64,000 nucleotides of DNA from Branchiostoma floridae (taxonomy: Eukaryota; Chordata; Leptocardii; Amphioxiformes; Branchiostomatidae). A program made the position numbers and the translations under genes. The stretch is taken from positions 8,822,553 to 8,886,552 of the forward strand of contig NC_049997.1 of the NCBI RefSeq assembly GCF_000003815.2, written 5' to 3'. Every line of letters starts with the position of its first letter. Within the stretch, counting starts at the first letter, position 1. Shown one piece after another: positions 1-64,000 of this stretch. Under the pieces are notes generated by a model. That model was not told where the DNA came from. It did no database searches and was given only the letters and a program-made list of their open reading frames with translations.

Positions 1-79
1 TGTGAAAATTTAGCCTTTTCTTATGTGTAATTCCCTTGTGTAGATGTATGTACATTACCAACCCAACAAGATAATGATG

Positions 80-1059
80 TTAACCCTCAAACACCCGAGT
101 GGGGTCCATTTGGACCCCAGGCGTACATTTCGAAGTGCCATTTCAACATTTTTGATCTAAAGAAAAAATCCTTCCGTGACTTTGTCGGTCAATATGTCTT
201 ATACCTTCTCCTAAGTTGTCGCAAAGATTGGTACAATAATGTGGAAATTATAAAGAAAGTTTGTGTTCAGTCCCTCTGGGGTCCAAACGGACCCCAGCAA
301 AAATGTGCAGTTTTTAAAACAAACTTTGGGGGCAAACTCATTAACCACTTATAGTTTGACTACCAAACTTTTAGACGATATTGAGAATGTAAACCTAAAT
401 CCTAACAAAAATTTCTGTGTCATCAACATGTAATGTGGAGACATTATGACATCATTTACCTAATCAGGGCCGTCATCTTGGATTTTGAACAACGACGTCA
501 TGAAATTAGCATAAATTATAAATTCTAAGTCATGAAAATTACATTGAATTTCATAGAATTTAATTGTTGTCAGAAAACAGGTGTAGTTTACCAAGAAAAC
601 CTTCTTTAAATTGAAATTGTCAAATTTTGGCAAAAATATGCCTGTTAGAATATGGTTGCCATGGCAACCCTCCAAAATAATAAACTTACTTTATTGACCA
701 AAAACTTTTGCGAACAATATTTTGTGATAAGTTACCGAGTTTTGTAGCTTTAGCTCTAACCGTTCATGAGTTATTCGACATAAATGTTGCTGAGTGCCTC
801 AAAATTCCCCTATCTGGTCCGAATAGGTTTAGTGCAAAACGTGGTCCTTCTGAACTTTTGCATAAATTATGATAATGAGTTGGAATTAGCAACATCTTAA
901 CATCTCAAAATCTTCCTCTTACATTGACGAAGCAATGTATATACAATGATCGCCGATAAGAAATGGTACTGAGACTTTATGAACAAAACATTTTGGGGTC
1001 CGTTTGGACCCCACTCGGTCATTTTAGTCGCAAAAAAAGGTCGGCTGCTTGAGGGTTGA
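80..1059. mobile_element. piggyBac-like non-autonomous element (P1)
   Basis: The element starts at TTAA followed by CCCTCAAACACCCGAGTGG and ends with the inverted counterpart TTGAGGG followed by TTGA, a decayed TTAA. TTAA target sites and termini beginning CCC are hallmarks of piggyBac transposons. A 20-bp palindrome of form TGGGGTCC-N4-GGACCCCA occurs at 100-119, 277-296 and 994-1013. No transposase can be read, so it is non-autonomous. The segment 653-790 resembles part of the element at 10601-10984, and the whole layout matches the element at 57454-58393. Confidence 0.75.
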
Positions 1060-1464
1060 TATTATCTCTGTATAACGGACATTCTAGATCAGAGGGTACT
1101 TCATTAATTCCCTGTTGATAATGCCTTCTGACCTTCATTCCAATTGAAAAAACGTAAAGAGAAAAACGTAATGTCTTTTTTCCCCAGCCGAGGTAATTGG
1201 CTTAACAAATGGTCATCATCGGTTCACTAATGGACACTTGGATCAATCACGTACGAGCGGAGGGTGCGAAATCACCCCTAAGTGCCCTCGTTAAATCCAA
1301 ACAGCCAACGTCCAGTATCACATGTGCTGACCACTCTACATAAGCATTTTTTTTTTCTATTGTGCTTTTTGACAGACGAGGACAATGTGGTACTGCACTC
1401 AAGTTTTGTAACTTATATTAACAGTGCCACATACATGGTACAGACAGAAGGTACCCATTTTTAC

Positions 1465-1602
1465 ACCTGGGTGAAGTGAGGAAGATCGTGTAAAGTGCCT
1501 TTCCCAAGGGCACAACGTCGGGGCGGGGCACGGCGGGGATCGAACTCAGAACCTCTAGGTTCCGAGCCGAACGCTCTACTAGTTACGTCACGCCCGACGC
1601 CA
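1465..1602 (-). mobile_element. tRNA-derived SINE
   Basis: Read on the minus strand this begins with a tRNA-like head. An A-box-like stretch with TAGAGCGTTCGGCTCGGAAC is followed by a B-box-like stretch, GAGTTCGATCCCCGCC. The body then contains GTGCCCTTGGGAAAGGCAC and a tail reading CTTCACCCAGGTG. The same body motif recurs at 14165-14200. This is the architecture of a Pol III-transcribed SINE rather than a functional tRNA, because there is no acceptor stem pairing. Confidence 0.7.
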
Positions 1603-1889
1603 CGTAAGCATTCCTCCCAGACATTAATAACTAGCTGAACAAAAGCAGCCTCTCTCACGAGCCTTCTTTTCCGGCGGTCATTCTGATTACAGTATTTCAG
1701 TAACTCCGGATGTTAACCGGCTGGCTATCGGGAGCTCGTCGTGATGTCTACGGTGCTGGAAGAGTAGTACGCCCGCCAAATTCGCTAGCGCACACCGGGA
1801 CAGCTTGTGCGGTGTTGGGCTTAGTAGCCTAGCCTCCTTCACCGAAATCTCTGGGGGCATTGGTGTAAATTGTAAGACCACCTACAAGC

Positions 1890-2013
1890 TCCCCGGTATA
1901 TATTCCTTTACTGGCATATATTTTGGGGGGAATATATACTATTTTCCTGTCATATATTCTTTTCCCGGCATATTTTCCTTTCCCGGTATATTTCCTTTCC
2001 CGTTGTTTTCCCG
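1890..2013. repeat. Minisatellite, about 18-20 bp unit
   Basis: Degenerate tandem units built on CCCGGYATATATTCCTTT are visible, drifting along the tract. An open frame of about 93 codons runs through it but is only a by-product of the repeat. Confidence 0.65.
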
Positions 2014-2699
2014 GTTAAAAATCGCGAATCGACCACCGTCACCTCCCCGAAAACCACCCCACAAAACTTTACGCCCATGCCCTTAGGGAGGCCGGTGAAG
2101 AAGGCTATTAGTTACCGTGCTACTTTTATGTAACACCCTGACGTGTGAAACTCCTACTGGGTTCAAAAGTAAAGCCCGGCGGCTTTTACCGCAGTGCAGA
2201 TAAGAATGATTACCGGCAAAGAGCTTCCTTTGCCCCGAAGACAGCCTGACCAAGCCACGATAGGCTGAAGAACAGGTTATATAATGGCCCCAGCCCTATT
2301 AAAAGTGTATAGCCTATAACCCGACCACATAATATTTTCAGACGACCTTTCTGATTACTACAGTCGTTATCACTCGACGAAGAGATTGAAGAAAAAAAAC
2401 GACCCCAGTTTGCGCTTATATAGATCGGGTCAGGCCAGCAGCTCTCGAAGCACCAGATAGATACCGTGGAGCTCCCTATTCCACTACCGAGGCCACATAG
2501 ATAAAAGAAATGAATAATTCATATCTATCATCATTCCTTCATTTGCAATCCCCCACAATTGATAAGTTCCAACTTGAAGGTCAGGCAATTTTGGCGTGTC
2601 TGCGGCGTTATTGACACGTGTAGACATAACCATCAGTCTTCAATTGCCAAGCAATGAATATAATCGTACAGGTTATGTCGATCCTTTATAGCCTAGCCA

Positions 2700-3161
2700 C
2701 CATTCCAAATGCGAGCAATTTATGCAATGATTGCGCTATGCATTTGCCGGGATGTGTCTTGGATTGAAATTCGCCCTATTAGGACTTATTTGCAGTGGAT
2801 GTCACTTGAAGACAGAAGGGAAATGTCCAGACTTTCCATGATGTACAAAATGACCAATAAACTGGTGGACGTACCAACTGATAAGTATCTAATACCAGTT
2901 CAAAAAAGAACAAGAAACCGTCATGCCTTCAAATACCAGAGTTACCGACCTAGGATTGATGTGTTCAAAAATTCGTACTTTCCCAGAACTATCGTAGAGT
3001 GGAGTTTGTTATCACCAAGTACAGTAGGGGCATCTTCTCTGGGTAGTTTTAAAGAACGCTTGCAGATACGAGCGTAGATGTGCAAAAGTTAGGGGTAACG
3101 AGTCGTTCGGTGTAATATAACCAGCTGCTGCCGCGCCGCGTGCCTGCGAAGCTGGTGTGTA
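2700..3161 (+). pseudogene. Non-LTR retrotransposon ORF2 C-terminal fragment
   Basis: The translation from about 2790 to 3077 has the typical tail of LINE (CR1/jockey-like) ORF2 proteins: SLEDRREMSRLSMMYK, then a TRNRH block, FFPRT-like SYFPRTIVEWSLL, and a final SLGSFKERL. The reverse-transcriptase core is absent, so this is a 5'-truncated copy, as LINEs usually leave. The 3' flank, CCAGCTGCTGCC...GAAGCTGGTGTGT, looks like a LINE 3' UTR, and related phrases recur near 56040 and 58610. The fragment ends against the MITE that begins at 3163. Not an active gene. Confidence 0.75.
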
Positions 3162-3162
3162 A

Positions 3163-4306
3163 AGGCCCCCTCTCACTTGACGTGCGGCACGCTTGCGGCA
3201 TTGCTGCGTTCGAAAACGCAGATGTACCGCCACGGAACCTAGAGGTGTCGCAAGCAAACCTAGAGGTGCCGCAAGCAAACCTAGAAGTGCCGCAAGCAAG
3301 CGCGACGTTTTTTAAAAAGTTTAAAGATAACGCAAGTGGCAAGATGCCGCAACAGTGCCGCAACAGTGCCGCAACAGTGCCGCAACGGTGCCCCAACGGT
3401 GCCCCAACAGTGCCGCCACCATGCCTCAAACAGTATCAAGGATATATTTTGCCTATTTTACACCAAGAATCAAAAGTGAACATCATTTTATCACCGAAAA
3501 ACTATTTTAGATGCATTTCTAATAATTTTACAGCGGTTTTCGATCCAGTTAAAACACTGCGAATTCCAGAAAACTTACCTTGTATCCGTATTCAGAGTTA
3601 ACTTAAAAATACATCTTTTGATTTATTTAATGGAAAGTAGGTCAGTATTTTATACTTGAAAACAAAAAATAAGTAACTGGTTTATCGATTAACCTACGGA
3701 TGTAGAGATAAAGGTTATCGTCAACGTTCAAAAAGAAATTATTTATGTTGGATGATAACGAGTTTGCGTTTGCGTTATAACGTTACAAGCTAATCATTGC
3801 TGGTAGCCTGCCACCGATAAAATACAAAATTGCAGTCATTCAGACCCATGGGCCATATTTTTCTCACTTTTTACAAATATGATAGACTTAGACATCAATA
3901 GGCTGGCAAGCCATCCGCCGACAATGAAAATACTCCGCGTCATACAAAAAAAGTATGAAATATCAAACATTTTCATTTTAGAAATTTGCAAAATTGGTGA
4001 ATAAACATATAAACATACATAATTACACATAACGTTAAATGGTACAAAACGTACACATCGAGTGAAATCTGGTATATAGTTCGTGTCCGTTCATTTGGGT
4101 CATTTCCTTTACAGTAAAAGTCTTTCAAGGTTATTTATAGCATATGTATCATATAATTCATTATCATAAGGGAAATCTTTTTCATTATAAATCTCATTTT
4201 GGGGCATTCTCATCATTTTACAGTGATTTTTAATAAATTGACAACGCTGCAATTGTCAATAACATGTTCATTTAGTCTAGAAACGCAACAGTGCCGCACG
4301 TCAGTG
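3163..4306. mobile_element. Long member of MITE family A with internal minisatellite
   Basis: It begins AGGCCCCCTCTCACTTGACG and GTGCGGCACGCTTGCGGCAT, the same terminus as the element at 26166-26410. An inverted, decayed end is seen near 4283-4306 (GCCGCACGTCAGTGTGAG). Inside are a 21-bp repeat (CCTAGAGGTGCCGCAAGCAAA, about three units, 3238-3300) and a 12-bp repeat (about six units of CAACAGTGCCGC type, 3347-3420). The open frame of about 150 codons here is a repeat artefact. The right boundary is uncertain. Confidence 0.5.
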
Positions 4307-4310
4307 TGAG

Positions 4311-6700
4311 TGCAAGAGTCAAGACAAAATCTAACTTTTAGCGTTGTTGAAAGCTATCTATTAATCTGTGCTATTGCAGTTCTTGGTGGTAACGTGTTTA
4401 ACTTCAAGGCATCTTTACAAAAGAATTCTCAGTTGGTTCTCGTTTTACAAAATATTTATGCTTTTCTTTTGCCAAGCTGTCACTTAATTTTTTTTCTGAA
4501 ATTGATTGGGTTTACAGAATCATAGATTGTGATCAGGCAACACGGCACTTCCAAGTGTTTTACTTGATATTTCCAGTGAAGCATATGTTGTACCTAGATG
4601 TAATTCAATGCAACATGCCTGAGGCAGTACAAGTTATCTGGATCGTTTTTGTGATTGAAAGAAAAAAGCGTCAACGATGTAGCAATGTACATATGTTATT
4701 GATGAGTACAGATGTTATTGATCACCTTGTAATTCTCTTTGACGTCGACCAGACGTACCATTCAACAACTACCACCTGTTAAAGGCTTTTGTAGCATCTA
4801 CTGAGCTGTGTGAACATGATTAGGACGTGTTAAAAGACCGAGTTAATGTAAGCTTTGACCATAAGCTCTTACATAGATGACTACCCAAAGAAACCAAGGT
4901 TGCTGACAGGATAGGTCAGGTAGCGTAGCAACGTAATTATTTGTAAATGTTTAGACTTAAGACTTGATTTGCAACATTAATGTGGATTTATATTCAAATT
5001 GTGTTAAATAACTGTTACAGGAACTTCATACTCTTTATATGTTCAACTTGGTAAGGGAGAAACCTTTATTTGGATAGATTATGCAAATCCAGGCCGAATT
5101 TACATAATCAGGTAGAAAATTGTATAACAACTTAGTGGTAAGAATGGCATGAAAATACTAGTGCCAGATGTAAATAAAGAAAGTTGAATATATCAGACAG
5201 AAATATGATAGTTTAGTTTGATATCATTGACATACTTAATGAAGAAAGTGTACGTATATAGTTTAATGAGGAAAGATATTTGCATAATAATCCCCCCCCC
5301 CAAGGACATTAGATTATAATGAATAAGTCATGCTAAAAAGAGACTAAATTTATAACTTGCATATCTTATGCCATAGACTTAAAAATTTCATTGGTGAATG
5401 ATACATCTTTCATATCTTTGACATCATTTTAAGTGATAAACCATGTAGATCTAGTGTTAACCATAGTTACTGTGCCATTGTAATATGACAAATTTACGGT
5501 ATCTTGGAATTAAAAGAATGTTTTAGAGCTTGCAAACTTACAAAATGCAAATTCAAACTGTTCAAGGCCTCTATAGAAAGATGAACTTGTGCTTTGGAAG
5601 TTCATTCCAACACCTGGGCTTGAATGTAACTTAAGGCAGCAGGCATTGTCCTTGGTTAGTCTTGTAATAATTTATCATCTGCCCTGGTCAGCCTTTTGCG
5701 TATGGAATCGACACAACAACGGTTTAATCACCGAAAAGACATGTGCAGAGTTGTAGAAGAAGAGATAAAGGTGACCGACCCATGGAACACAACACCTGGT
5801 GGATTTTATCAGATAAATTAAGTTGTTTATGCAGTGTTCTCCACTGACCCATGTATCTCAAACATCCTGGTTAACGAGTACATGAAGTCAATTTGGCAAC
5901 GTATGCCATATGAGACTAACAACAAGGTTGTAGTACAGCTGACCCTATGGCATAATAAGCTAGATATAAGAAATTGAGTTTTGTAGGATTTGAATGTACA
6001 AAAACAAAAACAAAACAGCTGTAAGAGAGACCTTGACTTCCAAAATAGTTGCTTTCGGTCCTTTTATTGTGGTTGTGTGTGTATGTGTGTGTGTTTGTGG
6101 ACAGCATAACTTGAGAAGCTGTCGATGGATCTTTGTGATGTTTGACGTCGTACTGCAAAGGAATCACCGTTATTTTTGTATCTTGTTTTCCGGACATGCT
6201 CTGCTTAGAATATGACCTTGTAAAGGTAGTTAGCCCTTAACGTTCGTAAAGAGGTAAATGTAGGTACTGGCGCCTAGGCAGCCTTTCCAGAACTCCAAGA
6301 GCCAATTTGTTTGAGCCTTTGACTGATCGTTGTTGGTTAATAATTAAATTGATGATTGGCATACCAATAATTAGGTTACAGTTGTCAAAATGAGCAGCTA
6401 TCTTCCGTGTTATGATATTTCTAACTGTTAAAATGAATGTCTCAAAAGTTTGTACATTGAATTTCTCTCATCGTATATTCTCCTCAATGAGTGCTTGATA
6501 GATTTTCTTTGCCCTCACAGCGCCAACCGAAAGCTGCCCCGGCTCATACGTTTGGAGAGAACGCACCTATACCTCATCAGAGAACGGCACATCTTCATTC
6601 ATAGCACGTGGGTATTCATCGCCGACACGCTGTAATCGATGTCAGTCCCCATCAGAGCATTCAGTTCCAAAAACGATTCCAGCTTTACTCAAGATCAAGA
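4311..6700. other. Intergenic, no gene seen
   Basis: AT-rich sequence with short random frames only. A poly-C run lies near 5291-5301 and a GT-rich stretch at 6070-6098. A sequence CCTCACAG followed by CGCCAACCG near 6513-6530 could be the acceptor of a 5' untranslated exon of the downstream receptor gene, but nothing confirms it. Confidence 0.4.
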
Positions 6701-6887
6701 CCGAGACTGAACTCAAGTGGAATGCAAATTTAAAGTTCTCAGCGGGAACAAAACTTACATAACAGTGGTAAGCTTACATAACGGTCGGAGTGGCGTTGGC
6801 CGTAATTGCAGTTCTCGGAAAAGAAAGAAAGAAGGTATTGAAGTAGAAGAAGTACTTTCTGAAAGCCAAAGGATCTCGAAACTGAAG

Positions 6888-9800
6888 ATGGATCCAGCGC
6901 TAGAAGTGCTTTATCCTACAGAACACCCCCTCATTGAGCACAGCACGGACACCTATTCCGTACAAAGTTTCAACATGACTTATTGCCTACACTTCTTCTC
7001 CCAATTCTACAACCACACCGCTTCTGAGACGTACGGCTTTCAGGATATCCTCTCACAGATCCCGCCGTATTGCCAGCAGCTTCTACTGGAGACCGCCGCC
7101 ATGGACAGCCACGTCATGCACCAGGACTTTGAGTTTACGGACACCGATCGGGCTTCGTCGGTCATCCGAACAGTCCTGGGTATAGTGTACTCTCTCGTCA
7201 TGGCTGTATGTGGGATCGGGAACCTGCTCCTCTTCGCAGTCATCTTCTGCTACAAGAAGAGCCGAAGCGCCACCAACATGTTGATCAGTAACCTCTGCTT
7301 TGCTGACTTCTTCGTGGCGGTGTTCTGCATCCCGCTGCAGCTGGATTACTACGTCATCAGGAACCAGGCCTGGGTGTGGGGAGGCTCCATGTGCAAGGTG
7401 GTGTCCTTCATCCGCATGATGTCACTCTACGTCTCTACCAACACGCTACTGGTCATCTCTATCGACAGGTCAGTTCTACAACTCGTCTGGTTTACTTGGT
7501 TAAACTCCTTAACTTTCACTTGTAAAGTGTAACAGCTGTTCTGTCAGGAGCAACAAGTCTCTACCAACACTCGAGTACTCTCCTGGTCATCTCTATCGAC
7601 AGGTCAGTTCAACAACTCGTCTGGTTTACTTGGTTAAACTCCAAGTAAACAATTTTCACTTGTAAGGTGTGGCAGCTGCTATCTTCCAAGAGTAACAAGT
7701 GTACTCTCCTGGTCATCTCTATCGGCAGGTCAGTTCTACAACAAAGTTTGGTTTGGTTTATTTGGTTTAACTTCTTAGCTGTCAGATGTAAAGTGAATAA
7801 AGTGGCAACTTTTGGCACGTTGTTCAATACTGCTAAAACAGCACTGTTGATCTCTGACCACCCGACCCGACTTCCCACATAAACGTTATAATTAACGTTT
7901 TGCGATTCTAATTGACAGTTGTGTATATATTGTTACTCTGGGCTGTTGATTGTTTGGTTTCTCTTATTTCTTTGTTTATGCTATTTCATTCATTCATTCA
8001 TTCATTCATTCACTCATTTATTCACCATATTATTTCATAGAGAAGAATTTCAGCTGCATATCCATCTATCCCATGCTTTATGACGGTGTGCTTTTCACAT
8101 TGGTAATCATCTGTCCCATGAACTGGGTTCTTCGGTCCTTTATAGTTGATTTAGTTGACATGATGAGGTTATCTGTTTGGCCTTGGCTACGTCGTGTTTG
8201 ATCATTCAGGATGATTACATTTGATCACGGTGCACGTATTTTACGTATGGTGGTGGTTTCTGCCTTTCAAAGGATTTCCACCCGGTGATTTTAATCTTGA
8301 TCATGGAGGAATAAGGACTTTATTGGTTTCCAGGGTTACCTTTATGTACACTTCAAAGTGTAAAGTATTAACTTATTAAGTAGCTTCAACAGACGCTTCC
8401 ATATCAAGGACGTTCTCCATTTTAGTGTACGCGTGTGCAACAGAATGCATAATGGGTAATAATTCAAAGGTGAAGGTGTCTGAGACTAGGGTACCATCCG
8501 GATAGTAGTTCGCTCCTATATTCGCTTCTGCTATCTCTGGAAACACAGAGAAGCGACTGTATATAGTGTATAATGAATGTCAGAGCTAGAAGCGACTGTA
8601 TATAGTATATAATGAACGTCGGAGCGAACTACTCTTTGGATGGTACCCAGGCTAGTCTGAGACATGAATAAAACACATCTGAATATCACAATACTAATCG
8701 ATGAAATTGTCGACATCAGAACTGTTTTTTTTTATAATTTAGATATTGTAATACGTAAAATTATTGCATAGAAGACGACAAAATACACAAAAAGTAAGAA
8801 AATTCGTTCTTTATTTCGTTGAGTATCTTTCGAGCCCCGCAATGCCACAAGCGTGCCTCACGTCCGGTGAGAGTGCACATTTAGTCTTTGGCGTCCATCT
8901 ATGTACTTAGAATCGTGAACCCTCTTATTGATAGATTTAAAAAAAAGACTTAATAGCTTATTAGCCCTGGCGATACCATCTCATCATCACTTATTCAAGT
9001 CCAATTGCGTTGAAAGTAATGATTCTTTAAAAGCAGTTGGGTGCACTGTTTTCGTTGTATTTGCATGAAGGCTTATGTATGCTGAAAGGTGCGTGTGAAA
9101 AATAGAAAAAAAATGAAAACAATGAAACGTGACTCCAGCACTAAACTAAGACAAGATTTTCGACCAGTTCTATAATATAGAAACTCGAAAGCCGTGCACA
9201 AATGCCACCTGTCTTTTAACCGAACAACCTGTCTCGTTTGTTTGAACGTTTTTTTTTATTCATAAGAAGCTCAAATCGGCCCGCAGGCCGCTTCTTATTG
9301 AGGTCATTTAGTTAGATCCCCGTTTCTGGCACAACCTTATTTGAAAATCCTACGACATCAAAGTAGGACTATGTGTTCCTACCACAGATGTAAACGCATT
9401 GTCTGTGACTTAGGGCGATGTATGGTATTTCAAACCTATTGATGTTACCCGTAACCTTTAAATACCCCTGGGGCCTTGTGTTCATAATTGATAAGAAGAA
9501 CTACAATTACATCATATACCATATTTCTGCTGTATTATACACCATTTAACACGACCGCCATCTTAGAAGTGTTCCAAAATCGACCCGGTAAACGTAAATA
9601 TCCAAGTTGGTTTTGCTGTTACCCAAAGGTAGATGCTGAGGTTGTTAGTAGACCCATCCATGCGTACATGTGGTTTGATTGGATTTTGATCAAACCTAGG
9701 TCGTTCTCAACGCAAGGGTCCCTGTGAAATGTCAATCGATGCCAAGGTATTAAAAGTTTACACTGCAAGGTCAATTTGGATTGTGATTGAAAAAAACAAC

Positions 9801-12800
9801 AACTAAGGATTCAATATTGTCTAAATGGCCCGAAGCCAAAAATTTACAGTTTTTGTTTCTGACAAATGCAGGACCCCGTCAAATGAAGTAGCGAAGTTGT
9901 TACAACAACAAAGTTCTTTTGAGTAATGCGTTACGTGTATGAACTTTCTTTGGGAAGGTTTCCAAGAATGTTTGCCATTACTTATGATGTATGCTTGGCT
10001 AAACTCCTAGAGGAAGATATTCTAGTTTGGCAGATAGGATTTTCTGAGTCCCAAGAGTTAATTGAGTTGGCAACTTCATTTCTACCTGCATCGGGTCTAC
10101 GATTGATCTTATCATCCTTGGCAACCGTCCCAGCAAAATCCGTACTTACAATGTTAAAACTGTGCCCCCAGAAAACAAAGGACGTGCACAGAAATGTAGT
10201 TTTGTTCTAGAAAACAATATTTATGTTTTACAGTATGCGTGTGAATGATTTGTTATCTATTTTTAGCCTAGACAACCCATTTCTAATAAGCAAAAGAATG
10301 ATCTAAAACTAATCAATTATGTCATACTTAAAGACTGCACCATTCCCATCATGCATTTCACATGCGTCTGCATACAGGGAAAATGTTCAGTTCAGTTCAG
10401 TTGGTTTTAAAATTTTTCATCATTAATCTGTAATCAATTCTGTACCGGTTCCATGAAAATGTAATATTTTCATTTTTTAGTTTTATTTCCTTTTTTTTAG
10501 AAAATAGGACTTTTTTAGCCTCCCGTTTAAATACTGGTTATAGGTAATATTGAGATATGCAGAAAATACTGGGGTTTTACCGTTCTTGTACGTGCATGCT
10601 TTAACCCTATCCAGACTGGGCTTTTGGGGCATTCCCTGGACTATCTCATTTTGATTTTTAATTATAAATGTTCAACTTAGATGTGTTACACATTAAAGAT
10701 ATATGAAAAGAAGTTTAGTTTAGCAAGAAAATCTTAAAATCCCATTGTTTAAACCAAAATTAGTGATTTTTTGTAAAATTTGCCTTTCAGAAACCCGTTA
10801 CCATGGCAACACGAAAAATTATAAACTTACTCTATTTTTTTTTCAAATTGCTGCCAACAATATTCTAGAAAAAGTCACCAAGTTTAGTTGTTCTAGCACA
10901 AGCCGTTCGGGAGCTATAGGACGTCAAAGTTGCCGCGGGCACTTTACCCCCCCCCCCCTCCCACCCCCGGCTGGATAGGGTTAACAAATTGAATCTAAAT
11001 ACAGACAAAAGTGCCAAGGCCCAATTTGTGATGTTGGAAGATATCATTTAATGACTTACAATCCGTAACAAGCTTAATTATATTTTGTGGCGATCCATGA
11101 AATTGAATAATAAATCCATGAAATTGAATAATAAATCAATCTTTACTGCTGGATATATTAGGTAAGTAATATTAGGTACAATATTTATTGAAACGTTTCA
11201 GACAGCATCCATCGTCTTTCATCAATTCAATGAATATACAGAGATTCTACTTTATGTAAACATGTTGGTTTTGCTTTGTCTCTTCTTCTTCTTCTCCAAT
11301 CAAATAAGGTCAATGACCTGGGCCAGACAAATGACCTGGACCAGACAGCTATCACCATGGTTACCAGTAAAGATGCAGACACCCAGTGGTGTTCGGTTAC
11401 ATCAAGTAGCAAATGGCTTAGCACAGAGCTAGAGGGGTTCAGGTCACTTGGAGTAAGAATAAACATAACAGTATTTAGAGTAAGACTACAACATGTAAAG
11501 GCAAACATTATATATTTTCTTGCAAATGTCACCTTTCTTGTTATATTTATTTCTTAAATATTTCATTTATGGATGTACAGATGCCTGGTGGTGAGAAGGC
11601 AGTTTAACGGTAAGAAGACGAGGCGGAGTGTTGCTGTGGTGTTGGCGGTGGTGTGGACAGTCTCAGCCCTTGTAGCTCTCCCCTCGGCCCTCTACGCCAA
11701 GGTACGGAATCTTCCCTTTGCTATCAACTCCTGGTCACGGATTAAGAACGTTATAGAAAAGAAAAATAACACGTGTAATGTATAATAAATTGTTAGTTGA
11801 ACTACTGGTAATATCTAAGAATTTAAAAGTACCATTCTACTTTGTGAATAACAATAATAAGCCAATCTAGCTATGCATGCTCTAAAGTGTTCATTGTGTT
11901 GATGACAGGAATACGTTGTCTCGTTCTTGCATAAAATTGTTTCTTTCCTACACAAAGAGGGAATGCGTCCCATTTCCAAAAAATTTTCCATAAAAGTGCA
12001 TAGTATATAAACGGTAAAAAGTTCTTTGCTGGTGTCCTTGTTTTAGATGAAGGTTAGACATCCAGGTAATAACATACGCCAAATAGCAATTACTCAAGCA
12101 TCGGATATAACATTCGTTGCCTGGCCTTTTCCAAAATCATAATCCCGTTGCTTGAGTAATTGCTATTTGGCGTGATGTTTATATCATCATTTGACATTTA
12201 CCTAGAATAATACGAATACGAATTTTTTTTTCATATATGAAGTCATTGCATTGTAATATACATTTGTAAATAGCAACCCAGTCCCCTATAGATTTTACTA
12301 TTACGAATAGCTCACACGATGTTTATTCTGATCGGGAAGTAATCAGAAGTTGACTTTTGCCTAGACGTACATCGAAGGTTACAGATATTGACTATTATAT
12401 TCTATTCCTACAATAGATCCACCCTCAGCAGAACGGAAACAACATGTTCTGTGGGCAGGCGTGGCCTGTGAGCCAGATGTTTGCCTACAAGGCGTACTTC
12501 ATGTTCCTGATGATGATGATTATTCTATTCTATCTCTACTTTAGATCCACCCTCAGCAGAACGGAAACAACATGTTCTGTGGGCAGGCGTGGCCGGTGAG
12601 CCAGATGTTCGCGTACAAGGCGTACTTCATGTTTCTGATGGTGATTACTCTATTCTATCTCTACTCTCGATCCACCCCCAGCAGAACGGAAACAACATGT
12701 TCTGTGGGCAGGCGTGGCCGGTGAGCCAGATGTTCGCGTACAAGGCGTACTTCATGTTCTTGATGATGATTATTCTATTCTATCTCTACTCTAGATCCAC

Positions 12801-14089
12801 CCTCAGCAGAACGGAAACAACATGTTCTGTGGGCAGGCGTGGCCTGTGAGCCAGATGTTCGCGTACAAGGCGTACTTCATGTTCCTGATGATGATTATTC
12901 TATTCTATCTCTACTCTAGATCCACCCCCAGCAGAACGGAAACAACATGTTCTGTGGGCAGGCGTGGCCAGTAAGCCAGGTTTTTGCCTACAAGGCGTAC
13001 TTCATGTTCCTGATAATGATTATTCTATTCTATCTCTACTCTAGATCCACCCTCAGCAGAACGGAAACAACATGTTCTGTGGGCAGGCGTGGCCGGTGAG
13101 CCAGATGTTCTCGTACAAGGCGTACTTCATGTTTCTGATGATGATTATTCTATTCTATCTCTACTCTAGATCCACCCTCAGCAGAACGGAAACAACATGT
13201 TCTGTGGGCAGGCGTGGCCGGTGAGCCAGATGTTCTCGTACAAGGCGTACTTCATGTTTCTGATGATGATTATTCTATTCTATCTCTACTCTAGATCCAC
13301 CCCCAGCAGAACGGAAACAACATGTTCTGTGGGCAGGCGTGGCCAGTAAGCCAGGTTTTTGCCTACAAGGCGTACTTCATGTTTCTGATGATGATTATTC
13401 TATTCTATCTCTACTCTAGATCCACCCTCAGCAGAACGGAAACAACATGTTCTGTGGGCAGGCGTGGCCTGTGAGCCAGATGTTCTCGTACAAGGCGTAC
13501 TTCATGTTCCTGATAATGATTATTCTATCATATCTCTACTCTAGAGCCACCCTCAGCAGAACGGAAACAACATGTTCTGTGGGCAGGCGTGGCCGGTGAG
13601 CCAGATGTTCGCGTACAAGGCGTACTTCACGTTCCTGATGATGATTATTCTATTCTATCTCTACTCTAGATCCACCCTCAGCAGAACGGAAACAACATGT
13701 TCTGTGGTCAGGCGTGGCCAGTGAGCCAGATGTTCGCGTACAAGGCGTACTTCACGTTCCTGATGATGATTATTCTATTCTATCTCTACTCTAGATCCAC
13801 CCTCAGCAGAACGGAAACAACATGTTCTGTGGTCAGGCGTGGCCAGTGAGCCAGATGTTCGCGTACAAGGCGTACTTCACGTTCCTGATGATGATTATTC
13901 TATTCTATCTCTACTCTAGATCCACCCTCAGCAGAACGGAAACAACATGTTCTGTGGTCAGGCGTGGCCGGTGAGCCAGATGTTCGCGTACAAGGCGTAC
14001 TTCATGTTCCTGATGGTGGCGGAGTACGCTGTACCGTCACTCTGCATGGCCTTGTGTCTGCTCTTCGTCTGGTGCAAGGTGCATACAAA

Positions 14090-14121
<32 letters not shown>

Positions 14122-15404
14122 GTTTTTGAGGCTACCAACTTCAATTTGAAGACTTTTGTAGCCTATATAGGAAAGTCGTGTAAAGTGCCTTTCCCAAGGG
14201 CACAAGATCGGTGACCTTCTGGACCTGAGTCAAACGTGCTGCCGATTGCACCACGCGGTCCTACGATATCTGCACAATGGTCTATACAGCTACTTGTTTA
14301 CATTCAATATCAACAATTGATAATTTAATTTGCTGCTGAGAAGTTAAGTTATCTTTGTTTTCGTGTTTTTTTGCAAGAATCTACATATCAATCATCTATC
14401 TAAAAGTGGAAATTTTTGCCTAGAATAACCGCCTAACGACGTGTACTAGGACTAATCAAACTTGGTGAATTTTCATAAGATTTTGTTGTCCTTGAGTCCT
14501 TGATAGACATATTTTATAACGTTCACTGATTTTGGTTTGAACAACAAGGTTTTAGGGGTTTGTTGCTCAACTACACTTGTTTTCCTATACATAATAATGT
14601 AGAACTTCAAATTAAAAATATATACATAATTATCTTACATACCTATTTGTTATCTTTTGTTTACTTTAATAGAGGCATTAACTTTTGTTTCTAAAGACTA
14701 AACTAGCTGCCAAGAATTTTATGTGTTTTGAGGTTCTTTTGAACTACTTTTATTTGTCTTTTCCTTTACCATATGTTCTTGAATAGTATTAAAAACATTG
14801 TATGTATTTCTATGCAAATTCTACATTTCTACTTTTTTTTTCTCCATTACTACAGGTTTGGGGCCGTCGGTTCCCCGGGACCGAGAACGCGTCCATTCGC
14901 CGTGCGAGAGAAAAGTCCCGTAAGAAAACCATCCACCTCCTGGTTCTGGTCATCATGTTCGTGGTGTGCTGGACGCCTTACTACACCTACAGTCTCGTGC
15001 GAGACTTCTTCGACGTGCTGCAGACGTACCACCTCAACACAGACCTCTTCTACATCGCAGAGGTCTTCGCGAAGAGCAATAGCATGATCAACACCGTGGC
15101 CTACATAGTTTTCAACGAGAACATCATGATGTACGTGCGGAGTTTGGTCTCTTTCCTCCGTACACGAGCGGGGAAACGGCGCACGATCAGTCGATATGGG
15201 TCACAGCCGACCCGGAGAACCAGCCTGCGGAGACGCCCCATGATTGTGCAGGTTGAAATGGCGGTGTTGCCGACTGAACATGAGGGCAGCCCGGGGAAAC
15301 TTTGTTTGTCGCCCGTCCGCACCACTGCTTGTAGCGTTACCTCTACCCCGGTGGCGGTGCATCGAAATAATGAGCCTGCAGTTGCCCACCATACTCAGCT
15401 CTGA
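6888..15404 (+). CDS. Prokineticin-receptor-like G-protein-coupled receptor (4 coding exons)
   Basis: Coding exons are 6888-7468 (ends phase 2), 11581-11701, 13920-14078 and 14856-15404, all with GT-AG junctions, giving about 469 residues. The start at 6888 (MDPALE) is a choice: the frame is open from 6717, but the upstream part is basic and unlike a receptor N-terminus. Seen: N-glycosylation sites at N29 and N42; TM1 with GIGN (about 94-122); TM2 LCFADFF (D140); Cys169 before TM3; extracellular loop 2 with FCGQAWPVSQ (Cys246); TM6 CWTPYY; loop 3 VRDFF; TM7 SNSMINTVAYIVF. The phrases DYYVIR, SLYVSTN, FCGQxWPV, VRDFF and SNSMINTV are shared with vertebrate prokineticin receptors, which signal through Gq. 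Odd points: the E/DRY motif reads DRC across the exon 1/2 junction, and NPxxY is NTVAY. The C-tail is Arg/Ser/Thr-rich. A polyadenylation signal lies at 15589. Confidence 0.88.
7425..7800 (+). repeat. Tandem copies of exon 1 3' edge with splice donor
   Basis: The last roughly 35 bp of receptor exon 1 (CTGGTCATCTCTATCGACAG) with its donor GTCAGTT and about 90 bp of intron recur twice downstream. Donor GTs lie at 7469 (true), 7603 and 7729, so the spacing is 134 and 126 bp. The third copy reads GGC instead of GAC at the DR codon and is more decayed. The copies have no acceptor of their own, so they are exon-edge duplications and not whole exons. Confidence 0.85.
7987..8023. repeat. (CATT)n microsatellite
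   Basis: About nine CATT units with one interruption, in intron 1 of the receptor gene. It sits beside one end of the interspersed repeat at 8130-8477. Confidence 0.85.
8130..8477 (+). mobile_element. Interspersed repeat with CATT-type tail
   Basis: This stretch matches, in reverse complement and with divergence, 25336-25640. Shared blocks include GGCCTTGG-TACGTCGTGTTTGAT, AAAGGATTTCCAC, AAGGACNTTATTGG, the AGACGCTTC block, CGCATAATGGGTA and CAAAGGTGAAGG. Both copies lie next to CATT/AATG microsatellites. No coding potential is seen. The class is unknown; a SINE-like or non-autonomous element is likely. Confidence 0.6.
8487..8655. mobile_element. Foldback element, 8-bp target duplication
   Basis: Inverted ends GGTACCATCCGGATAGTAGTTC and its complement bracket two internal copies of a GAAGCGACTGTATATAG phrase. 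The element is flanked by TCTGAGAC at 8479-8486 and again at 8656-8663, an exact 8-bp direct repeat as left by hAT-type transposases. It is a member of the family with TAGCCTGGGTACCA ends seen at five other places here. Confidence 0.8.
8738..8879. mobile_element. MITE family A, one-sided fragment
   Basis: It contains the family-internal block AGAAGACGACAAAATACACA, the phrase AAAATTCGTTCTTTAT, and the right end CCCCGCAATGCCACAAGCG with GTGAGAGTGCAC. The matching left end is missing. Confidence 0.6.
10601..10984. mobile_element. piggyBac-like non-autonomous element (P3)
   Basis: TTAA at 10601-10604 and 10981-10984 flanks inverted termini CCCTATCCAG and CTGGATAGGG, the expected piggyBac arrangement. 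The right half (10797-10930) contains GTTACCATGGCAACACG and TTATAAACTTACT and is recognisably related to 653-790 of the first element. No coding capacity. It lies in intron 1 of the receptor gene. Confidence 0.8.
12076..12173. repeat. Perfect 25-bp inverted repeat (hairpin)
   Basis: The arm 12076-12100 begins ACGCCAAATAGCAATTACTC and is followed after 48 bp by its exact reverse complement at 12149-12173. It lies in intron 2 of the receptor gene. It could be a young foldback MITE or a transcribed hairpin; nothing decides between them. Confidence 0.75.
12417..14015 (+). repeat. 13-copy tandem array of exon 3 5' part with splice acceptor
   Basis: A 125-bp unit (the first copy is 128 bp) holds the last 28 bp of the intron, ending TCTATCTCTACTCTAG, plus the first 97 bp of receptor exon 3, which encodes IHPQQNGNNMFCGQAWPVSQ and onward. 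Acceptor AGs end at 12416, 12544, 12669, 12794, 12919, 13044, 13169, 13294, 13419, 13544, 13669, 13794 and 13919. The second-site acceptor near 12669 reads TCG rather than TAG. Only the last copy continues into the rest of TM5 and a donor at 14079. Copies five and eight share GTAAGCCAGGTTTTTGCC, a sign of sequence exchange within the array. Confidence 0.95.
14094..14122. repeat. (CTTT)n microsatellite
   Basis: About seven units of CTTT in intron 3 of the receptor gene. Confidence 0.85.
14163..14265 (-). mobile_element. SINE fragment
   Basis: The minus strand contains TTGTGCCCTTGGGAAAGGCA, CTTTACACGACTTTCC and a degenerate tRNA-like head with GCACGTTTGACTCAGG. It is related to the SINE at 1465-1602. 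Confidence 0.6.
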
Positions 15405-15588
15405 GATCTGATCCGACCTGATCTCAGATTGATTTTTACTAAAAAAAATTGTACACAAACTACGGTTTTTGCCAGTATTACCTAGGATCAAGCTTCTGTT
15501 TTTGCTTTGATTAACCATCTTTCTCTAACCAGCCCACCAGCAAAATCGCAATTTGCTTTGATTAACCAATTAGTGATTTGTGAACAAA

Positions 15589-15594
15589 AATAAA
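15589..15594 (+). promoter_or_regulatory. Candidate polyadenylation signal of the receptor gene
   Basis: AATAAA lies 185 bp after the receptor stop codon, in the expected orientation. Confidence 0.5.
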
Positions 15595-15599
15595 ACGCC

Positions 15600-17988
15600 A
15601 TCGGCATTACCACAAAAAATCAAAGTATTCTCACTTTGAAGTAATTCATATGATTTATTAATCTTTGAAACAGAAACTAGCTCTTCTGTTCAAAGAAACC
15701 GGGATGTATTTGATACGATGAAAACGATAATAATCTAAAATGGTCGTAATGAGGGCACAAATCGCAATGTTTTGTTTTTTCTCCGCTATAGTTTTCTGGA
15801 ATAAAAGGCATCTCTCTGTGGTGTAATTTACCTAATTTGGAGAACTTAGAAGCGGGAAATCCTGGTGTCACCTCCCAGAGGATGAAGTGAACTAGAAACG
15901 TCTGTATGGATATAAAAAAAATGCAATCTGATCGTAATAATGTCAAAAAAACAAATCGAATATCCTTATATTTGTTATTATACAAATTGTTAAAATGAAA
16001 CAGCATGATTAGTATCTTAAAAACTAAGCCCATGTTGTTCTCAAGAAAACCGGATCTTCTTTTTTACTCAACGATGCAAAATAAGAGTAATGCCTAGGTT
16101 GATAAACGAGTAATTTGTGTATTAACCAGCTTTTAATGCAAAATAAAAACTATCTTTGTTAATCTACTGAATAGAAATTACATTCCCTTAAAATGAAAGT
16201 ACATGAGAAATCAAGAAAGGTCTTGCCAAAAAAGAGCAATGTCGAGTCACTTAACCACTTTAACTTCACGTACTGTCAGTGGTGAATTGACTTATTTTCA
16301 CTTATTTCATACTTTCACGTATGAAAAAGAAATGCCTCATGAACCGCAATGAGCAATATGCATGAATGGTGACACGTTACTTAGTGTCGTAGACGATTTA
16401 CGACAAAGCTAAAGCGTGACCAACGTTTCAAAACAAATACCTAACAACATTTTCCGTGCCGATTTGTATAATGTACACTGACTTCCCCATTATCTAACAA
16501 CGTTTGTTGTGTTCGGTCGAGCAAACATCCTTCGCGACAACGTTGCTCGTTAAAAGCTACTGAGATGACAAAACAATTGATGAAATAAAAAAAAAGACGT
16601 CCATTGGGAACCTTCTCTGTCTGATTCTATGTAACATCCTCTTCCTTTGTAAAGATAATATTGCTTTGCAAAAAATGCCTTAAAGCATTGCTAACGTCAA
16701 CTAAACGTAAGATTACTCGCTTGTTTGGTAGACCTTTGAACTTGTTTATGTAAGAGAAGCTATATCATCCCGCAGGCCTCTTGTCGCGATTAACTTATGC
16801 CTTGCAATCTGAAGAATACTTTCATGTAGAACACTCACCTTCTTTATGTAAAAGATGAAAGAAAGCTTGTGGCTAGCGGCAAATTCGCGTAAAACACTTA
16901 CAAACACTTCCCTAGACTTGCTGCTACTGAAATTGAGACCTATTTTACGTAACTACGAAGTTTTAATAAGGAGCCAACAGCTACGCAGCGAACAAGTCAT
17001 CCAGCTTGTTAGGTCCAATTTAAAAGCAATCAGCGATACGCTTGACAACGTCGTCGGCAGACGTAAATCAAAGGTTTCAGCTAAGGCCAAAAGGTGATCA
17101 CTAAAGGGCAAATCTCTCTGTTGGTGCCCCTTGACACCACAACAACTGCTTCATACAGAGGTAGCGATTACAAAAGATTACGCAGTTGCACGGAGGTGAA
17201 TTTCGAAGGCCATTTGATATCATGGTTATTTCAAAAGAACGGAATTGAATTCCCAAAGACCTTTAGGTTTAAGTGCTGCAAATATACGATAAGGAATCCG
17301 AATGACTAACAACTTGATGCTCTATTCTCACGTATATGGCTCTTTATGAGAAATCGATTTTGAGAATTCATATCTTGTGCAGCCGATGCGATTTTCTTAA
17401 AATGCGTTGGTGCCATAGAGATGCCCGTCTCTAGTTGGTTAGATATGACCATGGGTTTGGTACGTGGTTGGACTGGTTTAAGGTGAAATAAGAAAGCAAA
17501 GAGCGTATGCCTCCGTAAATATGTAGTGTTTTTTTTTTAAATTTCAAAAGGTTATAGCCTTAGCATTGCCATGCGCAATAACAGTCGGTGCTTAGTAGGT
17601 CTCATGAGGTCACAAATTGAGGCAACTGAACTTCTAGAGATTCTGTTGTAACTTCAAAATAGATCTAGAAATCATATGTGAGCTGAACCGTAATTAGTAC
17701 TTTGATAAACATCAATTCTTCAGCAATGATCATAGATACTAATTGGGTGCTGTGGGACAGGCACTACACATCAAACACAATTCTTAATTGTATTTTGATC
17801 AAACTTTCATTGGTGCATGACTTCAGACGTAATTTTTTTAACCCATTTACCTCGATCATTGATTTTCATCACCTTTACCCCCATGCCCAGGTCAGGTACA
17901 GATCTTTACACTTACGTTAAATGAGGAAAGTCGTGTTGAGCCGTTTTCCATGTATTAACCCAATATCTAGATCTTGACTCCGCTAGCA
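15600..17988. other. Intergenic, no gene seen
   Basis: AT-rich DNA. Short frames at 16855-17097 and 17702-17920 have no recognisable domain and no splice context. I see no RNA gene. Confidence 0.4.
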
Positions 17989-18222
17989 TGCACTCTTACG
18001 GGACTTGGGGCACGCTTGCGGCATTACGAGGTTCGTTCACTACGTCGCTCTTTTGTTATTTTTTTTTATAATTGAGGTATTGCATAATACGTAAAAGTCT
18101 GACTTAGAAGACGACAAAATACGCAGAAAAATAAGAAAATTCGTTCTTTATCTCTGAAATTCGTTGAGTATCTTTCGAACCCCGCAATACCGCAAGCGTG
18201 CCCCAACTTCGGTGAGAGTGCA
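17989..18222. mobile_element. MITE family A
   Basis: The inverted ends are TGCACTCTTAC with GGGGCACGCTTGCGGCATTA, and the complementary CCCCGCAATACCGCAAGCGT with GTGAGAGTGCA. The interior carries GACTTAGAAGACGACAAAAT and AAAATTCGTTCTTTATCTCT, as in the other members. Confidence 0.8.
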
Positions 18223-19173
18223 CCTTACGTATACGCCAGGCTATGAAATCTTTTCGCTTATAATTGAACCGTTTCAAAGATTTACCTACGGAGAACTTGA
18301 ATACATTCATGAATTCCAATGCTTTCTTCCTGAATTTATTTGGGTATGCAAAGCAAACATTTCCGACAAGACAGTCACACTCCCAAAAGGTTGTAAGATG
18401 CATTGGAAGGATTATTTCTTATGATTAAAGCAGAGCCTCCCCAGTGTTGATTTATTTGACTTCAGCTAAAATATTCAATAATGCCTCAACCTCTTTTTCA
18501 ATTTATCTAAAGCCAGCTTTATGCATATGTATACAACATCAATAAGATTAAACATTTCCTTGGCTACCTCATGCTACGATCGTTTGATAAAACATATGAC
18601 ATATATTCATTAAACTTATAAGTGGTTATTTATAATTAAAGCAATGATAGTCACTGACGATATGAACACAAATATTAATTTTAACATGTGTATATAATAT
18701 ACATATATTGTATCAAGATGTACATAATTCATTACGTAGAAGTGAATGCCCGAGAAAATGTTGGAATGTATGAAATTTAAGAAAAGTTTGTGAATATTTT
18801 TGATAGTTTATGACTGGTTGATACTAGAATCCATTTGCAGATAGCATATGGATGAAGTATGTATCATACATATGCGAGGGCAGGTCCCATTGCGAGGTGT
18901 AGTCAGAATTAATGTGGAATAACGTACTTCAGCTCAAGCTGTGAAAAATCAGTACAGATGTAACTTATGTAAGGTATAATTTAGTTCGCTAGTAGGGAGT
19001 TAGACTCCCCCACTCCCTGTGGAGTTATCAATCACATACTCCGCGCGCTTCCTGTTTACTCTTCAACGTATCTATCAAAGTTACTGGATAAGAATAACTT
19101 TTTCCTTCACCAAAACGTGGAAAAGTGAGAGGTAAAGTACAGGGGTGTAAAGTGCTTATTTTGTCTGACGCAA

Positions 19174-19408
19174 AGGTGGTATCTCACTACAATTGGGCCA
19201 CCGGTGCGGCACTGCGGGGTTCGTTTACCGCGGCACTGTTGTGTTATTTTCGCCGATCAGCTATTGCGTAGCACGTAAAAATATGACTTAGAAGACCACA
19301 AAATACGCAAAACGCAAGAAATTTTGTTTTTTATCTCTGAAATTCGTTGAGTATCTTCCTAATCCCGCAGTGCCGCAAGCGTGACGCAAGTCCATTGAGA
19401 TACCACCT
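19174..19408. mobile_element. MITE family A
   Basis: The termini AGGTGGTATCTCA and TGAGATACCACCT are inverted copies. The interior has GACTTAGAAGACCACAAAAT and CTGAAATTCGTTGAGTATCT. No coding capacity. Confidence 0.82.
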
Positions 19409-19567
19409 TAAGGTGTAATTTGGTTCACTAGTAGGAGTTAGACACACCCCCCCCCCTCCCTGTGGAGTTATCAATCACATACTCCAAACTTCCTGTTTAC
19501 TCTTCAACGTATCCATCGAAGTCGATGGATGAGAATAACTTTTTCAACGTGGCAAGGTGTGTCGTAA

Positions 19568-19731
19568 TAGCCTGGGTACCATCCGGAAAGTAGTTCGCTC
19601 CGGCGTTAATTCTACACCATATACAGTCGCTTCTCGCTCTGACATTTATCATACACAATATGCAGTCACTACTCTTATGTTCTGTAGCTGGTAATAGAAG
19701 CGAAGATAGGAGCAAACTACCACCCGGGCTA
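19568..19731. mobile_element. Foldback element of the TAGCCTGGGTACCA family
   Basis: It starts TAGCCTGGGTACCATCCGG and AGTAGTTCGCTCC and ends with GGAGCAAACTACC and GGGCTA. Internal phrases (ATACAGTCGCTTCTC, GCTCTGACATT) match 8487-8655 in inverted order. The flanks GTGTCGTAA and GCGTGGTAA may be a decayed target duplication. Confidence 0.75.
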
Positions 19732-19817
19732 GCGTGGTAAAGTGCGGGGGTGTAAAACTATCATTATGTCTTACGTAACAGGATATGAGTCATAACTTGC
19801 CAAGCAACATACAAGAA

Positions 19818-20050
19818 AGGTGGTATCTCGCTGTACTTGGGGCACCGGTGCGACACAGCGGGGTTCGTTCACTGCGGCATTGTTGTGTTATTTTCGCGGA
19901 TGTTTTATTTATATATTAGATATTGCGTAATACGTATGACTTAGAAGATAAGGAAATACACAAAAACGTAAGAAAATTCGTTCTTTATCTCTGAACATCT
20001 TTCGACCCGCGCAGTGACGTAAGTGTGACGCAAGTACAGTGACATACCGC
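19818..20050. mobile_element. MITE family A
   Basis: The left end, AGGTGGTATCTCGCTG, is followed by ACTTGGGGCACCGGTGCGAC. The right end has CGCAGTGACGTAAGTGTGAC and CAGTGACATACCGC. The interior block around GACTTAGAAGA is conserved. It lies 410 bp from another member. Confidence 0.78.
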
Positions 20051-21795
20051 ATACAGTGACGAAATGAATATGCTCGTCAAATTTAGATTTACATTCAGAT
20101 AATATTTGTACGTCTGTTCCAGATGTGTCTTCTCGTATTAATGTAATTTGTCATAAAAATTATTGTTTACAAATTCGGATCCACTTGAAGTTCTTATAAT
20201 GATTATTGTTTACAGCTACAGTGCCAAAATATCATTACTATTAATATAATTATATATCAATATTATTATTGTTATTGTTATAATAGTTGTTAATAAATAC
20301 AATGTCTCTTTGATGTGCTATGTACGTTGGAATCAAATAACTTGTACTTTTTTATTATGATACGCTTGATAATATTGTTTCGTGAACAACTTATACAATT
20401 TTGTTATGTTAGATTTTATGTGACAGAAAATGCCTCAAAAAGGAAGTATAGATGAACTTGTGTTCTGCAACTAGATTTATTTATTATAAGACATTCAGTG
20501 ATCGTCTATTTTATTGCTTATTCTTATATGATGTATGTTTTTCGTCTGTAGCCTTTGGTTTTGATTGATGATATACAAATATTATTACCAGTAGTATAGA
20601 TATATGGACGTGTTTAACGTAGAGAAAGTCTATGAGACTCAGTGCATTATTTTTCATAGAAATCCATTCGAAAGAGGCTGGTTCCTCCGTTTTGTTGTAA
20701 AACTATTTGATAATGTATTTATCATCTACGATGATGCTGATTATCAATTATGATTATTCAATTTGTATCAATGGCTTATTGTAAAGAAACTTCAAATTGT
20801 ACATACTTATCTAACTGTGATGCATAGTTTCAATAAATATATTTGTTGAGAGTGAAAATCCCGCGTACGTATTGTATGTGTCTCAGAATAACGTTATGAC
20901 TTGCACGTTATATGAAATATATAAGGAAAGAATAATTGCCCTGAAAAGACATTACATGCTGTTTCACCCCCGATGAAATGAAATCAATGTTTTACACCGC
21001 GAAAACCGCATTGCAAAGAAATAGAGTGCCATTGACATAATAATGTTCGGCCATCGCACGTTGGTATCTTCAGCTATCATATCAATATTGGAGCATTCCA
21101 CATGATACTGTGAATGTCCAAATTTTCGCTTATGGTTCAGATTATAGTCTAACGTTGATCCGAAATGAAAAAAATGTGTTTTGTCTTTTGCCCTTTTGCT
21201 CCCTTATCTCAGCAATACTTACTGATTATTGTGCAGTAGTATGAAATGGAGGCGTCATTTATTACGGCAAAAAAAATATTATCATCATCATTACAATCAC
21301 CGCAAATACGCACGAATACTAACCAGGCACATATGAAAACAGACTCGATCATCAAACACAATTTACGGTACGTTCTACTCAATATAAATCAGTGACAGTT
21401 GACCATACCGTTAGTGCGGAAAGTGACTATTATGTTTATCTGTAGCACTCTTGCGGAGTCGTAAATGGGGCCGCACACTATTTCATTTTCCTTCTGGCTG
21501 TCCGCAAAGGCACCTGTGTCTATATTTCGTGAATATAGCGATGCTATAACCCCATTTCCTTACAAAATTTATGATAAATTCTCGCGACCTTGAGACCGTT
21601 CTACAGTACACCAAAACGGTTTTATCAATATGCTGTAAAATGTGTCGTTTTTATGGATTCCAAACCAATTCGTCGCGTCATTTACACTCTAATATCTCCA
21701 TTTTCTTCACCGGAATTGCTCTTGTTGTAGATTGGTCGTCCCAATTTGAAGGTCGCTGAACACACCTGTTCTGAAAATGAGTCTATCTCCTGAGG
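20051..21795. other. Very AT-rich intergenic DNA, no gene seen
   Basis: Low-complexity AT-rich sequence (for example 20235-20300) without open frames of note, repeats with clear ends or RNA genes. Confidence 0.4.
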
Positions 21796-22035
21796 CCTTG
21801 TCCACTAGACGGCGATCGCGCTGCGCTCTCACTGCGACCTAAATATGATATGTGTAACTTTAGTTTTCACACTGGGTATATCGTAAAAAAGGTAAATGTG
21901 TACTTGACTGAGGAGACAACAAAACGCACAGAGTATAAAAAGATTCGTTTCTTTTCTATATGAATCGTTGAGAGATATGTCAAATCTTAGGTCCCAGAGA
22001 GAGCGCGGTGAGAGCGCCGTCCTAGTGGAAAGGGG
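21796..22035. mobile_element. MITE family B
   Basis: The left end is CCACTAGACGGCGATCGCGC followed by TGCGCTCTC. The right end is GAGAGCGCGGTGAGAGCGCC then CTAGTGGAAAGG. The interior carries the family blocks GGTATATCGT, AAAAAGATTCGTTTCTTTTC and CGTTGAGAGATATGTC. Confidence 0.78.
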
Positions 22036-22316
22036 GTATCACCAGAATTGCTCTTATCGTAAATTGACCGTCCCAATTTGAAGCTCACTGAACAAATCCG
22101 TACACGGCGCACTATTTTCCTATCTAGCCTTGCCTGTTACAGTTGATAAGAGCTGGTATAAAGCAATTACGGAGGCGTTACGCTATTACTTTGCACGTGT
22201 AATAACAAGCGTCAGCAGGAATGGACATTCACCTTGCCATGTGCTACATTATAATTACCGCCCTATCATTTGCATGTTAATCATTATGTTTATATCCCTT
22301 TCCACTTCGACGGTGT

Positions 22317-22536
22317 GTACTCTCACTGCGCTCTATCTGCGACCTAAAATTTGACATATCGCTCAACGAATTGTATAGAAAAGAAACGAATCTTTTTAAA
22401 CTTTGTGTGTTTTGTTGTCTTCTCAGGCACACTTTTACGTTTTGCATGATATACCCAGTGTAAAAGTGAAGGTTACACATATCCTATTTAGGACGCAGTC
22501 AGAGCACAGCGCGATCGCCGTCTAGTTGAAAGGAGG
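22317..22536. mobile_element. MITE family B
   Basis: Opposite in orientation to the copy 280 bp upstream. It contains GACATATCGCTCAACGAATT, AAGAAACGAATCTTTTTAAA and ATATACCCAGTGT, and ends AGCGCGATCGCCGTCTAG then TTGAAAGG. Confidence 0.78.
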
Positions 22537-22702
22537 ACAGTAGGAGAATTTGTAATATAAAAGGTAACGTATAAACAATCGGCTAAATAATATTGGGTAC
22601 CAATCCATCAATGATCATTGGGGCTTGCTCTACATAATTTAGAGGCAAAGTAAGAAATGATTTGAAGCTGCATATTTTGGTGTGCATGTATTTGGTAACA
22701 GC

Positions 22703-22780
22703 TAGCCTGGGTACCATCCGTACTCTACCGGGGCTCCTTACGCTTGCTACCCCTAAAAAATACGGATGGTACCCAGGCTA
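22703..22780. mobile_element. Short foldback element (TAGCCTGGGTACCA family)
   Basis: It begins TAGCCTGGGTACCATCCGTA and ends TACGGATGGTACCCAGGCTA, a perfect 20-bp inverted pair with a 38-bp loop containing CCGGGGCTCCTTACGCTTGC. GGTAACA flanks both sides and may be the target duplication. Confidence 0.82.
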
Positions 22781-24534
22781 GGTAACATCGTGGCTGCATG
22801 TGCAGAAATTTGTCGCTTTCTTCATTTTGTGCTTGTAACTTTACTTCCTCCCGTCCCCCTTCCTGCTTTCCATTTCTATCTCCAACTCGATGGTTTCCCC
22901 ATGTTCCCCCTCTACCACCCTTTGCCTTCATTTCCTTCCTTCAATACTTCTCAGAACTACATCCTGTAGACTATGAACACAGCAAACATGTCCGCAAATA
23001 ACCCCGAGAGGCCTTACACTAAGAGTCACAAAAACACGCGTGTTCTACACAAAGATAAGACGAGCCTTCTGATTGGTCAAATTGGTCATTGATCAAATTC
23101 GAACGCTAGCTCACAAGATAGAAATATACTACAGTTGTGGTGAAAAGGAACACCTAAATCTTAAACATTCGTGACTGTGAACCGTCTGCGTTTATTTGTG
23201 CTTTTTATGTTGATGTGAGTAACAATTCAGAAAAAGCTTACAGCCAATCACAGATCGCGTCCTTGTCACTGACCGCACCTAAGGCCTTGACGTCATATAT
23301 TTGCACTTCTCACCGTTACGGCCAAACATCACGACTTACCGCGACAAGGTAATACCTGCTGAACAAGGTACTGGCATCTAATTTCATCCTAACATCTACT
23401 TATCATTTGTATCTCAAGTTTTTTATCTTTTACTTTATTCCTTAAAGATGATAACAACGAAATTACAAATTAGTGGATTGTCAGTTTTAAAAAGATCAAT
23501 ACATAAGTCGCCATTTTGTTAAAATGGACGAACTCTCAAATGTAACATAAAAGTGAAGAATTGCTATATTTCATACAGCTATCACTCTTTTGACATCTTT
23601 AGCATGCATGACCAGCCTTAACGTGCACTAAATATACCCATGCATGATGAAAATATGCTGATCTGAAAACACCAACTGTACTTAAACCGTTACATATTTG
23701 AAAGCTTTCGAAACTTTTGAGTCACAGTGTTTGAGAACAATTGTTTAGTATGACTACTACATGTAATACAATAATTTACTGCAAGTTTTGTCTGACTGGT
23801 AGAATTTTCCTACAGTCAGACTACAGTAAGGTCAGTTTAAGGTCGGACGACGCAGTGGAGTGCCCACCAATCATTAACCATAGAGTAAAGTTGTGTCGTT
23901 GTATCACTGTGTTCGTTTCATCCAAAGTAACACTAGCCAAACTATTTTATAATGAGGGGCTTATTGAATATTGAAAAGGGCTGCTGCCCCTACCCTTTGA
24001 GTGTTCGTTTGTGGTCTGTATACAATAATGGGCTGTTGACATTAGTAAAAGTCCTAGGTTGTTATGTTCTAGGCGTAGACGTCTGATCTGTTGTTAACCA
24101 TTGACTACTGTGTAAAGGTCCTGTATACATGGTGTGTGTTGAAGATATCATCGTTCGTTTACACAAACTGGGTACAGTTCAGCAAACAGTCGCGCTGAGC
24201 ATTGCATGGGCAAGGTGGTTCTGCTTTTCTTCTTATAGTATGCTTTTTTGGTAAGCTATTTCTCTTCCCTTCTGGACTAGATCGTAAATTTTTAATTCGT
24301 TGGATGTTGTTTCCAATTTTTCTTTACATTTCTACTAAAACGAAAAAAACAGTGATTTTACAGTTAAAAGCATCATAATCTCTATGAAAGGTAACGTTAT
24401 TCTGTTTATTCTATTTTCCTTTGTATAATCTTTTCCATTCTGTATCAAATTAATTCGCTTAATGTTGGACGCCTTTTTTCTTTATATTCTCAATTCCTAA
24501 CTAACAACTGTTCTATGATCGTCGGTGTTTAATT
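22781..24534. other. Intergenic, no gene seen
   Basis: A pyrimidine-rich tract lies at 22840-22960 (runs of CCCTTCC type). The remainder is AT-rich without recognisable coding sequence. The upstream regulatory region of the first dispanin-like gene must lie here, but I cannot point to its elements. Confidence 0.4.
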
Positions 24535-24712
24535 TCAGCAGGGGCTGGTCCGCTGGTAGTGATGTGTGTTTAACTCCCATACTCTTTCCTGCTGAGTGCT
24601 AAGCAGAGAAAGCAACATGTACCATTTTAAAAGTCTTTGGTATGACTCAGCCGGGATCGAACTCACGACCAACCGCGAACAATCTACCCACTCGACCACT
24701 GCACCGGTAGGT
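24535..24712 (-). mobile_element. tRNA-derived SINE upstream of the first dispanin gene
   Basis: On the minus strand the head reads GTGGTCGAGTGGGTAGATTG, then GGTCGTGAGTTCGATCCCGG (B-box-like), followed by a body with TTTAAAATGGTACATGTTGC, GCTTAGCACTCAGCAGGAAA and GGACCAGCCCC. It lies directly before the start codon at 24761, so the 5' UTR may contain it. The open frame runs upstream through it by chance. Confidence 0.78.
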
Positions 24713-24760
24713 TATCGAAGACTAATGACAATTTGTATCAATGCACAGATAGACACTACC

Positions 24761-27187
24761 ATGGCGGAACAAGAAGCCTCCTACCCTCCCCCTGCTTACC
24801 CGGACAAGGGTGGTGAACAGCCGCCACAGCAGGGGTATGGCTTCCAGCCGCAGCCGTACGGACAGTACCCTCCACAGCAGGGCCAGTACCCCCCTCAACA
24901 GGGCCAGTACCCCCCTCAAGGGCAGTACCCGCAAGGGGGGTTTGTGCAGCAAGGGGCTTACGTGCAGATGGGGACTACTGTCGGGGTAAGAACGAGTCCG
25001 ATTTCGTGTTTAACATAAGTATATACTTAACAAAGAAGGAAAATGAGATCTATAGATAAATTAAACGGGAAATAATATCTATAAGTGGAAGTGACCCACA
25101 GTCTAGGGAGAGGGGGTTTGCGACTATGACATAGAAGAAGAACAAGAAGAACAATTTTTATTAAAGCTGTCAAAACCAAGATTTCCTTGTTCTTCTGTTC
25201 TTTCCTTGTATATAGTAGTCTCGAACAGTCTCCTTGGGTTGCAGAAAGTTTGTGAAATTGGAGATGACCCAATGGAGAAACTTAAACTTAAGCCATATTT
25301 CGAGTGCAGTTCTCGGCCTACTTGACCATGGTGAATGAATGAATGCCTTCACCTTTGAATCGCTACCCATTATGCGTACAGTAAAACGGTGCAGGTCCTT
25401 GAAATCGAAGCGTCTGTTGACGCTACTTAAGTTAGTAGTTTACACTTTGAAGTGCACATAAAGGTATCCCTGAAAGCCAATAATGTCCTTATTCCTCCGT
25501 GATTTAAAGTCACCGAGTGGAAATCCTTTGAAAGACGTAAACCACCACCTTATGTAAGACACATACACAGTGATCAAGTGTTATCATCCTGAATAATCAA
25601 ACACGACGTATCCAAGGCCAAATAACCTCATCATGTCAGCTAGATCAGCGTCAATGGCTGAGTAATTATAACCCTGTAATGGGATTGATGATTACAACTG
25701 TGAAAAATACACTGTTAAACGCATGGGCTAGATGAGCATGCAATTACAGTTCTCCTCTATATGTCTCATTGTGAATAAGAATGAATGAAAGAATGAATGA
25801 ATGAATGAATGAATGAATTATGCTCTCACAGAGTGGAGGAATAAAAGAAGGAAAAGAAAAAAATGGATGAATGAATGAATGAATGAATGAATGAATGAAT
25901 GAATGAATGAATGAGCTCATTGCAAGTGGCGTTACTACAATGAGAACTGACAATACAAATTTAAGACATGTTTGGGAGTTTCTAAAAGCAGATTTTTTTT
26001 TCTTTTCTTTACTATACTGATTTTGTAGCAGCCGGCCGTGATGATGGTAGGGAGCAGGGCTAATGACTACATGGGCCTCTCCATCTTCACTCTGCTCTGC
26101 TGCTGCCTACCTCTCGGCATCGCGGCCATCGTCAGCTCCTGTGAGGTAAGGAACCCTCAAACTAAAGGCCCCCTCTCACTTGACGTGCGGCACGCTTGCG
26201 GCATTGCTGCGTTCGGAAGATGCTCAACGAATTCAGAGATAAAGAACGAATTTTCTTACTTGTTGTGTATTCTGTGGTCTTCTATGTCACACTTTTACGT
26301 ATTGCGCAATATCTGAATTATAACAAATCGGAGAAAATAACAAAACAGTACCGCAGTGAACGAACGCAGCAATGCCGCAAGCGTGCCGCACGTCAAGTGA
26401 GAGGGGGCCTTTACCATGGAGGAGGGGGGCAGGTCATCACACCGCTGCCACCAGTTAAAAAAAAAAACATTCCACTGGGCGGCGACCTCGTTGAGACCCC
26501 AAATTTTAATCGATCGTTCGACGAATTCCTAAACTGTTATGTGGTCTTTTAGTCGAATCTTTACCTATCATGAACTCAGGGGCTGCATAAATCCAATTAA
26601 GATCGCAGTGAGCCTTGGGACATGTACCAATAGGGAGTGGGCAGGTCGTCACACCGCTGCCACCATTGTAATGGTATTGGTGTGGGCCTGTGTAAATATG
26701 GGCTTTACAGTGTTGAAGCATAATGTGTTTTAAAACAGGGGTCGATACTGACAGACCTTGTGGGCGATTGAGGGTTAAGCGTTTTCAATTAGACATCTAG
26801 ACACGTATATCTAAATAAACAGAAAACTCTGTTTTTTTTACGCTGCATTGTTTAATTTAGAACAATCTAGCAATGCACAGCAAAAAACGGTTTCTTTGAA
26901 CTTAAAGGATTATGCCATTCACGGCTATCAAACTTTACAGACCATATGTATTCAGTATTTGTCCAATCTGTTTGCTTGTTTGTTTTGTTTAATCGATTGA
27001 TGATTTGTTTGTTTATCAGACACAGGACGCCAACAACGCTGGAGACCTGAACAGAGCTCAGGCAGCATCGAACCGAGCCAAAATCCTCAACTACTGGGCT
27101 CTGGGCGTGGGGATCTTCTTCTGGGTCATCGGGGTCATTCTTATCATCCTGTACTTCACCCTGTTTATCTCCGCGTTTTGGGGTTAA
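24761..27187 (+). CDS. Dispanin/CD225-family membrane protein 1 (IFITM/PRRT-like)
   Basis: Three coding exons, 24761-24985, 26029-26145 and 27020-27187, are joined by phase-0 GT-AG introns into 169 residues. The start MAEQEAS was chosen because the frame upstream runs into a SINE. Residues 9-13 are PPPAY, a PPxY motif that in this superfamily binds WW domains of NEDD4-type ubiquitin ligases. Residues 33-59 are tandem GQYPPQQ repeats. Exon 2 gives the intramembrane/TM1 part with NDYMGLSIFTLLCCCLPLGI; the CCC at 99-101 is a likely palmitoylation site by family analogy. Exon 3 holds the conserved loop (DLNRAQAASNRAKILN) and TM2 (about 140-164). The family includes antiviral IFITMs and synaptic PRRT proteins; the exact role here is unknown. 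A candidate polyadenylation signal is at 27526. Confidence 0.9.
25336..25640 (-). mobile_element. Interspersed repeat, inverted copy of 8130-8477
   Basis: Read on the minus strand it follows the 8130-8477 repeat block by block, for example CAAAGGTGAAGG beside an ATTC microsatellite and CGCATAATGGGTA. It lies in intron 1 of dispanin gene 1. Confidence 0.6.
25785..25916. repeat. (GAAT)n microsatellite, two blocks
   Basis: The blocks 25785-25818 and 25863-25914 are nearly pure GAAT units, separated by 44 bp of purine-rich DNA. Confidence 0.9.
26166..26410. mobile_element. MITE family A with long terminal inverted repeats, in a dispanin intron
   Basis: The left end AGGCCCCCTCTCACTTGACG is followed by TGCGGCACGCTTGCGGCATT and GCTGCGTTCG; the right end is the near-perfect complement, about 48 bp. 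The flanks are TAA (26163-26165) and TTA (26411-26413), suggesting a 3-bp TWA-type target. Its left end starts 20 bp after the exon 2 donor of dispanin gene 1. Confidence 0.85.
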
Positions 27188-28416
27188 AGGTCTGACTGAC
27201 AAGGCATGGAATTCAATCTTTAAGCACGCCTTAAAGCGTTTGTAAAGGTTCCGTTTTCTTGATCTGGTGAAAAGGGTTGCCCTCTCAATTTACGCACGTT
27301 TTAAGGTATGCGTAAAGCTTGAATTTTGTGCTATGATGACAGGTGTTTGGCGTGTTGTTGTAAGACTGAAAGTCCACGCAACAGGAAAGGGATCAATGAC
27401 TCCCATGAATACGATTATAATGCCTTATAGACAAGACAGAGAGAATATCTTAGAGAAAAGAGAGATGTCGTAACAAAATTAAAGTAAGAAACAGAAACGT
27501 TTCTGAATCTGTCAACATTTTTCCAAATAAAAAACGTTTTCTACAAAAATGAACAGGTTTCTATGTATGTTATGGGCTAAAACCTGCACTATTTGCTGTG
27601 ATCTAGAACCCTTTGATTGAACATTTCAATCGTGTGCCTAAGTAGCATGTTTGACTTTCAAAACCTTGATTTGTACTGGTTTTTCTGTTAACGCGCATGA
27701 GTTGAAATACAAAGGGGAACTTTTGATCAACCCGTATAGAACATCTAAAATGTTTTTAAAAGATTTTTACTCATCAAAGTATTGGTAGGTATCAAAAGGC
27801 ATTTCTTTATTGTTGTGTGGAATTGCAACGGTTGGACAATCCTAAATGTACACATCAATCTAACTCCACACCAAGGGATCTAATCTCTTGCTGAAACACA
27901 CTTTCTCCTCATCTAGTCTGCTGTATAGCCGCTGTATGGATTGTTTAAGCGAGCAATGTCGTTGACATATCTTGCAGTAAACGTTTAGTATTATAATCTG
28001 AATATTGTTTTCATAATTATATTGAAAAATTAATAAAAGATGACAAATTGAACTTAACGTGTACTAAATTATTTCAAAAATATTATCCACATGTTGAAAT
28101 CTCTACGGTCATAAGTCGTTAAGTATGTCAAAGAAGATCAAAATATGATAGTATCGGCGTTTGATCATAGCAAGTCACATCGTAGTCTTACAGGGATGTC
28201 GTTCATTTTCTTCTATTCTTCAAGTAATTGTCCCCTAATATTTCGCTTTCTTTAACAATAGTTAAACTAAAGTAGAATATATCTTCCTTAACAATATCAT
28301 TCTTTGTTTCAAATTTCTAAAGCCATGCAATGCACACCGCAAGAAAACACACTTGACAAATGTAGGGATGCTGCGGTTGTCGTTTTCAAACTTTCATCTT
28401 ATAGGATCATTTGTAG

Positions 28417-30001
28417 TCAGTACTTGACGAACTGAAAGATGATGAAGACAACCAATAAAATAACCCCCAGGGCGATCGCAGAAATGTTGAGGAACAGTGC
28501 TGCGCTTGACGCTTTTTTGGCCCGGTCGATGTCCCCAGAAGACTTAGCGTCATTCGCCTAACAAACAAACGACCAAGCAAAAAAAAAACAGAAAACAATC
28601 CATCAAATGACATACTTGGCGAATGACAAGACTGGGGTCATACTGTTTTCATTTGTATTGAAACAATAAAATACTGAATACAGTTGGATGCTATGTTCAC
28701 CACACTCAACAAAGACACATTTACACTACAGTATGATACAAGAAGAAGTAGAATAGATCTTTAATAGTATGCCATCTTAAACTTCCAATGAGATCCTATA
28801 ACGCCATTATGGCGAGTCTCACCTTGCTCGATTGGGCTATCGCGCAGAGGCCGATGGGCCAGCAGCAGCAGAGGCACGTGAAAACGGAAAGGCCCATGTA
28901 GGTAGGTACGTCGCCCTCTTCCGTCGTCACGCTGGTTCGCTGGTTTAAAAACAAACAGTTTATAAAGAAAACGAGAAAACTATGCTTCCCATTCTCTAAG
29001 TATCATATTACAACATTTTTGAATAAAATGTTGCCATAATGTTAACACAAAGATAAAGAAACACGCAATACTTCCCCTTCTATGGACTTCGGTAAAAATG
29101 TTGCAATGACTTCCGGGACTTGTCAATGCCACAATGTCTAATGACTTCTTTGTAAGTGAAACACAGGTTGATACTAGCTAGGTTGACACAGAATCTGCTG
29201 GCCGTATCTACATGGTGCTACTTATTTCAGGAGAAAAGTCCGCAAAGGCAAAATTTATATAAATAGAACAGGGAAAGTCCTAACATTTATCCGAACACCA
29301 CTGTTGATTTCAATTTTTACCACTCTCTCACCTAAGGTTATTGATTTCTAAAAAGGGCAACGCTTTTAGATAACTGATCAGAATGACCTGAGTTGGTAGA
29401 TCTCAAGTGCCAAATAGTGCTATAGCAAATGCACGCTTTTACTTACGTACCTACATGCACCCAGTTCCTCTCGTTGCTATGTTGTAACACCAGGGATCAA
29501 TGTCGTAACTTCAACCAAAAGGTTACGACCAAAATCTGCAATCAATTGGCAGCAGCCACCCCCTCCCCTCCCCCTGTTAAATCTGAACAATATAATCACA
29601 CGATAGCAAGAGAATAAGACAGCAACGTCTCACTTAGTAGAAGTATGAATTCACCTTTAGACATTGCAAAGGAAATGTTCGAAACTTATTGGAAAAGTAA
29701 TCATATAGACTTTTCAACCAAAATGTTTGGATACCTCCTCCTGACATTCCATCAAGGGACGGTTGGCACATGCCACCACTGGTGATGGCCGTGTTGTCTG
29801 TCCAGAAGGGTCCAATTGTTGCAGTGGACCGTACCGCCAGCTTGGAGGACCCTTCTGTTCCGGTAAGTGCTGTTGCTGTAGGAGCACATGTTGCACTGGG
29901 TACAGGCTATCCTGCTGCCGTTCGTCCTTCATAGCAACCCATACTTCTTGACTTTTTTCCAAATAAGCGGGAGGGGGAGAAGACTCATCTCCAGTCGCCA
30001 T
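28417..30001 (-). CDS. Dispanin/CD225-family membrane protein 2 (IFITM/PRRT-like)
   Basis: On the minus strand, exons 30001-29735, 28939-28823 and 28557-28417 join through phase-0 GT-AG introns into 174 residues. Exon 2 is 117 nt, exactly as in gene 1. The start is MATGDESS; PPPAY lies again at residues 9-13. The N-terminal half is Gln/Pro-rich but lacks the GQYPPQQ repeats of gene 1. Exon 2 encodes TYMGLSVFTCLCCCWPIGLC, with CCC at 113-115 and further cysteines. Exon 3 encodes a loop with SGDIDRAKKASSAALFLN and TM2 (about 148-171), ending QFVKY. It lies 1.2 kb after gene 1 in the opposite orientation, so the two converge. Function is inferred from family only. Confidence 0.87.
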
Positions 30002-30181
30002 TGCAGCACTCGCTTGACTGAAAAGTTGTGCTATACTAACATCGCTACCAATTATATATATACCCTTTTGCGACAAGGAAGTAAATTCAACGGGAAACGG
30101 CTTTTTAAGAGAGAGAAGAGAAAGCAGAACCACTTTGAAGAAAAGAATAGCGGCAGTTCAAGGGTAACTGATAAAATCTAA

Positions 30182-32340
30182 GAGGTCATGATAACCGAAT
30201 AACAAAGCTAGTTTTAGTAACTTTACATTGACTCCCTCCACTCACTTCCTGTAACTCTACTTATAATGTATTCTGACAGACAACAACCCACTAAACTAAA
30301 GATCACATACCACTAGTATACCAGCAATATTTAAGATTTTGTTTGAATTTGCCATCCTCGGGTCACTGATGTTATCATGCACAAACAAAATCAATTTCCT
30401 CCTGCCTGCCGAACAAAAACTTGCATAATGTTTGTATCGTTACTATATATAACATTTACGATGAAAGCGTCACAGTAACGGTAAAAGTATTTTTAAAAAA
30501 ACAAATAAAAGGCTCAGTCACCAACAGAACGTCTGACTGAAAAAAATTGAATCTTAACATTGTTTACATTCTTTACAAAGAGAAATTACACGCAACGGGA
30601 AAAGATAACTAAAGGGAACAAATATCTTGAGTTGAGTGTGTTATTTTACAGAACAGAAAAGCAGAACCAACAAAATGACTGATAATGTAACAATTAAAAT
30701 CACATTAGTTAACTAAATGTTTACCTTTTCAAAGAGCAATGAAATGCAATCAGTTTAGCACGTGCTCTCTTTTTTGTCAGAAATGTTACATAAACAATTT
30801 TTGAGCTCTCCTATACAGACTTTGCAGCGCAGAGAATGTTTGCTGTCTGTGCGACCTTGCTCAGAACGTATGGCCAAATCATGCGGTACCAATTGGGTGA
30901 TAATTCTAACTACCACACATGCACAGTGATCACGGCATTCGTCTTGATTTTCGAGGCTGTAGAAACGTTTAGGAGGTAGTAAAAATGAGGCGATTTTTCT
31001 TCCCTGTACTGCACCTTTCTTGAACAAGATGTTAGAATTGAGACATTTATTTTGACTCTTTGAGTGGCGTTGAATGCTTGAGTGGCTAGGTTAGTTGACA
31101 GAAAAGGTCACTGGTAGATTCCTGGCGTTGTGTTCCTGAACAGACGTTTCGTCTGTTCAATCAGGTATAACAATTAGCCTGGTTACCATCCTATTTCTAC
31201 CGGGGCTCCTTACACTCACTTCCCTAAAAAAAACGATTCCAACTACTGTCTTAAAACCCTCATGGTGTCTCGGAATGTACTCTACGGCTTTAAGAAAAGG
31301 CTATATAACCTTTACTTTACCTAAATCTAGACAATCAATACTTCAGTAATATATCACGTACATCATAAGAAGGACAATATATGACAGACAAGTTTGAATG
31401 TAAAACACCTGTGGTCGTGTTGCCAGGTAATTTCTTGGTTTTGCCGGTTTTGCCTTTGCGTCGGCCCAAACTCAGACTCAAAGATTCAATTTGTTCTATC
31501 TCAAATTTCCTGTTGATATTATTATTTAAGGGTGCCTGTCCACCCCACTCATGTCCTACATATTTCCCAAAACATATATGCACATGAGCAGCAGTTAAAG
31601 TTGATCCAAATATCAGCTCTTTACCGGGTTTTTCGATTCTCGCTTAATTCGTCCATGTCCAAGCGATTCTACCATCTCATGGGGGATACATAATCATTGG
31701 CGTTGGATAGACGTCGCTAGAGCACCGTCAAATTTGTGAACAGGCAGATTTTCAGAGAAAAATACAGCCGACCCTCGGGTGATGTTGACATTTGGCGAGC
31801 TTGGACCGATCTAAAAATTCAGACGGCGTTCGCACGAATTGTAAAACCTGTTTCAGTAAGAAAGCAAGGCGATATAACCTCTAAGAACTCAGTCAAAACA
31901 TACCCATCTCTCATCTAGTATTAAAATTGGTCTTTTTTCACGCAGACTATTCAGCGCCACACGTTTCCCAGTGCGGTTTAGATAAGTTCCAGCTGCCGAT
32001 CCCAGACCTGTAACCTCAAAGAAACGTCGATTCAACTATTCGATCTAACTGATCTTCCTCCCTATTAAACGGTGACGATACCTGAAGTAAAGAAGATAAG
32101 GAATTCAAAGGTCCAAGAATCCAATTCCACTGCCAAGCCCTTAGCGTGAGTCTCTAAATAGCAGCAGACAATCGCGTTCGAGTCTCCAGCCCGCCTTTGA
32201 CACCGGCGACGCTTTCAAGAGTTAAGGGCATGTAAAGGGCTTGGAATCATTCAATCAAAGAGATGGGCGTATGTTGACTGGTGAATACAAGCTGTCTAGA
32301 CTGTGTGAATCTTATTGCAATAAAAAGGCGGTGTTTTTAG
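30182..32340. other. Intergenic, no gene seen
   Basis: No supported gene. A half-element of the TAGCCTGGGTACCA family begins at 31175 (TAGCCTGGTTACCATCC, CCGGGGCTCCTTAC) and lacks its right arm. Confidence 0.45.
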
Positions 32341-32346
32341 TCTGCC

Positions 32347-32670
32347 ATAACCATAACCCTTGTACTAACCATAACCTTAACCATAATCATAATCCTAATC
32401 CTAATCCTTACCCTAACCCTTACCCCAACCCTAACTTTAAACTAATTTACTCTAACTTTATCCCTAACCATTGACCTAACTATAACCCCAACACTAACCC
32501 CAACCCCAAACTTAACCCCAAACCCAACCACCAACACTAACCCAAATCGTAACCACTACTCCTACCTCAACCCCAACCCCAACCCTAACCCTAACCCTAA
32601 CCCTAATCCTAACCGAGGCCAAGTCCTATACCGTTACATAACCTAGCCCTAACCCTTACGATACTCCTAA
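32347..32670. repeat. Interstitial telomere-like tract (CCCTAA-type)
   Basis: The tract is built from drifting ACCNTAAC hexamer-like units. It includes a perfect run of the metazoan telomere repeat complement (CCCTAA) at about 32582-32606. The outer parts have degenerated to AACCCCAACCCC and CATAATCATAATCC forms. The tract lies between two dispanin genes, so it is internal, not a chromosome end, unless the contig is broken here. Confidence 0.85.
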
Positions 32671-33088
32671 CGCTGATCATCACTATACACACTAATCCAG
32701 GAAGCCAAAAAATCGTCGGAGCAAGAATTTGGCGCCATCCCTCCCGCTCAAAGACGCCCTTGAGGCCCTTAAGCTTTACCTCTCTCGACCTTATAATTAC
32801 CAACCGTAAGATCTCACAAGTGTTTACACTATGTATGAGCATGAGATGAATGCTACGTACGTGTGGGTCATACCTAGTTCGATTTGTATTCAAGTCCAAA
32901 ATTCATGGCGTACCAGTGTAATAATGACATGGATTTACGGTGAAGACATTTTAATGATCAAGGGCAGGTCATGCATAGAAACACGTTTTTAATAAAAGAA
33001 TGCAAGTCCCTATCCTACGATTGCCCAATCGTGAACTCTTTATTAGGCCTAGTTCCCAATTGCACCGGTGTCATTCAGGGATGTAGCC

Positions 33089-33299
33089 TAGACTCCGTTG
33101 CAGTCTTCGAATGGGGATGATTTTATTGTGTGTGTGTTGGGGGGGGGGGGGGGGGGGTATGGGGGGGCTCCGTTGGTTCGCGATTTTCAACGTTGGCTGG
33201 GTTCTCTTGTGCCGGGAAAGGGAGTTTGCCGAGGAAGTGAGTTTGCCGTGATAGCGATTTTGCCCCGTCCGGGCCGTTCGAAGACTGCAACGGAGTCTA
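33089..33299. mobile_element. Inverted-repeat element with 9-bp target duplication
   Basis: The termini TAGACTCCGTTGCAGTCTTC and GAAGACTGCAACGGAGTCTA are exact inverted copies. The flanks GATGTAGCC at 33080-33088 and 33300-33308 are an exact 9-bp direct repeat. The interior holds a poly-G run of more than 20 and a GTTTGCCG-rich short repeat. A 9-bp duplication fits Mutator-like elements, but an 8-bp reading is possible. Related sequence recurs at 35846-36174. Confidence 0.8.
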
Positions 33300-33688
33300 G
33301 ATGTAGCCCTGGCCAGACTTCAGCCAGAAATTTGTCCCGGTGGGCTGTCAGTTACCGGAGGAGTGCCCCTCGGTGTTCCCCACGGGTAGGTCACGGCGTC
33401 TACTTGTTACCATGCCCCGGGTTCAATTTAAGTCCGACTTAGATTCAACCCGGTGCCTGGCCAGGCCGAAAAATACCCCGTAAGCCGCAAGGTGTCCCAC
33501 GGGGCCACTTAGGGGTCAACCTCGAAAGTGCCCCCCCCCCCCCCAAAAAAAACGTTTAGGCTGAGCACCTATTGCAATTGGGACCTTAGCCTGAAATAGT
33601 TCAAAATGTCACACATGTATGCCCTGACATCTTGTCCAAACGAATTGTTATTCTCATCACGTAGTAGTTTAATTTATACCACGTTCTA

Positions 33689-33901
33689 CAAGGACGGCGC
33701 TCTACGACCTAAAACTTTCTACACGGATCGCTCAACGAAGTATGGAAAAATGTAAATCTCTTTAAGTTTTTTGTGTTTCGCTGTCATTTTAGTAATACTT
33801 TACATTTTGTATGGTATACCCAGTATGAGATCAAAGGTTACACGCGCCCGTTTAAGGTCGCAGAGAGAGCGCAGCGCGATCGCCGTCTAGTGGAAAGCTG
33901 A
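33689..33901. mobile_element. MITE family B
   Basis: It contains CGGCGCTCTACGACCTAAAA, GATCGCTCAACGAAGTATGG, GGTATACCCAGTATGAGAT and the right end AGCGCGATCGCCGTCTAGTG, as in the copies at 21796 and 22317. The left terminus is degenerate. Confidence 0.75.
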
Positions 33902-34023
33902 CCTTGATGACGACAGCTATTGCCTTAGGCGGTACATCCTTATTTTGTTACACCTGCGCAACAGTTGGGCTGATTGTATTGAGAGACTTAGAAAGGTAGG
34001 TGTGTATAAAATTTGCTCAATCA

Positions 34024-34053
34024 AGATATATATACATATATATATATATATAA
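34024..34053. repeat. (TA)n microsatellite
   Basis: A nearly pure TA run with one CATA interruption. Confidence 0.8.
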
Positions 34054-34799
34054 CTATACAAGTAGTCTTATATTGTATATTTGCTACAGTAAACGTAAAT
34101 TCATTGAAAGGTTAAAATGGCGCTTTTATTACCTATAGTCAGGGGTCGTTAAATTCAATACAAGTTAAAGGTCTGATGAAACTGTCTTGCTGCAATGTTA
34201 TCAATACAAAATGCACTAGAACGTTAACAACGTGAAACCTGTGATATAAGCAGGCGCCGAATCTACAGAATAGCATACTATTGTAACGGTTAATCTAGTA
34301 AGACATGTACAGCACCCCTCCCCCAACAGTGCTTTGATTATTAATGATATTAAAATAATTTGTAATGTCTTTTATTGGTATTTTATTAGAATCACAACAA
34401 TTCAATACCAATGAAGAGTCAGATATGTTCAAAATGCATTCAAATGACTAAACAGACAATCTAAATTGAATGCAATAGCATTTAAGCACCATACGTGCAG
34501 AATATGTCAAACTGTGTACGTAAAAAATATTTGTTGACAAAATAATGCCATCCCGGACGTTGTTTCTGGCAAACAAGCAACCGAAATGTTGTACGCTAAC
34601 TCGAAGGTCGCTAGCTTCGCTTTAATTCGCGGCAGCTTTCGGCAGCGGACTAAGGCGAACAAGGCTGGACTGCAGGCTACATCCATTACGCTAATATTGT
34701 ATGTTTTCAAGCATAAATGAAAAGTACGCTTTAAGCAGCGACGCAACAGTTCCATTTACTCATAAAACCTTGCATTCATTTTACAATCCACAATCAGAA

Positions 34800-36348
34800 A
34801 TGGCGACTGAAAGTGAGCTTTACCCCCCTCCTCCTTACAATGTCGACCACCGAGAACAACCTCAAGGTTACGGGTTTCATCCGTACTACACCCAACAGCC
34901 ACCGTACAACCCACACCCACCGTACAACCAACAACCACAGTACAACCAACATCAACACCCAACAAACATGCACCCCTACGGACAACAAACAACCACTGTC
35001 GAGATTTCGGTATCTTTAAATTTCTTGCAATACGTTTGACATTTTGCCAAAATACATACACATGGCGTTTATACATTGTAGCTGGCATTGATAGGGTGGG
35101 AGGGGGTACTGGAGTATTACACGTACCAATTTTCTCTTCTTTTTTTTTCCCCTCGAATTTGTAAGGTGCTGCCGAAGGACTACTATGGCCTGTCCATTTT
35201 CACTCTCATCTGTTGCTGTCTGCCTGTCGGCGTCGCCGCTTTGATCTTTTCTTACGAGGTAAGGGCCGTTTCCATGGTAACGAGTGATTGTGATCCCACC
35301 CCTGCCACCATTTGGTAGTTTGGCAATGATCACATACAGCGCCAGTGCTTTGTCCTCAGCGAAGATATGGAAATAACTACACTGATCTTAAACGTGACTT
35401 TGATTCTATATTCACCTCAAGATGATGCGATCTACTTGAGTGATTCCACAACGTCGTTTCCAGTGGGACTTGGGTTTTAGTCTGTTTTCCTGCGTATGTT
35501 CGTCCGTGTTGTGCATACGTCATGGTAAATGTAGGCTTCAGCGAAGGAGGTGTGGTCCTTAGAAACATAGGCGACATCCGATTACTTATAGCATATCTAT
35601 TTATTTGCATCTGAAAGGCATAAAAAATGAAGCAATTAGAAAAGATGTGATTTTGATTTTTATCTGACCAATGTATCCTGTCACTGATAAAAAATGAGCT
35701 AATACTCGTCTATCACCACCTAGCTTAACAGCTGCAATCGGGTAAAATACACTTAAAAAAATGTATATATGAATTGGCCTTATAACATTATATACGTTCT
35801 GTTGTGTACATACATACATACAATGTACAAAAGATAATCTTCTGTAAAATCGCGATTTCAACGTTGGTCGGGTCTCTGGCCGAATCANNNNNNNNNNNNN
35901 NNNNNNNNNNNNNNNNNNNNNNNNNNNNNNNNNNNNNNNNNNNNNNNNNNNNNNNNNNNNNNNNNNNNNNNNNNNNNNNNNNNNNNNGTGATAGCGATTT
36001 TGCCGACGGGGCAATATCGCTATCACAGCAAACTCCCTTTCACAGCATACTCCCTTCCTGGGCATAATCCCTTTCCCGGCACAAGAGAACCCGACCAACG
36101 TTGAAAATCGCGAAACAACGCCCCCCCCCCCCCATAAAAACCAGCCCCGTTCGAAGACTGCAACGGAGTCTAAAGTTAAGTGATGTAACGTTAACGCTGT
36201 TTCTTAAATTTGTGCTTGTCAGGTACAGAGCGCGAACGCCATCGGAGACGTTCCCCGGGCCCTGAAGGCGTCCAACCGCGCCAAGATACTGAACTACGTG
36301 GCGCTCGTGCTGGGCGCTTTCTGCTGGATGCTGGTATCCAACCATTAA
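34800..36348 (+). CDS. Dispanin/CD225-family membrane protein 3, short second membrane segment
   Basis: Exons 34800-35009, 35166-35258 and 36223-36348 join in phase 0 into 142 residues. The start MATESELY is followed by PPPPY at residues 9-13, the same place as in the other two genes. Residues 28-62 are Pro/Tyr/Gln/Asn/His-rich with PPYN repeats. Exon 2 (93 nt, 24 nt shorter than in its neighbours) encodes KDYYGLSIFTLICCCLPVGV, with CCC at 86-88. Exon 3 begins VQSANAIGDVPRALKASN and ends SNH after only about 18 apolar residues, so TM2 is shorter than in genes 1 and 2. A donor-like GTATCC sits at 36334, with candidate downstream acceptors at 36829 and 38326. The real 3' end may therefore be spliced. 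An assembly gap lies in intron 2. Confidence 0.82.
35846..36174. mobile_element. Relative of the 33089 element, interrupted by an assembly gap
   Basis: The right end TTCGAAGACTGCAACGGAGT with CTAAA matches the 33089-33299 terminus. The interior is a large palindrome: ATTTCAACGTTGGTCGGG near 35860 pairs with CCCGACCAACGTTGAAAAT near 36090. Bases 35888-35987 are N; the gap sits inside the palindrome, a likely cause of assembly failure. It lies in intron 2 of dispanin gene 3. Confidence 0.65.
35888..35987. other. Assembly gap (100 N)
   Basis: A fixed-size gap inside a large palindrome in intron 2 of dispanin gene 3. Confidence 1.
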
Positions 36349-36599
36349 ATCTGACTCACATCAAAACAATCGAGGAAGTTTATAAGTCCCAGAACTTTCG
36401 TGGTGAACCTCATTGGACATACATAGAAGAAAAGAGCTAAATGAGTAATGTTAAGGTAGTATTGTTGACGTAGGTTTAAAAAGCTGCTGAAAAAGACTTC
36501 AAATTAGGGCTTACGCATCATGCATTGCCATAGACGATATATACATTTATTTCTTCTATAAAGTGATTGAAAGTGCCATTAGCATCATTAAAAACACTA

Positions 36600-36775
36600 T
36601 TGTAAACAACTACTGTCAGAACTATAATAGAAAACTACATTAAATGATTACAGTAAACAATTACAGTAAATAGAGTAAACAATAACAGAACAAGCATAGT
36701 AAACAATTACAGTAAACAATTAAACAACTATAGAAAACTACTACAATAAAAATTACAGTAAACAGCTACAACTAC
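36600..36775. repeat. Degenerate tandem repeat (ACAGTAAACAATT)
   Basis: About ten drifting units of roughly 13 bp, downstream of dispanin gene 3. Confidence 0.7.
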
Positions 36776-37749
36776 ATTTGTATTAGCTCATTATGAGGTG
36801 CCTACTTTGATTCATATATTCCTTCTCAGGTCGAGAACTACGTTTGGGAAAAACAGAGGAATTACAACATAGCAGGGAGGAGATACAAAACATAAAGAAT
36901 AATCCTGTGGGGACTAAGGTGCAAAAGTTATCAGATATAGATTAAGGAAGTATGCATAAATCCCAAATGTATAATAACCCTGGTATCCAAACATATTATA
37001 GCTGCTTATCTCTCTCTCTCTCCAAAATGGTTATTTTCGGAGAGGACGGGCAGATTCGACAACTATAAAAGGTATGGATAATCTAGATTCTATCTGCCTT
37101 TGTGTCTATAACTGTCTTAAAAGAAGCTAGAAGTTGAATCTTACTTGATATTAGTATATATAAGTATCTGTAGATGTAGTAAATACCAGTCTGGGATGAT
37201 ATCAAACTTTTGAGAGCATAAATGTACAAAAAGTATTTTATTTATCATTCTTACTATCTTTGTTCTGTCTTCCTAAAGTAGATGTAGAAGAGATGAAGAA
37301 AAAACGCCTAAAACATTTCCTCCAACGAAGGCTTTATTGTTATGTTATAGTAAGGTATATTTACCTCATTTAACCTTGATACATCTTCGGCCTGTTCCGT
37401 TTTTCAAGATTTCAAGGGTGGAGGGATTTTATTCAATTGATGAATCATCCCTTTCATGGTTACTAGCTGTCTCTCAAAGGAAGACGGTAGAAGATGGATA
37501 CAAGGTAGTCCCGAGTCGTTTTTTAAGCTGTAGAGGCAGTGGTTAGTTCTCCACTGTGTCTATGGCACGGCATTGGAAGGCTGAGTCCATCCCTAAGCTT
37601 CCACTGTTCCTCAACCGAAGTCAAGTACTTATTTTACACCGGAATGTAGAAGGATAGGTGGCAATCCCAAGGACCCGGCATATAGCCAAGAATTCCAGGA
37701 ATATCCAACATATCCCGTGACCTTAGTGGACCTCGTGTCTCCTACCTTA

Positions 37750-38062
37750 AGGTGGTATCTCACTGCACTTGGGGCACCGGTGCGACACTGCGGGGTACGT
37801 TCACTGTGGCAATGCCGTGTTAATTTCGCGAATTTTGATAATCTAGATATTACTCTGTCTTCGTGTCTACCTTGTCCCCCCAACGACCTGGAGGTCAAGG
37901 GACTAGGTAGGTAGATATTACGTAATAGGTAAAAGTACGACTTAGAAGACAGCAAAATACATAAAACGGAACAAAATTCGTTGTTTATCTCTGAAATTCG
38001 TTGAGTCATCTACGAACCCCGCAGTGCCGCAACGGTGCCCCAAGTGCAGTGAGAGTCCACCT
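37750..38062. mobile_element. MITE family A with TTA flanks
   Basis: AGGTGGTATCTCACTGCACT at the left pairs with AGTGCAGTGAGAGTCCACCT at the right. TTA lies at 37747-37749 and 38063-38065, supporting a 3-bp target duplication. It carries about 80 bp of extra sequence (near 37850-37915) compared with other members. Confidence 0.82.
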
Positions 38063-38731
38063 TTAGTCACTCGGCCATTCCTCGCCACAAGAAAGACCGC
38101 CACGAAATGCATGAGACTGAATTTTAGGGATGGGCAACGGTACAATGTTTCCAATCACAAGTTTTCACAGATTAGGTCCTGGTTCAGGTCCGGCCCTGGA
38201 CCTGATCCTCTGGACCTGAACCATATCTGTACCTGAATTTTCTGTACCGATACCCACCCGTACTGATGTTACTTAAGTTATTACAAGTATTATAAGAGAG
38301 ATTATGGGACGTCTTTGATTTTGCAGGTGAATGACTGGTACATCTAAGGAGTGATTAACAGCAACAAAATTAAATATGCTAATTGACTAATACTTGAAGA
38401 TTAAGCGTAAATGAATCTGAAAGAAATCGTAATGATCTTGGATTACTGACTACCAACACGAGTAATTATTGTCATAGTTAGATATTCAAGTGTTTTGCCA
38501 TTAAACGATATAACTGCCATCCGTAGCCATATCAATCACAAAACAAAACACAATCTCGGGAAATATGCATAGGGAGGATTATAAACTTATTAAGTAATAG
38601 ATAAATACAGTTTTTATGACAGTAAATCAACCACATCGTACAGGATAGGGACGTGAATGTCTGTCATATTGGGGAAAAAAACTATCCTCTCATAACTACA
38701 TAAATACTACATAAGTGGCTATAATTTGGGC

Positions 38732-38865
38732 GAATGAATGAATGAATGAATGAATGAATGAATGAATGAATGAATGAATGAATGAATGAATGAATGAATG
38801 AATGAATGAATGAATGAATGAATGAATGAATGAATGAATGAATGAATGAATGAATGAATGAATGA
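38732..38865. repeat. (GAAT)n microsatellite, about 33 units
   Basis: A pure run of about 134 bp with no interruption, the longest and probably the youngest microsatellite here. Confidence 0.95.
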
Positions 38866-39819
38866 TACTTAGTATACGTTTACCCTCACCGTGAAAACAG
38901 AAATCAGTGCTGGAATCCGTGTTGACGCTCATGAATATGCTTAGCTGCTAGCGATGTACCCAAATCACAAAGGATCTTGGTCATGGCTATAGGCGCGTAT
39001 TACAACTGATTACGTGCTGCATACCTTTGTAGTTAATACTTTGATATAGTGTCTTATCGCTTAGTTGCAGCCGCACCATGCGCACTAGTAGCGTCAAAAC
39101 TGACGTGTAGCTAAAGAAACATACACACACAGAAGAACTCCGCATATGACACATACAAAGCCCCCGGCGGCTTGTGGCCTTGATGGCGAATCGTTTCGAC
39201 GGTTGTCATTTCAAAACGTGTCACAAAGAAGTTTGCAACTTTGGCATGCTAGCGAAAACTTGTAGCCAACAGTCTTGCTGTAGTGCTGCTTACTTCCGCC
39301 AGATGTCGCTGGCACACTGGTCGTTGTTGAGACAGTGTGGGATCAAGGACAATACATAGAAGTCCTACACTATGTCATTGGTGGTATTAAAACTCTGTGA
39401 TCATTTGTTCGCGCTATCGGTGAAACCCAGTGATTGATAGTGGTTAATCAAGGTTTCTAAACAACAGTCAAAGTTACATTTGAACTCTGGAACACAATGT
39501 TTCCAGTTCGAAAATATCATGATCTATCATAATTTTGAAATATAATATTGAGCTATAACATACTATATCATACGCTCATGTGCGTCTGATATCAACCATC
39601 TGGGCCTATACTATACCAGTAGCAGAAGCCTGAAACCAAAGCCCCACAGTCATCAATAAATAATTACTGCTAATGATTGGGACAAAAACGCACCCTTCCC
39701 ACCTTAATCATTCAAATATCTGATCATTACAGATTTTGTCACAACCTACCAACACATCAAATGTGATCCATCCAGCCGACCTGTATAAAACAACATAAAT
39801 CTTTCATGACCGTTCCCTG

Positions 39820-40112
39820 GATAGTTGACTCAGTTTTGGCGGGAAGTCACGGGATGACTCAATGGCGCGCCATTCCATTCTGATGACGTTTCCTTCTCTG
39901 ATTGGTCAGTTTTTGATGACGCACTTTGCCCCACACGACTCGACCCGCCTTTGGCAGTGCGTATTTTAGTTTCGCCATATCTGCAACGTTACAAGAACCC
40001 GAACATATTTTCTCCATTTTGCGGACAATTTTAGAAGGATTTTGACCGGCATAGGGCGTAAAGGACTCCTCAAGCCGTTTTCGTAGAGTAGTGCTGCAAG
40101 AAATTTCGAAAG
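39820..40112 (+). promoter_or_regulatory. Promoter and non-coding first exon of the 7TM gene
   Basis: A compact cluster of recognisable sites includes TGACTCA (AP-1 type) at 39826 and 39855, an E2F-like TTTTGGCGGGAA at 39834-39845, a CRE-like TGATGACGTT at 39881 and an inverted CCAAT box (ATTGG) at 39901. About 200 bp later a donor AAAG/GTAGGT cuts at 40112. A strong acceptor (TTTTCCTCAG, ending 47154) opens the exon that carries the start codon at 47253. The first exon and its link to the gene are inferred from position and splice signals. Confidence 0.55.
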
Positions 40113-40884
40113 GTAGGTATTTGATAGAGAAATTTCGGGTTAAAATGTTGTAATTTCGTCTAGGAAATTAGGTAACACCCGGTATAACGTTATGTGTGTA
40201 GCATGTGTTCATTACGATATTTTCCGGCCAATCTATGATGTAAATTCTGTACGTTTGCTACGTGTTGGATTGAATTCTATATACAAAACAAAGGCGGGAT
40301 ACAATACTCTATGTTACGAAATCCACACATTGTTTTTGTTATTGTGGAAGTTCATGTTTGTAAACAAGTGTCCTAGGCTTGCTGAATCATGGGTGGGGAG
40401 GGGGGCGATTGTTGTTGTTGTTGTTGGGTTGTTGTGTATCTCGTGATGCCCAGAGTAGAAGGATTTTGTTACTTTATCCAAGGAGATTGGAAGTGAGTCT
40501 GTCTATGTGTGTGTGTGTGTCGTTGTCTGTCACTGTACACGTGTATGTGCATGTGTGTGTGTATCATATGACGTTGTATGTGTGTCATTAGCTATGTCAC
40601 TATAATTTTCTTACAAATTTAATGTTACATCATATCAATGACATATTTTTGCCTACACGTACTGATCGAGATAAAGGTGACAAGTCTCTTATGGTGTTGA
40701 TGTTATTGTTTTTCTCATGTTGATCCAAAATTGTTGTTTTCCTTGACTGATGGCATGTTCCTCGGTCCTTCCAGTTTCATGCTGTAGCAATACTATTATA
40801 GTAGTTATCACCCTTGTCACGAGTTACCTTACATTACATAAGATTTACCGGGTAAATAATTAAAAAGGGAAGTTACCACCAGCC

Positions 40885-42169
40885 CAGGGCTTTAGCCAGC
40901 TCGAAATTTTTTTCCGTCAGCCCAATTTTCATTGACGGAAAAATCCTTCCGAAAATTATTTTTTTCCGTCATCGTTTATTATTTTCCGTCATTGACTACA
41001 AAATCTAAACAAAACAATGTCTGCCTCGTGCGATCATTATCACGCCCTTCCGTAACGTCACCATTCACAACGTCAAATAACACACGCACGCACAGAATTG
41101 AAGCAAACCTGATTAAAGTTTATTGAATAAAAAAGATCTACTACCTGATGAATTCCTATAATAAAAGAAACTTTACTTATTAGTCTCCGTCTCCTTCAAT
41201 GGGTAATGGCAAAGCTAGTTCGCATACTTCGTAGTCTTTGATAGTCTTGGTCATCGGAAGACAGCGTCAGCGAAAGGACTTCACGAGTCGTGCTACGAAT
41301 TTGTCAACGTAGGTCAAGGTAGGTAATATTTTACTTCATAACCTACACAATGGTTTCCTATATCGTCAATTGAAAGTTACTTGTATACTTACGACATAAA
41401 AGGACAACACTAGTCGACGTAACATTCACTGAATTTCACTCAAAATTATGGACTCAGCACCAGCAACAAAATGGCCGCTAGCAACAACAAGTGCTACGTC
41501 ATCTTCTGGGTGAAAGTTCGTAGGAACGTACCGTCGGACCAGTTTAGTCTTTTGTCATGTAACACTTAGCGCATGTTGTTTCCGTAAGACGCCCGTTGTT
41601 TACTTTATTTTATTGTCATGTAACAGTTAGCCCATACGTTGCGCTTGTAAGACGCTCGATGTTTATTTTATTCTATTGTCATGTAACAGTTAGCGCAAGT
41701 TGGGCCCGTTCCCGCGCCGTTGTTTATGCCACGTAGCAGTATGTCGGAGTCCGGCCAGTCGGCCCCGTTCTTTATGTAAATTCATTTTATTGTTATGTTA
41801 CAGTTAGCACATGTTGTTTAACATTAAAAGTAAACAAAAACGCATATAACAGACTTCAACTGAGACCTTCTGGCGCCGGTGGTCATGGCGCGTCAATTTT
41901 CCCGCCCAGTGTATTCTTTTAATGCAAATAACGCCGGCGCTTGCCGTGCGCTGGGAAAAATCGGCCCGCGGGTTTTTTGGCGTGGTTTTCGCGGCAGTTT
42001 TTCTGGTGTTTGGGCGTGGTATAGCCGTACTTTATTTAAATTCAGGAGATTTCATATCTTTCTCCGTGATTTTTTTCCGTCAAGGTTGACGGAATGGTTT
42101 AATTTTTTTCCGTCACAGGCAGCAAATTTCCGTCAATTGACGGAAAAACGGACGCTGGCTAAAGCCCTG
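40885..42169. mobile_element. hAT-like non-autonomous element, perfect 8-bp target duplication
   Basis: The ends CAGGGCTTTAGCCAGC and GCTGGCTAAAGCCCTG are exact inverted repeats of 16 bp. They are flanked by CACCAGCC at 40877-40884 and 42170-42177. Eight-bp duplications and CAGGG termini fit the hAT superfamily. Subterminal TTTCCGTCA motifs cluster at both ends, as transposase-binding repeats often do. The interior has four tandem-like units around GTCATGTAACAGTTAGCGCA (about 41556-41820). No transposase frame is seen. Sited in intron 1 of the 7TM gene. Confidence 0.88.
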
Positions 42170-42335
42170 CACCAGCCTGATTAAACATGTGACCGCCCAT
42201 TTCTACTAGAGCCAGAGCAACCTAGATAATTAAATAAAATTTCAATTCAAAGTGTTTTTGTTAATTTTTTTTTACAGGGGGCATTATAAAGTAAGTATTA
42301 TAAAATGAAAGATATAAAGGGATAAGTTGCTTACA

Positions 42336-42377
42336 GCAAGGAGGTTGAAAAATCATTAAATGTTTTAACCTCCTTGC
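42336..42377. repeat. Short hairpin repeat (GCAAGGAGGTT)
   Basis: Arms GCAAGGAGGTT and AACCTCCTTGC enclose a 20-bp AT-rich loop. Confidence 0.6.
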
Positions 42378-43472
42378 TTACAGGTACTGTACCCTACTTC
42401 CCTTGATCTCCGAGCAGAGGTTCAGCTCTAGCTGTTTTTAAGATGTTTTTTCCGGGGTTTTCGATTTCTTTATATGTCAGCCCAAAGACATTAAAAAATA
42501 GCACAAAATAGAAAGCCTGATAAAAATGCATTGAAGACAAAAAACAACCTCCGAACCTCTGCTTGGACGAGAGTAGTACCCAAGTGCCAACAAAACTTTA
42601 TACAGTTTATTCAAAAAGGTCAAAGAAAATGCAAGATGCTGATTATAGAGTATAGACGTTAAGATGATTTTATAATGTTGTAATCCAAAACATCAAGAAA
42701 CATTTAATGTAATACATAAACACCGTGTTTATGTATACACCTACATACGTGTTTAAAACATGTATGTAGGTGTACTATAATGTACATGAGACTTTGTTAC
42801 CAGGGTTATAGTAGGGTCAGACATGACTAGAATCACCAATGAGGCATGCATGGCTATGTACATGTAAGGTGTGGCCCACTTATCTCCCTGTAGAATGGTC
42901 CTTGCCCCTTTTCATAATAATTTATGTAATATGTTCAACACACAGTGAGAGAAATCACAAACATACACTTTGGACTGGCACGTAGACCATAGATGTTTTT
43001 CCCAACATGGTTTGTTTTGTGGGGCATGCAAATTGTGTCCGCTTACTCAGCCAATCACGGAGCTGGAAAATGGGGTAAACAGATACAGTATCATTGTTCC
43101 TGCTAGCATGGTCACATGGAAGCACATGCATGTGTAGGTACATGCCTGGTACCTCTAGCACATTAACTGTTGGTACCTTTGTGGTTAGAAGGGGCAGTTA
43201 CCTGTACCTGTATGCTGTACCTACCTCAAGGCTGTAGCTGCAAGTAGATACCCGAGAGACACTGGAGACTGTAAGTTTCTGACATTGGTGTGACATTTTG
43301 ATAGTGTAATTAGAGATGCTGTCTTGATATGGTGTTGGGTGTTGCATAGGGTTGCATGAAGTTTGACTCCCTAAGGCTGTAGGGTATTTTATCTTTAAGA
43401 TTCATTTATACAAGTTGTGCTCTTCATAGTGGTCCTGAAGGCCAAAGTGTATAACTACATACATGCAATATT

Positions 43473-43568
43473 TAGCCTGGATACCAGACCCTAGCCCGAT
43501 CTCAAAAACATCTATTGTGTACATGATAGATATTTTTGAGATCAAGCCAGAGTCTGGTATCCAGGCTA
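43473..43568. mobile_element. Foldback element (TAGCCTGGNTACCA family)
   Basis: TAGCCTGGATACCAGACCCT at the left pairs with AGAGTCTGGTATCCAGGCTA at the right. An inner pair, ATCTCAAAAACATCTAT and ATATTTTTGAGAT, extends the stem. In intron 1 of the 7TM gene. Confidence 0.82.
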
Positions 43569-46228
43569 AGCAATATTATGTTGCCACATTGTTTATATTT
43601 GTAAGGCTTTACTATGTATACCTTATGTATACGGAAGTACATTATATCAGGAAGGCGCAGTATATTTCAACCTTCAGTGTAATGAAGAATGAATATTATA
43701 AGAAATTGTAGACAGAAAAGCTTTACTTTGAGACTCCAGCTTCTATATGCAGCTATTGTGGATCTGGATAAATTCTGGCATGGGCAACACCCTTCTTGTT
43801 GGTGTAGTACAAATGTATGCCCAGGAACTGGTTCTGTGCAGTTATTGCTGGCTCCACATGATCGAGACTTTCTGTGATATATTCTTCTCCCTGAACTTGG
43901 CAGGACCAGGGTTCTAGCTAGTGCATTTTTAGCGTGACGGGCCACTACCAACACTCTGAAATGAAGACCACATCGCTAATTTTCAACTAGTGTAGTGGTA
44001 CTTTGCTATCATTTACTTGTTGAAAAATGTCCAATCAAATATGAAAAAAGATATGCCACTCCAAACTGACCTTCAAAAAGTCCTTCAAAGTACATGTGAT
44101 ATTATTAACATAATTACAGTAAGTCTCCTAGAGACTCTACATTTTCAAAATCTCACCGTGGAACGGCCAAGACCCCCCTTCCACAGCATTCTTGCCATTG
44201 CTAAAATAAAATCCTGGCTAGAACCCAGACTGTCTGATATTGTGGTACAATATTGTAGCTATTTAAATGTAGATGGTTGATCCCTGGAAAACTGGAGGGC
44301 AGCCAAAGTCTCACACATCTTTGATTAAGTCTCTTTCTATAGGAGGCTTGAGATCCACTAGTATAATGGGACTCCAAAGGTTAAGTTGTTTCACAGCTGT
44401 ATACATGTGGCTGTAGTTTGGAACCAATTTTGTATTTTCTCTGTGATACATTGTACATGTTTATGTATGGTAGATTCAGTGAGCTAACTTTACGGTACCA
44501 CTTAACTTAAGTCATGAGTATGTTTTAATGTCAGTTAAAACAAATCCAGCAATCATTTACAAAGACCGGCATCTTTTGGAGTGTGTGTTGAATTTTTGGT
44601 AGAATTAACACTACAAATACTGATAATTTGCAAATATTTAATAATAGTACAGAGAGCATGACACCATTGATTGCAAGTTCTGAACTTTGTCCCACGCCTT
44701 GTTACTTAACTAACGATGGTATGGAACTAGGTTCTCTGTTTTGGACTTCAGCCATGTTTGTTAACTACAGTGGAACCAGGCATTGTTTCTTACCAACTTA
44801 TTGCTGTAGTAACTAAAACTTAGATAAAGCTCAGTCATGACCTACTTGTGTGAGTCTTTATTTACATAAAAGGTTTGAAAAGTTTTGTAAGAGAAAGGTA
44901 CATTAAAATATATTTGTATAAAACAAGATACTACAACTTTTAAATTACTAGTAAGCATTTGTACTCATATTCAACTCCCACTGACGTTTTAAAATTGTAT
45001 CTTCATGTTCGTTCGTTCCTCCCATAGCCTTTTAATCTTCATGTAAACAACACTAAACTTGACTGTAGAAACTTGGTAGAAATGACTTTGAACTCTACTG
45101 ACTGAATAGTGATGAACCTCTTCAACAATACTCTACTTCACTCTAGTCTTGTCCTTTTTCTTGGACAGGTAAACCCAAAAATGTATGGTTCTACATAAAA
45201 AATGTATGAACAACTGCCGATATAATCATTGTATAGTTGGTCCCAGATTCGGTCCATTGATTTATTTCATGTCCGTTTTTTCGGACTGGTCCAACATTAG
45301 CTAAGAAAACTAGTCTTGTACTGGTATGTACTGGTACCCACCCTAGTCCCACTCTTGGCACAGGCTCAAGGTAGTGAAACTGATATGAGAGAGCGAAAGT
45401 TGTGATGACTCATACTGCGTGACCTGCCTTGAGTTTCACATCCTCATTAACGCTCTCCTGTGTACCTCTGATAGACAGTCGCTTCCTTTCCTGTCTCACC
45501 TTATTAAGTAACGGTCTTCATTGAAGGTAAAATGTTTATCTTATCTCTTTGATTCAGGCAGTTGAAAATCCTTGGCTTGCTTTTATGATGCCAAGTAGCA
45601 GTTCAGTTGAGAGATTGGATGGATGTGATTTTGGGTTTTGTTTCACTAGTCTGATTGTGTGGAGGTTGTTTTTGTAAATTGATCTTGTAGGATTGTTAGC
45701 TGGTGTTTTTGTTTACAAATTTGGATTGCAAGCTACATTGTTGAGTAATCTGCACTTGTGATTAAAAAGAAGGATGCAAAACATGCAAATCAGGATGTGA
45801 CTGATTGTGAGGGTTGTACCATGATGAATTTTCCATAATTTAAAAATTATGATACTTGACTTACATCATCTTTAATTTTAACAATAAAACTCATGTAGCT
45901 AAGCTATGATAGCCCGTGGGAAAGTAAATATGAGCTCTGTGACTTCAATTCTTTGTCAATATTTGCAACCACGCATGTTTATATCCGGTGAATCTAGATT
46001 GATTATCAAGAGTCTTCTCTAATCGTTGAACTGTAATTGATAGATATTAATGATTAATATTAAACAGGGTCAAAGTCAGCTGTCTGTTTCAAAATGTCTA
46101 AGGACACGCCCAGTCCCCAGTGTCACATCGTAAAACTGCACAGCAGGAAAATGGCTCGCCGGATAAGTTTGTGAGCTCATTAGAGGACATTTTTGTCTGA
46201 CGTGCTTTCCTTTACTGCCCAGTTTTTA

Positions 46229-46363
46229 TAATCTCCAAGCAGATCCTACAGTGTCATAAGATAGTATCAAAGCTGGCCAAGGAGTATAGCCGGCCAAAGG
46301 GAGTCAAACGGGCATGGTGGGTTTGATACTATATTACGCCACCGTGGATCTGCTTGGAGATTA
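46229..46363. mobile_element. Foldback MITE
   Basis: TAATCTCCAAGCAGATCC at 46229-46246 and GGATCTGCTTGGAGATTA at 46346-46363 are exact inverted repeats. An inner pair, TAGTATCAAA and TTTGATACTA, lengthens the stem, with a GGCCGGC-like loop around 46275-46300. Confidence 0.8.
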
Positions 46364-47252
46364 CAGTTTTTAGTGATCAGCTTATGTTCACTGATCGCTG
46401 AGACCATTCAATGTAGCGATTGATATTTATGCAAAAAAATACTCTCCCCTAGTGAGTGACGGTTTTGAAATTTGGTGATGGTGTTACGATCAATAAAATT
46501 GGCAATGGTTTCATGTCGCAGCTTTACTTGTGTTTCAGCAGACATCCATGTACATGTTCTAGCTTTCCTAGAAGCCCTGGTCCCAGACAAACTTGAACTA
46601 GAGCCAAGTATAGGTTTTAGTGAGTCAATGTCGTATGCGTTACTGAAACTGAAAGGTCATTGCTGATAAAATTAGCATAAATACACACGCAATGTCTGCT
46701 GCTGGGTACCATACTAGCGACATCTTGGTGTGAAGAAATAATGATTCTAGTATTGTTAAAATAGGCTTTTTCAGATCAATGTTGCTTAGAAATTGTATGT
46801 CCTACAGTGCATTTGCAGATACTTTTCTGTTAGTGTTACCAATATAGCCAAATGTACTATGGTCAATATTCTTGCGCAGCCATTTTGCTTTTGACTACAT
46901 TTTAGTACTAAAAGCTTGTGTGTGGAACAGTGGAAAATATTACTCTATTCTGGAAGTATAATTTTCTTCCAGCACATTTGTGTTTCTATTATGATAGAAA
47001 TGTTTATTTTGCTGTACTTATTGTATTTTGAGAACTTATTGATTCATACTTCTAAGTAGAAGATGTTTGTTTTGACTTTTTGTGTGCAAGAAAATGAACT
47101 TTTCAATAAAAGATTAGCACTGAATATGTCTTTTCCTGTCTATATTTTCCTCAGAAGTGCCCTGCAGTCTACATTCATTGCCAGTCTACCAGTGAAATCA
47201 TGTAACAAGAGATATACAACATAGTACCTCAACTTTCTCGAAACTGTCAATC

Positions 47253-50200
47253 ATGCTGTCACCATGGCAACACGGATACATACGGGACGGCATCATGGTG
47301 CACTTCCACCATGGGAACCACTCCGATCCCCTCAAGCCGATCGGAAACGACAGCCTGGACGTGGCGTGTAAGGGGTGTTTCGAGCGGTTCGACACCACAG
47401 CGTGCGTCCGCAGCGGTCTCATGACCCTGTTTGTGACGGTGACAGGGCTACTTTGTGCTGCAAAGGTATTTTTGATATATTTTTCCTATATTTATGTTGG
47501 GCATCAGCGTGCAAAAATACCCACTTGCACACTTGCANNNNNNNNNNNNNNNNNNNNNNNNNNNNNNNNNNNNNNNNNNNNNNNNNNNNNNNNNNNNNNN
47601 NNNNNNNNNNNNNNNNNNNNNNNNNNNNNNNNNNNNNNNNNNNNNNNNNNNNNNNNNNNNNNNNNNNNNNNNNNNNNNNNNNNNNNNNNNNNNNNNNNNN
47701 NNNNNNNNNNNNNNNNNNNNNNNNNNNNNNNNNNNNNNNNNNNNNNNNNNNNNNNNNNNNNNNNNNNNNNNNNNNNNNNNNNNNNNNNNNNNNNNNNNNN
47801 NNNNNNNNNNNNNNNNNNNNNNNNNNNNNNNNNNNNNNNNNNNNNNNNNNNNNNNNNNNNNNNNNNNNNNNNNNNNNNNNNNNNNNNNNNNNNNNNNNNN
47901 NNNNNNNNNNNNNNNNNNNNNNNNNNNNNNNNNNNNNNNNNNNNNNNNNNNNNNNNNNNNNNNNNNNNNNNNNNNNNNNNNNNNNNNNNNNNNNNNNNNN
48001 NNAATTTTGTAAATCGGTCAATATTTGGCGAAAATATTGACCAAAATATAACCTAAAAATGCCCAATTTTAAGCGTATCGGGGGACCATTCAGTTTTTAC
48101 TAATTCTTAAACCTGTGATCTAACAGAAAAATTGTAGTTGGTACAGTGTAGTTAGAAACTACTTGCTTATGATATGCGGTCATGTGACTACTAGTGATTT
48201 TATGCTTTTTTTTAAGGATATGACCATTTTTTGGTTCCATAGGGACTATTTTTCCATTTTACCCACATGTTGACAGATTCCAATGTTATTTTAACTGGAT
48301 ATATCTGTAGTCTGTAGCAGCTAATTGTTTGGTAATATTGGTGTTGTCTTTGTATGTAAAAGTAAGATATTATGTGTGAATAAGTTCAGAAGTAGAATAA
48401 GATCAGTAGCACTTTCTTATGACATATTATTTACAAGCAAAGTCCAGGATGTCATTTTCCGAAAAAAATCTGTAGCGTCCGTACCCCCTTTAATTTCTGT
48501 ACTAAGTAAATCCCACAAGCTTGTGATTATGACAGTTTAGAGGTCTCTATTACCACATACTAGAACACCCTTTAAATCATTGCTGTCCTGAAAACTCTGC
48601 CTAGTATAGCACCGTAAACATCAAAATGTAGCGTCCGTACCCCCTGTAGCGTCCGTACCCCCACCTGTAGCGTCCGTACCCCCATTTGAAGCTTTTTAGC
48701 AAAATGCTGTTAAAATTGCTGTCCAACTGCTACAATTCTGATTCAATACATTAATTACAGTTCTTACAGATATGATTGGTTAACTTTTTTCTCTAAAAAT
48801 GTGACTTTTCAATGAATTTGAGCTGCATTTTTCTGAGATTTCCTCCACAAATCCACATTTGCTACACCCCCTCAGACTTCATAAATGGTTCATTCCAAAG
48901 CAGCCAAAGATGGATGTGAGATGATAGTTGATATTCCCCCATGAGTTTAGCTGATATAAGAACACCAGTTTGGTAGATCTACATTATACAAGGCATAAAT
49001 TAAACATAGTATTACATAGTATGTAATGTGTAGCGTCCGTACCCCCTGCACTACTGTTTCTCTTGTCCAAACTAATATTTAGCATGTATTCAAGATAGAT
49101 GCAAGTATACATTGCTGGTTTGATGGCATGGGAAGCACTGTGTTATATTCTTTTATGTAAACCATCACTTCTTTATCACAGATTCTGTAAAATCTTCTAT
49201 CAGTAGGCCTGTTATCAAAAAGTAGAGTACAGATCCAACTGGGTGGAATCTCAACTGGCATACTTATATTTTCATTTTCTTTGTTAAACTGCTGCAGTAG
49301 CATTAATGGATGCTTCAATTAATAAATAGTTAATGATTATTAGAAAATGGACATGTTTAGTGGGCTAATTCCATTGTTCACTACCAGTCTTTACTATAAT
49401 TGTGTAGCGTCCGTACCCCCCTTGAAATGTTCATTAATGGTCATATGAAAGATTCTATGTTATGTTATACACTATATCTGCTGTAATTTTATGTAGAAGC
49501 CCAATAAGGATAGATAACCACCAAAATTTAGCTACTATGGTGCCTGGATTAAGAATTATAGTATTTGATCTTTGCTTCAAGCCAAAATACCCGCATATCA
49601 TTATAGCTGCTTTAGTAACAGATGACCAGAAAATGACCTAACATAGTCATACTGCAACTTGAGTTGATTTTCTAGCATAGCAAATGCTAATTATACAAGA
49701 AGATAAGGATAAAACACCCATTTTCTGTTCTAATGTTGAATATACATTATGCTGTAGTTCCAGTTATTCTACAGTTGTAGCGTCCGTACCCCCTTAGTGA
49801 TCCATTTATAAAAGCCCATGTACCGAAGTTATAAAAGCTCGTTGTGCGGAGATCCTTTAGGATAGTATGCCCAAGGTGTGCACCTTTGAACTGCTAACAA
49901 CAAAAAAAGAATAAAATGGAGTTGAATTTTCACCCCTAGTGACCCCCTTTTGGTACATTAGATTGTGAAGTAGCCGAATGTTTACACAAACCAATGCTAT
50001 CTAATATATTCTAAGATTAATAATAAAACCTACTTTGTGCTGCCAAGGTACAGCTACAGCCTCCCAATGTTTATAGTTGTATATTGTTCATATTTGTTGT
50101 AGAATGTAGTAGATATACTTTCAATGTTCACACAAAGCCAGTATGTATACTAAGAGCAAAACCAACTTTGTGCTCAAGCAAGGTATTGTTGCTACAGATT

Positions 50201-53200
50201 CCCTCATTTGTTAACTTGAATGTCCGTTATTTTGTTTTGTAGAAGTAGAAGATGTCTTTTTATAGAAGATGATTTTGAATTGATATATTAGATATCTGCA
50301 AAAACAATATGGCTTTCTCTCATTTTGCACTTGAAGCAAAATTTTTCCGAATTTTAGAACCTCACAAGGCTTGATTTATTGTAGGTCTCAAGTATATTTA
50401 ACTTAAGTCAATCTCTCGTATTAACTTGCAAGTTTAAACTTTTGGAAATGTGCATCTTCTTGTATAATTAATTATACTGTGAATAGGAAAAATATATCTG
50501 TAGATTGTAGAAATATTCATGTAAGATTTAAAAAGTTAAAACTGATGCAGTTTGATTATATTGTGAGAAGCTATGAATTCTTGCTGAAATGATATTATGA
50601 TTTACCATTCCTATTTTACATTGTAGTTTCTTACCAATATAGAATGATTTAGTCTTTACTAAAACTTTTATCTGAATTGTTTATTTATTTGTTTGTTTGT
50701 TGTGCAGTTGTGCCGTCTACACCAGAAGAACCAGAGAACAGTACACCAGTACATCATCTTCTACACAGCACTGGTGGAGTGTGTCTTATGGTGGGTACTG
50801 TTACCATGGAGATGGAACAAACTATTGAGGGTTGTCAGGAGGGGGTTGTTCAGTAAAAAAATATCACCCTCATCTAAGACTGTTTTCAATTGTTTTATAA
50901 AAGGGATTGGCTTTTTTTTTTAAGATGATTGTAGGCCACATTTAGCATTGTTTTTTTGATGACCAATATGTTTATATGACTATATAGGAATTATGACACA
51001 TTGCAATGTTTATGTTTCATTTAGTACATTCCTACAAACTAAGAAATTAGATGTGCTTCAGAGATAAAAGAGCTTAATAATAATATTCTTTCTGTAACAC
51101 AAATGTGAATATTTTTACAATGTTTACAAGAAGAAAAAATTCTATATCCGGCGTTAATGAAGATTGTACCATGAGATATTCTTGTACAACTAGTAACAAA
51201 CAAATACAATTCAATCTCTACAACTGGACAAATAATAGAGATTTACTTCCTATTGTTTTAAGTGACATCCATCACTCTTCTTCAATGTCACTACAATATT
51301 GTTTACAGTCAAACCTGTATTAGGGGCCACCTCTACAGATGGGCCACCTGTCCATAGTGGCCACTTTTTGTCGGTCCCTTGGGTATTTTATCTACAAGTT
51401 GCCACCTCTATACAGAGGCCACCTGTCTATAGTGGCCAAATTTGTCCAGTCCCTTGAGTGGCCGCTATAGACAGGTTTGACTGTACATGGAAGTCTATCC
51501 TTCATAAACATACTAGTAACAAAGTTCCTGTGTTGTTCTATTTCAGTGCAATCCATTGGATCTATGCCAAGTACACCCAGATCGAGTTTGGGCTGCAGTA
51601 TCTAAAGTTGCTCCAGTTCCTTGTGGTCTGCCATGTTTACTGTTGTCTCGCTGCCAGGGTCACAAGAAGAGAACAACTCTCCTCAAGGTACAAGAATATG
51701 TCGTATTATGCAATAATGACAGAAACAGATAGATGGTGTTGCAAGCTGCATTTCATGTATTATAAGGACCATGAATGTTAGCTGTGTAATAAAATATTGT
51801 CAATACTGTACAGTCAAAGCTAGCCTGAGTATCAGCCTGGGTAGTTTACCGGGGCTCCCATACTCCTCTTGGTGGGGGAGGAGTATGGGAGCCTCAGGGA
51901 CTCAGGCTAAGTCAAACCTGTACAAGGACCTCATTTTCACAAGAACCACTACTTTTTATATTTCAGCCATACATAGTATGGTGAAATATATTGTTATATT
52001 TCAGCCATACATAGTATGGTGAAATATATTGTATTCGTAATGTTTCTTTCTTTCTTTCTTTCTTCTTTCTCCTGTCAAATCTTCAAAGTGATTCATCTCC
52101 GCTTTTCCTGGACCGAATGACCTGAAATTTGGCACAGGGGTAGAATGGGCCAATACCTTGATGCTTTTTTCTCAGTTTTTTCATATCTGCCTCTNNNNNN
52201 NNNNNNNNNNNNNNNNNNNNNNNNNNNNNNNNNNNNNNNNNNNNNNNNNNNNNNNNNNNNNNNNNNNNNNNNNNNNNNNNNNNNNNNNNNNNNNAGACCA
52301 AAACTGTATATTTTGGCCCCTGTACCCTGGTATTACAACCAAATGAGCTGAAATTTGACAGAGATCTGCCTTGATAATGCCCCCATATAAATTCGATAAC
52401 ACTTTTGGTGTACAGTACAACAAAATGCTTATTTTTGCGATTTTTGACCAATTTTTGACCAAAAAAGGACACTTTTGGCCCCTGTACCCTGGTATTACAA
52501 CCAAATGAGCTGAAATTTGACAGAGATGTGCCTTGATAATGCCCTCATATAAATTCAATAACACTTTTGGTGTACAGTACAACAAAATGCTTATTTTTGC
52601 GATTTTTTTTACCAATTTTTGACCAAAAAAGGACACTTTTGGCTCCTGTACCTTGGTATTGCAACCGAATGAGCTGAAATTTGACACAGATGTGCCTTGA
52701 TAATCCCTTCATATAAATTCAATAACACTTTTGGTGTACAGTGCAACAAAATGCTTATTTTTGCGATTTTTGGCCAATTTTTTACCAAAAAAGGACACTT
52801 TTGGCTCCTGTACCCTGGTATTACAATTAAATGACCTGAAATTTGGTATAGATAGGCATTAGATACTTAGTAACAAGATTCAAGTAAATTTTTTGACATA
52901 AACAACTTTAAAATGATTAATTTTGGCACTTTTCTGAGGGGAAATTTGTTTTCTTTTGGCCTCCTGACGTGACCTTCCGTGACCCCGCACAGAGCCACAC
53001 CTGTGCGCGTCAGCCGGAGAGTTAATTGAATCAAAGACCTAGCCAATCAGCGAAGAGGAGGCCAAAGGCTAATTAATATTCATAAGCGGGGCCTCATGAT
53101 CCCGTATATAGCAGTGTTCCCGCCAGGGGGAGCGAAGCCCGCCTAAGGCTCTCGCATTTCAGAAGGCTTTATATTGTATCAGTTCTTAGGGGCATATCTA

Positions 53201-56200
53201 TGATAATCGCAGCAGTCACTTAACTCTCTCTTAACTTCTCTTCAGGAGTTTAGCGTAAGTNNNNNNNNNNNNNNNNNNNNNNNNNNNNNNNNNNNNNNNN
53301 NNNNNNNNNNNNNNNNNNNNNNNNNNNNNNNNNNNNNNNNNNNNNNNNNNNNNNNNNNNNTAGCGATGGTTTTTTCGCTGTGCTGTTAGCTCCGTGCGAC
53401 TGTTGTTGACGGTCTTATAACGGTATATTTTGCACCCCTGTACCCTGGTATGAGTAACATTTGGTATAGATAGGCATAAGATAGTTGGTAAAATGATCCC
53501 AAGTAAAATTTTTGGCTTAAAGTACTGTAAAAGGCTTAATTACAGCACTTTTTTTAGGGGAAATTGGTTTTCTTTCGTTCTCCATGCCATGATCTTTCGG
53601 ACGTTCACCCCACAGAGCCGACATCTGCACCTGCGTCTAGCCGGCAGGAAGAGTTAATTCAATTAATGGTTCAGCCAATCAGCGAAGAGGAAAGCGAAGG
53701 CTAATTAATATTCATAAGCGGGACCACACAATACGTTAACTTGAAGACTCAGGCCGTACAGACTTCTCGCCAGGATTTTTTCAAAGCGTCGGACAGGGGT
53801 CCGGGGGCCGCCGAATGTCCCTGGCGGGGTCCAGGGGCAGGGCCACTGTGGGGGGGGGGGGGGGGACCCAGGTGGGCGAAGCCCCCCCAGAAGCTCTTGC
53901 ATTTTAGACTATTGAGAAGGCTTCTTTTATCAGTTTTTTTAGGGCCATATCTACGATAATCGTAGCAGTCACTTACTTCTCTTCAGCAGTTTGACTTTAA
54001 AATATTTCGGGTCAAAGCTTCAAAGACAACTAAAACCTCATAAACAACAAACTTTACTTATCTCAACAGTATACAAAAATATTGTACGGGTTGCCATCCT
54101 TAGTTGAAGCGCTTATTTATAGCGCTAGTATCTTCGTTGCGCCGTTAGCCGCCGTGCGACTTTTGTTGACGGTCTGATAGCCCTGCGTCGCCGCCTCGCT
54201 GATATTCCCACGGACATGTTTCAAGAAAAATGCCTGGCAAAAAACGCTGTTCTGCGTCAAATTCTATTCTATAAAACATGTGGGACTCAGTGTTACAGTC
54301 TAAATATTTTGTAGAAGCACCGCTGTGGGAAAGAAGGTCCAAGCAATGTAATACATCACGTAGCATGAAGCTCGCTGTCAACTGGCTCACGACTGTTTGA
54401 AACTCTAAGTCTAATCAACAGCCGTGTTTGATTGATAGCCGGCGGCCCTTTGGTCAAGTCGGCGAAAGGTGCGTTAGTTAGACAGTTTGCGTTTAGTTTT
54501 GATACGTAATTATAAGTTAGACAGTGGTGAAAATGATTATTTTCTCATCAATATTTCTCTTCAGAATTATTTGAACTTAATTGTACATCTAAACAATTGG
54601 CTTACCTGTGCAATGTTTATATGATTAATGATCAGTGTACTGAAATCATGTGTAACGTATGGCTCCTAGTCAATAGATCAGCATTTTCTCTATAGTGATC
54701 ACCTGTCTATAGTGGCCACATTTCTATCACTGGACTGGAACTTGCGAAAACTGCTGTATTTTCTCCAGAGCAAATGTATGTGTTCCTAGTGCTGTTGTTG
54801 TTTGACATAAACTTTGAACATTTAAATTGTAAGTAACTTTAAACTGCCAGAGTTTCAGCCCAATAAAACACTCTCAGCGCCAGGGTATGAACAGACTGAC
54901 CAGACAGACGAAAATAAATCCTCGAACAAGGTTCAATCGTATCTTCCGGGTCTGGCAGGAAGTTGTTAAACTAAAATAAGAATAGGCTCGATGGCTGATT
55001 GCATACAAAGTAAAACAGTTTAACAGTTTTACAGCTTGAAGAAAACAAACGCTCCTACAGTACCTGCACCTGCTTGATAATTATTAAATCGTATGCCCTA
55101 CTTGAATAAAAAAAGTTCACTGCAATAATAAATGTACCCACATCACAAGGAGCTTATACTTTTTTAAACTTACACCTAGTTATCGTACTGAAAATTGTTA
55201 ATGACATTACATGAAGTCATTCAACAATTTTCAGTCATGATGAAAATTTTCTGAATGGAAGGTGTGATTATTGTCATTTTCTGAAAAATAGAAGCAAGCT
55301 CTGTTTTTACCTGGAATCAATTCACAATAGCAGTCCACTTTGGGGGATAATGTACTGTTAAGAGGATGTTCCATTTTTGCGCAGGGGTGATTTGGAACAG
55401 TCCAATGTTGCGTGGGAAGGGGTATGGCTGAAATATGCTGTATTTGCTCTTAAGCAAATGTCGGCCTTTCTAGTTAGTGGTCTTTTGTGGCCACTTGTCC
55501 ACATTGAATAGATTTTTTTCTAGTTGTCCTCCGAGTTTTGTGCAGCATTTATTACCAAATTATAATTCATTGGCAATTGTGAAAAAAGAAATCTTTCATC
55601 ACAGGAAATTGCAGGACTTTTGTTTATTCATGATTTCATTGTTGAAACCCTTTACAAAAAGACCATGTATACAAGTATCTAATTTTCCTTCCCCTTTATG
55701 TTCCTGCAGAGTTGTGGGTCCCCTGTTTGTGCTGGCCTTTATCTACTTCACAGTTATCGCAGTGATGGGCATGTTGGATGCCAGGTCCTCCTGGGTGGAC
55801 TGTAGAGGTAAGGGAAACATCTGATTGTCTGTGTTACACCCCCTTTCCGCTAGTGGCTGTGACTGCTGAGCAATATCTTTTAATAGGTTGCTCAAATTGT
55901 GTCGCATAGATAAAGAACAAATTCTTTACTGCTAGTGCTACAAGCCTCAACTTCAAGAGAGATATCGTGCCATTGATATTAGTGGAAATCCTCATAGGTA
56001 GCTTTGTCTTTGTTCAGTTGCTGCATTGCCATGTGCCTGTGAAGCTGGTGTGTTATGCCAAAAGGTGTTTGTACCAGTTGTATAGATGCAGATAAAATAG
56101 CTGGTGTGTTGTGCCAAACAGCTGTGTATATATATATATTAAGTGTTATACAGGCTATGTTATGCCAAGGGGAGGCTATACCAGCTATATAGATAGAGAT

Positions 56201-59200
56201 ACAGAAATTGGTGTGTGCCACCAAAGGGCAGTTATAGTTTATACTTTTACACAATGTGCCAGCTATATAGATATACAATCTGATATTAATAATAGAACTT
56301 TTCTAGTTCCCTATAAATCTTAAACATGTTATTTGTTACTGTGGAAATGTTTAATGGATATGGACTAATGTGTTTTCCCTCCTGTTCCAGAACCAGAATG
56401 GATCCTGCTGTCCTCCATGGAGTTCGTTCTTGTGCAGTTGTTTCTCGTCTCAGGGATTTACATCACCAAAAAACTCAACAAGATCAGCACACAGGCCGAG
56501 ACCAGGAGGGAGCAAAAACGGGACCTGTGGGGGTGAGGAAACTCTTACTGTAGATCTTCTAATGTTTGCGATAGTTTCATTGTTCCTTCTTTTTCAGCAA
56601 GCTCTTAAAAATGATTAAAAAATTGCTAAGTAATACATGTGTATGGCAATTGTATAGCACTACAATGAACTTGCAACAGTACACTGCAAAATTTCTTTTA
56701 TCCTTATATTGTGAAATAAAAGCACCATGAAAGTGAATGCATCTACAGTGGTTGGAAAATGTAATTGATTTACCTGTTGTCAACATAAATTTCAGTCAAC
56801 AATGTAGAAAATGAAGAGGACGTTTTGCAGTGGCAAATATATATAATATGGTATCATATTGCAGTTCTTCATTTTATTAGAAAAGAACTGCAATATGATA
56901 CCACTTTGCAGTAGTATAACCTATTCAAAATAGTTTCATTTTTATTTAACTTCCTCTTCATCCCATTGTATACAGTCACATGCTTTTCTTGATTCTGAAA
57001 TGCATTGTTAAAAATGTGAAATTCACTGCTATAATGTTTATCATTTTAGAGAGATCTACCACTTGTGAAATTGATAGTTTGTTACTCATAAAACTTTCAC
57101 AAATTGGTTACATTTTTCTGTTGAGGGTCATTGAAGAGACAGGAATTTTCCTTGACATTACATGCATTTGAATGTTTAACTAACAGCCAGTCTGATTTGA
57201 ATTCCAGGTTGATTGGTGTTTTTGAGCTGTCTGCTACCGTTACACTGGTTTATGACATCAACATGTTAATATGTAAGTATATGTATATGTATACACCAGT
57301 GGATATGATATTTTGTGATACCAGTGGATGTGATATTTTCTTAGGAATTTCATACAAATATAGTTGGAAACAGTATGGAAAATATTTCGACACCATCTTC
57401 AATATTATCAACAAAGTAGACTTGCACATAAATCTCCACTATGTTGTGAATGATTAACCCTCATCCGACCGTATGGGGTCATTTTTGACCCCAGGCGTAT
57501 ATTTTAATCTGCCACAGCAACATTTTTCATTAGAGAAAAAATTCCTTCCATGAATTTGTTTGTATACATGTCTTACAACATCTACCAATTTTTCGCTGAG
57601 TTTTGCCCATTATTGTATAAGCTATACTTGAAAGTTTGTGTCTTGTTCGGTGGGGTCAAAAATGACCCCAGCCAATTATGAATCATTAATTACATAAATA
57701 TCAAGATATTTCAATAAAATAAAAGGCATTCCTCATTATTGCTATTGCAGCAACAGGTTATAGTTGCTTCGATGAGTAAACACCGAATATTTTGAAAGAA
57801 ATTTAGTATTTTAGTGTAAAACACAGTTTTTCGACATTCTGCATAAATTATGATAATACGCACTAATTACCTATGCTAATGAAAGTGAAAATGTTTCTAA
57901 TTAATTAAAAAACAATATTTGGACAGAATGTGCAGAAGGAACCTACAAGAAAGATCTTTGCGGGAAAAAAGACAAGAGTTATTGTATGTATGTGTTTAGA
58001 TGGCGGAATATGGTGCATGATTAAGTAATAAATTCGTTACTTTTCACAAATATTCTATTTTTTCTTGTAATAATTCTTATCAGCATTATTGCATCACCAC
58101 AATTATTGTTTATAAATTGATAAAACAAAACATTGTTTAAGTAAGTTTAGTATGGTAGATTTTCAGAGCAAATGTGGGTTTTCCTCATTTTCTGCATAAA
58201 TTATGATAATGAGTAATAACTACTGACACCAAAACTTGTCAAAATATTTTTCATAGGTTAGTGAAACAGAAAATACATAGAAATGACAAAATAAGCCAGC
58301 AGAAATATGTCTATGAGCAAAACAAAATGGGGTCAAAAATGACCCCATACGGTCAGATTCGTCATAAAAATGTAACGGTCGGATGAGGGTTAAGTATGAA
58401 AAACATTGCCACATATGTGGCTTCAAGTACTGGAATTATCAACACAGGATGGTGGATGTGTGTAGGTATTCACTTTTTTATAAAACTATCATAGAGAAGA
58501 ACTTATTGCCACCAATGCAAGTACAGTTACTGTAAAAGATCCTCACTGGATAGCTTTGAACAGCTAGGTGTGCGGAGGTTAGGTGTGACATGTTGTTCAG
58601 TGTGATATGACCACTTGCTACCACACTGTATCCAAAGCTGGTGTGTAGTGCAGAAAAGTGGTTACACAAGCTAGTAATTATATAGATACAGATTAAGAAA
58701 GGTACAGAATGATTTAACTCTCTTTGTTTGTTCAATGACATGCGTCTCATTTTTGCCTCCTATTTTAGGGTCAGATGAAGACAACGGCTGCAGTGGTGTC
58801 TTCGTAAGTATCTTCTTCTTTTGTGCTGTATGCTTGTGACCTTGAATAATTATAAATTGCAGTGTTAGGGAATAGAGTAAAGAAGAATAGAAGAGAAGAG
58901 AAGAGAATAGATCTGAATGAAATGAAATGAAAGAAAATAGAATGGATTAGAATAGAAGAAACAAAATTGAAGTAAAATGTAATAGAATATTTTTTGGGTA
59001 AGACTTAGAGATCTTACTTTTTCAAGAAATATTAGCCATAGTACTTATATGTATATCATAGTTTCAGATGCACACCCAGTGGTTCTACTCCCTGATCTAT
59101 GCCCTGTTGTATGTCTGTGATTCTAACCTGTGTGTTATATATCCCCAGCTGCACACCCAGTGGTTCTACTCCCTGATCTATGCCCTGTTGTATGTCTGTG

Positions 59201-61230
59201 ATTCTAACCTGTGTGTTATATATCCCCAGCTGCACACCCAGTGGTTCTACTCCCTGATCTATGCCCTGTTGTATGTCTGTGATTATAACCTGTGTGTTAT
59301 ATATCCCCAGCTGCACACCCAGTGGTTCTACTCCCTGATCTATGCCCTGTTGTATGTCTGTGATTATAACCTGTGTGTTATATATCCCCAGCTGCACACC
59401 CAGTGGTTCTACTCCCTGATCTATGCCCTGTTGTATGTCTGTGATTATAACCTGTGTGTTATACTAGTATATCCCCAGCTGCACACCCAGTGGTTCTACT
59501 CCCTGATCTACGCCCTGTTGTATGTCTGTGATTATAACCTGTGTGTTATATATCCCCAGCTGCACACCCAGTGGTTCTACTCCCTGATCTATGCCCTGTT
59601 GGAGCTGTTGAAGTTCATGTTGCCCATCTGGACCATGCTGTGTGTGTTCCACCCTGTAGAGGCAGCTTCTACAGACTTCGACTCCAGCTGGGCAGAGGAC
59701 GGGGTCAGTTTATGTTATATGTTACTTTGTACAAAGGGATTAGTGAGGTTTTGTTGTTTATGTTTGCATATTTTGCCCTGTATGTAACTGCGAACGCATG
59801 CAAATCATGGTGGTGAAATTTCAGTATTCCTTATTGTATACTACATTTGTACTTTCAATGAAGAGAGTGAAGTTTTGTTGTGGCTTGCCTTGTATGTATG
59901 TTTGTATTTATTTGTCTTTGTTTGTGTTTGTGCATGTGTTTCTGCCTTTTTTGTATATCACATTTTTACTTTCCATGAAGGAAGTGACGTATTGTTTTGG
60001 CTTGCCTGTGTGTTTGTGTACAATGTATGTGGCTTCTACCGTTTTTGTTGCTCAAGGACTGGCAAGGACATACATTTTGGATCTGATGCCTTCGTGATGA
60101 CATACAATGAGACTTCATGTATTTCACAATTAAAGCCTAAGTCATTGAACAATTGATGTAAAAAAATGTTTTTAACATCATTATACTTCTTTGTGCTAGA
60201 GTGACTGGAGATGAAGTTCAGAGTTGACAGAATAAGTCATTGATTTGAAACTGTTTCTGTTTCTCCACACACCTACAGACGTACACGTCAGTGTTCAGTC
60301 CTCAGCAAGGAAACCGTTTAGAACACATTGTACATGTAAATGTCATACTTCTTCATGCCAGGGTGACAGGAAGTGAAGTTCAGAGTTTACAGAATAAGTA
60401 ATTAATCTGAACATGTTTCTGTTTTCCTGAACACCCACAGACGTACACGTCGGTGTTCAGTCCGCAGCGAGGAAGCCGTTACCGCCGGCTGCAGAACCCG
60501 ACAAGCGTCCAGGCATCATAAACATTATATTTCTGTATGCTGGGTGACAGGAAGTGAAGTTCAGAGTTGCCACAATAAACTCATTCATTTTTCTGTTTTT
60601 CCCCAAACCCACAGACATACATTTGGTGTTCAGTCAATTACATTTTCTGTATTGAAAGTGTTTTTGTTTCCCCACACACCTTTGTGCTAGAGTGACAGGT
60701 GAAGTTCAAAGTTGCCAGGTGAAGTTCAAATTTGCCAGAATAAGTAATTAATTCGTCTGTTTTCCCCCACACGTACAGACATACACATCGGTGTTCAGCC
60801 CGCAGCGAGGAAACTGTTTAGACCACATCGTTCATGTACACATCATACTTTTTCGTGACAGGAAGTGAAGTTCAGAGTTGCCACAATAAACCATTCATTT
60901 TTCTGTTTTCCCCCAAACGCACAGACGTACACATCGGTGTTCAGTCCGCAGCGAGAAAACTGTTAAGACCACATCGTTCATGTACACATCATACTTTTTC
61001 GTGACAGGAAGTGAAGTTCAGAGTTTCCTGAATGTGTGATTTATCATTCATCCTTGTTTCAAATGTTTTCCCTACAGACGTACACGTCGGTGTTCAGCCC
61101 ACAGCGAGGAAACCGTTACCGCCGGCTGCAGAACCCCACAAGCGTCCAGGCGACCCTCCACAGCAGCCGCTCCTTCCCCGTGCTGCCCCCCATCCACGAG
61201 GAGGAAACAAGCCCGCGACCTTCTGTCTAA
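47253..61230 (+). CDS. Seven-transmembrane protein of unrecognised family (9 coding exons)
   Basis: Coding exons 47253-47465, 50708-50790, 51547-51687, 55710-55807, 56391-56532, 57208-57272, 58769-58803, 59560-59703 and 61078-61230 join with consistent phases (0,2,2,1,2,1,0,0) into about 357 residues. Exon 8 and the last exon were taken from the final copy of their arrays. The N-terminus has sequons NHS and NDS plus several cysteines. Seven apolar stretches follow: LMTLFVTVTGLLC; YIIFYTALVECVLCAIHW; LLQFLVVCHVYCCLAA; PLFVLAFIYFTVIAVMGM; LSSMEFVLVQLFLVSGIYI; IGVFELSATVTLVYDINMLI; and WFYSLIYALL to WTMLCVF. A basic loop (KLNKISTQAETRREQKR) separates TM5 and TM6. The C-tail is Arg/Ser/Pro-rich. 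I do not recognise the family; a receptor role is possible but not shown. The start at 47253 follows a minimal ATG-TAA upstream frame at 47203. A candidate polyadenylation signal is at 62110. Confidence 0.75.
47538..48002. other. Assembly gap (465 N)
   Basis: A run of N in intron 1 of the 7TM coding region. Apparent open frames crossing it are meaningless. Confidence 1.
48471..49793 (+). repeat. Seven exact copies of an 18-mer in one intron
   Basis: TGTAGCGTCCGTACCCCC occurs without a mismatch at 48471, 48627, 48645, 48666, 49029, 49403 and 49776, always on the plus strand. Copies 2 and 3 abut directly. The sequence between copies shows no visible homology, so this is not a simple tandem repeat. 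The last three intervals are 363, 374 and 373 bp. All lie in intron 1 of the coding part of the 7TM gene, after the large assembly gap. Confidence 0.95.
51304..51485. mobile_element. Tc1/mariner (Tigger-like) MITE
   Basis: TACAGTCAAACCTGT at the left and ACAGGTTTGACTGTA at the right are exact inverted repeats with TA at both borders, fitting a TA target. The interior repeats GGCCACCTCTA and CCTGTCTATAGTGGCCA. Decayed relatives of the interior appear near 54700 (CACCTGTCTATAGTGGCCAC). Confidence 0.8.
51821..51909. mobile_element. Foldback element nested in an older element end
   Basis: TAGCCTGAGTATCAGCCTGG at the left pairs loosely with CTCAGGGACTCAGGCTA at the right; an inner pair around GGCTCCCATACTCCTC is perfect. 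AGTCAAA on both sides looks like the target duplication. The broken site reads TACAGTCAAA-CCTGTACAAGG, that is, an end of a Tigger-like element as at 51304. Confidence 0.7.
51955..52031. repeat. Direct duplication of a small palindrome
   Basis: TATTTCAGCCATACATAGTA followed by TGGTGAAATATATTG is nearly self-complementary and occurs twice in a row. A CTTT microsatellite follows at about 52044-52063. Confidence 0.75.
52195..52294. other. Assembly gap (100 N)
   Basis: A fixed-size gap at the edge of the 162-bp tandem repeat, so the repeat copy number is uncertain. Confidence 1.
52319..52900. repeat. Four-copy tandem repeat, about 162-bp unit
   Basis: Units begin CCTGTACCCTGGTATTACAA at 52319, 52481, 52645 and 52807 and share ATGAGCTGAAATTTGACA, TTTTGGTGTACAGTACAAC and a TTTTTGACCAATTTTTGACC block. 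Another partial unit probably lies in the gap at 52195-52294, because 52083-52194 has the same style (GACCTGAAATTTGGCACAGG). Open frames on the minus strand here are repeat artefacts. Confidence 0.88.
52807..54183. repeat. Large tandem duplication in intron 3 of the 7TM gene
   Basis: Two diverged copies, about 52807-53423 and 53434-54183, run in the same order: the CCTGTACCCTGGTAT block, ATAGATAGGCAT, AGCCAATCAGCGAAGAGGA, CTAATTAATATTCATAAGCG, CATATCTA-GATAATCG with CAGCAGTCACTTA, and GTGCGACT-TTGTTGACGGTCT. The first copy holds the 53261-53360 gap. The blocks suggest an interspersed element inserted or duplicated side by side; its class is unknown. Confidence 0.75.
53261..53360. other. Assembly gap (100 N)
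   Basis: A fixed-size gap within the first copy of the large tandem duplication. Confidence 1.
56030..56280. mobile_element. Decayed LINE-like 3' tail with repeated phrase
   Basis: CCATGTGCCTGTGAAGCTGG with TGTGTTATGCC resembles the 3' flank of the LINE fragment at 3140. A phrase of the form TGTTATGCCAAAAGG...ACCAGYTATATAGAT then repeats three or four times loosely. Weakly supported. Confidence 0.4.
56849..56903. repeat. Perfect 21-bp inverted repeat
   Basis: The arm 56849-56869 (TGGTATCATATTGCAGTTCT plus one T) is matched exactly by its complement at 56883-56903 over a 13-bp AT loop. It lies in intron 5 of the 7TM gene and is transcribed with it if the gene is active. Confidence 0.75.
57454..58393. 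mobile_element. piggyBac-like non-autonomous element (P2)
   Basis: TTAA at 57454-57457 and 58390-58393 flanks exact inverted ends CCCTCATCCGACCGT and ACGGTCGGATGAGGG. The palindrome TGGGGTCA-N4-TGACCCCA occurs at 57474, 57651 and 58328. Internal phrases (GCATAAATTATGATAAT, twice; GAAAAAATTCCTTCC) match the first element, showing common descent. No transposase. It sits in intron 6 of the 7TM gene. Confidence 0.9.
58550..58720. mobile_element. Possible LINE 3' tail
   Basis: AGCTGGTGTGTAGTGCAGAA, GTGGTTACACAAGCTAG and TATATAGATACAGATTAAGA resemble the LINE-like tail phrases near 3140 and 56040. No coding part remains. Confidence 0.35.
59068..59600 (+). repeat. 7-copy in-frame array of exon 8 5' part with splice acceptor
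   Basis: An 81-bp unit carries an acceptor (TATATCCCCAG) and the first 42 bp of exon 8 (HTQWFYSLIYALL). Copies start at 59068, 59149, 59230, 59311, 59392, 59479 and 59560. The fifth interval is 87 bp because of 6 extra bases (TACTAG in a shifted reading), so every interval is a multiple of three. The whole array is one open frame without stops that continues to 59787. Only the last copy goes on into the rest of exon 8 and a donor at 59704. The first copy reads ATG instead of CTG. Confidence 0.95.
60279..61110 (+). repeat. 6-copy array of the last exon's 5' part with acceptors
   Basis: Copies starting at 60279, 60441, 60615, 60779, 60925 and 61078 each follow an acceptor (ACCTACAG, ACCCACAG and similar) and encode TYTSVFSPQ-type starts, except the decayed third. 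Spacing is 146-174 bp and includes shared intron sequence (GACAGGAAGTGAAGTTCAGA). Each copy ends in its own stop. From 60279 the tail goes on to SLQNK; from 60441 it follows the main form (RYRRLQNPTSVQ) and stops two residues later. The copies could therefore serve as alternative terminal exons. Confidence 0.92.
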
Positions 61231-61322
61231 AAACAGCAGTTGGGTTTGAAGGGGGAACGGATTTCAAGGATATTCAGTCTCTTCAACTGGATAAGATATG
61301 AAGATACCGATCCAGAGTATTT

Positions 61323-61679
61323 GAGTGACATCCATCACTCTTCTTCAGCATCAGTAGAATGATATAGGAGAATTTCTTTTACACAACTTTGCTGTAATAC
61401 GTTATGATGTCTCTAAGATACCTTCCTCAGAGCTTCTCACTGGAGTTCTGCTTCTTGTCGTTTCATGCAGCCGATATTTGTGGTGTAAAAGAAATTCTCC
61501 TATATTCTACCAACCTAATGAAATACTTTTAGGGATCACTAGCATGAATTGGCAGAACAAATTCAATACTTTGACTTACTGTTAGTAGTTTTTTCCAGTT
61601 ACATGTTATGTACATGTACTAGTATTGATTTGTTCTGTTCTTCATTCTAGTGACTGAAGAAGAGTGATGGATGTCACTC
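61323..61679. repeat. Nested inverted repeat in the 7TM 3' UTR
   Basis: The outer arms, 61323-61348 (GAGTGACATCCATCACTCTT...) and 61654-61679, are exact complements over 26 bp. An inner pair, TATAGGAGAATTTCTTTTACA and its complement (about 61369 and 61483), is also present. The outer arm recurs once more at 51262-51285, so it belongs to an interspersed element. Confidence 0.78.
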
Positions 61680-61699
61680 AAAAAGTCAGAAAGTAATCT

Positions 61700-64000
61700 C
61701 TGTATCATATCCAGTTGCAGAGATGATTTGTTTTGAGATATTGTTATTTGGATGATATCTTAACTCTGAATATGACAGACCTCGAGACTTGAGAGACTCA
61801 AGATATAGTCTGATACACCCAAGTTCTAAATGATATTATGGTTTACTGCTGAAATCAGTGGAATATACCAACATCTGACATGTATTATGCTTCTCATAAA
61901 AGCCTAGTTTTGTTAGGAATGCCACTTGTAAGTGTTGTCTTCTCTAAAACTGTCTAATGTTGCATCAACATGACTTTGAATGACTTTATTTAGCATTCTT
62001 CTCAATATGTCTCTTTGAGCGCTATTTCAAATCTCTAGAGAGGTAGAGATTCTTGCATATATGGACACCCTGTGATGGTTTTTCGAATAACCGTTTCATC
62101 TAAATAGAAAATAAAGCAAGAGAAATTGGAAATGAGGTTGGTGTGCTCAAAAAACATTAACTTCCCTCATATTCGAAGTTATTGTGCGCATGTACATATG
62201 TATGAATGAATTTGTCATATCTAATTCATCTAATTGGATTGAATATAGATATGTGATAGTATTGATGGTGGTATCATACATGAGTACCATTTCAAAAACT
62301 GGTGAGAGACCTGTTTTCAGATTTTGTTATTTCTCGTTTAGATTGCAGTACTGTTGGATCACACATTAAGCTTTTAATTTTAGATTAATGAAACTGAGCA
62401 TTCTTACCGATGATGCCTTTCGAAAAGACTGCAAAATTTTTTAAGTGTATTCTTGATTTTGAAAAAAAAGTTTTTGATGGTGAATTGCTCAAACGTGATA
62501 ACTAAAAACCTAACTCGAGCAAAATTGTATTCTGTTATGCAACTCCATGCTATTGTTAACAAAAGGGCAATATTCTTTTATTTCTCTTCCTCTGATTTTG
62601 TGGAATGGTTTGTTGATGTTTTACAGAATTATGTAGCTGATTTTCTGTTTTCTGAATGTTGGAAATTTTAAGAGCCCAGGGATTTTATGTTGAGACTCTT
62701 ATGATCAAATTATGATTATGATGATGACATAAGAGGGTTTGTAAAATTGTAAAGTATGCAACATTTTGTGTAGGGATACATGTAGCAGATTAACAGTAGA
62801 ATGTCCAATTTTCGACAGTTATAGCATCATTATTAAGAGTCTGAGAGTACACAGTAACGTTACAACAATGTCAATCTTGGACCATTTAAAGCCACATTTC
62901 TGTTGTCAACAAGGAGGATTCGAAAATGAAGAATTGGTGCTGGTCCTTTAGAGCCGTCAGTTTGAGCTAAAGAAGAAAATGGTATGTGATACTGGAGACA
63001 ACTTAGACGATGCAATGGCAGATGTGAAAATATTACTTAGTATAGGATTTCAACTGAATAGATCTAGAAACAATCATGAGACACTATTTCAGGTTGACAT
63101 TCCAACAGTGCAAAGCTCATCTCAAAAGTCTTCTTTTTTTGCCACAGGAACTGAAACATTATGTTTTGAGATGGGCCCAGAACTTGTGGTTTGCTTTATT
63201 TGTAAATGTTGTAGAACTAACATTTGGTATTTTAGTTTTGATTATCATAACTGCAGTTGAGGTACTGTTTTTAGTTTTATTTGGGTGAAAGAATTTGATT
63301 TTATGTTAGAAAAATAGGAAAAGTCAGATATATGTTAAGTTAATTCAATTTGGTGATGTCAGAAATATCGAAGTAGCTTGAGCTTGTAAATATACTAGTA
63401 CAGTTTATATGATTATGATTATATATGATACCTTTCCTAGGTATATTGATTATGTTAATTGTTATCATAACCTTTTTTGTGGTTTTTGGTTGGTTTTAAT
63501 GGTAGAGATTTGGTGAGTTTCTTTATTTCACTGACGCTGATATTTATCAAGGAAGATATTTATTAAGATTGTAAATCAATGTATTACTATGGAATATTGA
63601 ATTACCTTTATTACACATTGTATATTTATTTATGCTCTATATGATTCACCACAAAATAGCGAAGGTGTAGCCTGCACTTGTAAAATATTACCTGTAACAG
63701 TTGCTAATCTGTAGTTCTAAAGTGGGACGTTAGGGGGAGCTGCCAACGCACATGGCCGTTGCACACAAGCACAACCCTACAGTACAGTACTGTATATACA
63801 ATCTCCCTATCTTGTACTGAACATGATACAACATGTATATCTGTACAGAAAACGCTAAATACACGGAGAATTGGGGCAAAATGAGTTTTTACTCTTGTGT
63901 TTTATTTCCGTAAGAGTCAGAAACCAAACCGTTCAGAACAATGTAGGTGATATGAACATATCCACTATATATTAAATATACATATAATGAAACTACAGTA
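61700..64000. other. 3' flank of the 7TM gene, no further gene seen
   Basis: The candidate polyadenylation signal AATAAA is at 62110. Beyond it the frames at 62453-62671 and 62979-63288 show no domain. Sequence continues AT-rich to the end of the window. Confidence 0.4.

Follow-up and report, generated by a model that had tools for sequence, protein, structure and literature searches.

Tandem repeats that overlie exon-intron borders are known in amphioxus as "mirages" and were described in Adh3 and in the globin genes BflGb6 and BflGb9 (PMC3087553). The BflGb6 array lies on the acceptor side, with units of 150-160 bp present in 6 and 3 copies in two haplotypes, and the BflGb9 array lies on the donor side, with a unit of 157 bp; trace data back one of these two globin arrays (PMC3087553). 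RT-PCR of globins, together with data on Adh3, indicates that mirages in the globin genes seem not to disrupt regular splicing, and the same authors put mirages forward as a source of introns (PMC3087553). Imperfect repeats of 60 and 108 bp also extend over splice sites of lancelet PGBD5, with Adh and troponin C named as further cases; the PGBD5 array withstood resequencing, and the copy numbers of arrays vary between assemblies (PMC3902484). Outside the lancelets, potato RdRp gained an intron via a tandem duplication that spans a border, with the new donor arising from formerly exonic sequence (PMC4974935). Searches of open-licence paper listings returned no genome-wide survey of mirages.

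A first-pass annotation of the window (the whole stretch analyzed here, 64 kb in length) had reported four border arrays with 3, 13, 7, and 6 copies in two genes, and TRF, self-BLAST, and alignments of the copies confirmed them (Table 1). The published globin and Adh3 mirages are donor- or acceptor-border repeats that have units of 10-160 bp, retain splice signals in many of the units, and evolve in concert (PMC3087553), and the arrays of the window are like them, concerted evolution having been tested on array 2 only, where mosaic copies were found. They are unlike the published globin and Adh3 examples in that four arrays occur in two genes within 64 kb, with up to 13 copies, and one is open in frame. 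In PGBD5, a different lancelet gene, splice sites are likewise covered by imperfect repeats (PMC3902484). Given this match to the mirages already published for the Adh, troponin C, globin, and PGBD5 genes, the four arrays join a known class: they are mirage minisatellites, and previously undescribed examples of them.

Table 1. Window coordinates of the border arrays and of the genes that carry them
Feature	Position	Strand	Description	Basis
Array 1	7431..7795	+	Three donor-side copies, gene 1	Self-BLAST, alignments
Array 2	12389..14015	+	13 acceptor-side copies, gene 1	TRF, unit alignment
Array 3	59065..59601	+	Seven acceptor-side copies, gene 2	TRF, ORF 59062-59787
Array 4	60179..61151	+	Six acceptor-side copies, unit 146-174 bp, gene 2	Self-BLAST, alignments
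Gene 1	6888..15404	+	Class A GPCR; exons 6888-7468, 11581-11701, 13920-14078, 14856-15404	
Gene 2	47253..61230	+	Hydrophobic membrane protein, 9 exons, 357 aa	Open spliced model, stop at 61230

The two neighboring genes hold all four border arrays. The spliced model of gene 1 encodes 469 aa without an internal stop, and its product covers the entire Pfam 7tm_1 profile (positions 1-260 of 260; E = 8.5e-47). Its top relatives in the PDB are peptide receptors, namely, the prolactin-releasing peptide receptor (E = 2.4e-35) followed by NPY2R; we presume that it may be a receptor of the prokineticin type. The product of gene 2 gave no Pfam match at 0.001 and no PDB sequence match at an E value of 1, and its score against MARVEL (E = 0.0086) falls below that family's cut-off. 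The working models splice at the copy that adjoins the body of the exon, i.e., the first donor of array 1 and the last acceptor of arrays 2, 3, and 4, and this choice yields intact proteins in both genes. A small gene elsewhere in the window (24761-26148) has a proline/glutamine-rich start and matches CD225, the interferon-induced transmembrane type (Pfam E = 3.9e-10, scored on a protein joined by eye); starts resembling its own, by eye only, lie at 34800 (+) and near 30000 (-).

The repeat unit spans an exon-intron border in 4/4 arrays and duplicates a whole modeled exon in 0/4, with borders taken from our own gene models, as the first-pass annotation had proposed. The copies of array 1 place the last exon base at 7468 (the functional donor in the model), 7602, and 7728; TRF at a score of 50 misses this array, which self-BLAST recovers over 7431-7795 at 75.9% identity (E = 1.3e-43). 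The unit of array 2 is about 125 bp, comprising about 28 nt of intron and about 96 nt of exon, and its exon starts run from 12417 to 13920, the last of which is the modeled acceptor, at spacings of 125 bp (11 times) and 128 bp (once). The acceptors of array 3 (59068 to 59560, the last again being the modeled one) are spaced by 81, 81, 81, 81, 87, and 81 bp, and the reading frame is open across the whole array. Array 4 is more degenerate: its acceptor-like copies lie at 60279, 60441, 60615, 60779, 60925, and 61078 (spacings of 162, 174, 164, 146, and 153 bp; modeled acceptor, 61078), the copy at 60615 is degenerate with a broken frame, and TRF recovers only pieces of the array (60183-60480 and 60719-61025). 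The acceptor AG is retained in 12 of the 13 copies of array 2 (the third has lost it), 7/7 copies of array 3, and 6/6 copies of array 4.

The arrays are unrelated to one another in sequence, since five of the six pairs gave no match at an E value of 1 and the sixth gave only weak ones (two best matches of 12 bases each; E = 0.063). For the intron-derived segment of the unit in array 3, no origin was found in the window, and the flank of the first copy had no significant match. Gene 2 contains other repeats within its introns. A degenerate repeat with a period of 117 (1.8 copies; 59834-60048) is intronic only and lies between arrays 3 and 4, and a 162-bp unit repeated 3.3 times (52311-52845) lies off the exon borders and adjoins an N gap. 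At 57441-58406, an intronic segment of about 0.9 kb has inverted repeats at its ends (31-nt arms, 97% complementary, and 32-nt arms, 84% complementary) and resembles a small mobile element without coding sequence. Seven + strand copies of the 18-base motif TGTAGCGTCCGTACCCCC were found, all of them within a single intron of this gene (48471-49793) and three of them clustered.

Local duplications in the window are ordinary in number and unusual in placement. Self-BLAST identified 11 local-duplication loci, compared with 8.97 per 64 kb (26 loci, 16 of them with an offset up to 250) in a blind sample of 20 evenly spaced 10-kb stretches from contigs C2 and C19 (185,497 bases; one stretch all N). 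Four of the 11 window loci cross one of 22 borders, although these borders come from our own models of two genes and the window was chosen since the arrays had been noticed there. When one unit of each locus was placed at random, 0.48 crossings were expected (P = 0.00075); for the 8 loci with an offset up to 200, 0.25 were expected and four were reached in 0 of 20,000 trials. The array density of the blind stretches likewise predicts 0.25 for 22 borders (Poisson P = 1.3e-4). One blind stretch (L011, 1246-3572) contains a row of EGF-like exons that look alike by eye, which is whole-exon repetition, unlike the border arrays.

An excess of this kind, over both the random placements and the blind stretches, could mean that duplications arise more commonly at exon borders than elsewhere through a border-specific mutational process. 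We regard such a process as rather unlikely, though deserving more weight than the other alternatives discussed below, because arrays that are homogenized by exchange with coding sequence may persist and stay detectable for longer, and the excess shrinks to P = 0.038 if whole arrays, rather than single units, are placed at random. The DNA of the units is also unremarkable in its folding: one unit per array was folded, and no unusual hairpin was found (z of 0.09, -0.62, 0.06, and -1.02).

The copies of array 2 appear to have exchanged sequence after the array was founded, as suggested by the failure of 28 of 66 informative site pairs in the four-gamete test and by distances between copies that are independent of their spacing (Spearman 0.10, P = 0.37). 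Units 6 and 7 are identical over 124 bases, as are units 11 and 12. Divergence of the first copy from the others is 22.6% over the 28 intronic bases and 4.9% over the 96 exonic bases, and copies 2 to 12 vary more in their exonic than in their intronic portion (5.4% versus 3.2%). In array 4, the exon part is less diverged than the intron part in 10/10 pairs (copy 60615 excluded); one of the three pairs of array 1 has 2/26 exonic versus 2/54 intronic differences. A paralogue as the source of the copies is unsupported for array 2, where the genome matches of the exon edge, among the best candidates scored, are its own 13 copies, and for the two globin arrays described below, whose copies are mutually closest among nine loci.

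Differences among the copies are mainly silent. Read in the coding-exon frame, 18 of 30 differences in the window are synonymous, against 7.2 expected (P = 3e-5); weighting CpG transitions 10-fold raises the expectation to 9.3 (P = 0.001), and a stronger transition bias in addition raises it to 10.2 (P = 0.003). These tests leave out copy 60615 of array 4 (broken frame). By array, the synonymous fractions are 2/3, 9/15, 1/2, and 6/10 for arrays 1 to 4, with only two changes available in array 3. Restricted to the non-functional copies, 15/27 differences are synonymous against 6.3 expected (P = 0.0003; P = 0.006 with CpG weighting). The two shifted forward frames of the same copies hold no silent excess (5/24 and 5/24), and the reverse-strand control frames gave 6/27, 10/24 (P = 0.04), and 6/24.

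The same excess is present in globin genes of this genome. A globin search of the assembly (513,431,437 bases) returned nine exon matches, and two loci have border arrays: L031, with four acceptor-side copies (spacings of 154, 158, and 158), and L027, with two donor-side copies 157 apart, the second near an N gap. We take these to be the published BflGb6 and BflGb9 mirage loci, as matched by side and unit length rather than by published sequence. Synonymous changes account for 8/10 and 9/11 of their differences, and the total of 17/21 (5.4 expected) was reached in 0 of 400,000 draws; at L031, 66 exonic bases were compared, and the exon part past them, which carries a one-base deletion in the first copy, was excluded. 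Shifted frames gave 4/21 and 3/21, with no excess. Two copies of one globin array differ by nine silent changes in 90 nt. The remaining local repeats at globin loci (L023, L026, and L030) are intronic or far apart.

A dead, drifting copy compared with a constrained coding copy should yield at most about 40% silent differences, a ceiling that we calculated separately for each array and that gives a less extreme result than flat fractions of 0.31 and 0.36. The pooled count of 35/51 silent differences exceeds it (P = 2.6e-5), as do the globins alone (P = 0.0002) and the window by itself (P = 0.015), whereas array 4 by itself fails to do so (P = 0.23). A single death of the spare copies followed by drift is therefore a poor fit. 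The silent excess is clear in array 2 and both globin arrays, with few changes in arrays 1, 3, and 4. It goes unmentioned in the mirage literature examined, and neither the main text of PMC3087553 nor that of PMC3902484 contains the word "synonymous".

The effect of choosing a different border varies among the arrays. In array 2, use of the first upstream acceptor would end the protein at 294 aa, and use of any of the other eleven would end it at 293 aa. All acceptors of array 3 are in frame (357, 384, 413, 440, 467, 494, and 521 aa), and the five upstream copies of array 4 give 320 to 347 aa with different tails, the copy at 60441 having a longer exon stretch that terminates in VQAS and a stop. 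With the proximal copy, the exon is 159 nt long in array 2 and 144 nt in array 3, compared with 225 to 1662 nt for the others. Each of the 13 copies of array 2 also has a GTGAGC or GTAAGC donor 51 nt past its acceptor, which scores 6.4-10.7 bits by a donor matrix, compared with 3.1-10.9 bits for 11 modeled donors; the counterpart in array 3 is weak (2.5 bits in 6/7 copies, the last one lacking a GT).

Such signals raise the prospect that some copies are expressed, which would itself produce a silent excess. Array 2 would then contribute in-frame exons of 51 nt, i.e., 17 codons in phase 0, each followed by an intron of 74 nt (77 nt once), and each copy of array 3 would add 27 residues (29 once); the +51 donor occurs in 13/13 copies, all seven acceptors of array 3 are in frame, and a protein that includes all copies has no internal stop. 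There is a precedent in potato RdRp, where such an arrangement led to intron gain: the duplication crosses an acceptor, the donor was formerly exonic, and the new intron was detected (PMC4974935). The +51 donor of array 2 might come to act in a similar way. Against this reading, copy 3 of array 2 lacks the AG, and splitting the changes at the +51 donor does not discriminate (nucleotides 1-51 have one nonsynonymous and four synonymous changes, compared with five and five in 52-96; Fisher P = 0.58). The second copy of L027 is strongly silent-biased, yet inspection by eye reveals no evident acceptor in it, and a stop is encountered on reading past the first donor, so splicing hardly explains the constraint there. 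The Adh3 and globin mirages were, moreover, reported to be neutral for splicing (PMC3087553). We thus consider it improbable that spare copies are constrained through use, with array 2 inserting a variable count of in-frame 17-residue microexons into a loop of the receptor and array 3 lengthening its protein in steps of 27 residues. Even less probable is an assembly artefact in which separate haplotypes or reads were placed in tandem. Because alleles differ mainly silently, an artefact would fit the silent excess too, and the nearness of the second L027 copy to an N gap and the variation of array copy numbers across published assemblies (PMC3902484) point in the same direction. But 13 copies exceed two haplotypes, the copies of array 2 are mosaic, and none of the window's four N gaps lies inside an array. 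Both globin arrays had been reported before, one with trace data (PMC3087553), and the PGBD5 array held under resequencing (PMC3902484), although the globin reports are not fully independent in that the assembly may share old reads with them.

For the silent excess, we accordingly rank renewal from diverse coding alleles above use in mRNA, and use in mRNA above a tandem arrangement of haplotypes created during assembly. Our preferred reading, with a probability of roughly 0.7, is that these are mirage minisatellites whose copies are constantly renewed from coding alleles and whose exon-proximal border is used. When a tandem duplication begins or ends within an exon and has its second breakpoint in the neighboring intron, one intact border would still adjoin the body of the exon. 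The gene would therefore keep working and the event would be tolerated, in line with the intact model proteins. Unequal exchange and conversion would alter the copy number and shuffle variants, as the mosaics observed in array 2 suggest. Under repeated renewal from the coding border, drawing on the many alleles of a very variable species, each spare copy would have been derived recently from a coding allele and would show mainly silent differences. The spliceosome would pick the copy adjacent to the exon body, since no other copy gives an ordinary exon length (as judged from arrays 2 and 3). The silent divergence of nine changes in 90 nt is high for alleles, and renewal from alleles may therefore be insufficient.

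The first-pass annotation had further proposed that one process, such as replication slippage or template switching at exon borders, acted repeatedly in this genome. Its recurrence finds support in the mirages in print and the two globin arrays analyzed here, but slippage or template switching is not established as its cause, and the evidence from array 2 points to later exchange. That border arrays are a general source of splice-site variation in amphioxus is doubtful, because globin mirages seemingly spare regular splicing (PMC3087553).

Border arrays have been proposed as a source of new introns and have been thought of as dead repeats. If spare copies differ mainly silently, they would be either constantly renewed from coding alleles or used. 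Renewal would mean that the arrays record coding variation and offer mutations a route into exons; if, instead, the copies are used, a minisatellite would set the length of a protein.
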